From NCBI GenBank assembly GCA_017480345.1, contig JAFVAU010000001.1, positions 1 through 40,637 of the forward strand: DNA of 40,637 nt, in the 5' to 3' direction. The stretch is from Bacteroidales bacterium. GTDB taxonomy: Bacteria > Bacteroidota > Bacteroidia > Bacteroidales > UBA932. The translations under genes were made by a program, and so were the position numbers. Positions 1 through 40,637 of this stretch are shown piece by piece. Every line of letters starts with the position of its first letter. The first letter of the stretch is position 1. The notes below the pieces were generated by a model that was given only the letters and a program-made list of their open reading frames with translations, was not told where the DNA came from and did not search any database.

Positions 1-114
1 GCCTTCGGAATCGATATCCCTGAGGGATGCGCCCCGCTCTACCGATCCCGCAAGGCTCCCGCGAAGCGTCCAGGAAGGCCTAAGAAACCGAAGGCGGTGA
101 AACTGGAGAGTTAA
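1..114 (+). CDS. 3' end of a gene with a basic Pro/Lys/Arg tail (partial)
   Basis: The frame is open from the first base to a TAA at 112-114, leaving the last 37 residues of a protein that starts outside the window. The tail is rich in Lys, Arg and Pro and contains an AT-hook-like Arg-Pro-Gly-Arg-Pro-Lys-Lys stretch, which suggests nucleic-acid binding. It lies directly upstream of the phage-like cassette and may belong to it. Nothing upstream can be seen, so no function is assigned. Confidence 0.5.
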   Translation, partial: AFGIDIPEGCAPLYRSRKAPAKRPGRPKKPKAVKLES

Positions 115-308
115 TTGTACAAAAAATTGTAAAACTTACGTAAGTGAACGGGCAAGTCCCGGAATCCAATAAGTTCCTGTTCGCCCCTGTAAATTGCTGA
201 TAATGAGCGGGGGCGGACTTTTGGATATAATATAAGTGAGGGGCGGCACCTGGAAGCAGCCGCTGCCGAATGAGAAATATAGTTTAACAATTCTAAATCG
301 TAACTTTT

Positions 309-974
309 ATGCCTAAGAAGAAATCTAAGCAAAAGTACAAACCTCTAAGCGATGCCACGCCGGAGGAAATTCAGGAGGCCATGCAAATGGGCTCCTATTG
401 GCTGACCGATGAGTTGGAAGGCCATACTGAGAGCGGGGCATTCGCAGTACCATTCCTGCCGGAACCGGCCATTGAGTTTTTTCCCAAGAGAGCATACTTG
501 ACGCTGAGTTCGCCAGACTGCAAATGGAAATGGAAGGAAGGCACCAAGTTGAGTACGCTGTTCATCAACGTGATGCGAAGCGACATGGCTCACAAGCTGC
601 GCGAGTTTATTAATCAGGATAAGCCCAATGTGGCTGTAGGAAGCAGCTTTGAGCGCGACGACGCGAGCGAGGATGGATTTGATGACGCCAACGAAGTGCT
701 GGAAATTGATCCGGAAGACAGAAGGAATGGTTTCTCCGTGAAGCCGGAGATGGAATTGCTGGAAGAGCTGGAACGCGAAGAAGGCATCCGAGACAAAGGT
801 CTTAAGATTGCCCGGGCGGCAGCCAAGGCCAGCGGTGATGAGATGCTTGTGAAGTATGTGGAACTGGCGTTCTCGCTGCCCGACTACCGGGCCATCTCCA
901 AAAAGCTGAAGATTACCCAAGCGGAAGTGAGGGAATTGGAGGCGCGGTTGATAGCAATACTTTCAACCAAATAA
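309..974 (+). CDS. Possible sigma-70-like or HTH regulator of the phage-derived cassette
   Basis: A 221-residue protein with a Lys-rich N-terminus. Around residues 78-100 a segment (Thr-Lys-Leu-Ser-Thr-Leu-Phe followed by a basic helix) recalls sigma region 2. A very acidic linker spans about residues 113-140. The C-terminal 35 residues read as a helix-turn-helix (a short helix, then an Ile-Ser-Lys-Lys-Leu-like turn and a recognition helix), like region 4. There is no Cys or His metal site and no membrane segment. A TAACTTTT box touches the start codon, so the mRNA may have almost no leader. It is the first complete gene of the cassette, so a regulatory role is plausible. The sigma assignment is inference from pattern; a phage replication or small-terminase-like protein is an alternative. 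Confidence 0.4.
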   Translation: MPKKKSKQKYKPLSDATPEEIQEAMQMGSYWLTDELEGHTESGAFAVPFLPEPAIEFFPKRAYLTLSSPDCKWKWKEGTKLSTLFINVMRSDMAHKLREFINQDKPNVAVGSSFERDDASEDGFDDANEVLEIDPEDRRNGFSVKPEMELLEELEREEGIRDKGLKIARAAAKASGDEMLVKYVELAFSLPDYRAISKKLKITQAEVRELEARLIAILSTK

Positions 975-1032
975 TACTTAAAGATTTATTTAAATGGTAC
1001 CCAGGACCGTTCCTGGAATTAAAATTAAAGCA

Positions 1033-1194
1033 ATGGACTTATTAGAAAAGATTGACGAATTGAGAGCAAAAAGTGTTACACCCGAACGCTTCGAGAAGGT
1101 TTGGGGCATTAGCATCGACCAGCATCTTAAAAAGATGATGGAATTCGTCGAGCAGCAGAAGGCGATGGGTAATATCGTTGCGTCTGCGAAATAA
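1033..1194 (+). CDS. Small protein of unknown function (53 aa)
   Basis: The start at 1033 is preferred to the upstream in-frame ATG at 994 because the first 13 residues of the longer form are Pro-rich and compositionally unlike the rest. The 53-residue product is helical and charged, ending in an amphipathic helix and a short Val-Ala-Ser-Ala-Lys tail. It has no membrane segment or recognisable motif. It lies between the regulator-like gene and the lysis-like genes and is followed by a hairpin at 1246-1275. I do not recognise the family. Confidence 0.5.
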   Translation: MDLLEKIDELRAKSVTPERFEKVWGISIDQHLKKMMEFVEQQKAMGNIVASAK

Positions 1195-1245
1195 TGCAAA
1201 GTAAAGGTTAACGCCGGGTGAACCGGCAAAGTTCAAAATAGCTGT

Positions 1246-1275
1246 AAGGGCTTTCGCTTTCGGGCGAAGGCCCTT
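1246..1275 (+). terminator. Hairpin with short T-rich tail
   Basis: Two 12-base arms (1246-1257 and 1264-1275) pair with one G-T pair around a six-base loop and are followed by CTTTAT. This is a plausible intrinsic terminator between the 53-aa gene and the lysis-like genes. A second hairpin with the same AAGGGCTT.../...GGCCCTT ends closes the cassette at 3479-3518. A smaller stem (GCCGG/CCGGC, 1213-1227) lies just upstream. Confidence 0.55.
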
Positions 1276-1343
1276 CTTTATCGGGCTAGGACCCGGATGA
1301 GGATTGAAAAATATGTGTAACAAAAAATATAGGAGAAAAGAAT

Positions 1344-1652
1344 ATGAATGCAATCAATTGGACAGAGGTGATCCTGGGGCTGATGACGCTCCTGGGATGC
1401 TGCGGCTGGTTTGTGGAAGGCCGCAAGCACCGTGAAACGGCCAGGCTGCTGAACGCAGACCATAAGCTTAAAGAGATGGAGCTTGGGCAATTGTATGTAG
1501 AGCAGTTTGAGAAGAACATCGCCGAACCCCTGCGGCGTGACGTCAGGGAACTAAGGGAAAAGGTGGACAGGCTTACAGATGAGTTGGAAAGTGTTAAGAA
1601 ATGCGCTTGCTATTGTGCTGATTGCCCTAAGCGCGTCAGCGTGCTCGGTTAG
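1344..1652 (+). CDS. Membrane-anchored coiled-coil protein, spanin- or holin-like
   Basis: A 102-residue protein with one N-terminal hydrophobic segment (about residues 7-24), then a long charged coiled coil with heptad-like spacing (about residues 30-85) and a C-terminal cluster of four Cys. This topology (short cytoplasmic end, inner-membrane anchor, periplasmic coiled coil) is that of phage inner-membrane spanins; small Bacteroidetes prophage proteins with Cys-rich ends sit in the same place. A strong Shine-Dalgarno-like AGGAG precedes the start, unusual for Bacteroidetes and shared with the gene at 2465. Its 3' end overlaps the next gene by 74 bases in another frame, as in Rz/Rz1 pairs. 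The role is inferred from topology and context; a holin accessory protein is an alternative. Confidence 0.5.
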   Translation: MNAINWTEVILGLMTLLGCCGWFVEGRKHRETARLLNADHKLKEMELGQLYVEQFEKNIAEPLRRDVRELREKVDRLTDELESVKKCACYCADCPKRVSVLG

Positions 1653-2058
1653 CAAGCAGGCGGTGAAGGAAAAGACCGAGCAGCGCGTGGAGTATATGGA
1701 ATCCGTTGCTAAGGTGGATAGTGTGGTGGTTGCCATCCGTGATACAGTGCGGGAGGTGACCACAATTACTATCCGGGAGAATGAGCAGGGCGACACGCTG
1801 AGAGTGACTACCGTTACAGACCGCGAGAGGGCACGAGAACGTGACCGAACCAAGTTGCAGGATGTAAGAGTAGAGGTGAAGACGGACACTGTTTACGTGG
1901 AAAGACGGGACAGTGTTTTCGTTGAGAAGCCAATGGCTCAGGCTGGCTCGAGCGGCGGTAATCCGGTGGTGAAGTCGCTAAAATGGATCTTCTGGATTCT
2001 GGTGATGGTGGTTGTGTTGCTGGTATTGATTAAGGTAAGTAGAGTATTCAGAGTATGA
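1579..2058 (+). CDS. Lipoprotein with C-terminal membrane segment, spanin-like
   Basis: A 159-residue protein. Residues 1-22 form a signal peptide ending in a lipobox-like Ser-Ala-Ser-Ala-Cys. The middle (about 25-120) is highly charged and rich in Asp, Glu, Arg, Val and Thr, predicting an extended helical or beta region. Residues about 133-153 are a second very hydrophobic segment (Trp, Ile, Val, Leu). A lipid anchor at one end and a transmembrane helix at the other is the layout of unimolecular phage spanins, which bridge outer and inner membranes. It begins inside the upstream coiled-coil gene and overlaps the peptidase gene by four bases, so the three are translationally coupled. The role is inference; no family was recognised by sequence. 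Confidence 0.55.
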   Translation: MSWKVLRNALAIVLIALSASACSVSKQAVKEKTEQRVEYMESVAKVDSVVVAIRDTVREVTTITIRENEQGDTLRVTTVTDRERARERDRTKLQDVRVEVKTDTVYVERRDSVFVEKPMAQAGSSGGNPVVKSLKWIFWILVMVVVLLVLIKVSRVFRV

Positions 2059-2420
2059 AGTATTTCAAAATGAGTGAGTTTGCGTGCCGGTGCGGCTGCG
2101 AGGTGCCGGCATCGGCCCGAGAGAACATCGAAGGGCTGGTATCGGCCGTATTGGACCCGGTGCGGGAACGTCTGGGGAAGGCCATCTACGTGAACAGCGG
2201 GTATCGCTGCTCGAAGCATAACCTGAAGGTGGGCGGGGCCAAGGCCAGCCAGCATATAAAGGGCGAGGCGGCGGATATTCGCTGCGAGGACAACGAGCAG
2301 CTGAAGCGGCTGATTAAGGAGCAGGGCGTGTTTGACCAGATGATTGTGTATTCGACGTTTGTGCACGTGAGCTACAAGCGCGTGGGCGGGAATCGGCATC
2401 AGGTGCTGAAGAAGGTTTAA
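2055..2420 (+). CDS. Peptidase M15 family protein, endolysin-like
   Basis: A 121-residue single-domain protein of the peptidase M15 (D-Ala-D-Ala carboxypeptidase/endolysin) family, expected to cleave peptidoglycan peptides. The zinc motif is visible: His67 and Asp74 in Ser-Gln-His-Ile-Lys-Gly-Glu-Ala-Ala-Asp, and His104 in Phe-Val-His-Val. The Asn-Ser-Gly-Tyr-Arg-Cys segment at 47-52 is typical of the family, and a Cys-Arg-Cys-Gly-Cys motif near the N-terminus is common in phage-type members. There is no signal peptide, so it would need a holin or other route across the inner membrane. The start overlaps the lipoprotein stop (ATGA). With its neighbours it forms a lysis-like cassette. The enzyme family is confident; the use as endolysin is inferred. 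Confidence 0.85.
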   Translation: MKYFKMSEFACRCGCEVPASARENIEGLVSAVLDPVRERLGKAIYVNSGYRCSKHNLKVGGAKASQHIKGEAADIRCEDNEQLKRLIKEQGVFDQMIVYSTFVHVSYKRVGGNRHQVLKKV

Positions 2421-2464
2421 TTAATTTATTATCAACATTTTTAAAGTAAAAGGAGAAAAAAATT

Positions 2465-3460
2465 ATGGGAAAGGCAACAGGACAGAGTAAGAATCTGAGG
2501 GGTAAGATTGGACAGATGATCTATTATCAGCGTAAGGACGGCACCACGGTGGTGTATGAGGCGAAGGAAAAGGCGGCAACGCCGGTGCGCACGGAGGCGC
2601 AGATGCAGATTCGCACGCAGTGGAGCAACCTGGGCGCGGTGTACACGCAGTTTCACAAGACGCTGAAGAAGGGCTTCGAGGGCCTGGAGGCGGGTCTGAG
2701 CGACTACAACGCGTTTATCCAGGCGAACGTGGGGGTGTGTAAGGTGTATATCCCGAAGTGGATCCGCCTGAACGGCGGCTGCGTGCTGGCGCCGTATCTG
2801 GTGACGAGGGGCAAGATGCCGAGCGTGGCGATGTCCCGCAGTGCGGGGGACGTGCTGGTGAGCAACATTGCGCTGGGGGCGCTGGTGATTGGTGACGGCA
2901 CTACGGTGGGCGAGCTGAGCGCGGCGGTGCTGGCGTACAACGCGACGTGGCAGGAGGGCGACCAGCTGACGTTCTTCTACGGTACGCAGGAGGTGGACGA
3001 GGTGACGGGCACGCCGCGTGCGCTGATCAGCGGCTGGAAGGTGGTGCTGGACGTGACGGACGAGACGGTGCTGTGGAACGTGGTGTCGCCGACGGGGTTC
3101 TCTTCGGTTGGCGGGTACCTGGGGATGGGCGTGGCCATCTCGAGCGCGGCGGCGGTGTGGGTGCATACCCGCGAGGGCGCCGGGAGCGACGTGCAGGTGA
3201 GTACGCAGTATCTGTATGTGGACAGCGCCATCCTGGAGAGCTATCAGAACGAGGCGGCGTTTGCTGCATCGGCCGCGAGCTACGGGGGAATTAACACGGA
3301 GGAGGCGTTTCTGGATCCGCGAAGTTCTGGGCGCAGCCGTGTTTCAGGTTCCAGTGGCTCCAGTGCTAGCGGCGGCCAGACGACCGAGGGCGGTGATGAC
3401 ACCGGTGATGACACCGGCGACGACGGTGGAAACGGCGGTGGAGGCATGGATCAGAACTAG
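2465..3460 (+). CDS. Phage-associated protein (DUF6266-like) with Asp/Gly-rich tail
   Basis: A 331-residue protein. Residues 1-60 follow a pattern I associate with a Bacteroidetes phage/prophage family (DUF6266 or a relative): a Gly-Lys-Ile-Gly turn, aromatic strand, Lys-rich stretch, then Pro-Val-Arg-Thr-Glu-Ala-Gln and Asn-Leu-Gly. The middle is beta-rich, low in Cys and rich in Gly, Val, Ala and Thr, as in virion or surface proteins. The last 45 residues are low complexity: Ser/Gly/Ala then repeated Asp-Asp-Thr-Gly-Asp and Gly runs. No signal peptide is present. The start has a strong AGGAG. It is the largest gene of the cassette and is followed by a hairpin. Whether it is structural, secreted or a release substrate cannot be told from sequence. 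Confidence 0.5.
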   Translation: MGKATGQSKNLRGKIGQMIYYQRKDGTTVVYEAKEKAATPVRTEAQMQIRTQWSNLGAVYTQFHKTLKKGFEGLEAGLSDYNAFIQANVGVCKVYIPKWIRLNGGCVLAPYLVTRGKMPSVAMSRSAGDVLVSNIALGALVIGDGTTVGELSAAVLAYNATWQEGDQLTFFYGTQEVDEVTGTPRALISGWKVVLDVTDETVLWNVVSPTGFSSVGGYLGMGVAISSAAAVWVHTREGAGSDVQVSTQYLYVDSAILESYQNEAAFAASAASYGGINTEEAFLDPRSSGRSRVSGSSGSSASGGQTTEGGDDTGDDTGDDGGNGGGGMDQN

Positions 3461-3478
3461 GGGCTGGTGAGGCCGTGA

Positions 3479-3518
3479 CAAGGGCTTCTGCCCGCAGAGA
3501 TGCGGGCGGAGGCCCTTG
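3479..3518 (+). terminator. Strong hairpin closing the phage-like cassette
   Basis: Arms of 18 bases (3479-3496 and 3501-3518) match at 16 positions, the other two being G-T pairs, around a GAGA tetraloop. No T tract follows, so termination efficiency is uncertain. The ends resemble the hairpin at 1246-1275. Confidence 0.5.
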
Positions 3519-3540
3519 ATGGCGCTCGCTGCTCCAAAAA

Positions 3541-3592
3541 TTGAAAATCTTGGGAATTTTGTATTGAAAATCTTGGGAATTTTGTATCTTTG
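3541..3592 (+). promoter_or_regulatory. Duplicated 23-bp unit and promoter of the ATPase gene
   Basis: A 23-base AT-rich unit occurs twice in perfect tandem (3541-3563 and 3564-3586). The second copy runs into a consensus -7 box TATCTTTG (3585-3592), with a TTG at 3564-3566 about 18 bases upstream as the -33 element. The first copy ends in TATTGAAA instead of a -7 box. The start codon is about 50 bases downstream. Confidence 0.65.
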
Positions 3593-3644
3593 CAACCGAA
3601 ATGTATAGTTCGGAACTGTGGAGTTCGGTCATAAATAAAAGAAT

Positions 3645-4964
3645 ATGAAGTTTTTCGATAGAGAAAATGAGATTAAAAAGTTGCGGGAAATAAAGGAAAT
3701 CTCGCAACAGGCTGCTCAGTTTACAGTGCTGACGGGTCGTAGGCGTATAGGTAAGACTTCGCTGGTGATGAAGGCGTATGAGAACGAAACAATTCTTTAT
3801 TTCTTCGTGACCAGGAGTACCGAAAGTGTGCTCTGCGAGGAGTTTGTGGAGGAATTGACATCTAAGTTGCAGATTCCCATCCTGGGAAAGGTGGAACGTT
3901 TCGCAGACATCTTTGACTATGTGATGGAGATGGCTAAGACCAGACCTCTGACACTGATGATTGACGAATTCCAGGACTTTAACAGGGTGAACAGCGCCAT
4001 ATTCTCTCAGATACAGAAGATATGGGACAAAAAGAAGGGAGATGCGAAGATTAACTTGATTGTGTGCGGCTCGGTGTATTCGATGATGACCAAACTGTTT
4101 CGCGACAAGAAGGAGCCTCTGTATGGAAGGCAGACGGAGTTTATGAAGATAGAGCCTTTTGCACCCTCAGTGGTTAAAGAGATTCTGTCGTACTATTATC
4201 CCGAATATAGTAAAGAGGATCTTCTGGCTTTATACACTTATACTGGCGGCGTGGCCAAGTATGTGGAGCTGTTGATTGATGCCGGAGCTACTACGGCAGC
4301 GAAGATGCTGGAACGTATCGTGGCCAAGAACTCGTATTTCATCTATGAGGGGAAGAACATGCTGATAGAGGAGTTCGGGCGCGACTACGGCCGCTATTTC
4401 GATATATTAAAACTTATAGCAACGGGTCATAATACCCGAGGTGACATAGAGGGTATTCTGCATGCGGAAGTGGGCGGCTATATGACCCGGTTGGAGAACG
4501 ACTATGGACTGATTGCTAAGAATAAGCCTATGTTCCAGAAGTCAGCCAACAAGAATATTGTATATGCGGTGAACGATTTGTTCTTGCAGTTCTGGTTCCG
4601 TTTTATCTACAAGTACACCTATTTCATAGAGGCGAATGCTTATAAGAAATTGGCTGAGATTGTGGAACGTGACTATGAGACATACAGCGGCAAGGTGCTG
4701 GAGCGGTATTTCAAGGAGGTGATGAAGGAGAGCGAGCAATATACTCACATCGACAGCTGGTGGGACCGCAAGGGCGAGAATGAGATTGACATTATAGCGG
4801 CAGACGATTTAGCGAAGAAGGTTACTTTTTACGAAGTGAAGCGTCAACGCGATGAGTTGGATATGAAGTTGCTGAAAGACAAGGTCCAGCGTTTTATGGA
4901 GTCAACCGGCGTGTATGGAAAATATGAGGTGGGGGTTGAAGGCTTGTGTATGGAGGATATGTAA
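3645..4964 (+). CDS. ATP-binding protein, ATPase_2 plus DUF234 nuclease-like domain
   Basis: A 439-residue P-loop ATPase of the ATPase_2/DUF234 class common in archaea and Bacteroidetes. The Walker A loop (Thr-Gly-Arg-Arg-Arg-Ile-Gly-Lys-Thr-Ser) is near residue 30 and Walker B (Leu-Met-Ile-Asp-Glu-Phe) near residue 105, followed by a sensor-like Cys-Gly-Ser. A winged-helix-like middle region precedes a C-terminal PD-(D/E)XK-like core: Glu-Asn-Glu-Ile-Asp-Ile-Ile, then Phe-Tyr-Glu-Val-Lys. Such proteins are often mobile and of unknown role; the nuclease-like end suggests DNA handling or defence. It has its own promoter, is AT-richer than the flanking core genes and lacks the GGCCGAT heptamer, suggesting recent acquisition. 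The length is normal for the family. The family is confident; cellular function is unknown. Confidence 0.85.
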   Translation: MKFFDRENEIKKLREIKEISQQAAQFTVLTGRRRIGKTSLVMKAYENETILYFFVTRSTESVLCEEFVEELTSKLQIPILGKVERFADIFDYVMEMAKTRPLTLMIDEFQDFNRVNSAIFSQIQKIWDKKKGDAKINLIVCGSVYSMMTKLFRDKKEPLYGRQTEFMKIEPFAPSVVKEILSYYYPEYSKEDLLALYTYTGGVAKYVELLIDAGATTAAKMLERIVAKNSYFIYEGKNMLIEEFGRDYGRYFDILKLIATGHNTRGDIEGILHAEVGGYMTRLENDYGLIAKNKPMFQKSANKNIVYAVNDLFLQFWFRFIYKYTYFIEANAYKKLAEIVERDYETYSGKVLERYFKEVMKESEQYTHIDSWWDRKGENEIDIIAADDLAKKVTFYEVKRQRDELDMKLLKDKVQRFMESTGVYGKYEVGVEGLCMEDM

Positions 4965-5002
4965 GTAGATTGAAAATTATCTAAAAAAATGTAGATATTT
5001 AA

Positions 5003-5116
5003 TGGGTATTCATATCGGCAAAGACCAACCCGGAAGACTTCAACAGGTTCCGTAAATTGGGTCTGAGTAACTTTGACTTGATGAAAACAGATTTTCTGGT
5101 ACGGTATTTCGATTAG
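5003..5116 (+). pseudogene. 3' remnant of an ATPase-like gene
   Basis: An open stretch of 37 codons with no start ends in TAG at 5114. It reads as a protein C-terminus (Ser-Ala-Lys-Thr-Asn-Pro-Glu-Asp-Phe-Asn-Arg-Phe-Arg, then a Leu-Val-Arg-Tyr-Phe-Asp end). A TAA at 5000-5002 precedes it. The 12 bases to the next start fit an operon in which an ATPase precedes a TOPRIM/DUF4276-like protein. The ATPase identity is inferred mainly from what follows. Confidence 0.4.
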
Positions 5117-5127
5117 GTGTGAGAGAT

Positions 5128-5184
5128 ATGAGGAAGGTTGCTGTATATGTAGAGGGGATGACGGAACTGGTTTTCGTCTATCAT
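5128..5184 (+). pseudogene. 5' remnant of a DUF4276/TOPRIM-like gene
   Basis: Nineteen codons beginning Met-Arg-Lys-Val-Ala-Val-Tyr-Val-Glu-Gly-Met-Thr-Glu match the start of DUF4276/OLD-type TOPRIM proteins, where Val-Glu-Gly-x-Thr-Glu carries the catalytic Glu. The likeness ends where a REP-like palindrome begins (about 5185), so the gene has been truncated. It follows an ATPase-like 3' remnant, as in two-gene ATPase plus TOPRIM defence modules. Confidence 0.5.
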
Positions 5185-5216
5185 TCCGTCATGCCCGGCT
5201 TTGTCCGGGCATCTCA
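5185..5216. repeat. REP-like palindrome (single)
   Basis: ATGCCCGG and CCGGGCAT form a perfect 8-bp stem with a six-base loop (5191-5212), in the context CGTCAT...ATCTC. It covers the stop codon of the DUF2442 gene and marks where the TOPRIM remnant breaks off. A paired version of the same element lies inside the alkD gene at 17525-17580. Confidence 0.65.
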
Positions 5217-5458
5217 GCCGGAACCCCTTGTTCGTAGAGGTATTCGGGCGCAAATCCAATCTCATTATTCCAATCGACAGTCCAGCCGTCGAGGGTAAAG
5301 TTGCGGAAGTATTCCGGATTCTGGAGTTTCGTGAAAATGCCCTTATCGTAGATACTGGAGAAGTCGAAAGTGCGCACATCACCATTGCTGAATGTGAGTT
5401 TCAGCAGGTAACCGGAGATATACTCGGCAGCGGTGACGTGTAAGAACTCTGTATTCAT
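5189..5458 (-). CDS. DUF2442 domain-containing protein
   Basis: An 89-residue protein starting at Met-Asn-Thr-Glu-Phe; the longer frame to 5527 crosses its own promoter and is rejected. The sequence follows the DUF2442 pattern: an N-terminal strand with Tyr-Leu-Leu-Lys-Leu-Thr-Phe-Ser-Asn-Gly, an Arg-Thr-Phe-Asp-Phe strand, a Phe-Thr-Lys-Leu-Gln segment and a Trp-Asn-Asn-Glu-Ile-Gly-Phe-Ala-Pro-Glu-Tyr-Leu-Tyr end. The last 12 residues (after Tyr-Glu-Gln-Gly-Val) are encoded by the REP-like palindrome and its edge, so the natural C-terminus may have been altered. DUF2442 proteins are small and often sit near toxin-antitoxin or mobile genes; the function is unknown. Confidence 0.8.
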   Translation of the reverse strand: MNTEFLHVTAAEYISGYLLKLTFSNGDVRTFDFSSIYDKGIFTKLQNPEYFRNFTLDGWTVDWNNEIGFAPEYLYEQGVPAEMPGQSRA

Positions 5459-5515
5459 TCGTTTACTCCAGGGGCTTAATTTTGTCAAACGGCTGGACTT
5501 GTGCCCTGAATAATG

Positions 5516-5546
5516 CAAAGATAGCAACTTCTTGGGACATCGGCAA
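5516..5546 (-). promoter_or_regulatory. Promoter of the DUF2442 gene
   Basis: On the minus strand the -7 box TATCTTTG lies at 5523-5516 and a TTG at 5546-5544, 20 bases apart. The predicted leader is about 50 bases. Confidence 0.6.
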
Positions 5547-5631
5547 ATTGGAGACGAATAATCAATTACGAACCCGGATTTGAGTATCTTGAGAATTTGC
5601 GCTAACTTAGTTTTCGGAATAATTGCATGGT

Positions 5632-6294
5632 ATGAAACAAGAAGAATTCATCATTTCGGGCAAAAGCTGTTGGCTCACCACGTTTGGGGAGCCGCGGGTA
5701 GTGCTGGTGGAGCCCATCGACTGCAACGACCTGGATTTCCTGGGGCGGGAGACGGATTACCTCATCGACAATGGCCTCACGGACTTCGCTTTAGCTACGT
5801 TCCTCATCGAGGATTGGAATGCGGAGCTAACCCCGTGGAAGGCGGCGCCGGTCTTTGGCAAGGAGCCTTTTGGCGATGGGGCCGGGAAGACCCTCAGGTT
5901 CATCACGGAAGAACTCCTTCCGCGCCTCCAAAGTCCCTCAAAGGTCATCCTTGGCGGCTACTCGCTATCGGCCCTCTTCGCGCTCTGGGCGGGCTATGAG
6001 ACCGACGTCTTCACCGCCATTGCCGCCGCATCTCCATCCGTCTGGTACCCCGGATGGATGGATTTTGCCAGGACGCATACCCCAATAGCCTCCAGAATCT
6101 ACCTCAGCCTCGGCGATGCAGAGGAAAAGACCCGCAACCGCGTCATGGCCACCGTGGGGGGCTGTATCGGGGAACAGGCGTCGCTCCTTGAGAGACAAGG
6201 CATCGAAACCACCCTCGAATGGAATCCCGGTAATCATTTCAAGGAGGCCGATATCCGCACGGCTAAAGCCTTTCTCTGGGCGGCAGGGGTCTGA
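5632..6294 (+). CDS. Putative esterase, alpha/beta hydrolase fold
   Basis: A 220-residue cytoplasmic alpha/beta hydrolase. The nucleophile elbow Gly-Tyr-Ser-Leu-Ser is near residue 109, a Leu-Gly-Asp-Ala candidate acid near residue 161, and the catalytic His in Asn-Pro-Gly-Asn-His-Phe near residue 201. The substrate is unknown; the fold resembles the Esterase D-like/PF00756 group. The ATG at 5632 is used; a TTG nine bases upstream is in frame but less likely. The last about 40 codons are repeated at 15821-15959 with roughly 90% identity, and the stop codon is followed within four bases by a fragment of a peroxiredoxin gene. This is therefore the left copy of a rearranged esterase-GNAT-peroxiredoxin locus, and its final two residues differ from the probable ancestral end. 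Confidence 0.75.
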   Translation: MKQEEFIISGKSCWLTTFGEPRVVLVEPIDCNDLDFLGRETDYLIDNGLTDFALATFLIEDWNAELTPWKAAPVFGKEPFGDGAGKTLRFITEELLPRLQSPSKVILGGYSLSALFALWAGYETDVFTAIAAASPSVWYPGWMDFARTHTPIASRIYLSLGDAEEKTRNRVMATVGGCIGEQASLLERQGIETTLEWNPGNHFKEADIRTAKAFLWAAGV

Positions 6295-6298
6295 ACAA

Positions 6299-6421
6299 AT
6301 GTACGGCAAAACCACCATGGGCACCCTTCGCCGCACCTTCATCTTCAACGAAGCCGGCATCCTGGAGCGCATCATCGAAAAGGTCGACACCAAAAACGCC
6401 GCAGAGCAAGTTCTGGCGTAA
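6299..6421 (+). pseudogene. 3' fragment of a bcp-type peroxiredoxin gene
   Basis: Forty codons matching the C-terminal end of the complete peroxiredoxin at 16377-16829. The first about 48 bases are identical and the rest diverge at scattered positions. The active-site Cys region is missing. It directly abuts the esterase stop codon, so the GNAT gene and the 5' part of bcp have been lost from this copy. A short protein could be made from the ATG at 6299 but would be inactive. Confidence 0.85.
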
Positions 6422-6452
6422 GCGCTCTTCGGGCTAGTCTTTGGGGCACTTT

Positions 6453-6544
6453 GGTGCTCCTACCGGTCCATCGATCTGTACCTCTATGTGCAAAAATGGC
6501 CGATTTTGACGATACTCTGCCGGGTGCGTGGACCGGTATGTGCA
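6453..6544. repeat. 92-bp repeat, copy A
   Basis: Matches copy B at 9299-9390 over the full 92 bases at about 85%, in the same orientation. Both have outer inverted arms (ACCGGTCCA...TGGACCGGT), a central AAAAATGGCCGATTTT core, and a short direct repeat (ATGTGCA twice here, TGCGCA twice in copy B). No coding potential is seen. The two copies bracket the frameshifted genes, orphan operon and hipB block. Confidence 0.8.
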
Positions 6545-6550
6545 ACCATA

Positions 6551-6762
6551 TTATGCGCAGAAGTAGACTACCCGAACCTTGCTGAAATCGAAGGTGTCAC
6601 TGCTGAGGAAGCAATTGTGTTTTATAAGATCTTGATGGCCGCTTCGACACCGGCCATGGTAATCGGTGTGCCGGACTTTATCGGCACGTAGCGGAAATCG
6701 TCCAGCGGCTGCGAGCCGATATAGACCTGGTCTGGGCTGAAGGATGGTAGGGGGTTGGACAT
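6551..6762 (-). pseudogene. Small orphan gene, frameshifted
   Basis: From the ATG at 6762 the frame reads 46 residues (Met-Ser-Asn-Pro-Leu-Pro-Ser-Phe..., with Gly-Val-Glu-Ala-Ala-Ile-Lys-Ile-Leu near the end) and stops at 6622. The next frame continues with good coding character (Ser-Ser-Asp-Thr-Phe-Asp-Phe-Ser-Lys-Val-Arg-Val-Val-Tyr-Phe) to a stop at 6551, so a single-base indel is likely. The leader (a near-consensus GATATTTG box, A-run, then GCT before ATG) is almost the same as that of the gene at 8048. The family is not recognised. Confidence 0.45.
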
Positions 6763-6880
6763 AGCGTTCTTTTTTTTGCAAATATCGTCTTTGACTGTGG
6801 CGTAGCATAAGTACTTCAGTTACAAATGAGCAACTGCGTGTTGCCTGGGAACTGTTCTTTGGCCCATGGTTTTGTCCCTT

Positions 6881-7158
6881 TCACTCATGTGCTGTTTCTA
6901 CCAGATAGTCATAGAATGCATCAATGTCACTTACGTTGTATTCCTTCTCGTCAATCCAGTATTTCGCCTCTCCTTTGGGAGCTTGTTCCATCCACCATTC
7001 CAGTTCATCATCGATACCCAGCCTGTTGAATTCCAGGTTGAACAGGAGGCAGAATGCATATCTTAGATTTTAAACGCTTCATTTACTTTGTCTTCTTTCT
7101 CCTGGGCATTCTGTATGAATGTCATAAGCTCTTTGAATTGTTCTCGGGTAGGCATCAT
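6881..7158 (-). pseudogene. Small orphan gene, frameshifted (phage/Prevotella-type small protein)
   Basis: The frame from 7158 gives 31 residues (Met-Met-Pro-Thr-Arg-Glu-Gln-Phe-Lys-Glu-Leu-Met...) and stops at 7063. A second frame continues at once with convincing protein sequence: Leu-Gly-Ile-Asp-Asp-Glu-Leu-Glu-Trp-Trp-Met-Glu, then Val-Ser-Asp-Ile-Asp-Ala-Phe-Tyr-Asp-Tyr-Leu-Val-Glu at the end. The joined length, about 92 residues, and the Gly-Ile-Asp-Asp-Glu...Tyr-Asp-Tyr-Leu-Val pattern match a small protein family seen in Bacteroidales accessory DNA. It follows the 197-aa gene by 14 bases and was probably the third gene of that operon. Confidence 0.6.
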
Positions 7159-7172
7159 AGCATTGATGGTAT

Positions 7173-7766
7173 TCAGTCCGTTACGTTGTCTTCGACTATA
7201 TACTTTTCGTTCAGATAGGTGCGGTGGAATCCGCTGGGGACCCGGTCTATGGGGATTTTCGCTCTTTCGTACAGTATCCTCCCTTCGCGGTTGTATGCCG
7301 GGACCCAGGTGTCGATATAGGGGATGACGGATTCTTTTCCTTCATAGCGGATCCGGCATTTCTTGTGGCAGGAGGGGAGGAAGTAGGAGGCGAGTTCGTC
7401 CCAGCCCAGATAGTCATCAATTGAATCATACGCGTGGAACCAGGTATTCTCCTGAGGCTTTTTCTCCGTGCGGTAAGAGATGTTGCCATCAGCAGCGACT
7501 ACAACCTGTATGTGGCTGTACTCCTTGATCTTGTCTTCCGTGTCCAGGCTGTTTTCGGTGATGAACCGAAGGAAAAGGTCCAGGGGGCTGTGGGTCTTCT
7601 CGATGTCCCTGGGAACATCGAAGAAGAAGGATTGCCAGCGGAGGTGGTCGGCCAGTTCGCGGCGAATGTCCAGGGCCATAAACTCTTTTCTTTCGGGAGG
7701 GAGGACCTCGTTGGAATAGGACATAATGTCCTCGCAGTGGGAGGCGGCGTAGGAATGGCGTCCCAT
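7173..7766 (-). CDS. Hypothetical protein in orphan operon (197 aa)
   Basis: A soluble 197-residue protein, acidic and aromatic-rich, with no signal peptide or membrane segment. Notable parts are an N-terminal helix around Arg-Arg-Glu-Leu-Ala-Asp-His-Leu-Arg-Trp, an Asp-Tyr-Leu-Gly-Trp-Asp-Glu-Leu segment, a His-Lys-Lys-Cys-Arg-Ile-Arg-Tyr strand and a C-terminal Phe-His-Arg-Thr-Tyr-Leu. An internal Met at residue 15 could be the true start. It begins three bases after the stop of the 92-aa gene, so the two are one operon under the palindrome-bearing promoter at 8065-8121. I do not recognise the family. Its neighbourhood (hipB, frameshifted orphans) suggests a mobile or toxin-antitoxin-type accessory role. 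Confidence 0.6.
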   Translation of the reverse strand: MGRHSYAASHCEDIMSYSNEVLPPERKEFMALDIRRELADHLRWQSFFFDVPRDIEKTHSPLDLFLRFITENSLDTEDKIKEYSHIQVVVAADGNISYRTEKKPQENTWFHAYDSIDDYLGWDELASYFLPSCHKKCRIRYEGKESVIPYIDTWVPAYNREGRILYERAKIPIDRVPSGFHRTYLNEKYIVEDNVTD

Positions 7767-7769
7767 GGC

Positions 7770-8048
7770 TTAATTACGCGACAACCAGATGAGATCGTTT
7801 TCCCGGTATCGATCCCGAAGGTCTACGATGTCCTTGATTTTCTTGCGTTTGAGGAAGTCCGCGAAGGCAGCGGCAAGTGCGTGGAATTCTTCTGTGTCGA
7901 ATTCGATGTCCCGGAACATACGGTAGCGCTCTGCTGAGCTCAGGTTGGTGCGGCCGGCATATTCCGTGATGCCTATTGCGTATCGGTAAGACATCCAGGA
8001 AAGGGACTCTTTGTACATATCGTCGTCGCGTTTGATTCGTTTCGCCAT
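7770..8048 (-). CDS. Hypothetical protein, first gene of orphan operon (92 aa)
   Basis: The start at 8048 (Met-Ala-Lys-Arg-Ile-Lys-Arg-Asp-Asp-Asp) lies 16 bases after the -7 box; the longer frame to 8171 would cross the promoter and the palindrome. The 92-residue product is helical, highly charged and soluble, with an Ala-Glu-Arg-Tyr-Arg-Met-Phe-Arg-Asp segment and a Lys-Arg-Lys-Lys-Ile-Lys-Asp-Ile-Val stretch. It could be a small toxin-antitoxin-like or DNA-binding protein, but no motif decides. It is one of three small genes in the window whose promoter carries the CAAATCTTTGCAA palindrome. Confidence 0.6.
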   Translation of the reverse strand: MAKRIKRDDDMYKESLSWMSYRYAIGITEYAGRTNLSSAERYRMFRDIEFDTEEFHALAAAFADFLKRKKIKDIVDLRDRYRENDLIWLSRN

Positions 8049-8064
8049 AGCGGTGCTTTTTTTG

Positions 8065-8121
8065 CAAAGGTAGCTGCTCTTGAGTCGGCCGGCAAATCTT
8101 TGCAAGGTTTGCAATGATTTG
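8065..8121 (-). promoter_or_regulatory. Promoter and palindromic operator of the 92-aa/197-aa operon
   Basis: The -7 box TACCTTTG reads on the minus strand at 8072-8065. About 20 bases upstream, 13-base inverted arms with one mismatch (8093-8105 and 8109-8121, spacer GGT) cover the -33 position. The arms match those at 9222-9252 and 16896-16928. This is the degenerate member of the family. Confidence 0.7.
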
Positions 8122-8183
8122 GGAATCTGGAAAATAATACAGGGAAGGTCACCCTGCGCAAAAGATTGCAAGATATTTGTCGC

Positions 8184-8221
8184 AATAATAGTTGAATATT
8201 GAACTATTATTCGTACATTTG
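8184..8221 (+). promoter_or_regulatory. hipB promoter with autoregulatory-type operator
   Basis: Perfect 10-base inverted arms AATAATAGTT (8184-8193) and AACTATTATT (8202-8211) surround the -33 TTG at 8192-8194, and the -7 box TACATTTG follows at 8214-8221. A palindrome overlapping the promoter is the usual arrangement for HipB-type autorepression. It is unrelated to the CAAATCTTTGCAA family next to it. Confidence 0.7.
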
Positions 8222-8249
8222 CCTTGTAAAAGCTTAATATAAGACCTTT

Positions 8250-8582
8250 ATGGAAGATATTTACATGCTATCCGATGCCATGATCCTCACGAAGATAGGT
8301 GAGCGTCTGAAGGCGTTGCGGCTAAAGCAGAATATCACGCAGCAGAATCTGGCGAAGGAGGCAGGTGTGTCGTTGTCATCAATAAAAAAAATAGAGAAAG
8401 GGGAGATTGGATCATTTGATTCGCTCCTGCGGGTACTGCGGACGTTGGGCAAACTGGATGTGCTGCTGCCGCTGGTGGAAGAAGAACAGTTGAGTCCTAG
8501 TCAGTACTACGAATGGGTACAGAAGGCCGGCGCTCATCAGCGCAAGCGGGCGGCTGGACGTCGCAACACCAGATGTCGGTAA
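8250..8582 (+). CDS. hipB: HipB-like XRE-family antitoxin
   Basis: A 110-residue protein with an XRE helix-turn-helix at about residues 15-70 (Ile-Gly-Glu-Arg-Leu-Lys-Ala-Leu-Arg, then Asn-Leu-Ala-Lys-Glu-Ala-Gly-Val-Ser and Ile-Lys-Lys-Ile-Glu-Lys-Gly-Glu). The C-terminal part has the Pro-Leu-Val-Glu-Glu-Glu-Gln-Leu-Ser-Pro stretch typical of Bacteroidales HipB. The last residues (after Lys-Arg-Ala-Ala-Gly) are probably altered, since the reading frame runs into the deletion that removed most of hipA. It should bind the palindrome in its own promoter. With hipA gone it can no longer act as a toxin partner and may survive as a stand-alone repressor. Confidence 0.8.
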   Translation: MEDIYMLSDAMILTKIGERLKALRLKQNITQQNLAKEAGVSLSSIKKIEKGEIGSFDSLLRVLRTLGKLDVLLPLVEEEQLSPSQYYEWVQKAGAHQRKRAAGRRNTRCR

Positions 8583-8779
8583 ATGGCAAGTTCGACGATA
8601 TTACCCGGGCAGACTTACTCTCGTTTGCTTCGGCTAATGGAATCAAGGATGCTGCGGAGGTAATTGATCAGGTGTTTAATGCCGTAGCCAGTTGGCCGGA
8701 GCTGGCCCGCGAAGTGGGTGTTCCGGAGGAGATGATTAAGGGCATTGCGGGGAATATGCAGTTGGGCGCTCGGCAGTAG
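8573..8779 (+). pseudogene. hipA 3' remnant
   Basis: About 68 codons in a different frame from hipB match the C-terminal end of HipA kinases: Met-Ser-Val-Asn-Gly-Lys-Phe-Asp-Asp-Ile-Thr-Arg-Ala-Asp-Leu, then a helical region ending Ile-Lys-Gly-Ile-Ala-Gly-Asn-Met. The N-terminal domain and kinase core of the roughly 300-430-residue protein are absent. The remnant overlaps the last codons of hipB, so one internal deletion explains both. Confidence 0.75.
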
Positions 8780-8819
8780 GAATCCTTCTCATATAGACGT
8801 TAGTTCCCATATTTTCCGT

Positions 8820-9170
8820 TTATTTTGTAAGAACCCATGGCTCATCGTCGGTGTAGCCATAATTACGTAAGAGGTAGAGTATCCGCCGTTTGCGGTTGGT
8901 ATAGTCGATAGTGGTATCCTTCAAGATGTCCATCGCCTTGAGGAATTCTTTGCGTGGGATGGGGACGAAGTCAGCCAGATGGCCTGGGGTGATGCTGGCC
9001 ATCGGGAAGACGGACATAGATACGGAGTCTTTTCCAAGGACATGCCATCGGACTTTACATATCTCACGGGTGCCGATGACCTCTTCCACCTCCAGTACTT
9101 CCAGAAGAATTGGATCCATGCCGCGGAGTTCCCGCCGCTGCCAGAATGTGTCGTGCGCTTTTATTGCCAT
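8820..9170 (-). CDS. Hypothetical protein with palindrome-controlled promoter (116 aa)
   Basis: A 116-residue soluble protein with beta-rich middle (Cys-Lys-Val-Arg-Trp-His-Val-Leu-Gly, Val-Ser-Met-Ser-Val-Phe-Pro) and a C-terminal helical, Arg/Tyr-rich part. There is no signal peptide, membrane segment or known catalytic motif. The start at Met-Ala-Ile-Lys lies 25 bases after the -7 box. It is monocistronic, between the hipA remnant and the second 92-bp repeat. The function is unknown; the shared palindrome ties its regulation to the genes at 8048 and 17041. Confidence 0.6.
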   Translation of the reverse strand: MAIKAHDTFWQRRELRGMDPILLEVLEVEEVIGTREICKVRWHVLGKDSVSMSVFPMASITPGHLADFVPIPRKEFLKAMDILKDTTIDYTNRKRRILYLLRNYGYTDDEPWVLTK

Positions 9171-9255
9171 AGTCTTATGACGTTTGTTTTTTTACAAAGG
9201 TAGGCCTGCTGAGGGTCGATTCCAAATCTTTGCAAACCTTGCAAAGATTTGGAAT
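9171..9255 (-). promoter_or_regulatory. Promoter and perfect palindromic operator of the 116-aa gene
   Basis: The -7 box TACCTTTG reads on the minus strand at 9202-9195. A perfect palindrome with 14-base core arms CCAAATCTTTGCAA (9222-9235) and their complement (9239-9252) around the spacer ACC extends three more bases on each side (9219-9255), covering the -33 position. The gene-free stretch 9171-9486 holds only this operator, the second 92-bp repeat and the jetA promoter. Confidence 0.75.
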
Positions 9256-9298
9256 TGAGCGGGACAATAATATGGAATCGGTTACTTCAGGCCTACTC

Positions 9299-9390
9299 GG
9301 TGCTCCTACCGGTCCATCAGCCTGTACCCCTATGCGCAAAAATGGCCGATTTTGACGCTACCCTGCAAGGGGTATGGACCGGTGTGCGCA
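9299..9390. repeat. 92-bp repeat, copy B
   Basis: Second copy of the element at 6453-6544, same length and orientation. Outer arms ACCGGTCCAT and ATGGACCGGT are a perfect 10-bp inverted repeat, and an inner TACCCCT/AGGGGTA pair exists only in this copy. It ends about 30 bases before the jetA promoter. Confidence 0.8.
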
Positions 9391-9419
9391 CAAGAGTTTT
9401 TTTTTCGACGAAAAGAGGA

Positions 9420-9449
9420 TTGTATGTTCAACAAAAATCCCTATATTTG
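9420..9449 (+). promoter_or_regulatory. Promoter of the jetABCD operon
   Basis: TTG at 9420-9422 and TATATTTG at 9442-9449, 19 bases apart, match the Bacteroidetes consensus. The first ATG after the expected start of transcription is at 9487, which supports the jetA start chosen here over the in-frame upstream ATGs. Confidence 0.65.
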
Positions 9450-9486
9450 TAGCTGGGCGCACCAACCACAGTGCCCGTCTGGAAAT

Positions 9487-10686
9487 ATGAACGCATTCAG
9501 TGACATAGATTCGCTGCTGCGCGTCATCTCCCGGGAAAAAGACATACTCAGGTTCCTGTTTGTGAGCAGGAAGGCGCCGTCGCTCCGGGCGGAGCAGGCG
9601 CTGGAGCATTTCCTATCCCAGGATAGCCGCAGGCTCGAATATCTTTTGGAACATGGGGTCATCCGTGAGGCGGAGGGCCTGTTGGTTTTGGAGGATACCT
9701 ATCTGCGCTTTTTCGAGGAGGTGCTGGAGGTGAACGAGGAGATTAATGTCCTGAGCGTGAAGCAGCATATCGACGCTCTGAATGAGAACATCGAACTTTG
9801 GCTCACAGTGGGTGCGGAGGCCCGCAGACAGCGCTATATGGGGGAGATCCTCAGGATTCTGCGCAGCATCGCGCTCTCTACGCACCGCAATGTCATCGAC
9901 CTCAAACGGGCCATCGACAGTACGTACAAGAATGAGCGGGACTATGCCGTGAAGCGCAAGCGCCTGGAAAACCTGGACCGCAAGCGGGCGGACATCGCTC
10001 TCCTCATCAAGGAGGCGGAAAAGCTTTTCGATGAGCGTCAGCGGGTGTTTTTCGGCCCTTCCATGGATGCCCACCTGAAGGAGACGGTGGCGTCGGTAAA
10101 GGATTCTCTCACGGAGTCTTATCATGGCTTGCTGGAACTGGACCGCCAAATTATCGTGTACCTGAACAAGATTGAGGCGGAGCAGCGGCTGGTGGAGAAG
10201 ATTCGTCGCATCAAGTACCTCAAGGACCAACTGGTGTGGGAGAGTGGGACGGATGTGATTTGGGCGCTGCAGACGCACAGGCCCGTCTTTCTGGAAAAGC
10301 GCCCCAGATATAACTGCCAGCCTTCGCTGGAGGCGCTTACCAATACGCCCGATGGAATCGCAGCCCTGAAAGAGGCGCATGCTGCCCTGAAAAACCCCAC
10401 GGCCAAGCGGAAGACGGACCCGGAGCCGCTTTCCGCGGAGGAACTCTCCCGGGGCGCCGTGGTGAAAGACACGCTGAATACCTTCGAGGTACGCAGTGCT
10501 TTCCTTGGCGGCTCGCAGGACCTGATGACCTTCCTATCCAGCTACACTTTTTCGGAACAACTCTCCGAGGAAGACCGTCTCACGCTTTTCTGCCGCCTGG
10601 CGGTAGAATTTGACGAAGATTTCCGCATCACGGACCGCTACGAAGAATCCGGCGGTTTCACTTATCCCTTAATTTTTGCCAAATGA
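9487..10686 (+). CDS. jetA: Wadjet JetA-like kleisin subunit
   Basis: A 399-residue helical protein, first gene of a four-gene condensin-like operon. The N-terminal about 110 residues are winged-helix-like, the middle has long charged helices (about residues 120-260), and the C-terminal part is mixed, as in MukF-type kleisins. The role is inferred mainly from position: in Wadjet systems JetA links the JetC ATPase heads and binds JetB, and the complex extrudes loops on small circular DNA such as plasmids. I cannot assign it to a Wadjet type; the sequence is not obviously the DUF3375 form of type I. It ends four bases inside jetB (ATGA), so translation is coupled. Seven consecutive upstream kilobases hold no other defence operon that could use its promoter. 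Confidence 0.75.
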   Translation: MNAFSDIDSLLRVISREKDILRFLFVSRKAPSLRAEQALEHFLSQDSRRLEYLLEHGVIREAEGLLVLEDTYLRFFEEVLEVNEEINVLSVKQHIDALNENIELWLTVGAEARRQRYMGEILRILRSIALSTHRNVIDLKRAIDSTYKNERDYAVKRKRLENLDRKRADIALLIKEAEKLFDERQRVFFGPSMDAHLKETVASVKDSLTESYHGLLELDRQIIVYLNKIEAEQRLVEKIRRIKYLKDQLVWESGTDVIWALQTHRPVFLEKRPRYNCQPSLEALTNTPDGIAALKEAHAALKNPTAKRKTDPEPLSAEELSRGAVVKDTLNTFEVRSAFLGGSQDLMTFLSSYTFSEQLSEEDRLTLFCRLAVEFDEDFRITDRYEESGGFTYPLIFAK

Positions 10687-11237
10687 TAAAGACCAAAGAG
10701 ATATTCGAGCTCCTTTCCCGGGGAGGGTTCATCAGCCAGGACAGCACCCGGGCCGATGTCCGCCGCCTCTATGACTATATAGAGGAGAACTTCGACGAGT
10801 ATAAGGCCTATTACCAGGGCATCGGTTTTGTGCTGGAGCAAGGGAACGGCTACTTCCATTTCTCCAGAGAGGACTCCCGCACGGAACTTACCCGGCGGCT
10901 CACTACCCTGGGCGTATGGATAGACCGCCTGGATTTTGTGAAAACCTTCCATAGCGGCTTTTCTACCGGCGTCCGCTTTACGCCATCGGCCATTACCGAG
11001 GCCATATCGGCCGATGTGGAATTGAAGGAAAAGGCCCGTAAGCTCTATCCAGGGCAGCACAGTGCCAAGGATACGGTGCAGATGCTCGTGGACGATATGG
11101 AAAAAGCGGGATTTATCGAACTGGAGAATGAATTTGAACAGGTTTACAAGGTGACATCGGCCTTCCATTTTTTGGAGGGACTGGTGGAAATGCTCACAAT
11201 CAGCGAGGAGGAGGCCAGCGATGAGACAGCTCAGTAA
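10683..11237 (+). CDS. jetB: Wadjet JetB-like accessory subunit (MukE-like)
   Basis: A 184-residue protein made of winged-helix-like segments: an N-terminal helix Thr-Lys-Glu-Ile-Phe-Glu-Leu-Leu-Ser-Arg-Gly-Gly, a Gly-Tyr-Phe-His-Phe-Ser-Arg strand near residue 57, and a C-terminal Met-Glu-Lys-Ala-Gly-Phe-Ile-Glu helix-strand. This is the size and layout of JetB/MukE-type kite subunits, which bind the kleisin. Its start overlaps the jetA stop and its last 17 bases overlap jetC. The assignment relies on operon position and size as well as fold impression. Confidence 0.75.
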   Translation: MIKTKEIFELLSRGGFISQDSTRADVRRLYDYIEENFDEYKAYYQGIGFVLEQGNGYFHFSREDSRTELTRRLTTLGVWIDRLDFVKTFHSGFSTGVRFTPSAITEAISADVELKEKARKLYPGQHSAKDTVQMLVDDMEKAGFIELENEFEQVYKVTSAFHFLEGLVEMLTISEEEASDETAQ

Positions 11238-14200
11238 AATCGTATTTGTAAACAGTGCCAACATCCGTTACGGAGAAGTGCGCCTGGACGGAAATGTGCA
11301 TCTGATCGGCACACAAGGGGTGGGGAAAAGCACGGTCCTGAGGGCCATCCTGTTTTTCTATACGGGGGACAAGACGCACCTTGGCATCAGTCGGGAGAAG
11401 AAGTCTTTTGACGATTTCTATCTCCCCGGGGCCAATTCCTATATTGCATACGAGGTGGAGAGTGAGTTCGGCGCCTTCACGGTGCTGGTCTTCCGCTCGC
11501 ACGCCCATAGCGTCTTCCGTTTTATCGGGGCCCCGTTCAGAAGGGAATGGCTCATTGACGAGCAGGGTGAGGTAACGGCCGATGCTTCCGTTATCCGCAG
11601 CCGTCTGGATGGCGCGCCCATGACGCGTATTGTGGATGAATACCAGGAATACAGGGACATTATTTATGGGAACAAGCGGGTCACGGGAAAGGAATTCGCC
11701 CGGTTTTGCATTATGGAAACGCCTAAGTACCAGAACATTCCCAGAAGTCTTCAGAATGTGTTCCTGGGCGCGAAGGTGGATGCCGATTTCATCAAGGACA
11801 TCATCATCCGCTCCCTGGGAGACGAGGAACCCGGGATTGACCTGGTGTATTTCCGCAGCCAACTCTCCGGTTTCGAGCGGGAGTACAACGACATTTCCCA
11901 ATGGTTCCAGAAGAACAAGCAAGGAGAGGTGACGGTGCGGCGCCAGGGGGAAAAGGTGGTGGAACTGTACCGGAAGCTCCTGTATCTGGACGACGAACTG
12001 ACAGGGAACCTGCTGGAACTCCGCTACGCCCGCCGCTATGCGCAGGAGCGGATTCCGCTACTGGATAAGCAGGTGGAGGAAACGGAGGTTTTGCAACTGA
12101 AGTGCAAGGAAAAACTGGCCGATTTGCAGGACAAATATAATCACGAACTCTCCTCTCTGGATCAGGAAATTGGCGCCTTGAACGAAAAATTGGAAAAGAT
12201 TCCGAAGCTTCGGAAGAAGTACGAAGGGCTTGGCATTCAGGCGTTAATAGAAGAGGATGGACAGGAGTCAGCGCTTAAGGTTTCGTTGGAATCGGCCGAG
12301 TCGCTTCGTTCCAGGCTCACGCGTGAGTATGCCGACATTACGGCCAAATACAAAGATCGTGAGCGGGAAATGCGGCTGGGCTTCGATGCCTGGCGTGCAG
12401 CCCGGCAGGGGAGGAAGGTGGAGATTGGGGCAGCCCTGAATGCACAGATTCAGAAACTATCAGAGGCACTTCAGGCAGGGCTGTCCAGCATAGAAGATGC
12501 GTTTGCGGAGCGCGTCTCGGCGCAGGAAGGTGTGGTGGCGGACCTGAAGGAGCGGATAGCGGCTCAGGATAAACAGTTGGCGCTGTCGGCCCACCTTTCG
12601 CCTTTTGTGGAAGAGATAAAGGCTGCTCAGGCAGAATTGTCCCGCCTTTCCGGCGAAAAAGGCAAGCTGGAGGCTTCGGTCAAAACCGTTGAGGCGAGAA
12701 TTAAGGGGTTGGAGCAGGAGGGCCAGTTTCAGCAGTACACCGAGACCAGCAATTGGGACGACAAACTTTCAGATGTGGGGAGCCAGATGGCTGGGCTGGA
12801 CGCTAAGGTGGCGGAAATCGATGAACTGCTCGCTTCCATGGACGGCTCACTCATCCAGTGGCTTTCCTCTCACAAACCCGGCTGGGAGGAGACCATCGGC
12901 AAGGTGGCCGATGAACGCACTGTGCTCTATGCCAAGAATTTGTATCCTTCCGAGACAAAAGGGGATTCTCTTTTCGGGGTGGACCTGGACCTGAGTTCCC
13001 TGAGGATGAATGCGCGAACGCCGCAGCAGCTGATGAAGGAAAAACAGCTGCTGGAAAAGGAACGTACTGCATTGAAGGAGCGGCAGGAGGGTATTCTGGC
13101 CGAGAAAGAATCGGCCTTGGTGGCACTGCGGAAAAAATATAACGCCCGGATAAAGCCGTTGCGGGATGAACTATCGGGTCTGCAAGCAGCGGCTCTGATG
13201 CTGCCGACAAAGTTGGAGGATGCGGGCAAACGACTATCGCTGTTGGAGGAGAATACCCGGAAGGCCCGGGAGGATGCGATGGGCCGGTGCAAGGAGGCCC
13301 TTCAGGCTTTGACGGCGGAGAAGGTGCTAGCTGCAGAAGCCCTGAGCGCTCTCTTGAAGGAGAAAGAGGCTGAGGTCCAGAAGCTTAGAGAGGCCGATGC
13401 CCGCGGGCGGCGGTCTCTGAAAAAACAGCACGACGAGGCACTCTCCCAGGTTGAGGCGGAAATATCGGCCCGGGAAAAAGAGCTCTCTGAGGCGCTGGAA
13501 GCGTTGCATGCTGAGCAGAACCGCGAACTCTCCGGGCAGGGGGCCGATGCCACTGCGTTGGAAAAGTGCGAAGGCGATATCAAGGGCCTGCAGGGGCGGC
13601 TGGAGAAAATTACTCAGAATAAGGAAACTCTTTTTAACTACCGGAAGGACAAGGAGGAGTACCTGGATAAGAAGGATATATTCCTCTCGGAGAAGACCAA
13701 GGTGGAGGGGAAAAAGACCTCGCTTTCTGAACGTTACAAACTAAAACGCAGAAAAGAAGAGGATGCATTGACCCGCGCTACAGATTCCCTGCGAGAATTG
13801 CAGGATTTACTCCGACAACTGCGGGAAGGTCTTTCTGAGGCAGACAACTTCGAGCAGAGCAATGCTCTTCCCATCCTTCCGGAAGGACGGGAGAATAAGA
13901 CAGACAAGACCTGCCGCCAACTGATTGATGCCATTCATCGGGTGCTTAGCGAGAAGCGGAATACGGAACAAACTTTCTATCAGGGAGTGAATACGTTCAC
14001 TTCGCATTTCAGTCCGGGGAACATCTTTGATTTCAAGACGGATAACCACACGGATGAGGAGTACCGCTCCTTTGCCTCCTCGCTGGTGGATTTTATGGAA
14101 AGTGACAAGATAGAGGAGTTCCGCAGCCGCACCAGCGGGCATTACACGGAACTGCTCCTCCGCATTTCCCACGAGATGGACGAGGTCTCCCGCAATTCCT

Positions 14201-14877
14201 CGGAGATTGCCGGCATCATTAAGGACATCAACTACGATTTCAAGGAAAAGAATTTCATCGGTGCGGTGAAAAGCATTGAACTGAGGACCATTCCGTCTGC
14301 CGATAAAATGGTGACGCTTCTACAGCGGATCAAGGAATTTGCCGATGAACATGGATACGACCTGGACCAGGTGAATCTGTTTTCGGGGGCCTCTCGGGAC
14401 GAGTCCCGCAGTGCGGCCGTGGACCATCTGCTGTCACTGATGAAACTGCTTACCGGAGAGCATTCTATGTGGAGCAGGCTTACGCTCAGCGATACTTTCC
14501 AGCTCCAGTTCCGCATCACCGAGAACGACAACGACACAGGCTGGGTAGAGAAAATCTCCTCCGTGGGCTCCGACGGAACGGACGTGCTGGTGAAAGCAAT
14601 GGTGAACATCATGCTCATCAATGTGTTCAAGGAGCGAGTTTCCGGACGCTTCTCGGATTTCCGCATCCACTGTGTGATGGACGAAATTGGTCGCCTTCAT
14701 CCCAGGAATGTCCGCGGTATCCTGGATTTTGCCGGAGCGCGAAATATCTATCTGGTGAACGGATCGCCCGTGCCGTACAATGTGGCGGATTATAAACATA
14801 CGTATCTGTTGTCGAAGGACGGAACGCGGACGGTGATACAGTCACTCCTGAGCCGAAAGGAGGCGGCTGCGGAATGA
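11221..14877 (+). CDS. jetC: Wadjet JetC, SMC/MukB-like ATPase
   Basis: A 1218-residue SMC-like ATPase, the motor of the Wadjet complex. Walker A (Gly-Thr-Gln-Gly-Val-Gly-Lys-Ser-Thr) is at residues 30-38. Two long coiled coils (about 270-430 and 600-900, rich in Glu, Lys, Ala, Leu) enclose a hinge-like region around residues 500-590. The C-terminal head has a signature-like Gly-Ser-Asp-Gly-Thr-Asp near residue 1120, Walker B with Met-Asp-Glu at 1153-1155, and a Val-Asn-Gly-Ser segment near the end. It loads on DNA and drives loop extrusion so that JetD can cut small circles. It overlaps jetB by 17 bases and jetD by four. The length is normal and nothing is missing. Confidence 0.9.
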   Translation: MRQLSKIVFVNSANIRYGEVRLDGNVHLIGTQGVGKSTVLRAILFFYTGDKTHLGISREKKSFDDFYLPGANSYIAYEVESEFGAFTVLVFRSHAHSVFRFIGAPFRREWLIDEQGEVTADASVIRSRLDGAPMTRIVDEYQEYRDIIYGNKRVTGKEFARFCIMETPKYQNIPRSLQNVFLGAKVDADFIKDIIIRSLGDEEPGIDLVYFRSQLSGFEREYNDISQWFQKNKQGEVTVRRQGEKVVELYRKLLYLDDELTGNLLELRYARRYAQERIPLLDKQVEETEVLQLKCKEKLADLQDKYNHELSSLDQEIGALNEKLEKIPKLRKKYEGLGIQALIEEDGQESALKVSLESAESLRSRLTREYADITAKYKDREREMRLGFDAWRAARQGRKVEIGAALNAQIQKLSEALQAGLSSIEDAFAERVSAQEGVVADLKERIAAQDKQLALSAHLSPFVEEIKAAQAELSRLSGEKGKLEASVKTVEARIKGLEQEGQFQQYTETSNWDDKLSDVGSQMAGLDAKVAEIDELLASMDGSLIQWLSSHKPGWEETIGKVADERTVLYAKNLYPSETKGDSLFGVDLDLSSLRMNARTPQQLMKEKQLLEKERTALKERQEGILAEKESALVALRKKYNARIKPLRDELSGLQAAALMLPTKLEDAGKRLSLLEENTRKAREDAMGRCKEALQALTAEKVLAAEALSALLKEKEAEVQKLREADARGRRSLKKQHDEALSQVEAEISAREKELSEALEALHAEQNRELSGQGADATALEKCEGDIKGLQGRLEKITQNKETLFNYRKDKEEYLDKKDIFLSEKTKVEGKKTSLSERYKLKRRKEEDALTRATDSLRELQDLLRQLREGLSEADNFEQSNALPILPEGRENKTDKTCRQLIDAIHRVLSEKRNTEQTFYQGVNTFTSHFSPGNIFDFKTDNHTDEEYRSFASSLVDFMESDKIEEFRSRTSGHYTELLLRISHEMDEVSRNSSEIAGIIKDINYDFKEKNFIGAVKSIELRTIPSADKMVTLLQRIKEFADEHGYDLDQVNLFSGASRDESRSAAVDHLLSLMKLLTGEHSMWSRLTLSDTFQLQFRITENDNDTGWVEKISSVGSDGTDVLVKAMVNIMLINVFKERVSGRFSDFRIHCVMDEIGRLHPRNVRGILDFAGARNIYLVNGSPVPYNVADYKHTYLLSKDGTRTVIQSLLSRKEAAAE

Positions 14878-15746
14878 GAACTACTCTGATTCAGGCATTT
14901 GCGGCCTTACGGCAGGGCGAGACGGTGCCTTTCAGCCGTTTCCCTTCGGATTGGACCGAGGAGATGCTTCTGGAAGGGGGCGTTACCAGTATTGTGAGAG
15001 GAAGCAGGAAGTCCCTAAAAGTGATTTCCAAGGCTGCTTTTGATGTATATCTCAGGAGCAAAGGCCTTCAACCGGATAAACTGAAGGAAACGGTGGAGGC
15101 TCTTTCTGTGGCTGACTCGCGGGCCTCCCAAGTGCAGCTGCTGGGTGATTCCAAGGCGGTGACGGTACGTTCCTGTCCGGGTTTCCCGGTGAATGTCATA
15201 GCCCCACTGAGTGTACGCTTGGGGGAACGGAAGATTCTGCTATGCCCTTGCCCTGGAAGTTTTCTCTATATCAGCGACTTCCTTCAGTTTAGAATTCCTT
15301 CCAATACCATTGTCGTGGGTGTGGAGAACATGGAAAACTTCCGCCTTCCTGAGCGTCAGATGGCCGTCTGGGAACAAATTCAGGAGCAGTTTAGTGGAGA
15401 TGGCGTATCGCCCCTGCTCCTGGTATCCCGCTACCCGCAGTCGCGGGACCTGGTAACCTGGCTACAGGAAATCCCAAACCAGTACATCCACTTTGGAGAC
15501 TTTGATCTGGCAGGCATCCACATCTTTTTGACCGAGTTCTACCGCCACTTGGGTGCGGAGCGTTCAGCCTTTTTCGTTCCTGAGGACATGGAGCAGCGGC
15601 TCTCTTCCGGCAGTTCGGAGCGCTACAACACCCAATTCGGTCGTTTCGGCAAGATGGAAGTCCCCGATCCCCGCCTGCTCCCGCTGGTATCGCTCATTCA
15701 CCGTTACCAGAAAGGGTATGACCAGGAAGGGTATATAGATTATTAG
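14874..15746 (+). CDS. jetD: Wadjet JetD, TOPRIM nuclease subunit
   Basis: A 290-residue protein with a TOPRIM fold related to topoisomerase VI/Spo11: Val-Val-Gly-Val-Glu-Asn supplies the metal-binding Glu near residue 148, and His-Phe-Gly-Asp-Phe-Asp-Leu-Ala-Gly the Asp-x-Asp near residue 214. The N-terminal about 130 residues form a winged-helix/arm region shorter than in the roughly 380-residue JetD proteins I know, so this may be a compact variant. JetD cleaves DNA once the JetABC motor stalls on a small circle. It starts four bases inside jetC and is the last gene of the operon; the C-terminus (Gly-Tyr-Ile-Asp-Tyr) looks natural. Confidence 0.88.
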   Translation: MRTTLIQAFAALRQGETVPFSRFPSDWTEEMLLEGGVTSIVRGSRKSLKVISKAAFDVYLRSKGLQPDKLKETVEALSVADSRASQVQLLGDSKAVTVRSCPGFPVNVIAPLSVRLGERKILLCPCPGSFLYISDFLQFRIPSNTIVVGVENMENFRLPERQMAVWEQIQEQFSGDGVSPLLLVSRYPQSRDLVTWLQEIPNQYIHFGDFDLAGIHIFLTEFYRHLGAERSAFFVPEDMEQRLSSGSSERYNTQFGRFGKMEVPDPRLLPLVSLIHRYQKGYDQEGYIDY

Positions 15747-15820
15747 AAAAAAGTGATTCAATGAATGACGCCCCGATATTACTCTATGATATTTATCCGA
15801 CAGAAGCGGATGAGGAGGAT
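15747..15820 (+). other. Junction sequence after jetD
   Basis: Between jetD and the duplicated esterase fragment lies about 75 bases that match neither copy of the locus. One frame from the ATG at 15761 reads 25 codons (Met-Asn-Asp-Ala-Pro-Ile-Leu-Leu-Tyr-Asp-Ile-Tyr...) and stops at 15838 inside the fragment. It may be a truncated gene start; nothing identifies it. Confidence 0.3.
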
Positions 15821-15959
15821 ACAGGCCTCACTCCTTGAGAGACAAGGCATTGAAACCACCATCGAATGGAATCCCGGCAATCATTTTAAGGATGCCGATA
15901 TCCGCACGGCCAAGGCCTTCCTCTGGGCGGCCAGCTCTTCCAAAATAGCTTTACCATGA
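15821..15959 (+). pseudogene. 3' fragment of the esterase gene (right copy)
   Basis: About 45 codons match the end of the esterase at 5632-6294 (Gln-Ala-Ser-Leu-Leu-Glu-Arg-Gln-Gly-Ile-Glu... to Phe-Leu-Trp-Ala-Ala) with about 90% base identity. The likeness begins abruptly at ACAGGC (15821). The nucleophile region is missing. The end differs from the left copy and overlaps the GNAT start by ATGA, so this copy keeps the ancestral esterase-GNAT junction. Confidence 0.85.
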
Positions 15960-16375
15960 CAGAAGAACTTATCACCTATTCCTCCCAGGACCTGTCGGAC
16001 CTGGATGCGCTGATGCGGGAGCTATCGGCCACAAGTTCCTGCAGCTCAGAACTTTTGCAGGCCGCCCTGGCCGACCCCAACGTCCACATATACGTGATTC
16101 GGGAGGAGGGGCGCATCGTCGCCACCGGCACGCTCTGCATCAAGCACATGCTGGAATTCACCATGGCCGATATCGAGTCAGTGGTCGTGAGCGCCCGCTG
16201 CCGGGGAAAAGGCAATGGCAAGGCGCTGATGACGGCGCTGATAACCGCCGCCAAGGACCATAAGGCGCACCACATCCAGCTGACCTCCAATCCCGCCCGC
16301 ATGGCCGCCAATCGGCTCTACCAGGCCTTGGGCTTTGAAAAGTACAACACAAATTGCTATAAAAAGGAGATTTAA
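15956..16375 (+). CDS. GNAT family N-acetyltransferase
   Basis: A 139-residue single-domain acyl-CoA N-acyltransferase. The acetyl-CoA loop is visible as Arg-Gly-Lys-Gly-Asn-Gly-Lys-Ala-Leu at about residues 83-91, preceded by the beta-4 strand Asp-Ile-Glu-Ser-Val-Val-Val and followed by the Ala-Asn-Arg-Leu-Tyr-Gln-Ala-Leu-Gly-Phe motif typical of the family C-terminus. The substrate is unknown. It overlaps the upstream esterase fragment by four bases and is followed one base later by the peroxiredoxin gene, so it belongs to an old esterase-GNAT-bcp operon whose first gene is now truncated here. Confidence 0.85.
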   Translation: MTEELITYSSQDLSDLDALMRELSATSSCSSELLQAALADPNVHIYVIREEGRIVATGTLCIKHMLEFTMADIESVVVSARCRGKGNGKALMTALITAAKDHKAHHIQLTSNPARMAANRLYQALGFEKYNTNCYKKEI

Positions 16376-16376
16376 C

Positions 16377-16829
16377 ATGCTGCAAATCGGAGACAAGATG
16401 CCCGCCTTCGAGGTGCTGGACCAGGACGGCAACACCGTCACGTCGCAGGACCTTATTGGCACAGGAAAAAAGACCATCATCTATTTCTACCCCAAGGACA
16501 ACACGTCCGGATGCACGGCAGAGGCCTGCAGTTTCCGGGACAACTATGCCGCGCTGGTAGAAGCCGGCTACAACGTGGTGGGTGTGAGCAAGGACAGCGC
16601 CAAGTCCCACACCGGCTTCCGGGCCAAGCACGGGCTGCCGTTCCGTCTGCTGGCCGATACCACGACGGAAATGCTCCAAGCCTTCGGTGCATGGGGCGAG
16701 AAGAAAATGTACGGCAAAACCACCATGGGCACCCTTCGCCGCACCTTCATCTTTGACGAGAACGGCATCCTGGAGCGCATCATCGAAAAGGTCGATACCA
16801 AGAATGCCGCCGGGCAAATCCTGGAGTAA
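16377..16829 (+). CDS. bcp: Thioredoxin-dependent thiol peroxidase (BCP-type peroxiredoxin)
   Basis: A 150-residue peroxiredoxin that reduces hydroperoxides using thioredoxin. Cys46 (Asn-Thr-Ser-Gly-Cys-Thr) is the peroxidatic residue and Cys51 the likely resolving one, the usual spacing in atypical two-Cys BCPs. The start at 16377 is preferred to the longer frame from 16335 because it has an AGGAG 7-8 bases upstream and gives the family's standard length. It is downstream of the GNAT gene. A 123-base fragment of its 3' end lies at 6299-6421. The protein appears intact. Confidence 0.92.
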   Translation: MLQIGDKMPAFEVLDQDGNTVTSQDLIGTGKKTIIYFYPKDNTSGCTAEACSFRDNYAALVEAGYNVVGVSKDSAKSHTGFRAKHGLPFRLLADTTTEMLQAFGAWGEKKMYGKTTMGTLRRTFIFDENGILERIIEKVDTKNAAGQILE

Positions 16830-16892
16830 GCGCTTGAATCAGTAGTGTTAAGGGCGGGTGCTTATGCATCGGCACTTAATTATTTTCAGCTC

Positions 16893-17027
16893 ATTTCCAA
16901 ATCTTTGCAAACCTTGCAAAGATTTGGAAATTAATAATTTGTGTGCCGTAGAAAAACATTCGACATTTCCAAATTTTGGCAAGCCTTGCCAAAATTTGGG
17001 GAAGAGGCGGCTGGCATCGTACTTTTG
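16893..17027 (+). promoter_or_regulatory. Two palindromic operators and promoter of the 135-aa gene
   Basis: Operator 1 has perfect 18-base arms (16893-16910 and 16914-16931) with core CCAAATCTTTGCAA and spacer ACC. Operator 2 has perfect 14-base arms (16969-16982 and 16986-16999) with core CCAAATTTTGGCAA and spacer GCC. The -7 box TACTTTTG is at 17020-17027, so operator 2 covers the -33 region. Operator 2 differs at two positions per arm, and both arms changed together. Confidence 0.75.
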
Positions 17028-17040
17028 CAAAAAAAGGAAG

Positions 17041-17448
17041 ATGCGAAAGAAACAACATAGGGTGGTCATGACGCCGTTAAGTGAAAAGGTCCTATTGCCG
17101 GATGAGGGCGCTGAGCTGAGGATGAATCCGATGGAACGGACGCTGTACCGGTTGTTCCTGCAGCATCCGGAGGGCATGATGGCCGATGACCTGCCGCTTC
17201 ATTGGCAAGAACTGGAAACCCTTTATGCCCGGGAGTCCTGCTATGTGGACGAGGGACTCCGGGAGAAAAAACTGAAGTCGCTCTGCGGGGAATCCAAGCG
17301 GGTGTTCTATGCTACGGCGTCCAGAATAAAAAAGGGGTTTGTGAAGGTGCTGGGAGCCGGGAGGGCGAAGTCCTATTATATTGCCAGGGATATCCGTGGT
17401 GTGTATAAGACTAAGGCGCGGGGGCCTTACGCCGTTCCATTCAGATAG
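17041..17448 (+). CDS. Hypothetical protein under double palindrome control (135 aa)
   Basis: A 135-residue basic protein. The core (Met-Asn-Pro-Met-Glu-Arg-Thr-Leu-Tyr-Arg-Leu-Phe-Leu, then His-Pro-Glu-Gly-Met) and the later Phe-Tyr-Ala-Thr-Ala-Ser-Arg-Ile-Lys-Lys-Gly-Phe resemble a family of small Bacteroidales proteins I have seen but cannot name; they look like a winged-helix or HTH plus a basic tail. The longer frame to 16858 crosses the operators and is rejected. It starts 14 bases after the -7 box and its last 22 bases overlap the alkD gene tail to tail. A DNA-binding regulator is possible. Confidence 0.6.
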   Translation: MRKKQHRVVMTPLSEKVLLPDEGAELRMNPMERTLYRLFLQHPEGMMADDLPLHWQELETLYARESCYVDEGLREKKLKSLCGESKRVFYATASRIKKGFVKVLGAGRAKSYYIARDIRGVYKTKARGPYAVPFR

Positions 17449-18194
17449 CTCTGTCGCAACTCTTCCGGGAAGCGCTCAATGGCATAGCGGAGCATGGTGC
17501 GGGGCATTTGTCGGTAGCGGGGAAGAGATGCCCGGTCTGGGGCGGGCATGCCGTCACCCCCGACTTGATCGGGGGTCTCCTGCAGCCAACGTTCCAGTGC
17601 TGCCTGGTCGCGTTTTCCGGCCTCCCGGAGGAGCCATCCTACCGCCTTGTGGATAAGGTCATGGGGGTGGTGCAGCAGGATATCGGCAATGGCAAAGGTA
17701 TCCTCCAGTTGCCCGTGCCGGATAAAGGTCATGGTGGAAACAATGCCGATGCGCTGCTCCCAGATGGTGCGGCCACTGCGTGCCAGGTCGTAAAGCAGCG
17801 TCCGGTCTTTGTCCAGCAGCCACTGCCCCAGCAGGGGATAGCAGCTCAGGTCCACCAGGTCCCAGTTGTTGATCTGCTCCGTGTGCGCAAGGTAGAAGTC
17901 GATGCAACGCTGCTTGATATCATTAGCTGCAGCCTTTGGCTTGGAAAAAACTTCCACCAAGCTTAGCAGGGCCGCCAGGCGCACCTCGTGGTATTCGCTG
18001 CCTATGCAGCGCTCCAACTCGGTCCAATCCGTTTCCCGCCAGCAGGCCTTCACAATGCTCCGCGTTATCGGAACCTTGATTCCCAGAAACTTATCTCCCT
18101 CTCCATACTGCCCCGGGCCGGTTTTGAAGAATCGGCTCAAGCCTTCCACCTGCGTCGGATCGGCCGCCGCCAGCATGCTTTCGTAAAGAGTCAT
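17427..18194 (-). CDS. DNA alkylation repair protein (AlkD-like) with repeat insertion
   Basis: A 255-residue HEAT-repeat DNA glycosylase-like protein that removes alkylated bases. Recognisable parts are Phe-Leu-Gly-Ile-Lys-Val-Pro near residue 36, Glu-Val-Arg-Leu-Ala-Ala-Leu near 69, Asn-Asn-Trp-Asp-Leu-Val-Asp near 110, Glu-Gln-Arg-Ile-Gly-Ile-Val near 146 and Lys-Ala-Val-Gly-Trp-Leu-Leu-Arg-Glu near 185. Close to the C-terminus about 19 residues (Thr-Pro-Asp-Gln-Val-Gly-Gly-Asp... to Ser-Leu-Pro) are encoded by a paired REP-like element inserted in frame before the conserved Met-Pro-Arg-Thr-Met-Leu-Arg-Tyr. The insertion lies in a loop near the last helix, so function may survive. No clear promoter is seen upstream. 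Confidence 0.88.
   Translation of the reverse strand: MTLYESMLAAADPTQVEGLSRFFKTGPGQYGEGDKFLGIKVPITRSIVKACWRETDWTELERCIGSEYHEVRLAALLSLVEVFSKPKAAANDIKQRCIDFYLAHTEQINNWDLVDLSCYPLLGQWLLDKDRTLLYDLARSGRTIWEQRIGIVSTMTFIRHGQLEDTFAIADILLHHPHDLIHKAVGWLLREAGKRDQAALERWLQETPDQVGGDGMPAPDRASLPRYRQMPRTMLRYAIERFPEELRQSYLNGTA
17525..17580. repeat. Paired REP-like palindromes inside alkD
   Basis: Two adjacent stems: ATGCCCG/CGGGCAT (17528-17549) and ACCCCCGA/TCGGGGGT (17556-17576). The whole is bounded by GAGA...TCTC, so it is an inverted pair. The unit GTCA-stem-TCTC is the same as the single palindrome at 5185-5216. Confidence 0.7.
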
Positions 18195-18344
18195 AGGTTA
18201 TTTGTTGTACTTTTATGCTACTAAGTTACTGATTTTTCCGAAAAACGCACCCGCCAGCGCCACTATTTGCCCCTCCAGGAGCAGGTGGAGAAAAATATCT
18301 GTAAAAAATGGTATATTTGCAGTTGAATGAAAGGGATTATCATT

Positions 18345-18575
18345 ATGACACAGGATCAGCTTTGGATTAACCGTTACATAGAAATACGGGATTTCATGGA
18401 GGCGAACCACCGCAAGCCCTCCAAGCACTATCCCGAGGAGCGGGACATGCACAATTGGTGGAAACACAACAAGAAACTTCTAAATTCCAACGAGTTGAGA
18501 GCGGATCGCGTGGAACTGTTCAACAAGCTGCTGGAAGCCGGCGAGAAGTATCGCCGTGTAAATCAGTGGGGCTGA
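18345..18575 (+). CDS. Small helicase-associated-domain-like protein (76 aa)
   Basis: A 76-residue basic protein matching a small Bacteroidales family related to the helicase-associated domain: Trp-Ile-Asn-Arg-Tyr...Phe-Met-Glu-Ala-Asn-His-Arg-Lys-Pro-Ser, then His-Asn-Trp-Trp-Lys-His-Asn-Lys-Lys and a helix with Leu-Phe-Asn-Lys-Leu-Leu. Such domains bind nucleic acid. The start at Met-Thr-Gln-Asp is preferred; an in-frame ATG at 18327 lies only seven bases after a TATATTTG box (18312-18319) and could also be used. It is monocistronic. Confidence 0.65.
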   Translation: MTQDQLWINRYIEIRDFMEANHRKPSKHYPEERDMHNWWKHNKKLLNSNELRADRVELFNKLLEAGEKYRRVNQWG

Positions 18576-18607
18576 TTTGTTCTTCATACAAAAAAAGCGT
18601 AACTTTG
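18576..18607 (+). promoter_or_regulatory. Promoter of the CapD-rmlA operon
   Basis: TTTG (18576-18579), 20 bases, TAACTTTG (18600-18607): a full Bacteroidetes promoter overlapping the stop codon region of the gene before it. The ATG at 18631 lies about 17 bases after the expected transcription start. Confidence 0.7.
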
Positions 18608-18630
18608 TAATCCAACTACTTACGAGTTTT

Positions 18631-20631
18631 ATGGATAGGGAAAAGGATATATTCTGGAGGTTTTCCAATTGGTACTTCAACAAGAAGGTGCTACCGTATT
18701 GGGTGATTATCCCTGTAGATACGGCTATCGTATTCCTCTGCTGCATGTTCACCTATTGGGTAACCTACAAGTCGCAGGTCACCTTTGATCATCATGAGGA
18801 GTTGCTTGTGGCATCGGCTTTCTATGCCGTGATCAGTTGGACTGGATTCCGTATCTTCAAGACCTATTCCGGCATCCTGCGCTATTCCAGCTTCGTGGAC
18901 CTTCTGAAGGTGGTTTATGCCAATGCGGTGAACTTGGCGTTGTCGCTTGCCTTCTGCCTCCTTTTCAAATGGAAGGAGATTCCGTACCTGTCTGTGGTCA
19001 CGCCCGGTAATATCCTGATTGCCTTCATGCTGGCCACCCTGGCCATGTGGGCTTTCCGCATCCTGGTGAAACTGATGTTCGACGTGGCCAATGCAGACTC
19101 CAAGGCCATGCGCGCCCTGGTCTACGGCGCCCTTTCCGGCGGCGTGGGCCTGGCCAAGAACATCCGTACGCAGCGTCCCGCCCGTTTCGACATCCGCGGT
19201 TTCATTTCTCACGAAACCCGTATCCGGAACATGAAACTGCTGGATCTCAAAGTGTACAGCATAGAGGACGATTTGGCCGAGATTATCAAGAAAGAGCGCA
19301 TCCAGGCCATTCTGGTGAGCCCCAGTCGCGTAAAGGATTTCCGGAGCAACCAGAAGATGCAGGACCTCCTGATAGGTGCCGGCTGCAAGATTTTCATGGT
19401 GCATGACGCCCAGGAATCGGCCATCCGCAACGGAGAAATCCTGGACGAGGAAATCCGTCTCAAAGAGGTGAGCGTGGAGGACCTCCTGCCTCGCTCGGAG
19501 ATTCGCGTGGATATGAAATCCGTGGCCGATCAACTCTCCGGGAAGCGTGTCCTCATCACGGGTTCCGCCGGTTCCATCGGCCTGGAGATTGTGAAACAGG
19601 TGGCGGCGGCCGGCCCGGAGAGCATGATGCTCATAGACCAGGCGGAGACGCCCCAGCACGACGTCCGCCTGATGATGGCCAAGGATTTCCCCAAGGTCAA
19701 GTGCGATGTGGTGGTGTGCAGCATCAGCCGCCGCACCCGCATGGAGCATGTATTTGAAGCTTTCCGCCCGGATTATGTCTTCCATGCGGCCGCCTACAAG
19801 CATGTGCCCATGATGGAGGACAACCCCTCTGAGGCGGTACTTAACAACATTTACGGCACCAAGATCATTGCGGATCTCAGCGTCCAGTACGGCGCCAAGA
19901 AGTTCGTGATGATTTCCACGGACAAGGCGGTGAACCCCACCAACGTGATGGGCTGCAGCAAACGTATCTGTGAGATTTATGTCCAAAGCCTGGACCGCAA
20001 GCTCAAACTGGAGGCTATGTCTCAGAAGGGCAAAGGCAAGAAAGAATATACGCAGTTTGTGACCACCCGTTTCGGCAATGTGCTGGGCTCCAACGGCTCC
20101 GTGATTCCGCTCTTCAGGGAGCAGATTCGTAACGGCGGCCCGGTCACCGTCACCGACGAGCGCATCGTGCGCTTCTTCATGCTCATCCCTGAAGCCTGTA
20201 AACTGGTACTGGAAGCCGGCACCAAGGGCAATGGAGGAGAGATTTTCGTCTTCGACATGGGCGCTCCGGTCAAGATTGCCGATTTGGCCAAGCGCATGAT
20301 CGCCCTCTCCGGTGCACAGGGCATCGAAATCAAGTACACCGGTCTCCGCGAGGGAGAGAAACTCTACGAGGAAGTGCTCAACGAGATGGAGAACACCAAG
20401 CCCACCTTCCATGAGAAAATCCGTATCGCCCAGGTGCGGGAGTACGACTACGAGGAAGTTTCCAAGGAAATCGAGGAACTGGTGGCCCTGGCCAAACTCT
20501 ACAACGACATGGACACCGTCCGCAAGATGAAGCAGATTGTGCCCGAATACAAGAGCAACAACTCCATTTACGAACAGTTGGACAAGGAAATTGAAGCTGG
20601 GGGGGGGTATAGCCCTTTGAAACCTCTATGA
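18631..20631 (+). CDS. CapD/PglF-type nucleoside-diphosphate-sugar 4,6-dehydratase
   Basis: A 666-residue membrane protein of the CapD/FlaA1/WbpM/PglF family, which converts UDP-GlcNAc to the 4-keto-6-deoxy sugar for capsule, O-antigen or protein glycans. About four transmembrane helices lie in residues 20-150, a CoA-binding-like Rossmann domain at 160-290, and the extended SDR domain follows: Gly-Ser-Ala-Gly-Ser-Ile-Gly near 311, Thr-Asp-Lys near 429, and Met-x-x-x-Lys in place of Tyr-x-x-x-Lys near 439, as usual in these long dehydratases. The ATG at 18631 follows the promoter; an upstream frame to 18577 does not. The C-terminus is encoded across a nine-G run, and the stop overlaps rmlA (ATGA). 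Confidence 0.9.
20599..20607. repeat. Nine-G homopolymer at the 3' end of the dehydratase gene
   Basis: A run of nine G about 25 bases before the dehydratase stop codon. A one-base change would alter the last eight or so residues and end translation 10-20 bases earlier, away from the rmlA start. Confidence 0.8.
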
Positions 20632-21518
20632 AAGGAATCGTTCTGGCCGGAGGATCCGGCACCCGTCTGTACCCCATCACCAAGGGCGTGAGCAAGCAAC
20701 TGCTGCCCATCTATGACAAGCCCATGGTGTATTATCCCATCAGCGCCCTCATGCTGGCGGGTATCAGGGATATCCTCCTCATCAGCACCCCGCAGGACCT
20801 TCCTGCTTTCAAGCGTCTGCTGGGCAATGGGGCCGATTTCGGCATCAACCTCCAATACTCGGAGCAGCCTTCGCCGGACGGTTTGGCGCAGGCCTTCCTG
20901 ATAGGGAAGGAGTTTATCGGTCGCGATTCCGTCTGCCTGGTGCTGGGAGACAATATCTTCCACGGAGCGGGCTTTACGGGCCTGCTGAAGCAGGCGGTGC
21001 AGGCGGCCGATGAAGGCAAGGCCACCGTTTTCGGCTACTGGGTAAGCGAGCCGGAGCGTTACGGCGTGGCGGAGTTCGACAAGGACGGGAACTGCCTCTC
21101 CATCGAGGAGAAGCCCGCCCATCCCAAGAGCCATTACGCCGTGGTGGGCCTGTACTTCTATCCCAACAAAGTGGTGGAAGTGGCGGAGAATGTGAAGCCA
21201 TCGGCCCGCGGAGAATTGGAAATCACCTCCGTGAACCAGGAATTCTTAAAGGCCGGAGAGCTTAAGGTGCAGACCCTGGGCCGCGGCTTCGCGTGGTTAG
21301 ACACCGGCACCCACGACTCCCTGGCCGAAGCCTCCATCTATATCGAGACCGTAGAAAAGCGCCAGGGCCTCAAGGTGGCCTGCCTGGAGAGCATCGCCTT
21401 TAACAGGGGCTGGATTACCCGGGAGAAACTCCGGGAAGTGGCGGCGCCCATGGCCAAAAACGAATATGGGCGATACCTTCTGCGCGTGGCAGAGGAATCG
21501 CCCATAGAAATGGATTAA
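20628..21518 (+). CDS. rfbA: Glucose-1-phosphate thymidylyltransferase (RmlA)
   Basis: A 296-residue nucleotidyltransferase making dTDP-glucose from dTTP and glucose-1-phosphate, first step of dTDP-rhamnose synthesis. The pyrophosphorylase loop Leu-Ala-Gly-Gly-Ser-Gly-Thr-Arg-Leu is at residues 6-14, followed by Lys-Gly-Val-Ser-Lys-Gln-Leu-Leu-Pro. Further family blocks are Leu-Gly-Asp-Asn near 106, Ile-Glu-Glu-Lys-Pro near 160 and Leu-Asp-Thr-Gly-Thr-His near 222. Length and motifs are complete. The start overlaps the dehydratase stop. The usual partners rmlB, rmlC and rmlD are not in this window. Confidence 0.95.
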
Positions 21519-21524
21519 GGAAGT

Positions 21525-22079
21525 TTACTTCCCGAAGTAGCGTTTGTAAAGACCCAGGAAGCCTGCCCCGTGGCGGGCTTCGTCTTTTGCCATCTCGTGG
21601 ATGGTGTCGTGGATGGCATCGTAGCCCAAGGCTTTGGCCTTGGTGGCGATGGCCAGCTTGCCCTCGCAGGCGCCGGCCTCGGCCTCATAACGCTTCTTGA
21701 GGTTGGTCTTGGTGTCCCAGACCACTTCTCCCAGCAGTTCGGCAATGCGGGCGGCATGGTCTGCCTCTTCAAAGGCATAACGCTTGAAGGCGTCGGCAAT
21801 CTCGGGATAGCCCTCGCGCTCTGCCTGACGGCTCATGGCCAGGTACATGCCCACTTCTGAGCATTCTCCGGAGAAGTGTTCCTGCAGGCCGGCCCATACC
21901 TCAGGGTCGCAGCCTTTGGCAACGCCGATCACATGCTCGCAGGCCCACTGGGGGTCACCTGCCTCTTCCTTGATTTCTACGAATTTCTCTGCTTTGGCAT
22001 GGCATACAGGGCATTCTGCCGGGGGATTGGGGCCTTCGTGCACGTATCCGCATACGAGGCATCTGAATTTTTTGTGCAT
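21525..22079 (-). CDS. Reverse rubrerythrin
   Basis: A 184-residue peroxide-detoxifying protein with the rubredoxin domain first: Cys7, Cys10, Cys23 and Cys26 hold one iron. The four-helix diiron domain follows, with Glu-rich helices containing Ser-Gly-Glu-Cys-Ser-Glu, Phe-Glu-Glu-Ala-Asp-His-Ala and Ala-Lys-Asp-Glu-Ala-Arg-His-Gly. Rubredoxin-first order defines reverse rubrerythrins, which reduce hydrogen peroxide in anaerobes. It converges on rmlA with six bases between stops, where GGAAGT/ACTTCC could form a small stem. A -7 box TATCTTTG lies at 22144-22137 on the minus strand, giving a leader of about 50 bases. Confidence 0.92.
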
Positions 22080-22136
22080 ATCAGTTCTTTTATTGTGTTG
22101 TTAATTTTGAATCTTTCTAAAAGAAAGTTCCTTTTG

Positions 22137-22144
22137 CAAAGATA
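22137..22144 (-). promoter_or_regulatory. -7 box of the rubrerythrin promoter
   Basis: TATCTTTG on the minus strand, followed by CAAAAGGAAC. No clear -33 TTG is visible, which could mean activator dependence. The opposite strand drives the AddB-like gene and has only a weak TAATTTAG. Confidence 0.5.
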
Positions 22145-22183
22145 AGTAAATTTCCGATATTTTTACTAATTTAGCGGAAAAGT

Positions 22184-25018
22184 ATGACACCTTTTTTGAA
22201 ACAGGTGGCTGCGCACTATCTGGCGGCCCCCGACATACAGAAGCGCTGCTTCATCTTTCCCAACCGGCGCTCCCTGGTATTCTTCAAAAAATACCTGGGA
22301 GAGGCCTTGCAGGGCAGTGCCCCCATCCTGGTGCCGCCGCTCTACACCATCAACGATTTCTTCTATGAATTGGCCCATGCCCGCACCACGGACCGCCTGC
22401 GCCTACTTGTGGCCCTCTACCACTGCTACAAGGCGCTTAACGACAAGGCGGAACCCCTGGACGAATTCCTCTTCTGGGGGGAGGTCCTCCTGGCCGATTT
22501 CGACGACATAGACAAATACCTGGTGGACGCCCGCGCCCTTATGCAGAACGTGGGGGATTTCAAGGCCATCCAGGACCAGTTCGAGTACCTGAGCGAGAGC
22601 CAGAAGGAGGCCATCGGCCATTTCCTATCCCATTTCAGGGATGCTTCGGGAGGGTGGAAACTCAATCCCGAGGCCGATGACGTCAAGGCCCGTTTCCTGA
22701 GGCTCTGGAACCTCCTTTTCCCTCTGTATGAGGCGTTTAACAAAAAGTTGGAGGTCGATGGCATGTCCTACGAGGGAAAGGTGTACCGCGCCCTGGCAAC
22801 CCGTCTGAAGGAAGGGGAGTCCGTGGCCGATATCCTCGCAGGCGCCTTCCCGGAGGTGAAGGGCTATGTCTTCGTGGGACTCAATGCGCTGAACGAATGT
22901 GAGCGCCTGGTGCTCTCCCGCATGCGGGACGCCCGGGTAGCGGAGTTCTCCTGGGATTACGTATCCCCGCAGATCCAGGACAAGGCCAACAAGTCCTCCT
23001 TCTTCATGCGCCGGAACATGGTGGATTACCCGCAGGCCTTCCCGGTAGAAGGCGGCACGGGCCGTCCGGAAGTGACGGTGATAAGCGTTCCCTCCGGCGT
23101 GGGCCAGGCCAAACTGGCCCCCTGGATTCTGAAGCAGGTGGGGGGAGACCCCGTGGAGACCGCCTTTGTGCTTCCGGACGAGGGCCTGCTGCTACCGCTG
23201 CTGAACTCCATCCCGGAGAGCTACGACAATGTGAACGTGACCATGGGTTATCCCATGACAGGCAGCGCCGTCTTTGCCCTTCTTACCAACCTGGGCCAGA
23301 TGCAGCTGCGCCTCCGCCATACCTCCGCCGGATGGTTCTTCTACCACCGCGAGGTGCGCGAAGTCCTCTCCTCCGGCCTTCTGAAGTCCCTTTTCACGGA
23401 AGAGGAGAAGGCTGCCGTCTCCCAGATAAAGGCCGATGCCAAGTACTACATCCCCCTCCAGGATCTTCAGGCGGGGTCGCTGATGACCCTCCTTTTCAAG
23501 CCGGTGGTGGATACGTCCTCCGAGGTGAACGTGGCGCAGAACCATGCGGTGGAGACGTATTTTTCCGAGCTGCTGGCGCATCTCGGGTCGGCCCTGTCGG
23601 GAAGGGAGGATTATCTGGAACTGGACTTTGTGGCGCGCTGCCACAAACAGCTGAATATCTTGCAGGAAATGGACCTGGAGGTCCTTCCTGCCACGCATAT
23701 CCGCCTGCTGGAGCGCCTGCTCCAGGGCATTTCCGTGCCTTTCCGCGGGGAACCGCTGAAGGGTCTGCAGGTGATGGGGCCGCTGGAAACCCGTGCCTTG
23801 GATTTCCGGAACCTGATTGTCCTGAGCGCCAACGAGGGCATGTTCCCGCGTAGGAGCGTGAGCGCCTCCTTCATCCCTCCGGAACTCAGAAGGGGCTTCG
23901 GCCTGCCCACCTATGAGTACCAGGATGCCGTCTGGGCCTATTATTTCTACCGGATGATCCAGCGTCCGCAGAAGGTCTGGCTGGTCTATGACAACCGCAC
24001 GGAAGGCATCCGCAACGGAGAGGAAAGTCGCTATATCAAGCAGCTGGAATACCATTTCCAGTGGCCCTTGAAGCGCATCAACGCATCATCGGCCATCCGT
24101 CCTGTGCCGGAGTCGGAGAGCATCCCCAAGACGACGGAGCATGTGGAGACCATCCGCTCGCGGGAACTGTCGGCATCGGCCCTCCAGAGCTATCTTTCCT
24201 GCCCTGCCAAATTCTTTTACGGCTTTGTGGAAGGCCTCAAGGCTCCCGACGAAGTGTCCGAATCCCTGGACGCCGGCATGCTGGGAAATGTCTTCCATCA
24301 TGTGATGCAGCGCCTCTATAAAGACCGCAAGCAGGTCTTAAAGGCCGATATCACGGCCATGAAGAAGGACACGGCCCTCATCCGCAAGCTCATCCGCGAG
24401 GAGATTCTCTCGCAGATGCATTCCTTCGAGGTGACGGGCCGCAACCTGGTGCTGGAGAACATCCTGCAAGGCTATGTGGAGGAGACGCTGGCCCGGGACC
24501 TGGCCCTGCTGGAAGAGGCTGGATCGGAGGCGTTCACCATCATCGGCCTGGAGCAGAAGGTGAGGGGAGAGATAGACGGCTTCCACTTCAAGGGTTTTGT
24601 GGACCGCATGGACAGCTACAAGCCCGGCGAGGTGAGAATTGTGGACTACAAGACGGGGCGGGTGAGCGAGGAGGAACTCCTCATTGACGAAGAAAATGCG
24701 CAGAAGGTGGTGGAGAAGCTCTTTGACCCGGATGCCGTGTCCCGTCCCAAGATTGCCCTCCAGCTCTTCCTATACGATTATATGGCGGCCCCGCTGGCCC
24801 CGGCCGGCTCCCGCCTGGTGAACGCCATCTACAGCACGGCGCGGCTCTTCTCGGAACCCCTGCCGGATGCGCCGGTGTGCGACAAGTTCTCTGAGCTTGT
24901 CCTGGAAGGGGTGCAGAACCTCCTGAAGGAACTGGTGAACCCGGAAGTGCCCTTCCGCCGCACGGAGAATACCAAAACTTGCGAGTATTGTGATTTTAAG
25001 AATATTTGTGGTCGATAA
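22184..25018 (+). CDS. PD-(D/E)XK nuclease, AddB-like
   Basis: A 944-residue protein related to AddB, the partner of AddA in double-strand-break end processing. The N-terminal half is a degenerate UvrD-like helicase fold beginning Phe-Ile-Phe-Pro-Asn-Arg-Arg-Ser near residue 24; Walker A is absent, as in AddB. The C-terminal nuclease core has Val-Asp-Arg-Met-Asp near 806 and Ile-Val-Asp-Tyr-Lys-Thr-Gly near 820. Cys in Leu-Ser-Cys-Pro-Ala near 672 and the terminal Cys-x-x-Cys-x5-Cys cluster would hold a 4Fe-4S centre. The addA partner is not in this window. It overlaps the next gene by one base (TAATG), so the downstream sugar isomerase-like gene is probably co-translated. Confidence 0.85.
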   Translation: MTPFLKQVAAHYLAAPDIQKRCFIFPNRRSLVFFKKYLGEALQGSAPILVPPLYTINDFFYELAHARTTDRLRLLVALYHCYKALNDKAEPLDEFLFWGEVLLADFDDIDKYLVDARALMQNVGDFKAIQDQFEYLSESQKEAIGHFLSHFRDASGGWKLNPEADDVKARFLRLWNLLFPLYEAFNKKLEVDGMSYEGKVYRALATRLKEGESVADILAGAFPEVKGYVFVGLNALNECERLVLSRMRDARVAEFSWDYVSPQIQDKANKSSFFMRRNMVDYPQAFPVEGGTGRPEVTVISVPSGVGQAKLAPWILKQVGGDPVETAFVLPDEGLLLPLLNSIPESYDNVNVTMGYPMTGSAVFALLTNLGQMQLRLRHTSAGWFFYHREVREVLSSGLLKSLFTEEEKAAVSQIKADAKYYIPLQDLQAGSLMTLLFKPVVDTSSEVNVAQNHAVETYFSELLAHLGSALSGREDYLELDFVARCHKQLNILQEMDLEVLPATHIRLLERLLQGISVPFRGEPLKGLQVMGPLETRALDFRNLIVLSANEGMFPRRSVSASFIPPELRRGFGLPTYEYQDAVWAYYFYRMIQRPQKVWLVYDNRTEGIRNGEESRYIKQLEYHFQWPLKRINASSAIRPVPESESIPKTTEHVETIRSRELSASALQSYLSCPAKFFYGFVEGLKAPDEVSESLDAGMLGNVFHHVMQRLYKDRKQVLKADITAMKKDTALIRKLIREEILSQMHSFEVTGRNLVLENILQGYVEETLARDLALLEEAGSEAFTIIGLEQKVRGEIDGFHFKGFVDRMDSYKPGEVRIVDYKTGRVSEEELLIDEENAQKVVEKLFDPDAVSRPKIALQLFLYDYMAAPLAPAGSRLVNAIYSTARLFSEPLPDAPVCDKFSELVLEGVQNLLKELVNPEVPFRRTENTKTCEYCDFKNICGR

Positions 25019-25965
25019 TGGACAATAAGAAACTGTCTCCTCTGAAATTTTTGCCGGACACCCAGGCCATGCCCTGGGGCGAGGTGGAATATCTCCTGGC
25101 CGACCTGGGCTTCGTGGATTCCATGGCCATCGAGGGCTGGCTCAAGAGCAACACCCTCAGCGACATCATGCAGACCTACCTGGAAAGGGTGGTGGGAGAA
25201 ACGGCCTTCGAATGGTACGGGACGCAGTTCCCGGTGCTGGTGAAGCGCCTGAAAGTGAAGGGCCGCACCTCGCTGCACATCAATCCGGACGACGAAACGG
25301 CTCAGCAGCGTTACGACGCCTTTGGAAAAACCGCCCTCTGGTATGTGGAGGCTGCGGGCCCCGATGCCAAGCTCTTCCTGGGCTTCAAGCGTCCGGTAGG
25401 GGCCGATGAATTCTTCCAGGCCTGCGAGAGTGACGGCGTGGAGGAGCTCCTGCATGTGGTGAAGCCCAAGGCAGGGGAGTCCTACCTCATCACGCCCGGA
25501 GAGGTGCATGCCGCCCAGGATGTGACGGTTTTGGAGGTGGCGGAATGCTCGGAACTGTGGTTCCGCCTGCACGACTGGGGCTCCCGCGAGCGGGAACTCC
25601 ACCTGGAGGAGGCCTTCGACCTCATCAACTTCGAGCGTTATGTGCAGGCCCGTCCCGCCGCCAAGGATATCCTGGCATCGGCCGATCAGTTTACGGTGGG
25701 GTGCATTAGGCTGAAGGAGCCCCTGCAGAGCCATACGGGACTGGAGGAAACCTTCCTGCTGTATGTGGGCCTGTCCGGCGAGGCGGTGATTGAGGCGGCA
25801 GGGGAGAAGTTCTCCCTCGAGGCCGGCGAGGTGGTGCTGGTGCCGGCGGAGCTCGCCGAATTCGTCCTGGCTCCCGTGGGCGGAGAAGCCCAGGTGCTGG
25901 AGGTCCGCATGGATCCCCGGGCAGATAATGATATCAAGTTTGAAGATGGAAGAGATTCGCATTGA
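25018..25965 (+). CDS. Class I mannose-6-phosphate isomerase-like protein
   Basis: A 315-residue cupin protein of the type I phosphomannose isomerase family, which interconverts mannose-6-phosphate and fructose-6-phosphate. Shared features are Pro-Trp-Gly near residue 17, Asn-Pro-Asp-Asp-Glu near 90, Phe-Gly-Lys-Thr near 103, and Pro-Gly-Glu-Val-His-Ala near 162. However, three of the four usual zinc positions differ: the Gln-Val-His of the standard motif is His-Ile-Asn here, and the Glu after Gly-Lys-Thr is Ala. Only the His of Glu-Val-His is kept. It may be a divergent or non-catalytic paralogue. It is coupled to the AddB-like gene (TAATG) and its end overlaps the S4 gene by 20 bases. Confidence 0.75.
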   Translation: MDNKKLSPLKFLPDTQAMPWGEVEYLLADLGFVDSMAIEGWLKSNTLSDIMQTYLERVVGETAFEWYGTQFPVLVKRLKVKGRTSLHINPDDETAQQRYDAFGKTALWYVEAAGPDAKLFLGFKRPVGADEFFQACESDGVEELLHVVKPKAGESYLITPGEVHAAQDVTVLEVAECSELWFRLHDWGSRERELHLEEAFDLINFERYVQARPAAKDILASADQFTVGCIRLKEPLQSHTGLEETFLLYVGLSGEAVIEAAGEKFSLEAGEVVLVPAELAEFVLAPVGGEAQVLEVRMDPRADNDIKFEDGRDSH

Positions 25966-26332
25966 CAAATACCTCTGGGCCATCCGGGCCTTCAAGACGC
26001 GCACGGATGCCACGGACGCCTGCAAGGGCGGCAAGGTGAAGGTGGGCACGGTGAACGCCAAGCCCTCCCGCGCCGTGGCGCCCGGTGAGGTTATCACCGT
26101 CCGCAAAGGCGTGGCCACTTATACTTATAAGGTGCTGCAGCTGGTAGACCACCGGCTGGGCGCCAAACTGGTGCCGGATTATGTGGAGAACCTTACGCCC
26201 CAGGAGGAGCTGGACAAGCTCCACGCACCCGTAGAGACATTCTTCGTCACGCGGGACCGGGGCGCCGGGCGGCCCACCAAGAAGGAGCGCCGCGCCATGG
26301 AACAGATGTGGGATTTACTCGACGTAGAGTAG
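25946..26332 (+). CDS. S4 domain RNA-binding protein (Hsp15-like)
   Basis: A 128-residue protein with an S4 RNA-binding domain at about residues 3-60: Ile-Arg-Ile-Asp-Lys-Tyr-Leu-Trp-Ala-Ile-Arg, Asp-Ala-Cys-Lys-Gly-Gly-Lys-Val, then Pro-Gly-Glu-Val-Ile-Thr-Val-Arg. The C-terminal part is basic (Arg-Gly-Ala-Gly-Arg-Pro-Thr-Lys-Lys-Glu-Arg). This is the layout of HslR/Hsp15, which binds stalled 50S subunits carrying peptidyl-tRNA. The ATG at 25946 lies inside the isomerase-like gene. Its 3' end overlaps the rlmI gene by 18 bases tail to tail. Confidence 0.9.
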   Translation: MEEIRIDKYLWAIRAFKTRTDATDACKGGKVKVGTVNAKPSRAVAPGEVITVRKGVATYTYKVLQLVDHRLGAKLVPDYVENLTPQEELDKLHAPVETFFVTRDRGAGRPTKKERRAMEQMWDLLDVE

Positions 26333-27508
26333 CAGGCCCTTCAGGTATTCCCCTTCCGGGTGGTAAATATTCACGGAATGGTCCGCCGGTTGGTTCAGGC
26401 GGTCCAGGATGCGTACGCTCCGGCCTGTCTGCGCGGCGGCGGAGAAGACGGCCAGGGCAAACGCCTCCTTGTCCACCACCTGCGAGCAGCTGAAGGTGAA
26501 CACGAAGCCGCCGGGCGCCACCTTGGCGATGGCGGCGGCATTCAGGCGCTGATAGGCCCGGAGGGCGTTCTTGAAGGCGCCGCGGTGTTTGGCGAAGGCC
26601 GGCGGGTCCACAATCATGAGGTCGTAGGCACCGTCCGGCACGTTCTTCACGAAGTCGATGGCGTCCGTGCAGTAGGAGGTATGTTTATCGGCCCCGAAAC
26701 CGTTCAGGGCCACGTTGCGGTCTACCATGTCCATGGCGCGCTGGGAGCTGTCCACGGAGTCCACGTGGAGGGCGCCGCCGGCCAGGGCGTAGATGGAGAA
26801 GCCGCCGGTGTAGCAGAAGAGGTTCAGGACCTTGCGGCCGGCTGCCAGGGCGCCCACGCGGGCGCGGTTCTCCCGCTGGTCCAGGAAGAAGCCGGTCTTC
26901 TGCCCCTCGCACCAGTTCACCAGGAAGCGATTTCCGTTTTCCAACACGGCCAGCTCATCGGCCTCGAAGCCGGGGGCCTTGTACAGATAGCCGTCCACCA
27001 GTTCCAGGCCGGCTTTGAAGGGCGCGGTGCCGGAGCTCTTGTCGTAAACGGCTTTCAGGCGCTCCCTATAGAGTTCCCGGAGGGCCTGGGCTATGGCGGC
27101 TTTGGCGCGGAACATGCCCACGGAATGGGCCTGGAGCACGCATACGCCGTCGTAGTAGTCTATGATAAGGCCGGGAAGCCCGTCTCCCTCCCCGTGCACC
27201 AGCCGGTAGCAGGTGGTGCCGGCCGATGTGGCCAGCCCGTAGGCCTCGCGCAGTTTGTAGGCGCGCTTTAGCATGCGCAGCCAATAATCGGCCTTTGTGG
27301 GGTCTTCATCAAAGCTGAGCACGCGCACGGCGATGGAGCCCACCTGGTAATGGCCGCAGCAGAGGAGCTGGCCGTCGGCGGAGCAGACGCTCACGAGGTC
27401 GCCCTCGGCCGGATGGCCCACAATCTGGGCCACGGCGCCGGAAAACACCCAGGGATGGTAGCGCAGGAGGGATTCTTCCCGTCCGTGTTTCAAGATGATC
27501 TTATCCAT
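26315..27508 (-). CDS. Class I SAM-dependent rRNA methyltransferase (RlmI-like)
   Basis: A 397-residue enzyme: N-terminal PUA domain (about 1-75, with His-Pro-Trp-Val-Phe-Ser-Gly), a central RNA-binding fold, and a C-terminal Rossmann methyltransferase. SAM motif I is Leu-Asn-Leu-Phe-Cys-Tyr-Thr-Gly-Gly-Phe near residue 227; the Val-Asp-Pro-Pro-Ala-Phe near 300 is the catalytic loop. The family methylates cytosine in 23S rRNA (RlmI, m5C1962 in E. coli). Gln-Lys-Thr-Gly-Phe-Phe-Leu-Asp-Gln-Arg near 210 is a diagnostic block. Its start overlaps the exonuclease gene by eight bases, so the three minus-strand genes from 29181 form one operon. Confidence 0.92.
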   Translation of the reverse strand: MDKIILKHGREESLLRYHPWVFSGAVAQIVGHPAEGDLVSVCSADGQLLCCGHYQVGSIAVRVLSFDEDPTKADYWLRMLKRAYKLREAYGLATSAGTTCYRLVHGEGDGLPGLIIDYYDGVCVLQAHSVGMFRAKAAIAQALRELYRERLKAVYDKSSGTAPFKAGLELVDGYLYKAPGFEADELAVLENGNRFLVNWCEGQKTGFFLDQRENRARVGALAAGRKVLNLFCYTGGFSIYALAGGALHVDSVDSSQRAMDMVDRNVALNGFGADKHTSYCTDAIDFVKNVPDGAYDLMIVDPPAFAKHRGAFKNALRAYQRLNAAAIAKVAPGGFVFTFSCSQVVDKEAFALAVFSAAAQTGRSVRILDRLNQPADHSVNIYHPEGEYLKGLLLYVE

Positions 27509-28109
27509 TCTGCTGCGGTAAGGGGTTCTTGGGGGAGTTTTGGAGTTTCAGGTACATTTCCCGGCACACCCAGGCGTCTGTGGCGGCATAGCGCTGTTGG
27601 GACTCGGAGAGTTCGGAGGCTTCCCAGTTGCTCAGCTGCTGGGCCTTGGAGATTTTGACGCCCAGGATGATGGCGGTCATTTTCTTGACGGACTTGTCGC
27701 GGATGCCCCAATCGGCCACGATGCTTTGCAGGTCCACGAAGCTCTTGGGACTGAAGTGCGTGATTTTCTGCAGGCCGCGGACGTCGTCCAGGGTGGCGGC
27801 GCCCACTTTGACGATGTTGGGATTGGACAGGATGGAAGCCAGGGAGCGGGGGAGTCCGCATTTCTTGAGGCGGAAGAGGTAGGCTTTCCCGCTGCCGGAA
27901 AGCTGCAGCAGGGCGGTTCCGCTGCTGTGCTGGTCCGGCGAGAAGGTGGGCCGGGTCTCCGTGTCGAAGCCCAGCACTTTCTGCCGTTTGAGGTAGCGGA
28001 CGGCAGCCGCGAAGGTTTCATCCTCCGCATTTACCACCACAATCTCCCCGGGGAAGGAGGCCATCTGGAGGGCGGCTATTTCTTCCGGACTAATGGAGCT
28101 CTGGAACAT
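27501..28109 (-). CDS. 3'-5' exonuclease, RNase D-like DEDDy
   Basis: A 202-residue single-domain DnaQ-like exonuclease. Gly-Phe-Asp-Thr-Glu-Thr near residue 46 gives the first two acidic residues, Ala-Ala-Thr-Leu-Asp-Asp-Val near 104 the third, and Tyr-Ala-Ala-Thr-Asp-Ala-Trp near 175 the final Tyr and Asp of the DEDDy set. The HRDC domains of full RNase D are missing, as is usual for Bacteroidetes homologues. Substrate (RNA or DNA) is not known. It overlaps the lipoprotein gene by 20 bases and the rlmI gene by eight. Confidence 0.88.
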   Translation of the reverse strand: MFQSSISPEEIAALQMASFPGEIVVVNAEDETFAAAVRYLKRQKVLGFDTETRPTFSPDQHSSGTALLQLSGSGKAYLFRLKKCGLPRSLASILSNPNIVKVGAATLDDVRGLQKITHFSPKSFVDLQSIVADWGIRDKSVKKMTAIILGVKISKAQQLSNWEASELSESQQRYAATDAWVCREMYLKLQNSPKNPLPQQNG

Positions 28110-29181
28110 ACTTCTTTTTTACATAGTTGCTTCCTACCTCTACCAAGACCACTTCTCCGGCTTCGTTCTCCTGCGTTTCGAAGTATTTCACTTGGGGCCA
28201 GGCAATCTGGTGGGTGAAGAGGTTCTCTTTCCGGAGGAGCTCGTAGGTGCTGTCCAGCAGGGCGTCCGCGGGGTTGTAGATGCGGAAGTCCTTGGAGAGC
28301 ATTTCGCCGAAGGCCTGGTCTTCATCCGTTCCGCCCAGGCGGATGAGCCGGATCTCTGCGCGGATAAGGTTCTCGTCCATGTCGTAGCCGTCCAGGATGA
28401 GGGCGTCCAGGGGCAGGCCGGTCACCTGGTACTGGCGCAGCACGTCCCTGAAGCGGTTGCGGATATCCACGGCCGGCGCCGGGGTGTGCACGCTCAGGGT
28501 GGCGTCGGCCCGGCGGCCGAAGGCCTTTTCCCAAATCCTGGCGTCTTTCACGGCCTGGGGTGCCCAGACGGCGATGTTGCGGGCGCCGTCGGCCTTTACC
28601 TTCTGAAGGAGGATGTCCACGGGATTGAGAATGGTGCACTGCCCGCCGGTGAGCTGCAGCAGGGTGTCCACGTCAAAAAGGCCGAACTCCTTCTGCAGGG
28701 AAGAGGTATAAATGAGGATTTTGGCCGATGCTTTGCGCAGTTTGGCCCGTCCGCCCGTGGAGGCCCGGAAACTGGTGGTGTCCCAGGCGGAGAGGGCATT
28801 GTTGACGGCCGCCTCCCGGAGGCTGTCCGTAGAGCAGCCTTCTCCCAGGAAGTGGCTGTAGGGGGCGTTGAATGCATCCAGGATGGCCTGGATGGTTTCT
28901 CCGGCAAAGTCCGGCAGGGAATCGGGCTTGTGCCTGCCGTCCACGTTGTCCACCCGGTCCTCTGTGAGGAAGCGGCGGCTCAGGACGGCTACGTCCGCAG
29001 GGTCTCCGATGAGGGCGATGGCCCCCTCGGCCCCTCTCTTATTCTCCACGATTCCACGGATGCCGGTGGTATCCTCCACGATGCTTTGCACCAGCGCAAT
29101 GGCGGGTCTGGGTGCCTTGGGCGCCTGTTTGCAGGACAGCACGGCGCACAGGGCGGCTATGACAATCAATGCTTTTCTCAT
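28090..29181 (-). CDS. Lipoprotein of unknown function
   Basis: A 363-residue protein with a signal peptide (about 1-16) ending in Val-Leu-Ser-Cys, so a lipid-anchored envelope protein. The mature part has a Gly-Ile-Arg-Gly-Ile-Val-Glu segment near residue 41, a helical middle, a nucleotide-binding-like strand Ile-Ala-Val-Trp-Ala-Pro near 205, and Asp-Ala-Leu-Ile-Leu-Asp-Gly-Tyr-Asp-Met-Asp near 260. I do not recognise a domain; it may belong to a Bacteroidales-specific envelope family. It is first in the operon with the exonuclease and rlmI genes. The -7 box lies seven bases from the start codon, so the mRNA may be leaderless. Confidence 0.75.
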   Translation of the reverse strand: MRKALIVIAALCAVLSCKQAPKAPRPAIALVQSIVEDTTGIRGIVENKRGAEGAIALIGDPADVAVLSRRFLTEDRVDNVDGRHKPDSLPDFAGETIQAILDAFNAPYSHFLGEGCSTDSLREAAVNNALSAWDTTSFRASTGGRAKLRKASAKILIYTSSLQKEFGLFDVDTLLQLTGGQCTILNPVDILLQKVKADGARNIAVWAPQAVKDARIWEKAFGRRADATLSVHTPAPAVDIRNRFRDVLRQYQVTGLPLDALILDGYDMDENLIRAEIRLIRLGGTDEDQAFGEMLSKDFRIYNPADALLDSTYELLRKENLFTHQIAWPQVKYFETQENEAGEVVLVEVGSNYVKKKYVPELH

Positions 29182-29188
29182 AATCTTA

Positions 29189-29273
29189 CAAAATTACACA
29201 TTCTTGCGCAGATGTGCAAGTTGCGCTTGAAGGCCGCCCCGCTTGGATTTGTAAAGAATTGTGGTTACATTTG
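29189..29273. promoter_or_regulatory. Divergent promoters of the lipoprotein and C1 peptidase genes
   Basis: Minus strand: TAATTTTG at 29196-29189 with a TTG 20 bases upstream, ending seven bases before the lipoprotein ATG. Plus strand: TACATTTG at 29266-29273 with TTG at 29243-29245, 20 bases upstream, and a leader of about 12 bases to the ATG at 29293. Confidence 0.65.
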
Positions 29274-29292
29274 TAAGTAAAACCATTCGGAT

Positions 29293-30486
29293 ATGAAACG
29301 TATCATTGCATTGGCCCTTGGGGCCACGCTGGTCCTGAGCGCAGCCGCCCAGAGCCGCCCCACTCCCGTAAAGCCGGAGAGCTATACTTTCACGGTGGTG
29401 AAGGAGAACCCCATCACCTCCATCAAGAACCAGAACCGCAGCGGCACCTGCTGGTGCTTCAGCATGCTCTCCTTCCTGGAGAGCGAGGCCATCAAGGCCA
29501 AGGGCATAAAGGACGAGTCCCTGTACCCGGACTTCTCCGAAATGTATGTGGTGCGCAAGGCATACTATGACCGCGCCCTCAAGTTCGTCCGCCTGGACGG
29601 CAAGCTCAACTTTGCCGCCGGTTCGGACTTCGGAGACGTGCTGGAAGTGGCCAAGGCGTACGGTCTCATTGACCAGAAGGCCTATTCCGGCTTGCAGTAC
29701 GGCTACGACCTCCCCGTGCAGTCGGAACTGGACGCCGTGCTCAAGGGCTATGTGGACGCCGTGGTGAAGAACCCCAACCGCAAGCTCACCAAGGTATGGC
29801 CCCAGGGCCTGGAAGGCATCCTGGACGCCTATATGGGCCAGGTTCCGGAAACCTTCGTGGTGAACGGTGTCACCTATACCCCCGAGACCTACCGCGACGC
29901 CCAGGGCCTGAACCTGGACGACTATATCGGCTTCACTTCCTACACGCACCATCCTTTCTACACCCAGTTTGCCATGGAGGTGGCCGACAACTGGCGCTGG
30001 ACCCCGTCCTGGAACGTTCCGCTGGACGAGTTCATGGCCATTATGGACTACGCCGTGAAGGAAGGTTACACCGTGGCCTGGGGCGGAGACGTCTCAGAGG
30101 CCGGTTTCACCCGCAACGGCCTGGGCATCCTCATTGACACCGCCGCCTCCACCTCCGGTTCCGACCAGGAGCGCTGGGTGGGCAAGGCCGATGAAAAACC
30201 CACCGCCGAAGCCCCTGCCAAGGAGATTCGGGTTACCCAGGAACTCCGTCAGGAAATGTACGACGAGAAGACCTCCACCGACGACCACGGCATGCACCTC
30301 TACGGCATCGCCAAAGACCAGAACGGCACCAAGTACTACATGATCAAAAACTCCTGGGGAGAGACCGGCGCCTACAAGGGCATCTGGTACATGTCCGAGG
30401 AGTTTGCCAAGGGCAAGACCCTCAACATCGTGGTGAACAAGAAGGCCGTTCCCAAGGAAATCCTCAAAAAGATTGGCATCAAGTAA
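29293..30486 (+). CDS. Secreted C1 family peptidase, aminopeptidase C/bleomycin hydrolase-like
   Basis: A 397-residue cysteine peptidase with a signal peptide (about 1-19, ending Ser-Ala-Ala-Ala-Gln), so probably periplasmic. The catalytic Cys53 is in Ser-Gly-Thr-Cys-Trp-Cys-Phe-Ser, His332 in Asp-His-Gly-Met-His, and Asn353 in Lys-Asn-Ser-Trp-Gly. It belongs to the papain-like C1 family, bleomycin hydrolase/PepC branch, and is close to the usual length for the Bacteroidetes exported form. It would trim peptides in the periplasm. The stop is immediately followed by the pssA start, so the two share the promoter at 29243-29273. Confidence 0.9.
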   Translation: MKRIIALALGATLVLSAAAQSRPTPVKPESYTFTVVKENPITSIKNQNRSGTCWCFSMLSFLESEAIKAKGIKDESLYPDFSEMYVVRKAYYDRALKFVRLDGKLNFAAGSDFGDVLEVAKAYGLIDQKAYSGLQYGYDLPVQSELDAVLKGYVDAVVKNPNRKLTKVWPQGLEGILDAYMGQVPETFVVNGVTYTPETYRDAQGLNLDDYIGFTSYTHHPFYTQFAMEVADNWRWTPSWNVPLDEFMAIMDYAVKEGYTVAWGGDVSEAGFTRNGLGILIDTAASTSGSDQERWVGKADEKPTAEAPAKEIRVTQELRQEMYDEKTSTDDHGMHLYGIAKDQNGTKYYMIKNSWGETGAYKGIWYMSEEFAKGKTLNIVVNKKAVPKEILKKIGIK

Positions 30487-31194
30487 ATGACCCTCAAGAA
30501 ATACATCCCCAACTGCATCACTTCTATGAATGCCCTCGCGGGCACCATAGGAGTGGTGTTTGCTTTGCAAGGCCGCCCGGACTATGCCTTCATCTGCATG
30601 CTGGCCGCCTCCGTCTTCGATTTCTGCGACGGTCTGGCCGCCCGCCAGCTGGAAGCCTATTCCGCCATGGGCAAGGAATTGGATTCCCTGGCCGATATGG
30701 TGAGCTTCGGCGTCCTTCCGGCCGTGATGCTGATTGGCACCATGCAGCTCAAGGGCGTGGACAGCTGGACGGAGGTGATACCGGTGTTCCTGGCCGTCAT
30801 GAGCGCCCTCAGGCTGGCCAAGTTCAACGTGGATGAGCGTCAGACAATGGATTTCATTGGCGTGGCCACTCCTACCGCCGCCATGATCTGCGGCTCGCTC
30901 TGCTATTTCTCCCTGCATTCATCGGCCCTGGATTCCCTGGTGGGCAGCTTCTGGTTCCTGCCGGCGGTGGCCGTGGTGCTGGGCCTGCTTCTGGTAAGCG
31001 AGATTCCCATGTTCGGGATGAAGGTGGCCAAGGGGCACAAGCTCCTGGACACCAAACGGATCGTATTCCTCTGCCTGGCGGTGGCCGCCATCCTGTTTGT
31101 CATCATCGCCGGCTGCAACTGGAGCCTGGCTGTGCTGCTCATCTTCACGCTTTACATCCTGGAGAATCTGGCTTTGGCCGCCTTCAGGAAGTAA
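30487..31194 (+). CDS. pssA: CDP-diacylglycerol-serine O-phosphatidyltransferase
   Basis: A 235-residue inner-membrane enzyme making phosphatidylserine from CDP-diacylglycerol and serine, the first step to phosphatidylethanolamine. The CDP-alcohol phosphatidyltransferase motif is complete: Asp-Gly-Leu-Ala-Ala-Arg, eight residues, Gly, three, Asp, three, Asp, at about residues 50-71. About six to eight hydrophobic segments follow. It starts on the base after the C1 peptidase stop. The stop codon merges with the A-run of a hairpin that on the minus strand is a terminator. Confidence 0.93.
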   Translation: MTLKKYIPNCITSMNALAGTIGVVFALQGRPDYAFICMLAASVFDFCDGLAARQLEAYSAMGKELDSLADMVSFGVLPAVMLIGTMQLKGVDSWTEVIPVFLAVMSALRLAKFNVDERQTMDFIGVATPTAAMICGSLCYFSLHSSALDSLVGSFWFLPAVAVVLGLLLVSEIPMFGMKVAKGHKLLDTKRIVFLCLAVAAILFVIIAGCNWSLAVLLIFTLYILENLALAAFRK

Positions 31195-31284
31195 AAAACG
31201 GTGCCCGCCCTTGGGGTAAGAGGGCCGGCACCGAACGAACCACACTACTTTGACGGCAATCGATCAAGCCCGTAAGTAGTTTTG
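31193..31284 (-). ncRNA. Predicted small RNA with own promoter and terminator
   Basis: On the minus strand the -7 box TACTTTTG (31297-31290) and a TTG (31320-31318) are 20 bases apart. About 50 bases after the expected start, 12-base arms (31222-31233 and 31199-31210, one mismatch) form a hairpin followed by six T. Between them, ACTACTT and AAGTAGT with adjoining bases (31242-31280) can form a second stem. The transcript would be about 85-90 nt. No reading frame of interest is seen. The -33 element sits inside the ClC terminator stem. I do not recognise a known RNA family. Confidence 0.5.
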
Positions 31285-31309
31285 CATGGCAAAAGTAGAC
31301 AGAAAACCC

Positions 31310-31337
31310 AAAAGGCGCAAAGTTTTTTGCGCCTTTT
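31310..31337. terminator. Bidirectional terminator between pssA and the ClC gene
   Basis: Perfect 12-base arms AAAAGGCGCAAA and TTTGCGCCTTTT with a four-base loop; A- and T-runs flank both sides, so it can stop transcripts from pssA and from the ClC operon. Confidence 0.85.
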
Positions 31338-31370
31338 ATATTTCATATTAACTTGCTGTGTTATAGATGT

Positions 31371-33149
31371 TTAATCGTGCGAGAAGTCCCTCAGTTCCTC
31401 CCGGTATGCATTGAATATCTTGGACTTGGATAGAAATCCCAAATATTTGCGGTCCTTGTCCACCATGGGGAGGTTCCAGGCACCGGTCTTCTCGAATTTG
31501 CGCATCACGGAGTCCATGGGCTCGTCTGCATACACATACTCCGGCGCCGTCTGCATGTAGTTGTACACGTGCTTGTGCTGGTACAACTCCGGACTGAACA
31601 TATCCTTTCGGATGCTGGCCAGGGTCACGAAGCCCTGGAACCGGCCTTTGGAATCCAGGACGGGGAAGATGTTGCGCTCGCTCTGCTCCACCGCCTTCAC
31701 CAGCTCTCCCAGCGTGGCGTCGATGCGGACGGTGCAGAAATCCTCCTCAATAAGGTCCGAGGCGTGCATGAGCGTGAGCACCGCCTGGTCGGAATCATGC
31801 GTGAGGAGTTCTCCGCTGGCGGCAATGCGCTTGGTATAGATGGAGTATTTCTCAAAGAGGCGTGTGACGCCATAGGAGACGGCCGATGTAAGGATGAGCG
31901 GCACCAGGAGGTCGTAGCCGCTGGAAATCTCCGCAATGAGGAAGATGGCCGTGAGGGGCGCCTGCATCACGCCGGCCATAAGCCCTGCCATGCCCACCAG
32001 CACGAAGTTGGAAACCGGCACCAGACCGGGCCAGATCAGATTGAGCGAGTACGCCAGCACGAAACCGGCGATGGCGCCCACGAACAGCGTGGGGCCGAAG
32101 GTTCCGCCCACGCCGCCGCCCGCGTTGGTGAAGGTCATGGAAAAGACCTTCAGCAGCAGCACCATGAGGAAGAAGATGGGAATGGCCCACTTCCACTGCA
32201 GGAAGAACGTCAGCGGCGTATCTCCTCCGAAATCCAGGTTCTGCGCGCCGTTCAGCAGCGGCCCCAGGAAGTTGTACCCCTCTCCGTGCAGCGGCGGGAA
32301 AAGGTAGATGAGAAGTCCCAGCGATACGGCCGACAGGAACCATTTCAGATAGGGATTCTTGAGCCGTCCCAGGCGGTCTTCCATGGACAGGGTGGTATGG
32401 ATGAAATAGAGGGCCGTCAGGCCGCAGAACACCCCCAGAAGCACGTAGAAGGGAATATTCTGCATGGAGAAAGGCGTGATGGAAGCGGCGAAGGGACTCT
32501 CTTTTCCCAGAATCAGATAGCTCACCAGGGTGGCCGATATGGAACTGAGCAGCAGGGGCAGCACCCCGCTCATGCTCAGGTTGAAAAGGAGAATCTCCAG
32601 GGTGAAGAGCACGCCGGCCAGGGGGGCGTTGAAGATGCCCGCCACGGCTCCGGCCGCCCCGCAGCCCAGCAGGAGCGTCATACCCCGGTAGGACATGCCG
32701 CTGTATCGGCCCAGATTGGAGCCGATGGCGGCGCCGGTATACACGATGGGAGCCTCCGCACCCACCGATCCGCCGAAGCCGATGGTGAGGGCGCTGGTAA
32801 CGAGGGAACTCCAGCAATTGTGCCGCTTGATGCGGGATTCGTTCTTGGAGACGGCCTGCAGCACCTTGGTAACGCCATGGCCGATATTGTCCTTGATCAC
32901 ATAGCGGACAATCATGAGGCTTAGGAGCATGCCCACGCCGGGGAGCACCAGATAAGGCCATCGGCCCGGAAGAATCCCGGCCAGGCCCTCCTGGATGGCA
33001 TGGATGGAAACTTTGAGGAGGACGGCGGCCAGTCCGCAGAGGATGCCGGTCACGATGGACAGGCCCAGCAGCACATTGCTTTCCGGGATGTTACGCAAAA
33101 GGGCCCGCACGGGGCCCCAGAAATGTTTTATGCCGCTGCGGGTGGCCAT
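31371..33149 (-). CDS. ClC family chloride channel or antiporter with CBS domains
   Basis: A 592-residue membrane protein. Residues about 1-430 are the ClC fold with 10 or more helices. The selectivity segment Gly-Ser-Val-Gly-Ala-Glu-Ala-Pro near residue 127 keeps the gating Glu (Gly-Arg-Glu-Gly-Pro in E. coli ClcA), and Gly-Gly-Val-Gly-Gly-Thr-Phe-Gly-Pro lies near 345. Two CBS domains occupy about 450-585. Whether it is a channel or an H+/Cl- antiporter cannot be told with confidence; the proton Glu of antiporters was not located. It starts one base before the stop of the 121-aa gene and is the last gene of the ygiQ operon. Confidence 0.92.
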   Translation of the reverse strand: MATRSGIKHFWGPVRALLRNIPESNVLLGLSIVTGILCGLAAVLLKVSIHAIQEGLAGILPGRWPYLVLPGVGMLLSLMIVRYVIKDNIGHGVTKVLQAVSKNESRIKRHNCWSSLVTSALTIGFGGSVGAEAPIVYTGAAIGSNLGRYSGMSYRGMTLLLGCGAAGAVAGIFNAPLAGVLFTLEILLFNLSMSGVLPLLLSSISATLVSYLILGKESPFAASITPFSMQNIPFYVLLGVFCGLTALYFIHTTLSMEDRLGRLKNPYLKWFLSAVSLGLLIYLFPPLHGEGYNFLGPLLNGAQNLDFGGDTPLTFFLQWKWAIPIFFLMVLLLKVFSMTFTNAGGGVGGTFGPTLFVGAIAGFVLAYSLNLIWPGLVPVSNFVLVGMAGLMAGVMQAPLTAIFLIAEISSGYDLLVPLILTSAVSYGVTRLFEKYSIYTKRIAASGELLTHDSDQAVLTLMHASDLIEEDFCTVRIDATLGELVKAVEQSERNIFPVLDSKGRFQGFVTLASIRKDMFSPELYQHKHVYNYMQTAPEYVYADEPMDSVMRKFEKTGAWNLPMVDKDRKYLGFLSKSKIFNAYREELRDFSHD

Positions 33150-33515
33150 TTATTCGTCGTCCGGACCGGTGGAGTACTGGGCGATGTTGTCATCCGGGAG
33201 GGTTTCTCCGCTGGCGTCGGAAGCGTCGGCGCTGCCGCCGGCCACGGCCTCGTTCTCCGCGTCTTCTTCCCCTTCCAGCCAACGGGCCACGTCTTCCAGG
33301 TCGTCCGTCTTCACGTTTATCTTGACCAGATAGATGGCATCCGGCACTTCCACCGTGACGGCGTAGAAACTGGTGCCGTCCGGCTTGGGATATTTGACCA
33401 AATCGTTCAGGTAGTCGTTGAAGCCCTTGGGATACTTGAGGGCAAAAGCCTCTGCCAGATCCGGATGGGCATTCATCTTCTCATAGCTCACTACATGTCT
33501 TTTCTTGTCCGCCAT
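33150..33515 (-). CDS. Hypothetical protein with acidic tail (121 aa)
   Basis: A 121-residue soluble protein. The N-terminal 80 residues are a conserved-looking domain: Tyr-Pro-Lys-Gly-Phe-Asn-Asp-Tyr near residue 28, then Phe-Tyr-Ala-Val-Thr-Val-Glu and Tyr-Leu-Val-Lys-Ile-Asn-Val. The C-terminal 40 residues are acidic and Ser/Ala-rich, likely disordered. I have seen similar small proteins in Bacteroidetes but know no function. It lies 20 bases after ygiQ and abuts the ClC gene. Confidence 0.75.
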   Translation of the reverse strand: MADKKRHVVSYEKMNAHPDLAEAFALKYPKGFNDYLNDLVKYPKPDGTSFYAVTVEVPDAIYLVKINVKTDDLEDVARWLEGEEDAENEAVAGGSADASDASGETLPDDNIAQYSTGPDDE

Positions 33516-33535
33516 AATAGGTTTGGTTTTAGTCC

Positions 33536-35548
33536 TTATTGTTGTTTTTTCTTCTTCTTGGAGTATCCGGGTGCAATATTAATGGTTTGTTTTGAACTCT
33601 GCAAGGGCTTTGGACTTTTTTTCGAAGAATTTTTGAAGAAAAATGATTTTTGCAGCTGTTTCTTCTCCGGATTGCGTTCCGTGAAAACCGGCGTCATGTC
33701 CCTGGGATCCAGTCCGGTGTAGAACATGACGGAGGAGGTGGTCATGGGCGTGGGGGTGAAGTCCTGCACCTGATCCATCCAGATGCCCTTGAGGGCGGGA
33801 TGACTGGCCAGACGCTCCATGTCCTTCATGGTGCAGCCGGGGTGGGAGGAAATAAAATACGGCACAAGGCCCACATGGGTGCCGGCCTCGCGGTTGATTT
33901 TGTCAAACTCCTTCCTCAGGTGCTCGAAGAGGCGGAAGCTGGGCTTGGCCATCTTCTGGAGCACATGGTCCTCGGTATGCTCGGGGGCCACTTTCAATCG
34001 GCCGGACGTATGGTCCAGCACCAGGGTCTTCAGGTAAGGCTTGGAGCTTGGGTCCACGAAGCCGTCCTCCGTGAGGAAGAGGTCGTAGCGGATGCCGCTG
34101 CCGATGTAGCTGTGCCGGATGCCCTTGGTGGCGTCGATGCGCTTGTACAGCTCCATCAGGCGGGTGTGGTCGCACTCCAGGTTGGGGCAGCGCTTGGGGA
34201 AGAGGCAGCTGCGGCGCTTGCATTTGTCGCAGAGTTCCGGCTTCTTCCCGTGCATCCCGTACATGTTGGCCGTGGGGGCGCCCACGTCGGAGATGTTTCC
34301 GGCAAAGTCCGGCAGGTTGTTAAGGGCCGATACTTCCTTGAGGATGGATTTCTCGCTCCGGCTCTGGATGAACTTGCCCTGATGGGCGGCGATGGTGCAG
34401 AAGTTACAGCCGCCGAAGCACCCGCGGTGGGTGTTCACGGAGAACTTGATCATGTCGTACGCCGGGATGCGTTTTCCCTTGTAGCGCGGATGCGGCAGCT
34501 TGGTGAACGGCAGGTCCCAGAAGGAATCCATCTCCTCGGTGGTGGCCGGAGGAAACGGTGGATTAATCTGCACATACCCTTCTCCCACCGGCTCTATGAT
34601 GGTGTCCGGGTGCATCATGTTGGCATGCGTCTCAATCCAGTGAAAATTCTCCGCAAACGCCCGCTTGTCCTTCCGGCACTCCTCGAATGAATGTAAAACA
34701 AGGAGCCCTTCGGGTACAGGTCCAGAAATCGCCTCCGCTTCGCTCCGGCCCCTCCCACCGGCTTCGCCGGCGGGCCCCTCCCTCTTACATGGCCGAGGGT
34801 GGCCATGGATTTCTGAACCTGCACCCTCCGGTCTGTTTATATCTGAGAAGTAATTTAGAGAAGTATTTAAAACCTTATCATCTTGACTATCGTAACTTTT
34901 ACCATATCCCGAAAGTCGATGACCCTTTACATAGAAGGCAATCTGGGGGATTTGCTGCATGCGGTGGCGGGACCAGCCTTTTTCGATGCCTTTGGTGAGT
35001 TCCAGCATGGGGCGTTCGCCCATGCCGTAGCAGAGATAATCGGCCCCGGAGGTGACCAGGACGGAGGGCATGAGGCAGTCTTTCCAATAGTCGTAGTGGG
35101 TGAGGCGGCGGAGGGAGGCCTCGATGCCGCCGATGATTACCGGCACGTCCGGAAAGAGCTTTTTCAGGATCTGCGTATAGACGGTGACGGCGTAGTCCGG
35201 GCGGGCGCCGGCCTTCCCCTCGGGGGTGTAGGCGTCGTCGTGGCGCAGGCGCTTGGAGGCCGTGTAGTGGTTCACCATGGAATCCATGGCCCCGGCATTG
35301 AGGCCGAAGTACAGCCTGGGGGCACCCAGCTTGCGGAAGTCCCGGAGGTCGTCCCGCCAATTGGGCTGCGGCACCACGGCCACCCGGTAGCCCCATTTCT
35401 GCAGCCAGCGGGCAATCACGGCCGTTCCGAAGGACGGATGATCGATGAACGCATCCCCTGAAAAGAGGATGATATCGATATAATCCCATCCCAAGGCCTC
35501 CACCTCCTTCACGGACGTGGGAAACATATATGCCTGTTCCTGTGCCAT
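33536..35548 (-). CDS. YgiQ family radical SAM protein with in-frame insertion
   Basis: A 670-residue radical SAM protein. The Fe-S motif Cys-Phe-Gly-Gly-Cys-Asn-Phe-Cys is in the middle (near residue 367), after a conserved N-terminal domain (Leu-Phe-Ser-Gly-Asp-Ala-Phe-Ile-Asp-His-Pro). A second Cys cluster (Cys-Asp-Lys-Cys-Lys-Arg-Arg-Ser-Cys) follows. The reaction of the family is not established. The start at 35548 is chosen because a -7 box lies at 35565-35558, nine bases upstream; the TTG start at 35560 would precede transcription. Around residues 210-285 there is an insertion: an AT-rich stretch plus a 115-bp palindromic element, all in frame. The Lys-rich end is also unusual. It heads an operon with the 121-aa and ClC genes. 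Confidence 0.9.
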   Translation of the reverse strand: MAQEQAYMFPTSVKEVEALGWDYIDIILFSGDAFIDHPSFGTAVIARWLQKWGYRVAVVPQPNWRDDLRDFRKLGAPRLYFGLNAGAMDSMVNHYTASKRLRHDDAYTPEGKAGARPDYAVTVYTQILKKLFPDVPVIIGGIEASLRRLTHYDYWKDCLMPSVLVTSGADYLCYGMGERPMLELTKGIEKGWSRHRMQQIPQIAFYVKGHRLSGYGKSYDSQDDKVLNTSLNYFSDINRPEGAGSEIHGHPRPCKREGPAGEAGGRGRSEAEAISGPVPEGLLVLHSFEECRKDKRAFAENFHWIETHANMMHPDTIIEPVGEGYVQINPPFPPATTEEMDSFWDLPFTKLPHPRYKGKRIPAYDMIKFSVNTHRGCFGGCNFCTIAAHQGKFIQSRSEKSILKEVSALNNLPDFAGNISDVGAPTANMYGMHGKKPELCDKCKRRSCLFPKRCPNLECDHTRLMELYKRIDATKGIRHSYIGSGIRYDLFLTEDGFVDPSSKPYLKTLVLDHTSGRLKVAPEHTEDHVLQKMAKPSFRLFEHLRKEFDKINREAGTHVGLVPYFISSHPGCTMKDMERLASHPALKGIWMDQVQDFTPTPMTTSSVMFYTGLDPRDMTPVFTERNPEKKQLQKSFFFKNSSKKSPKPLQSSKQTINIAPGYSKKKKKQQ
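34712..34826. mobile_element. 115-bp palindromic element inserted in ygiQ
   Basis: Terminal inverted repeats of 19 bases match at 17 positions: GGGTACAGGTCCAGAAATC at 34712-34730 and its near-complement at 34808-34826. Inside are a CCGGC/GCCGG stem, a Cys-free GC-rich stretch and a perfect CATGGCC/GGCCATG stem. In the ygiQ frame it encodes low-complexity Gly/Arg/Ala/Pro sequence. Confidence 0.7.
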
Positions 35549-35557
35549 AATTCCGGA

Positions 35558-35606
35558 CAAAGATACAAAAAACCTTTGCAGAAATGTGCAAAAAATGCTA
35601 TATTTG
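35558..35606. promoter_or_regulatory. Divergent promoters of ygiQ and tex
   Basis: Minus strand: TATCTTTG at 35565-35558, nine bases before the ygiQ ATG. Plus strand: TTG at 35576-35578, 20 bases, TATATTTG at 35599-35606, only five bases before the tex ATG, so the tex mRNA is probably leaderless. Confidence 0.7.
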
Positions 35607-35611
35607 AGACT

Positions 35612-37741
35612 ATGAAAGATTTATATGTAAAATACATAGCCTCCCTGCTCAATATCCAGCCCTGGCAGGTGGAAAACTGCGCAGAGCTCTTTGCAGAGGG
35701 TTGCACCATCCCGTTCATCAGCCGTTACCGCAAGGAACGCACGTGCGGCCTCACGGACGTGGAAGTGGCGGAAATAAAGCATTGGGCCGATGTCTTCCAG
35801 GAAATGGACAAGAGAAAAACTTCCATCCTCGGAACCATCGAGGAGCAGGGAAAACTGACGTCGGAACTCAAGGAAGCCATCGAGAAATGCGTCAGCTCCA
35901 GCGAGTTGGAGGATCTGTACCTGCCGTATCGGCCTAAACGGAAAACGCGCGCCACGGCGGCCGTTGCCAAAGGACTGGAGCCGCTGGCAGACCTTCTTTG
36001 GAACAACAAGTCCCGTAATCCCAAGGCCGATGCCGCCCCCTTCGTGAAGGGAGAGGTGGCCTCGGTGGAGGAAGCCCTGCAGGGCGCGCGGGATATCCTG
36101 GCGGAGCGTATCAGCGAGGATGCCCATAACCGGGAAACCCTCCGCGGCATCTACCGTACGCGCCGGGTGTGCTCCAAGGTGACCAAGGCCGGCCAGGACA
36201 GCCCGGACGCCGCCAAGTATCGCAGCTATTTCTCCTTCTCGCAGCCCATCTCCAAAATCCCTTCCCACAACCTGCTGGCCATGCTCCGCGCGGCGGACGA
36301 AGGCTTCGTGAAGGTGGAGATAGACGCGGACGGGGAGAAGTGCTCCAACAAGCTTTACTATGACTATTGCCAGGCCCACGGCTATCCTTCCCACCAGGAG
36401 GTGCGGGCGGCCGTGGAAGATTCCTGGAAGCGCCTGATGGACCCTTCCATTACCGGCGAGGTGTTGAGGGAGGCCAAGGAAAAGGCCGATGTGGAGAGCA
36501 TCCAGGTGTTCGGGGAGAACCTCCGGCAGCTGCTGCTGGCTCCGCCGGTGGGGCAGAAGCGGGTGATGGCCATAGACCCGGGTTTCCGCACGGGCTGCAA
36601 GGTGGTGTGCCTGGACCGGCAGGGCAATCTGCTCTCGCACGATGTCATCTACCCCCATCCGCCGGTGGCCAAGAAGATGGACGCCATCATCAAGGTGGCC
36701 GATTGGGTGGACAAATACAAGATTGAAGTGATTGCCATAGGCAGCGGTACGGCCGGCCGGGAGACGGAGGAGTTCGTGCGGAAGGTGGGCCTGCCCGACG
36801 AGGTGCGCATCTTCTCCGTGAGCGAGGACGGCGCCTCCGTGTATTCCGCCTCCGAGGTGGGCCGGGAAGAGTTCCCGGAGTACGACGTCACCGTGCGCGG
36901 GGCGGTTTCCATCGGCCGGCGGCTCATGGACCCGCTGGCGGAGCTGGTGAAGATAGACCCCAAGTCGCTTGGCGTGGGGCAATACCAGCACGACGTGGAC
37001 CAGGGCCTCCTGAAAGAGAAGCTGGACAATACCGTGGAAAGCTGTGTGAACAGCGTGGGCGTGAACCTGAATACCGCCAGCCCGTATCTGCTGCGCTATG
37101 TGAGCGGGATAGGCCCGGCGCTCTCCAAGGCCATTGCCGATTACCGCAGCGCCCATGGGGAATTCAAGAGCCGGGAAGAGCTCAAGAAAGTGCCCCGCCT
37201 GGGAGACAAGGCCTTCCAGCAGTGCGCCGGCTTCCTCCGCATCAGCGGGGCGGCCAACCCGCTGGACAATTCCGCCGTGCATCCGGAAGCCTATCACATT
37301 GTGGACAAAATGGCCAGGAAGCTGGGGATGAGCACCCGGGAACTGGTGGGCAATGCCGATGCCTGCAAGAAAATCAACGCGCAGGACTTCGTGGAGAAGG
37401 ACTTCGGCCTTCCCACGGTGAACGACATCATCCTGGAACTGCAGAAGCCCGGGCGGGATCCCCGGGAACAGGCCCAGGAGTTCTCCTTCGCGGAGGATAT
37501 CCATGAAATTGACGACCTCAAGCCGGGGATGGAACTGCCCGGCATCGTGACCAACCTGACGGCTTTCGGGGCGTTCGTGGATGTGGGTCTTCATGAGAAC
37601 GGGCTCATCCATGCCTCCCAGATGGGCGTAAGGGGGATGGCCGTTCCCTCGAAGGTATTGAAACTGCATCAACATATTATGGTTCAGGTGCTTAGCGTGG
37701 ACCTGGAAAGAAACCGCATAGGATTAAGACTGATAAAATGA
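35612..37741 (+). CDS. tex: Tex family RNA-binding transcription protein
   Basis: A 709-residue cytoplasmic protein of the Tex/Spt6-like family. In order: Tex N-terminal helical domain (about 1-190), YqgF/RuvX-like RNase H fold (Val-Met-Ala-Ile-Asp-Pro-Gly-Phe-Arg-Thr-Gly near 320), helix-hairpin-helix repeats (Leu-Asn-Thr-Ala-Ser-Pro and Ile-Gly-Pro-Ala-Leu near 485-500), and a C-terminal S1 domain (Gly-Ile-Val-Thr-Asn-Leu-Thr-Ala-Phe-Gly-Ala-Phe-Val-Asp-Val near 640). Length and domains are complete. The start at 35612 fits the promoter; the upstream frame would begin before transcription. Its stop overlaps the GH97 start by four bases. Confidence 0.95.
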   Translation: MKDLYVKYIASLLNIQPWQVENCAELFAEGCTIPFISRYRKERTCGLTDVEVAEIKHWADVFQEMDKRKTSILGTIEEQGKLTSELKEAIEKCVSSSELEDLYLPYRPKRKTRATAAVAKGLEPLADLLWNNKSRNPKADAAPFVKGEVASVEEALQGARDILAERISEDAHNRETLRGIYRTRRVCSKVTKAGQDSPDAAKYRSYFSFSQPISKIPSHNLLAMLRAADEGFVKVEIDADGEKCSNKLYYDYCQAHGYPSHQEVRAAVEDSWKRLMDPSITGEVLREAKEKADVESIQVFGENLRQLLLAPPVGQKRVMAIDPGFRTGCKVVCLDRQGNLLSHDVIYPHPPVAKKMDAIIKVADWVDKYKIEVIAIGSGTAGRETEEFVRKVGLPDEVRIFSVSEDGASVYSASEVGREEFPEYDVTVRGAVSIGRRLMDPLAELVKIDPKSLGVGQYQHDVDQGLLKEKLDNTVESCVNSVGVNLNTASPYLLRYVSGIGPALSKAIADYRSAHGEFKSREELKKVPRLGDKAFQQCAGFLRISGAANPLDNSAVHPEAYHIVDKMARKLGMSTRELVGNADACKKINAQDFVEKDFGLPTVNDIILELQKPGRDPREQAQEFSFAEDIHEIDDLKPGMELPGIVTNLTAFGAFVDVGLHENGLIHASQMGVRGMAVPSKVLKLHQHIMVQVLSVDLERNRIGLRLIK

Positions 37742-39693
37742 AAAGACTGTTAACCCTTTTGGCGCTCTGCGCCTCTGTAGTGGCCGTGCAGGCCAAGGAT
37801 TACAAGCTCGCTTCTCCGGACGGGCAGCTCACCCTCAGCGTCCAAACGGGAGAGCGTTTCACTTACAGCGTGGCCCGCGGGGGCGTGGTGCTGCTGGAGC
37901 CTTCCGCTATCGGCCTAACCCTGGCCGACGGTACGGTCTGGGGCACCGGAACGCGTTTTTCCAAGGCGGTGCGCCGCAGCGTGAACACCAGCTATGATGC
38001 GCCCGTTTTCAAACGCTCCACCGTGAAGGACCAGTACAACGAGCTGTGCCTGAAGGCCAAGGGCTTCGAGGTTCAGTTCCGTGCCTACGACGACGGCATC
38101 GCCTGGCGGTTTGTGCCCGCAAAGGCCGTGACGGTGAAGGCGGAGGAGGCCACTTTTGCCTTCGCAAAGGACTGGAAGGCCTTCATCCCTTATGTGAACC
38201 AGCATACGCAAACGCTTGAGAGCCAGTTCTTCAGCTCGCAGGAAGCGCAGTATACGCATGCAGCCCTCAGCGCCTGGGACAAGGCCTACATGGCATTCCC
38301 GCCCGTGACGGTGGAGGCCGATGGCGGCGTCAAGATCTGCATCACGGAGAGCGACCTGCTGGACTATCCCGGCCTGTATCTGTACAACGGGGACGGTGAC
38401 TGCACCCTGGAAGGCCGGTTCGCCCGCGTGCCCGCGCAGTATGCCCAGGAAGACGGCAAGACTTTCCAGCGTCTTATCACCGCCCGAAAAGACGTGATTG
38501 CAGAGAATATCAGCCACTTGCCCTGGCGTACGGTCATTGTGGCTCCCGAGGCTAAGGACCTGGCCCAGAGCGATTTTGTCTGGCGTCTGGCTTCCCCGAA
38601 TGCCGTCGGTGACCTCTCCTGGCTCAAGCCCGGCAAGGTGGCCTGGGACTGGTGGAACGGCTGGAACCTCTACGGAGTGGATTTCGAGGCCGGCATCAAT
38701 ACGCAGACCTATAAGTATTATATAGACTTTGCATCGGCCCATGGAATCGAGTATGTCGTGATGGACGAGGGCTGGGCCAAACATACCGTCCTTAATATGA
38801 AGGAGACGCGCCCGGAGATTGACCTGCCGGAGCTGGTCCGTTATGGCCGAGAGAAGGGCGTTGGAGTGGTTCTTTGGACCATCGCCCGCCTGTTCGAAGA
38901 CCAGATGGAGGAGCTTTGCGCGCAGTATTCCGCCCTGGGTGTGAAGGGCTGGAAGGTGGATTTCATGGACCACGACGACCAGAAGATGGTCCAGTTCTAC
39001 CGCCGTGCCGCCGAGACGGCCGCCCGTTACCACATGTTCGTGGACTTCCACGGCGCCTACAAGCCCACGGGCCTGTATAGGACCTATCCCAACGTGCTCA
39101 ATTTCGAGGGTGTCTACGGCCTGGAGAACATGAAATGGAACGCCAACTGCGACCAAGTCACCTACGACGTCACCATTCCTTTCACCCGCCTGGTGGCCGG
39201 TCCGGCCGATTACACCCAGGGCGCCATGCGCAACGCCCGCAAAGACAACTACCGGGCGGTGGGGGATGAACCTATGTCCCAAGGAACCCGCTGCCATCAG
39301 CTGGCGGAGTACGTCATCTTTGATGCTCCGCTGTCCATGCTCTGCGATTCTCCTTCCAATTATATGCAGGAGGAGGAGTGCACGCAGTGGATTGCCGCCG
39401 TTCCCACCGTATGGGATGAGACGGTGGCCCTGGACGGAGAAATAGGGGAGTATGTGGTGATGGCCCGCCGCAAGGGTTCTGCCTGGTACGTGGCCGCCCT
39501 CAATGGCTGGGAGGCCCGTGACCTGGAGATTGACCTGAGTTTCCTGCCCGCCGGCGCCAAGGCCACCATCATGGCCGACGGCGTGAATGCCCATCGTGCA
39601 GCGCGGGATTACAAGAAGAGTGAGGTGGTGCTGGACGGCGGCAAGATGAAGGTCCATCTGGCCCCCGGCGGAGGTTGGGTGATCAAGCTTTAG
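37738..39693 (+). CDS. Glycoside hydrolase family 97, probably retaining
   Basis: A 651-residue exported enzyme with a signal peptide (about 1-19, ending Val-Gln-Ala). GH97 domains in order: N-terminal beta-sandwich (about 20-280), TIM barrel (about 290-560), C-terminal beta domain (about 560-651). Barrel landmarks are Trp-Asp-Trp-Trp-Asn-Gly-Trp near 302, Val-Met-Asp-Glu-Gly-Trp near 341 and Lys-Val-Asp-Phe-Met-Asp near 405. The Asp in Lys-Val-Asp suggests a retaining enzyme, such as the alpha-galactosidase branch, rather than the inverting SusB type that uses Glu. No SusC/SusD genes are near. The start overlaps the tex stop (ATGA), an odd partner for an exported enzyme. The end overlaps the glycosyltransferase gene by 11 bases. 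Confidence 0.9.
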   Translation: MKRLLTLLALCASVVAVQAKDYKLASPDGQLTLSVQTGERFTYSVARGGVVLLEPSAIGLTLADGTVWGTGTRFSKAVRRSVNTSYDAPVFKRSTVKDQYNELCLKAKGFEVQFRAYDDGIAWRFVPAKAVTVKAEEATFAFAKDWKAFIPYVNQHTQTLESQFFSSQEAQYTHAALSAWDKAYMAFPPVTVEADGGVKICITESDLLDYPGLYLYNGDGDCTLEGRFARVPAQYAQEDGKTFQRLITARKDVIAENISHLPWRTVIVAPEAKDLAQSDFVWRLASPNAVGDLSWLKPGKVAWDWWNGWNLYGVDFEAGINTQTYKYYIDFASAHGIEYVVMDEGWAKHTVLNMKETRPEIDLPELVRYGREKGVGVVLWTIARLFEDQMEELCAQYSALGVKGWKVDFMDHDDQKMVQFYRRAAETAARYHMFVDFHGAYKPTGLYRTYPNVLNFEGVYGLENMKWNANCDQVTYDVTIPFTRLVAGPADYTQGAMRNARKDNYRAVGDEPMSQGTRCHQLAEYVIFDAPLSMLCDSPSNYMQEEECTQWIAAVPTVWDETVALDGEIGEYVVMARRKGSAWYVAALNGWEARDLEIDLSFLPAGAKATIMADGVNAHRAARDYKKSEVVLDGGKMKVHLAPGGGWVIKL

Positions 39694-40408
39694 GACGGAT
39701 CTTGCGGAAGCGGAGGCCCAGAACGCCCCAGAAGGCTTCCCCGAAGATACCACCGCTCATTTTGGAGGTGCCCTTTTGTCTGTTGGTAAAGACAATGGGC
39801 ACTTCTTTTATCCGGAAGCCCAGTTTGTGGGCGCTGTACTTCATCTCTATCTGGAAGCCGTAGCCCTTCATCTTGACGGCATCCAGGTTCATGGTTTCCA
39901 GCACCTTGCGGGTGTAGCAGACGAAGCCGGCGGTGGTGTCATAAACATGGAAGCGAAGGACGCCCCGCACATAGGCCGATGCGAAATAGCTCATCACGAT
40001 GCGGCTCATGGGCCAGTCAATCACGCTGACGCCGTTGCAGTAGCGGGAACCTACGGCCAGATCCGCCCCCTGCTTGGCGCAGGCCTCGTACAGGCGGAGA
40101 AGGTCCTGGGGGTTGTGGGAGAAATCGGCATCCATTTCGAAGATGTAGTCATATCCCTTTTCCAGGGCCCATTCGAAGCCCTTCAGGTAGGCCGTGCCCA
40201 GTCCCAGCTTGCCGCTGCGCTCTATCAGGTGCAGCTTTTCCGGGGCCGATTGCTGGAGCTCCTTCACGATGGCGGCGGTTCCGTCGGGGGAACCGTCGTC
40301 TATGGTGAGGACGTGGAATTCTCCGGGGAGGGAAAATACGGCGGAGATGATTTCGCGGATATTCTCCTTCTCATTGTAGGTAGGAATAATGACTAACTTT
40401 TTTTCCAT
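39683..40408 (-). CDS. Polyprenol monophosphomannose synthase-like glycosyltransferase (GT2)
   Basis: A 241-residue GT-A glycosyltransferase related to Dpm1. Pro-Thr-Tyr-Asn-Glu-Lys-Glu-Asn is at residues 9-16, Asp-Asp-Gly-Ser-Pro-Asp-Gly-Thr near 37, the metal-binding Asp-Ala-Asp-Phe-Ser-His near 94, and Gly-Tyr-Gly-Phe-Gln-Ile-Glu-Met near 183. There is no C-terminal membrane anchor, as in the short bacterial forms. It would transfer mannose (or another sugar) from a nucleotide sugar to polyprenyl phosphate. A TAACTTTG box (40420-40413) ends four bases before the ATG, so the mRNA may be leaderless. Confidence 0.92.
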   Translation of the reverse strand: MEKKLVIIPTYNEKENIREIISAVFSLPGEFHVLTIDDGSPDGTAAIVKELQQSAPEKLHLIERSGKLGLGTAYLKGFEWALEKGYDYIFEMDADFSHNPQDLLRLYEACAKQGADLAVGSRYCNGVSVIDWPMSRIVMSYFASAYVRGVLRFHVYDTTAGFVCYTRKVLETMNLDAVKMKGYGFQIEMKYSAHKLGFRIKEVPIVFTNRQKGTSKMSGGIFGEAFWGVLGLRFRKIRPKA

Positions 40409-40502
40409 TCTTCAAAGTTAAAGGTTTTTCCTGAATAATATCTTCTCTTGCCATGAAAAAATGGTGCCAATGAAAAAAAGTTGAAAAAAATCTCGAAAAA
40501 AG

Positions 40503-40533
40503 TTTGTCAGTTCAAAAATAGTTGCTACCTTTG
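40503..40533 (+). promoter_or_regulatory. Perfect-consensus strong promoter, probably of an rRNA operon
   Basis: TTTG (40503-40506), 19 bases, TACCTTTG (40526-40533): the best promoter match in the window, in an A-rich upstream region (40439-40502). What follows is a non-coding leader, not a start codon. Confidence 0.7.
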
Positions 40534-40637
40534 CAGTCCCGCTTGAGAAACGAGCGGGATTTTTACACCAAAAAGCTCATTGAAAAGACTGAAAGGAAGT
40601 ACAAGCAAGTACCGGAAATTGTAACAACAATTTCAGA
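40534..40637 (+). other. Leader with 5' hairpin, likely upstream of 16S rRNA
   Basis: The expected transcript begins with a stem TCCCGCT/AGCGGGA (40537-40543 and 40553-40559) followed by five T, an intrinsic-terminator-like or attenuator structure. The rest (40565-40637) is A-rich and non-coding and resembles, from memory, Bacteroidales 16S rRNA leaders. The rRNA gene itself would lie beyond the window edge. Confidence 0.5.

Follow-up and report, generated by a model that had tools for sequence, protein, structure and literature searches.

The heptamer GGCCGAT is enriched across the genome of a Bacteroidales bacterium, at the level of the DNA and irrespective of orientation; it is scarce in acquired DNA, is retained in place among relatives, is distributed by clade and gives way to related words (dialects) in sister species. 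Its many copies, their retention, their scarcity in acquired DNA and the related words in sister species make it probable that something in these cells reads GGCCGAT as a mark of self-DNA. Our main reading, to which we assign a probability of roughly 0.4, is that GGCCGAT is the self-DNA signature of a Bacteroidales clade, which would be read by a vertically inherited protein or complex and favoured in uptake or recombination.

Enrichment and distribution in the genome

The window, i.e., the whole stretch of 40,637 nucleotides that was analysed, contains 72 copies by exact count, the first and last lying at 2111 and 40250 (39 as GGCCGAT and 33 as ATCGGCC on the plus strand), while 100 dinucleotide shuffles gave 8.6 +/- 3.4 copies and none of the 100 reached 72. 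The earlier note had counted 65-70 copies by eye and estimated a roughly ten-fold over-representation, which agrees with these values. Under dinucleotide models the excess amounts to 8.4-fold in the window, where GGCCGAT is the most enriched heptamer, and to 5.9-fold in 400 kb sampled from this assembly, where it was also the top heptamer in a second-order model (474 versus 83.5 expected). Maximal-order Markov models were not taken as null, because such models absorb GGCCGAT into its sub-words. The 2.22-Mb assembly carries 3333 copies (1664/1669 by strand), i.e., about one per 650 bp. The idea of a genome-wide signal, against which a lack of enrichment in the rest of the genome had been named as counter-evidence, is borne out by this whole-genome count, by null models preserving codons and protein, which are exceeded, and by the comparison of related genomes; the enrichment spans the assembly. 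The host of the motif is a Bacteroidales of gut or rumen. GGCCGAT itself is asymmetric, and two overlapping inverted copies form the palindrome ATCGGCCGAT, which was found at 61 places among the 3333 heptamers of the whole assembly versus 0 for the reversed control. Both palindromes noticed before in the window were confirmed, at 11006-11015 and 25677-25686.

Sites are missing from two blocks of the window, 3275-5966, which includes a gene with Pfam matches to ATPase_2/DUF234 (3645-4964), and 6505-9343, the putative hipB block of the earlier note, in agreement with the gaps at 3.3-5.9 kb and 6.5-9.3 kb described there. The description of the jetABCD genes as dense in sites applies to part of them: the MksE-like and DUF3584 genes on the plus strand (10683-14877), the latter encoding what we take to be a MukB/JetC-like protein, carry 5 and 8 sites, whereas the flanking genes (9487-10686 and 14964-15746) have 0. 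Further plus-strand genes with sites are an AddB-like gene with PDDEXK_1 at its C-terminus, presumably AddB (22184-25018; 9 sites), and the Tex gene (35576-37741; 6 sites). Native DNA has a density of 1.54 per kb versus 0.51 per kb in acquired DNA, the latter set consisting of one 120-kb island and the first 9.3 kb of the window only, which fits the proposed use of GGCCGAT as a marker of native DNA. The island carries conjugation and polysaccharide genes; ten of its proteins were scanned, yielding one TraG ATPase and two members of polysaccharide families.

Codon usage

It was suggested before that the motif alters codon choice, and this is what the codon counts show: after GCC, aspartate is encoded by GAT 265 times and by GAC 149 times, elsewhere 1324 and 3689 times, respectively, and 22.6% of all TCG codons lie inside the motif. 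The reverse causation, that codon or codon-pair usage produces the excess, draws on the commonest phase being xxG-GCC-GAT with GCC as a common codon; its probability is negligible. Genes contain 526 sites (sense 266, antisense 260), of which shuffles preserving protein and neighbours account for 113-125, so that under the corrected models, named earlier as a possible refutation, the excess drops to 4.2-4.7-fold and does not vanish. The enrichment is strongest in codon-unfavourable phases, such as Ser-Ala (146 versus 6-13.5) and Gly-Arg with the rare codon CGA (24 versus 2.2-2.5), and native intergenic DNA is enriched as well (13 versus 2 expected). Codon and dipeptide use as the full explanation was thus ruled out by two shuffles.

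Clade distribution and dialects

At least 2000 copies of GGCCGAT were found in 41 of 400 genomes of the genus. As PF00562 (RpoB) gave no match in the window's assembly, Tex and AddB were chosen as markers, Tex for the genus tree and AddB for fetching and placing 80 relatives. On the AddB tree, GGCCGAT or one of its dialects TGCCGAT and KGCCGAA was found in 33 of the 37 rows of one clade, a second clade is characterised by KGAATAT, and a single GGCCGAT row (L143) falls outside the main clade; the dialect labels track the tree with 13 changes versus 31.9 in shuffles. All four words begin with K-G and have A as their sixth base. TGCCGAT reaches 72 copies versus 17 expected in genome G284, and KGAATAT 229 versus 95 in G293, being raised in all six phases, which again argues against codon usage. 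The type of G104 and G377, GCCGATG with mostly G or T before it, is a less sharply defined dialect. The G/T difference between GGCCGAT and TGCCGAT is soft. In alignments of GGCCGAT species to TGCCGAT species, summed over pairs that share species and are not independent, TGCCGAT stood at 18 of 110 sites, GGCCGAT at 15 and one of the 20 remaining single-base variants at 12.

More than 1000 copies in a whole genome are not in themselves proof of the motif, as seen for G095, with 1436 copies and yet 23 versus 15 in 60 kb under the codon model. In G100, G180, G263 and G367, about 20 kb of each being examined, GGCCGAT did not rank among the top words, and about 120 kb each of G128, G016 and G150 contained no comparable enriched word. 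CAGCAGG, CATCGAC, CTACAA and ATATAT were considered as dialects of low species and dropped, their enrichment having shrunk under the codon model. Among the matches listed in a literature search of open-licence PMC papers, no such motif was described for Bacteroidales or Cryptobacteroides.

Retention and turnover of sites

In species pairs that were pooled, share species and are thus not independent, GGCCGAT was kept in place at 345 of 627 sites versus 149.9 expected, i.e., 2.3 times the prediction from codon conservation. Among 12 control heptamers, 11 had retention ratios of 0.28-1.20 and TGCCGAT had 1.67. The dialects give an uneven picture: KGCCGAA sites of L121 were kept as KGCCGAA or GGCCGAT in 7/42, 6/43 and 7/42 cases (all heptamers: 0.24-0.26), and KGAATAT was kept at 14/25 sites in L150/L159 and 1/14 in L154/L166. 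Between the window and L095, one outgroup polarised 6 losses and 1 gain and left 2 differences unresolved; these numbers are too small to settle the balance, but they do not suggest net gain.

These data bear on the possibility that GGCCGAT is written, without function, as a by-product of mutation or biased repair, e.g., by Vsr-like repair or gene conversion. Near-misses such as GGCCGAC are kept below expectation (18/116 versus 34.6), as if such sites were converted. However, the differences among kin, mostly unpolarised, hit several positions (G1A, C4T, A6G, T7C, C3G, G5C) and include transitions and transversions rather than one mismatch class, and the retention above expectation and the variation of dialects by clade likewise make a mere by-product quite improbable.

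Strand, spacing and candidate functions

No strand skew was detected within three sampled contigs (99/94, 63/71, 75/72) and the window (39/33), with a chi-square of 9.6 on 20 df; the test was done within contigs. This argues against a polar use in segregation, one of the functions proposed earlier, or as Chi, and GGCCGAT was rejected as a polar signal. KOPS and AIMS segregation signals are polar; GGCCGAT resembles them in its genome-wide over-representation and differs in not being polar within contigs. Most known Chi sites point in the same direction as replication. A Chi-like signal, at which AddAB would change its activity and thereby promote repair of self over foreign DNA, nevertheless shares several features with GGCCGAT, as both are short asymmetric words in excess in native DNA, the motif is poor in acquired DNA, and the window, like 80 relatives, has an AddB-like gene. 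Besides the near 50:50 strand distribution, it speaks against Chi that AddB is also found where the motif is absent, the enrichment varying among AddB-carrying relatives, and that none of the AddB columns follows the G/T dialect, itself a soft difference. The two KGCCGAA rows are matched by two columns, and 53 set the distant KGAATAT clade apart. On these columns AddB was rejected as the reader, and we regard a Chi function as unlikely. The same degree of doubt applies to a chromosome-organising site, in which an abundant sequence-specific nucleoid protein would bind the heptamer either way and need dense coverage. The density, the absence of polarity, the coding and intergenic sites and the clade-wise distribution would suit such a protein, as would a short-range preference for opposite-facing neighbours, which we treat as suggestive, because only this part points the same way in relatives: at 8-200 bp, 35 neighbours in G000 genes face the same and 73 the opposite way (60 shuffles together: 156:190), and the pooled relatives show 76 and 117. 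Over all distances the effect in G000 (193 same strand, 282 opposite, p 5e-5) does not recur in the pooled relatives (366 and 382), the spacing is Poisson (dispersion index 1.00) rather than even, and no candidate protein is known.

On a further reading, GGCCGAT would be a methylation-linked word like the iterated HIP1 of cyanobacteria, made and kept by mismatch repair together with an orphan DNA methyltransferase. In many m6A targets an A is placed like that at position 6 of the four dialects. HIP1 and alternate HIPs accompany cognate methyltransferases and, like GGCCGAT, occur at about one copy per kb with other words in some relatives (PMC4390886). In the motif-rich genomes, in contrast, none of five Pfam methyltransferase families is common to all 18 (assemblies 80-97% complete): matches over cut-off were obtained for PF01555 in 2, PF07669 in 9 (borderline in G428), PF02384 in 5, PF02086 in 4 and PF00145 in 6, and G153, G179, G249 and G395 had none in any family. 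The window's own assembly has a single match, PF07669 in a 512-aa frame. GGCCGAT, unlike HIP1, is also not palindromic. With none of these five families shared, an origin by methyltransferase was set aside as very improbable.

A proposed self-DNA signature

In its behaviour GGCCGAT comes closest to a DNA uptake sequence. The DUS of Neisseriaceae and the USS of Pasteurellaceae are likewise present thousands of times in about 2 Mb, in both orientations, are poor in acquired DNA, and vary as dialects around a common core, in step with the species tree. Known uptake sequences are longer than seven bases, the length of GGCCGAT, and the host here belongs to Bacteroidota, not Proteobacteria. The Neisseriaceae DUS comprise eight dialects with a common three-base core that follow phylogeny (PMC3630211), which the common K-G start and A6 of the four words recall. 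Against an uptake role, the spacing of the sites is random, as given above, and an orientation-specific bias at gene ends, as reported for known uptake sequences (PMC2346458), was looked for and not seen. The type IV pilus/T2S ATPase (PF00437) exceeded the cut-off in 0/18 motif-rich genomes and in 3/38 overall, so that uptake by type IV pili was rejected. ComEC was matched in 37/38 genomes, with an open frame of only 320-480 aa in 33/37, and does not discriminate, being found with or without the motif; no receptor gene was found. Within Bacteroidota, preference for own DNA in transformation is reported for Riemerella columbina (PMC7965970), transformation by unusual machinery for R. anatipestifer (PMC8459023) and natural competence for Porphyromonas gingivalis (PMC11532111).

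For the self-DNA signature, we propose that a single vertically inherited DNA-binding protein or complex would recognise the heptamer in double-stranded DNA, whichever way it faces, and that DNA bearing it would be favoured, most likely when conspecific DNA is taken up or recombined. Sites would then accumulate and persist genome-wide, newly acquired elements would lack them, and drift in the specificity of the reader would shift the sites to a related dialect. The data do not distinguish an uptake function from a different use in recombination or from a role in the nucleoid.

Few groups of bacteria are known to have iterated self-DNA words that vary as dialects. With slightly less than even odds, a large uncultured genus, by inference Cryptobacteroides, would possess a self-DNA code in dialects and a vertically inherited reader protein without type IV pili or a shared methyltransferase. 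This would be either a chromosome-wide recognition signal of a new class or an uptake-sequence system, to our knowledge the first one outside Proteobacteria. The motif occurs in a gut and rumen genus that is rich in species and represented by hundreds of genomes, which allows a search for the putative reader by contrasting the dialects of different species. GGCCGAT can be used to flag acquired DNA in these assemblies, and it could reveal whether uncultured Bacteroidales are shaped by sequence-specific recombination or exchange of DNA.

Genome-Wide Excess of GGCCGAT and Its Scarcity in Acquired DNA

GGCCGAT is the top heptamer of the window, with 72 copies on both strands versus 8.6 in dinucleotide shuffles, which bears out the roughly ten-fold over-representation claimed in an earlier note. 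The genome-wide signal proposed there was recovered as well: the source assembly (G000; 2.22 Mb in 46 contigs, 91% complete) carries 1664 + 1669 copies compared to 117 + 157 of the reversed control, and the palindrome ATCGGCCGAT occurs 61 times while its reversed control is absent (0). GGCCGAT also ranks first among heptamers in 400 kb sampled from three G000 contigs (474 versus 83.5), and its counts per 2-kb bin are Poisson-distributed (index 1.00). The decamer ATCTTTGCAA, present in 7 copies in the window versus 0.1 expected, resembles the Bacteroidetes -7 promoter element TAnnTTTG. The RNA polymerase beta subunit (PF00562) was not found in the 91%-complete assembly.

GGCCGAT marks native DNA. 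Its density is 0.51/kb in positions 40-160 kb of contig C28 together with the first 9.3 kb of the window, versus 1.54/kb elsewhere, and the site-free blocks noticed earlier in the window are exact by site positions. Ten island proteins were scanned, yielding one TraG-type conjugation ATPase and two members of polysaccharide families. The GGCCGAT-poor stretch of C28 spans approximately 110 kb (~45-155 kb, pieces L007-L012), has mostly lower GC and encodes a TraG-type conjugation ATPase, a Wzz/tyrosine-kinase-like protein and a glycosyltransferase; it was read as a conjugative element and/or polysaccharide locus.

A Signal at the DNA Level

Genes were called from the 400 kb and the window by a simple codon-score caller made for this analysis. 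They contain 526 GGCCGAT sites, compared to 113 +/- 9 after synonymous codons are permuted inside each gene and 125 +/- 10 after a shuffle that holds amino acids and neighbouring bases fixed. The sites are divided into 266 sense and 260 antisense, and enrichment is clear in four of six phases including costly ones, such as the Ser-Ala phase using TCG-GCC (146 versus 6-13.5 expected) and the Gly-Arg phase using the rare CGA (24 versus 2.2-2.5); the two remaining phases hold few sites and are little enriched (sense phase 1: 4 versus 2-5; antisense phase 1: 10 versus 4-6). Along genes, enrichment reaches its minimum in the final fifth, for either orientation. Native intergenic DNA (21 kb, some segments of which are perhaps missed genes) has 13 sites versus 2 expected. 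Of the 21 heptamers that differ from GGCCGAT by one base, TGCCGAT alone shows a clear rise in G000 under the codon-corrected null (97 versus 50). GGCCGAT is a signal at the DNA level.

A polar signal was rejected, as strand counts per 20 kb show no skew within contigs (chi-square 9.6, 20 degrees of freedom). Neighbouring sites 8-200 bp apart in G000 genes favour opposite orientations (35 same, 73 opposite; 156 and 190 in 60 shuffles together), and pooled relatives show a similar tendency (76 and 117), which is absent over all distances. In the G000 sample (L005-L024) words containing GATC are strongly depleted under a second-order model (GGATC/GATCC 409 versus 1192; CGATC/GATCG 167 versus 568 expected), and CATATG is under-represented in the G000 sample (60 versus 286).

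Distribution, Inheritance and Maintenance

The genus is probably Cryptobacteroides, judged from the titles of named relatives retrieved with the AddB-like protein of the window: most of the best 80 of 589 bear the title of a Bacteroidales or Bacteroidia assembly, many originate from the rumen or gut, and three are Candidatus Cryptobacteroides. GGCCGAT was counted in 400 same-genus genomes, including G000, taken from a larger group. At least 1000 copies were found in 74 and at least 2000 in 41, with a maximum of 4066 (G153); in the others the number lies between 18 and 998. In GC-rich genomes, 1000-1700 copies make the signal look stronger than it is, as for G095, whose 1436 copies give 23 versus 15 under the codon model. 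GGCCGAT is outside the top words in 20-kb samples of G100, G180, G263 and G367. Most of 32 genomes that belong to other families within the order lie near their reversed control. The exceptions include G065 (474 versus 34 reversed controls) and G076 (1192 versus 264), read as independent excesses, and G057 (2 versus 507), read as near-total avoidance.

Quick trees with open forks were built from Tex and the AddB-like protein. Across the 45 species of the Tex tree, GGCCGAT at four-fold control or more, a label carried by 11 species including weak GC-rich cases, needs 4 changes versus 10.1 in shuffles. The AddB tree (81 rows, one short, L140; labelled by codon-corrected counts) has a fully supported 37-row clade, in which 26 rows are labelled GGCCGAT, 5 TGCCGAT and 2 KGCCGAA, and 4 have no label. 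A further GGCCGAT row (L143) sits apart from this clade on a long branch. KGAATAT labels three rows of a distinct clade of five, in which the remaining two tend in the same direction without reaching the threshold. Seventeen of 20 further species sampled were scorable for these dialects. TGCCGAT is clear in G284 (72 versus 17) and G088 (38 versus 11), G104 and G377 prefer GCCGATG, preceded mostly by G or T, G140 is mixed, and G035, G089, G095, G101, G116, G123, G192 and G234 show little or no signal. KGAATAT in G293 (229 versus 95) is raised in all six phases, and no comparable word was found in G128, G016 and G150. GGCCGAT, TGCCGAT, KGCCGAA and KGAATAT all have K-G as their first two bases and A as their sixth. 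ATATAT/TATATA is over-represented under a dinucleotide model in G031 and G038 (L067, L068; 44 ATATAT versus 2.6 in 13.7 kb of G031), an excess much smaller in genes under the codon model (19 versus 8.9).

In 14 species pairs compared in both directions, whose overlap in species leaves the pooled figure without a simple error estimate, 345 of 627 aligned GGCCGAT sites are retained versus 149.9 expected from codon-by-codon conservation. Eleven of 12 control heptamers have retention ratios of 0.28-1.20 and TGCCGAT 1.67; KGAATAT varies by pair (14/25 in L150/L159, 1/14 in L154/L166). Summed over seven reverse comparisons of GGCCGAT with TGCCGAT species (110 sites), TGCCGAT stands at 18 and GGCCGAT at 15, while the other 20 one-base neighbours together reach 12; the dialect swap is therefore the commonest single change. 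This pattern does not hold for KGCCGAA in L121, where KGCCGAA/GGCCGAT is at the place of 7/42 (L137), 6/43 (L120) and 7/42 (L142) sites and 0.24-0.26 of all heptamers are retained. Single-base changes between the window and L095, polarised by outgroup L097, comprise 6 losses, 1 gain and 2 ambiguous cases, too few to judge balance, and give no evidence of net gain.

Candidate Functions

A use resembling DNA uptake sequences is tentatively favoured, at a rough probability of 0.4, because the motif is frequent in either orientation, rare in acquired DNA, retained in place between species and distributed by clade, with dialects around a core. Uptake sequences of Neisseriaceae, described with such a pattern (PMC3630211), are alike in density, lack of orientation and clade-wise dialects sharing a core. 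Among Bacteroidota, reports describe transformation of R. anatipestifer with unusual machinery (PMC8459023), competence of P. gingivalis (PMC11532111) and a preference of R. columbina for its own DNA, the words counted there being A/T-rich (PMC7965970). Against uptake count the missing ATPase and the short ComEC frames: the type II/IV secretion ATPase family exceeds the cut-off in 0/18 motif-rich genomes and 3/38 overall, and ComEC is matched in 37/38 genomes, 33 of which carry it in an open frame of 320-480 aa (Competence domain protein; L290-L303); the frames are longer in G220 (496 aa), G342 (588), G128 (778) and G185 (781). The three genomes with the ATPase are the motif-poor G131, G016 and G342; the other 35 have no match above the cut-off.

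A Chi-like role is unlikely, and reading of the motif by an organising protein is doubtful to the same degree. Less probable still would be a by-product of repair. A link to methylation is very improbable: five Pfam methyltransferase families were searched in 18 motif-rich genomes (1864-4066 copies), and a common enzyme was rejected, as no family is shared by all, matches over cut-off being patchy (PF01555 in 2, PF07669 in 9, PF02384 in 5, PF02086 in 4, PF00145 in 6) and G153, G179, G249 and G395 (87-92% complete) having none of the five. Among the results listed from open-licence literature, none described a motif like this in the group. A signal of this kind is already known; new are its occurrence with no pilus ATPase and no common methyltransferase, its seven-base form and the lineage that carries it.
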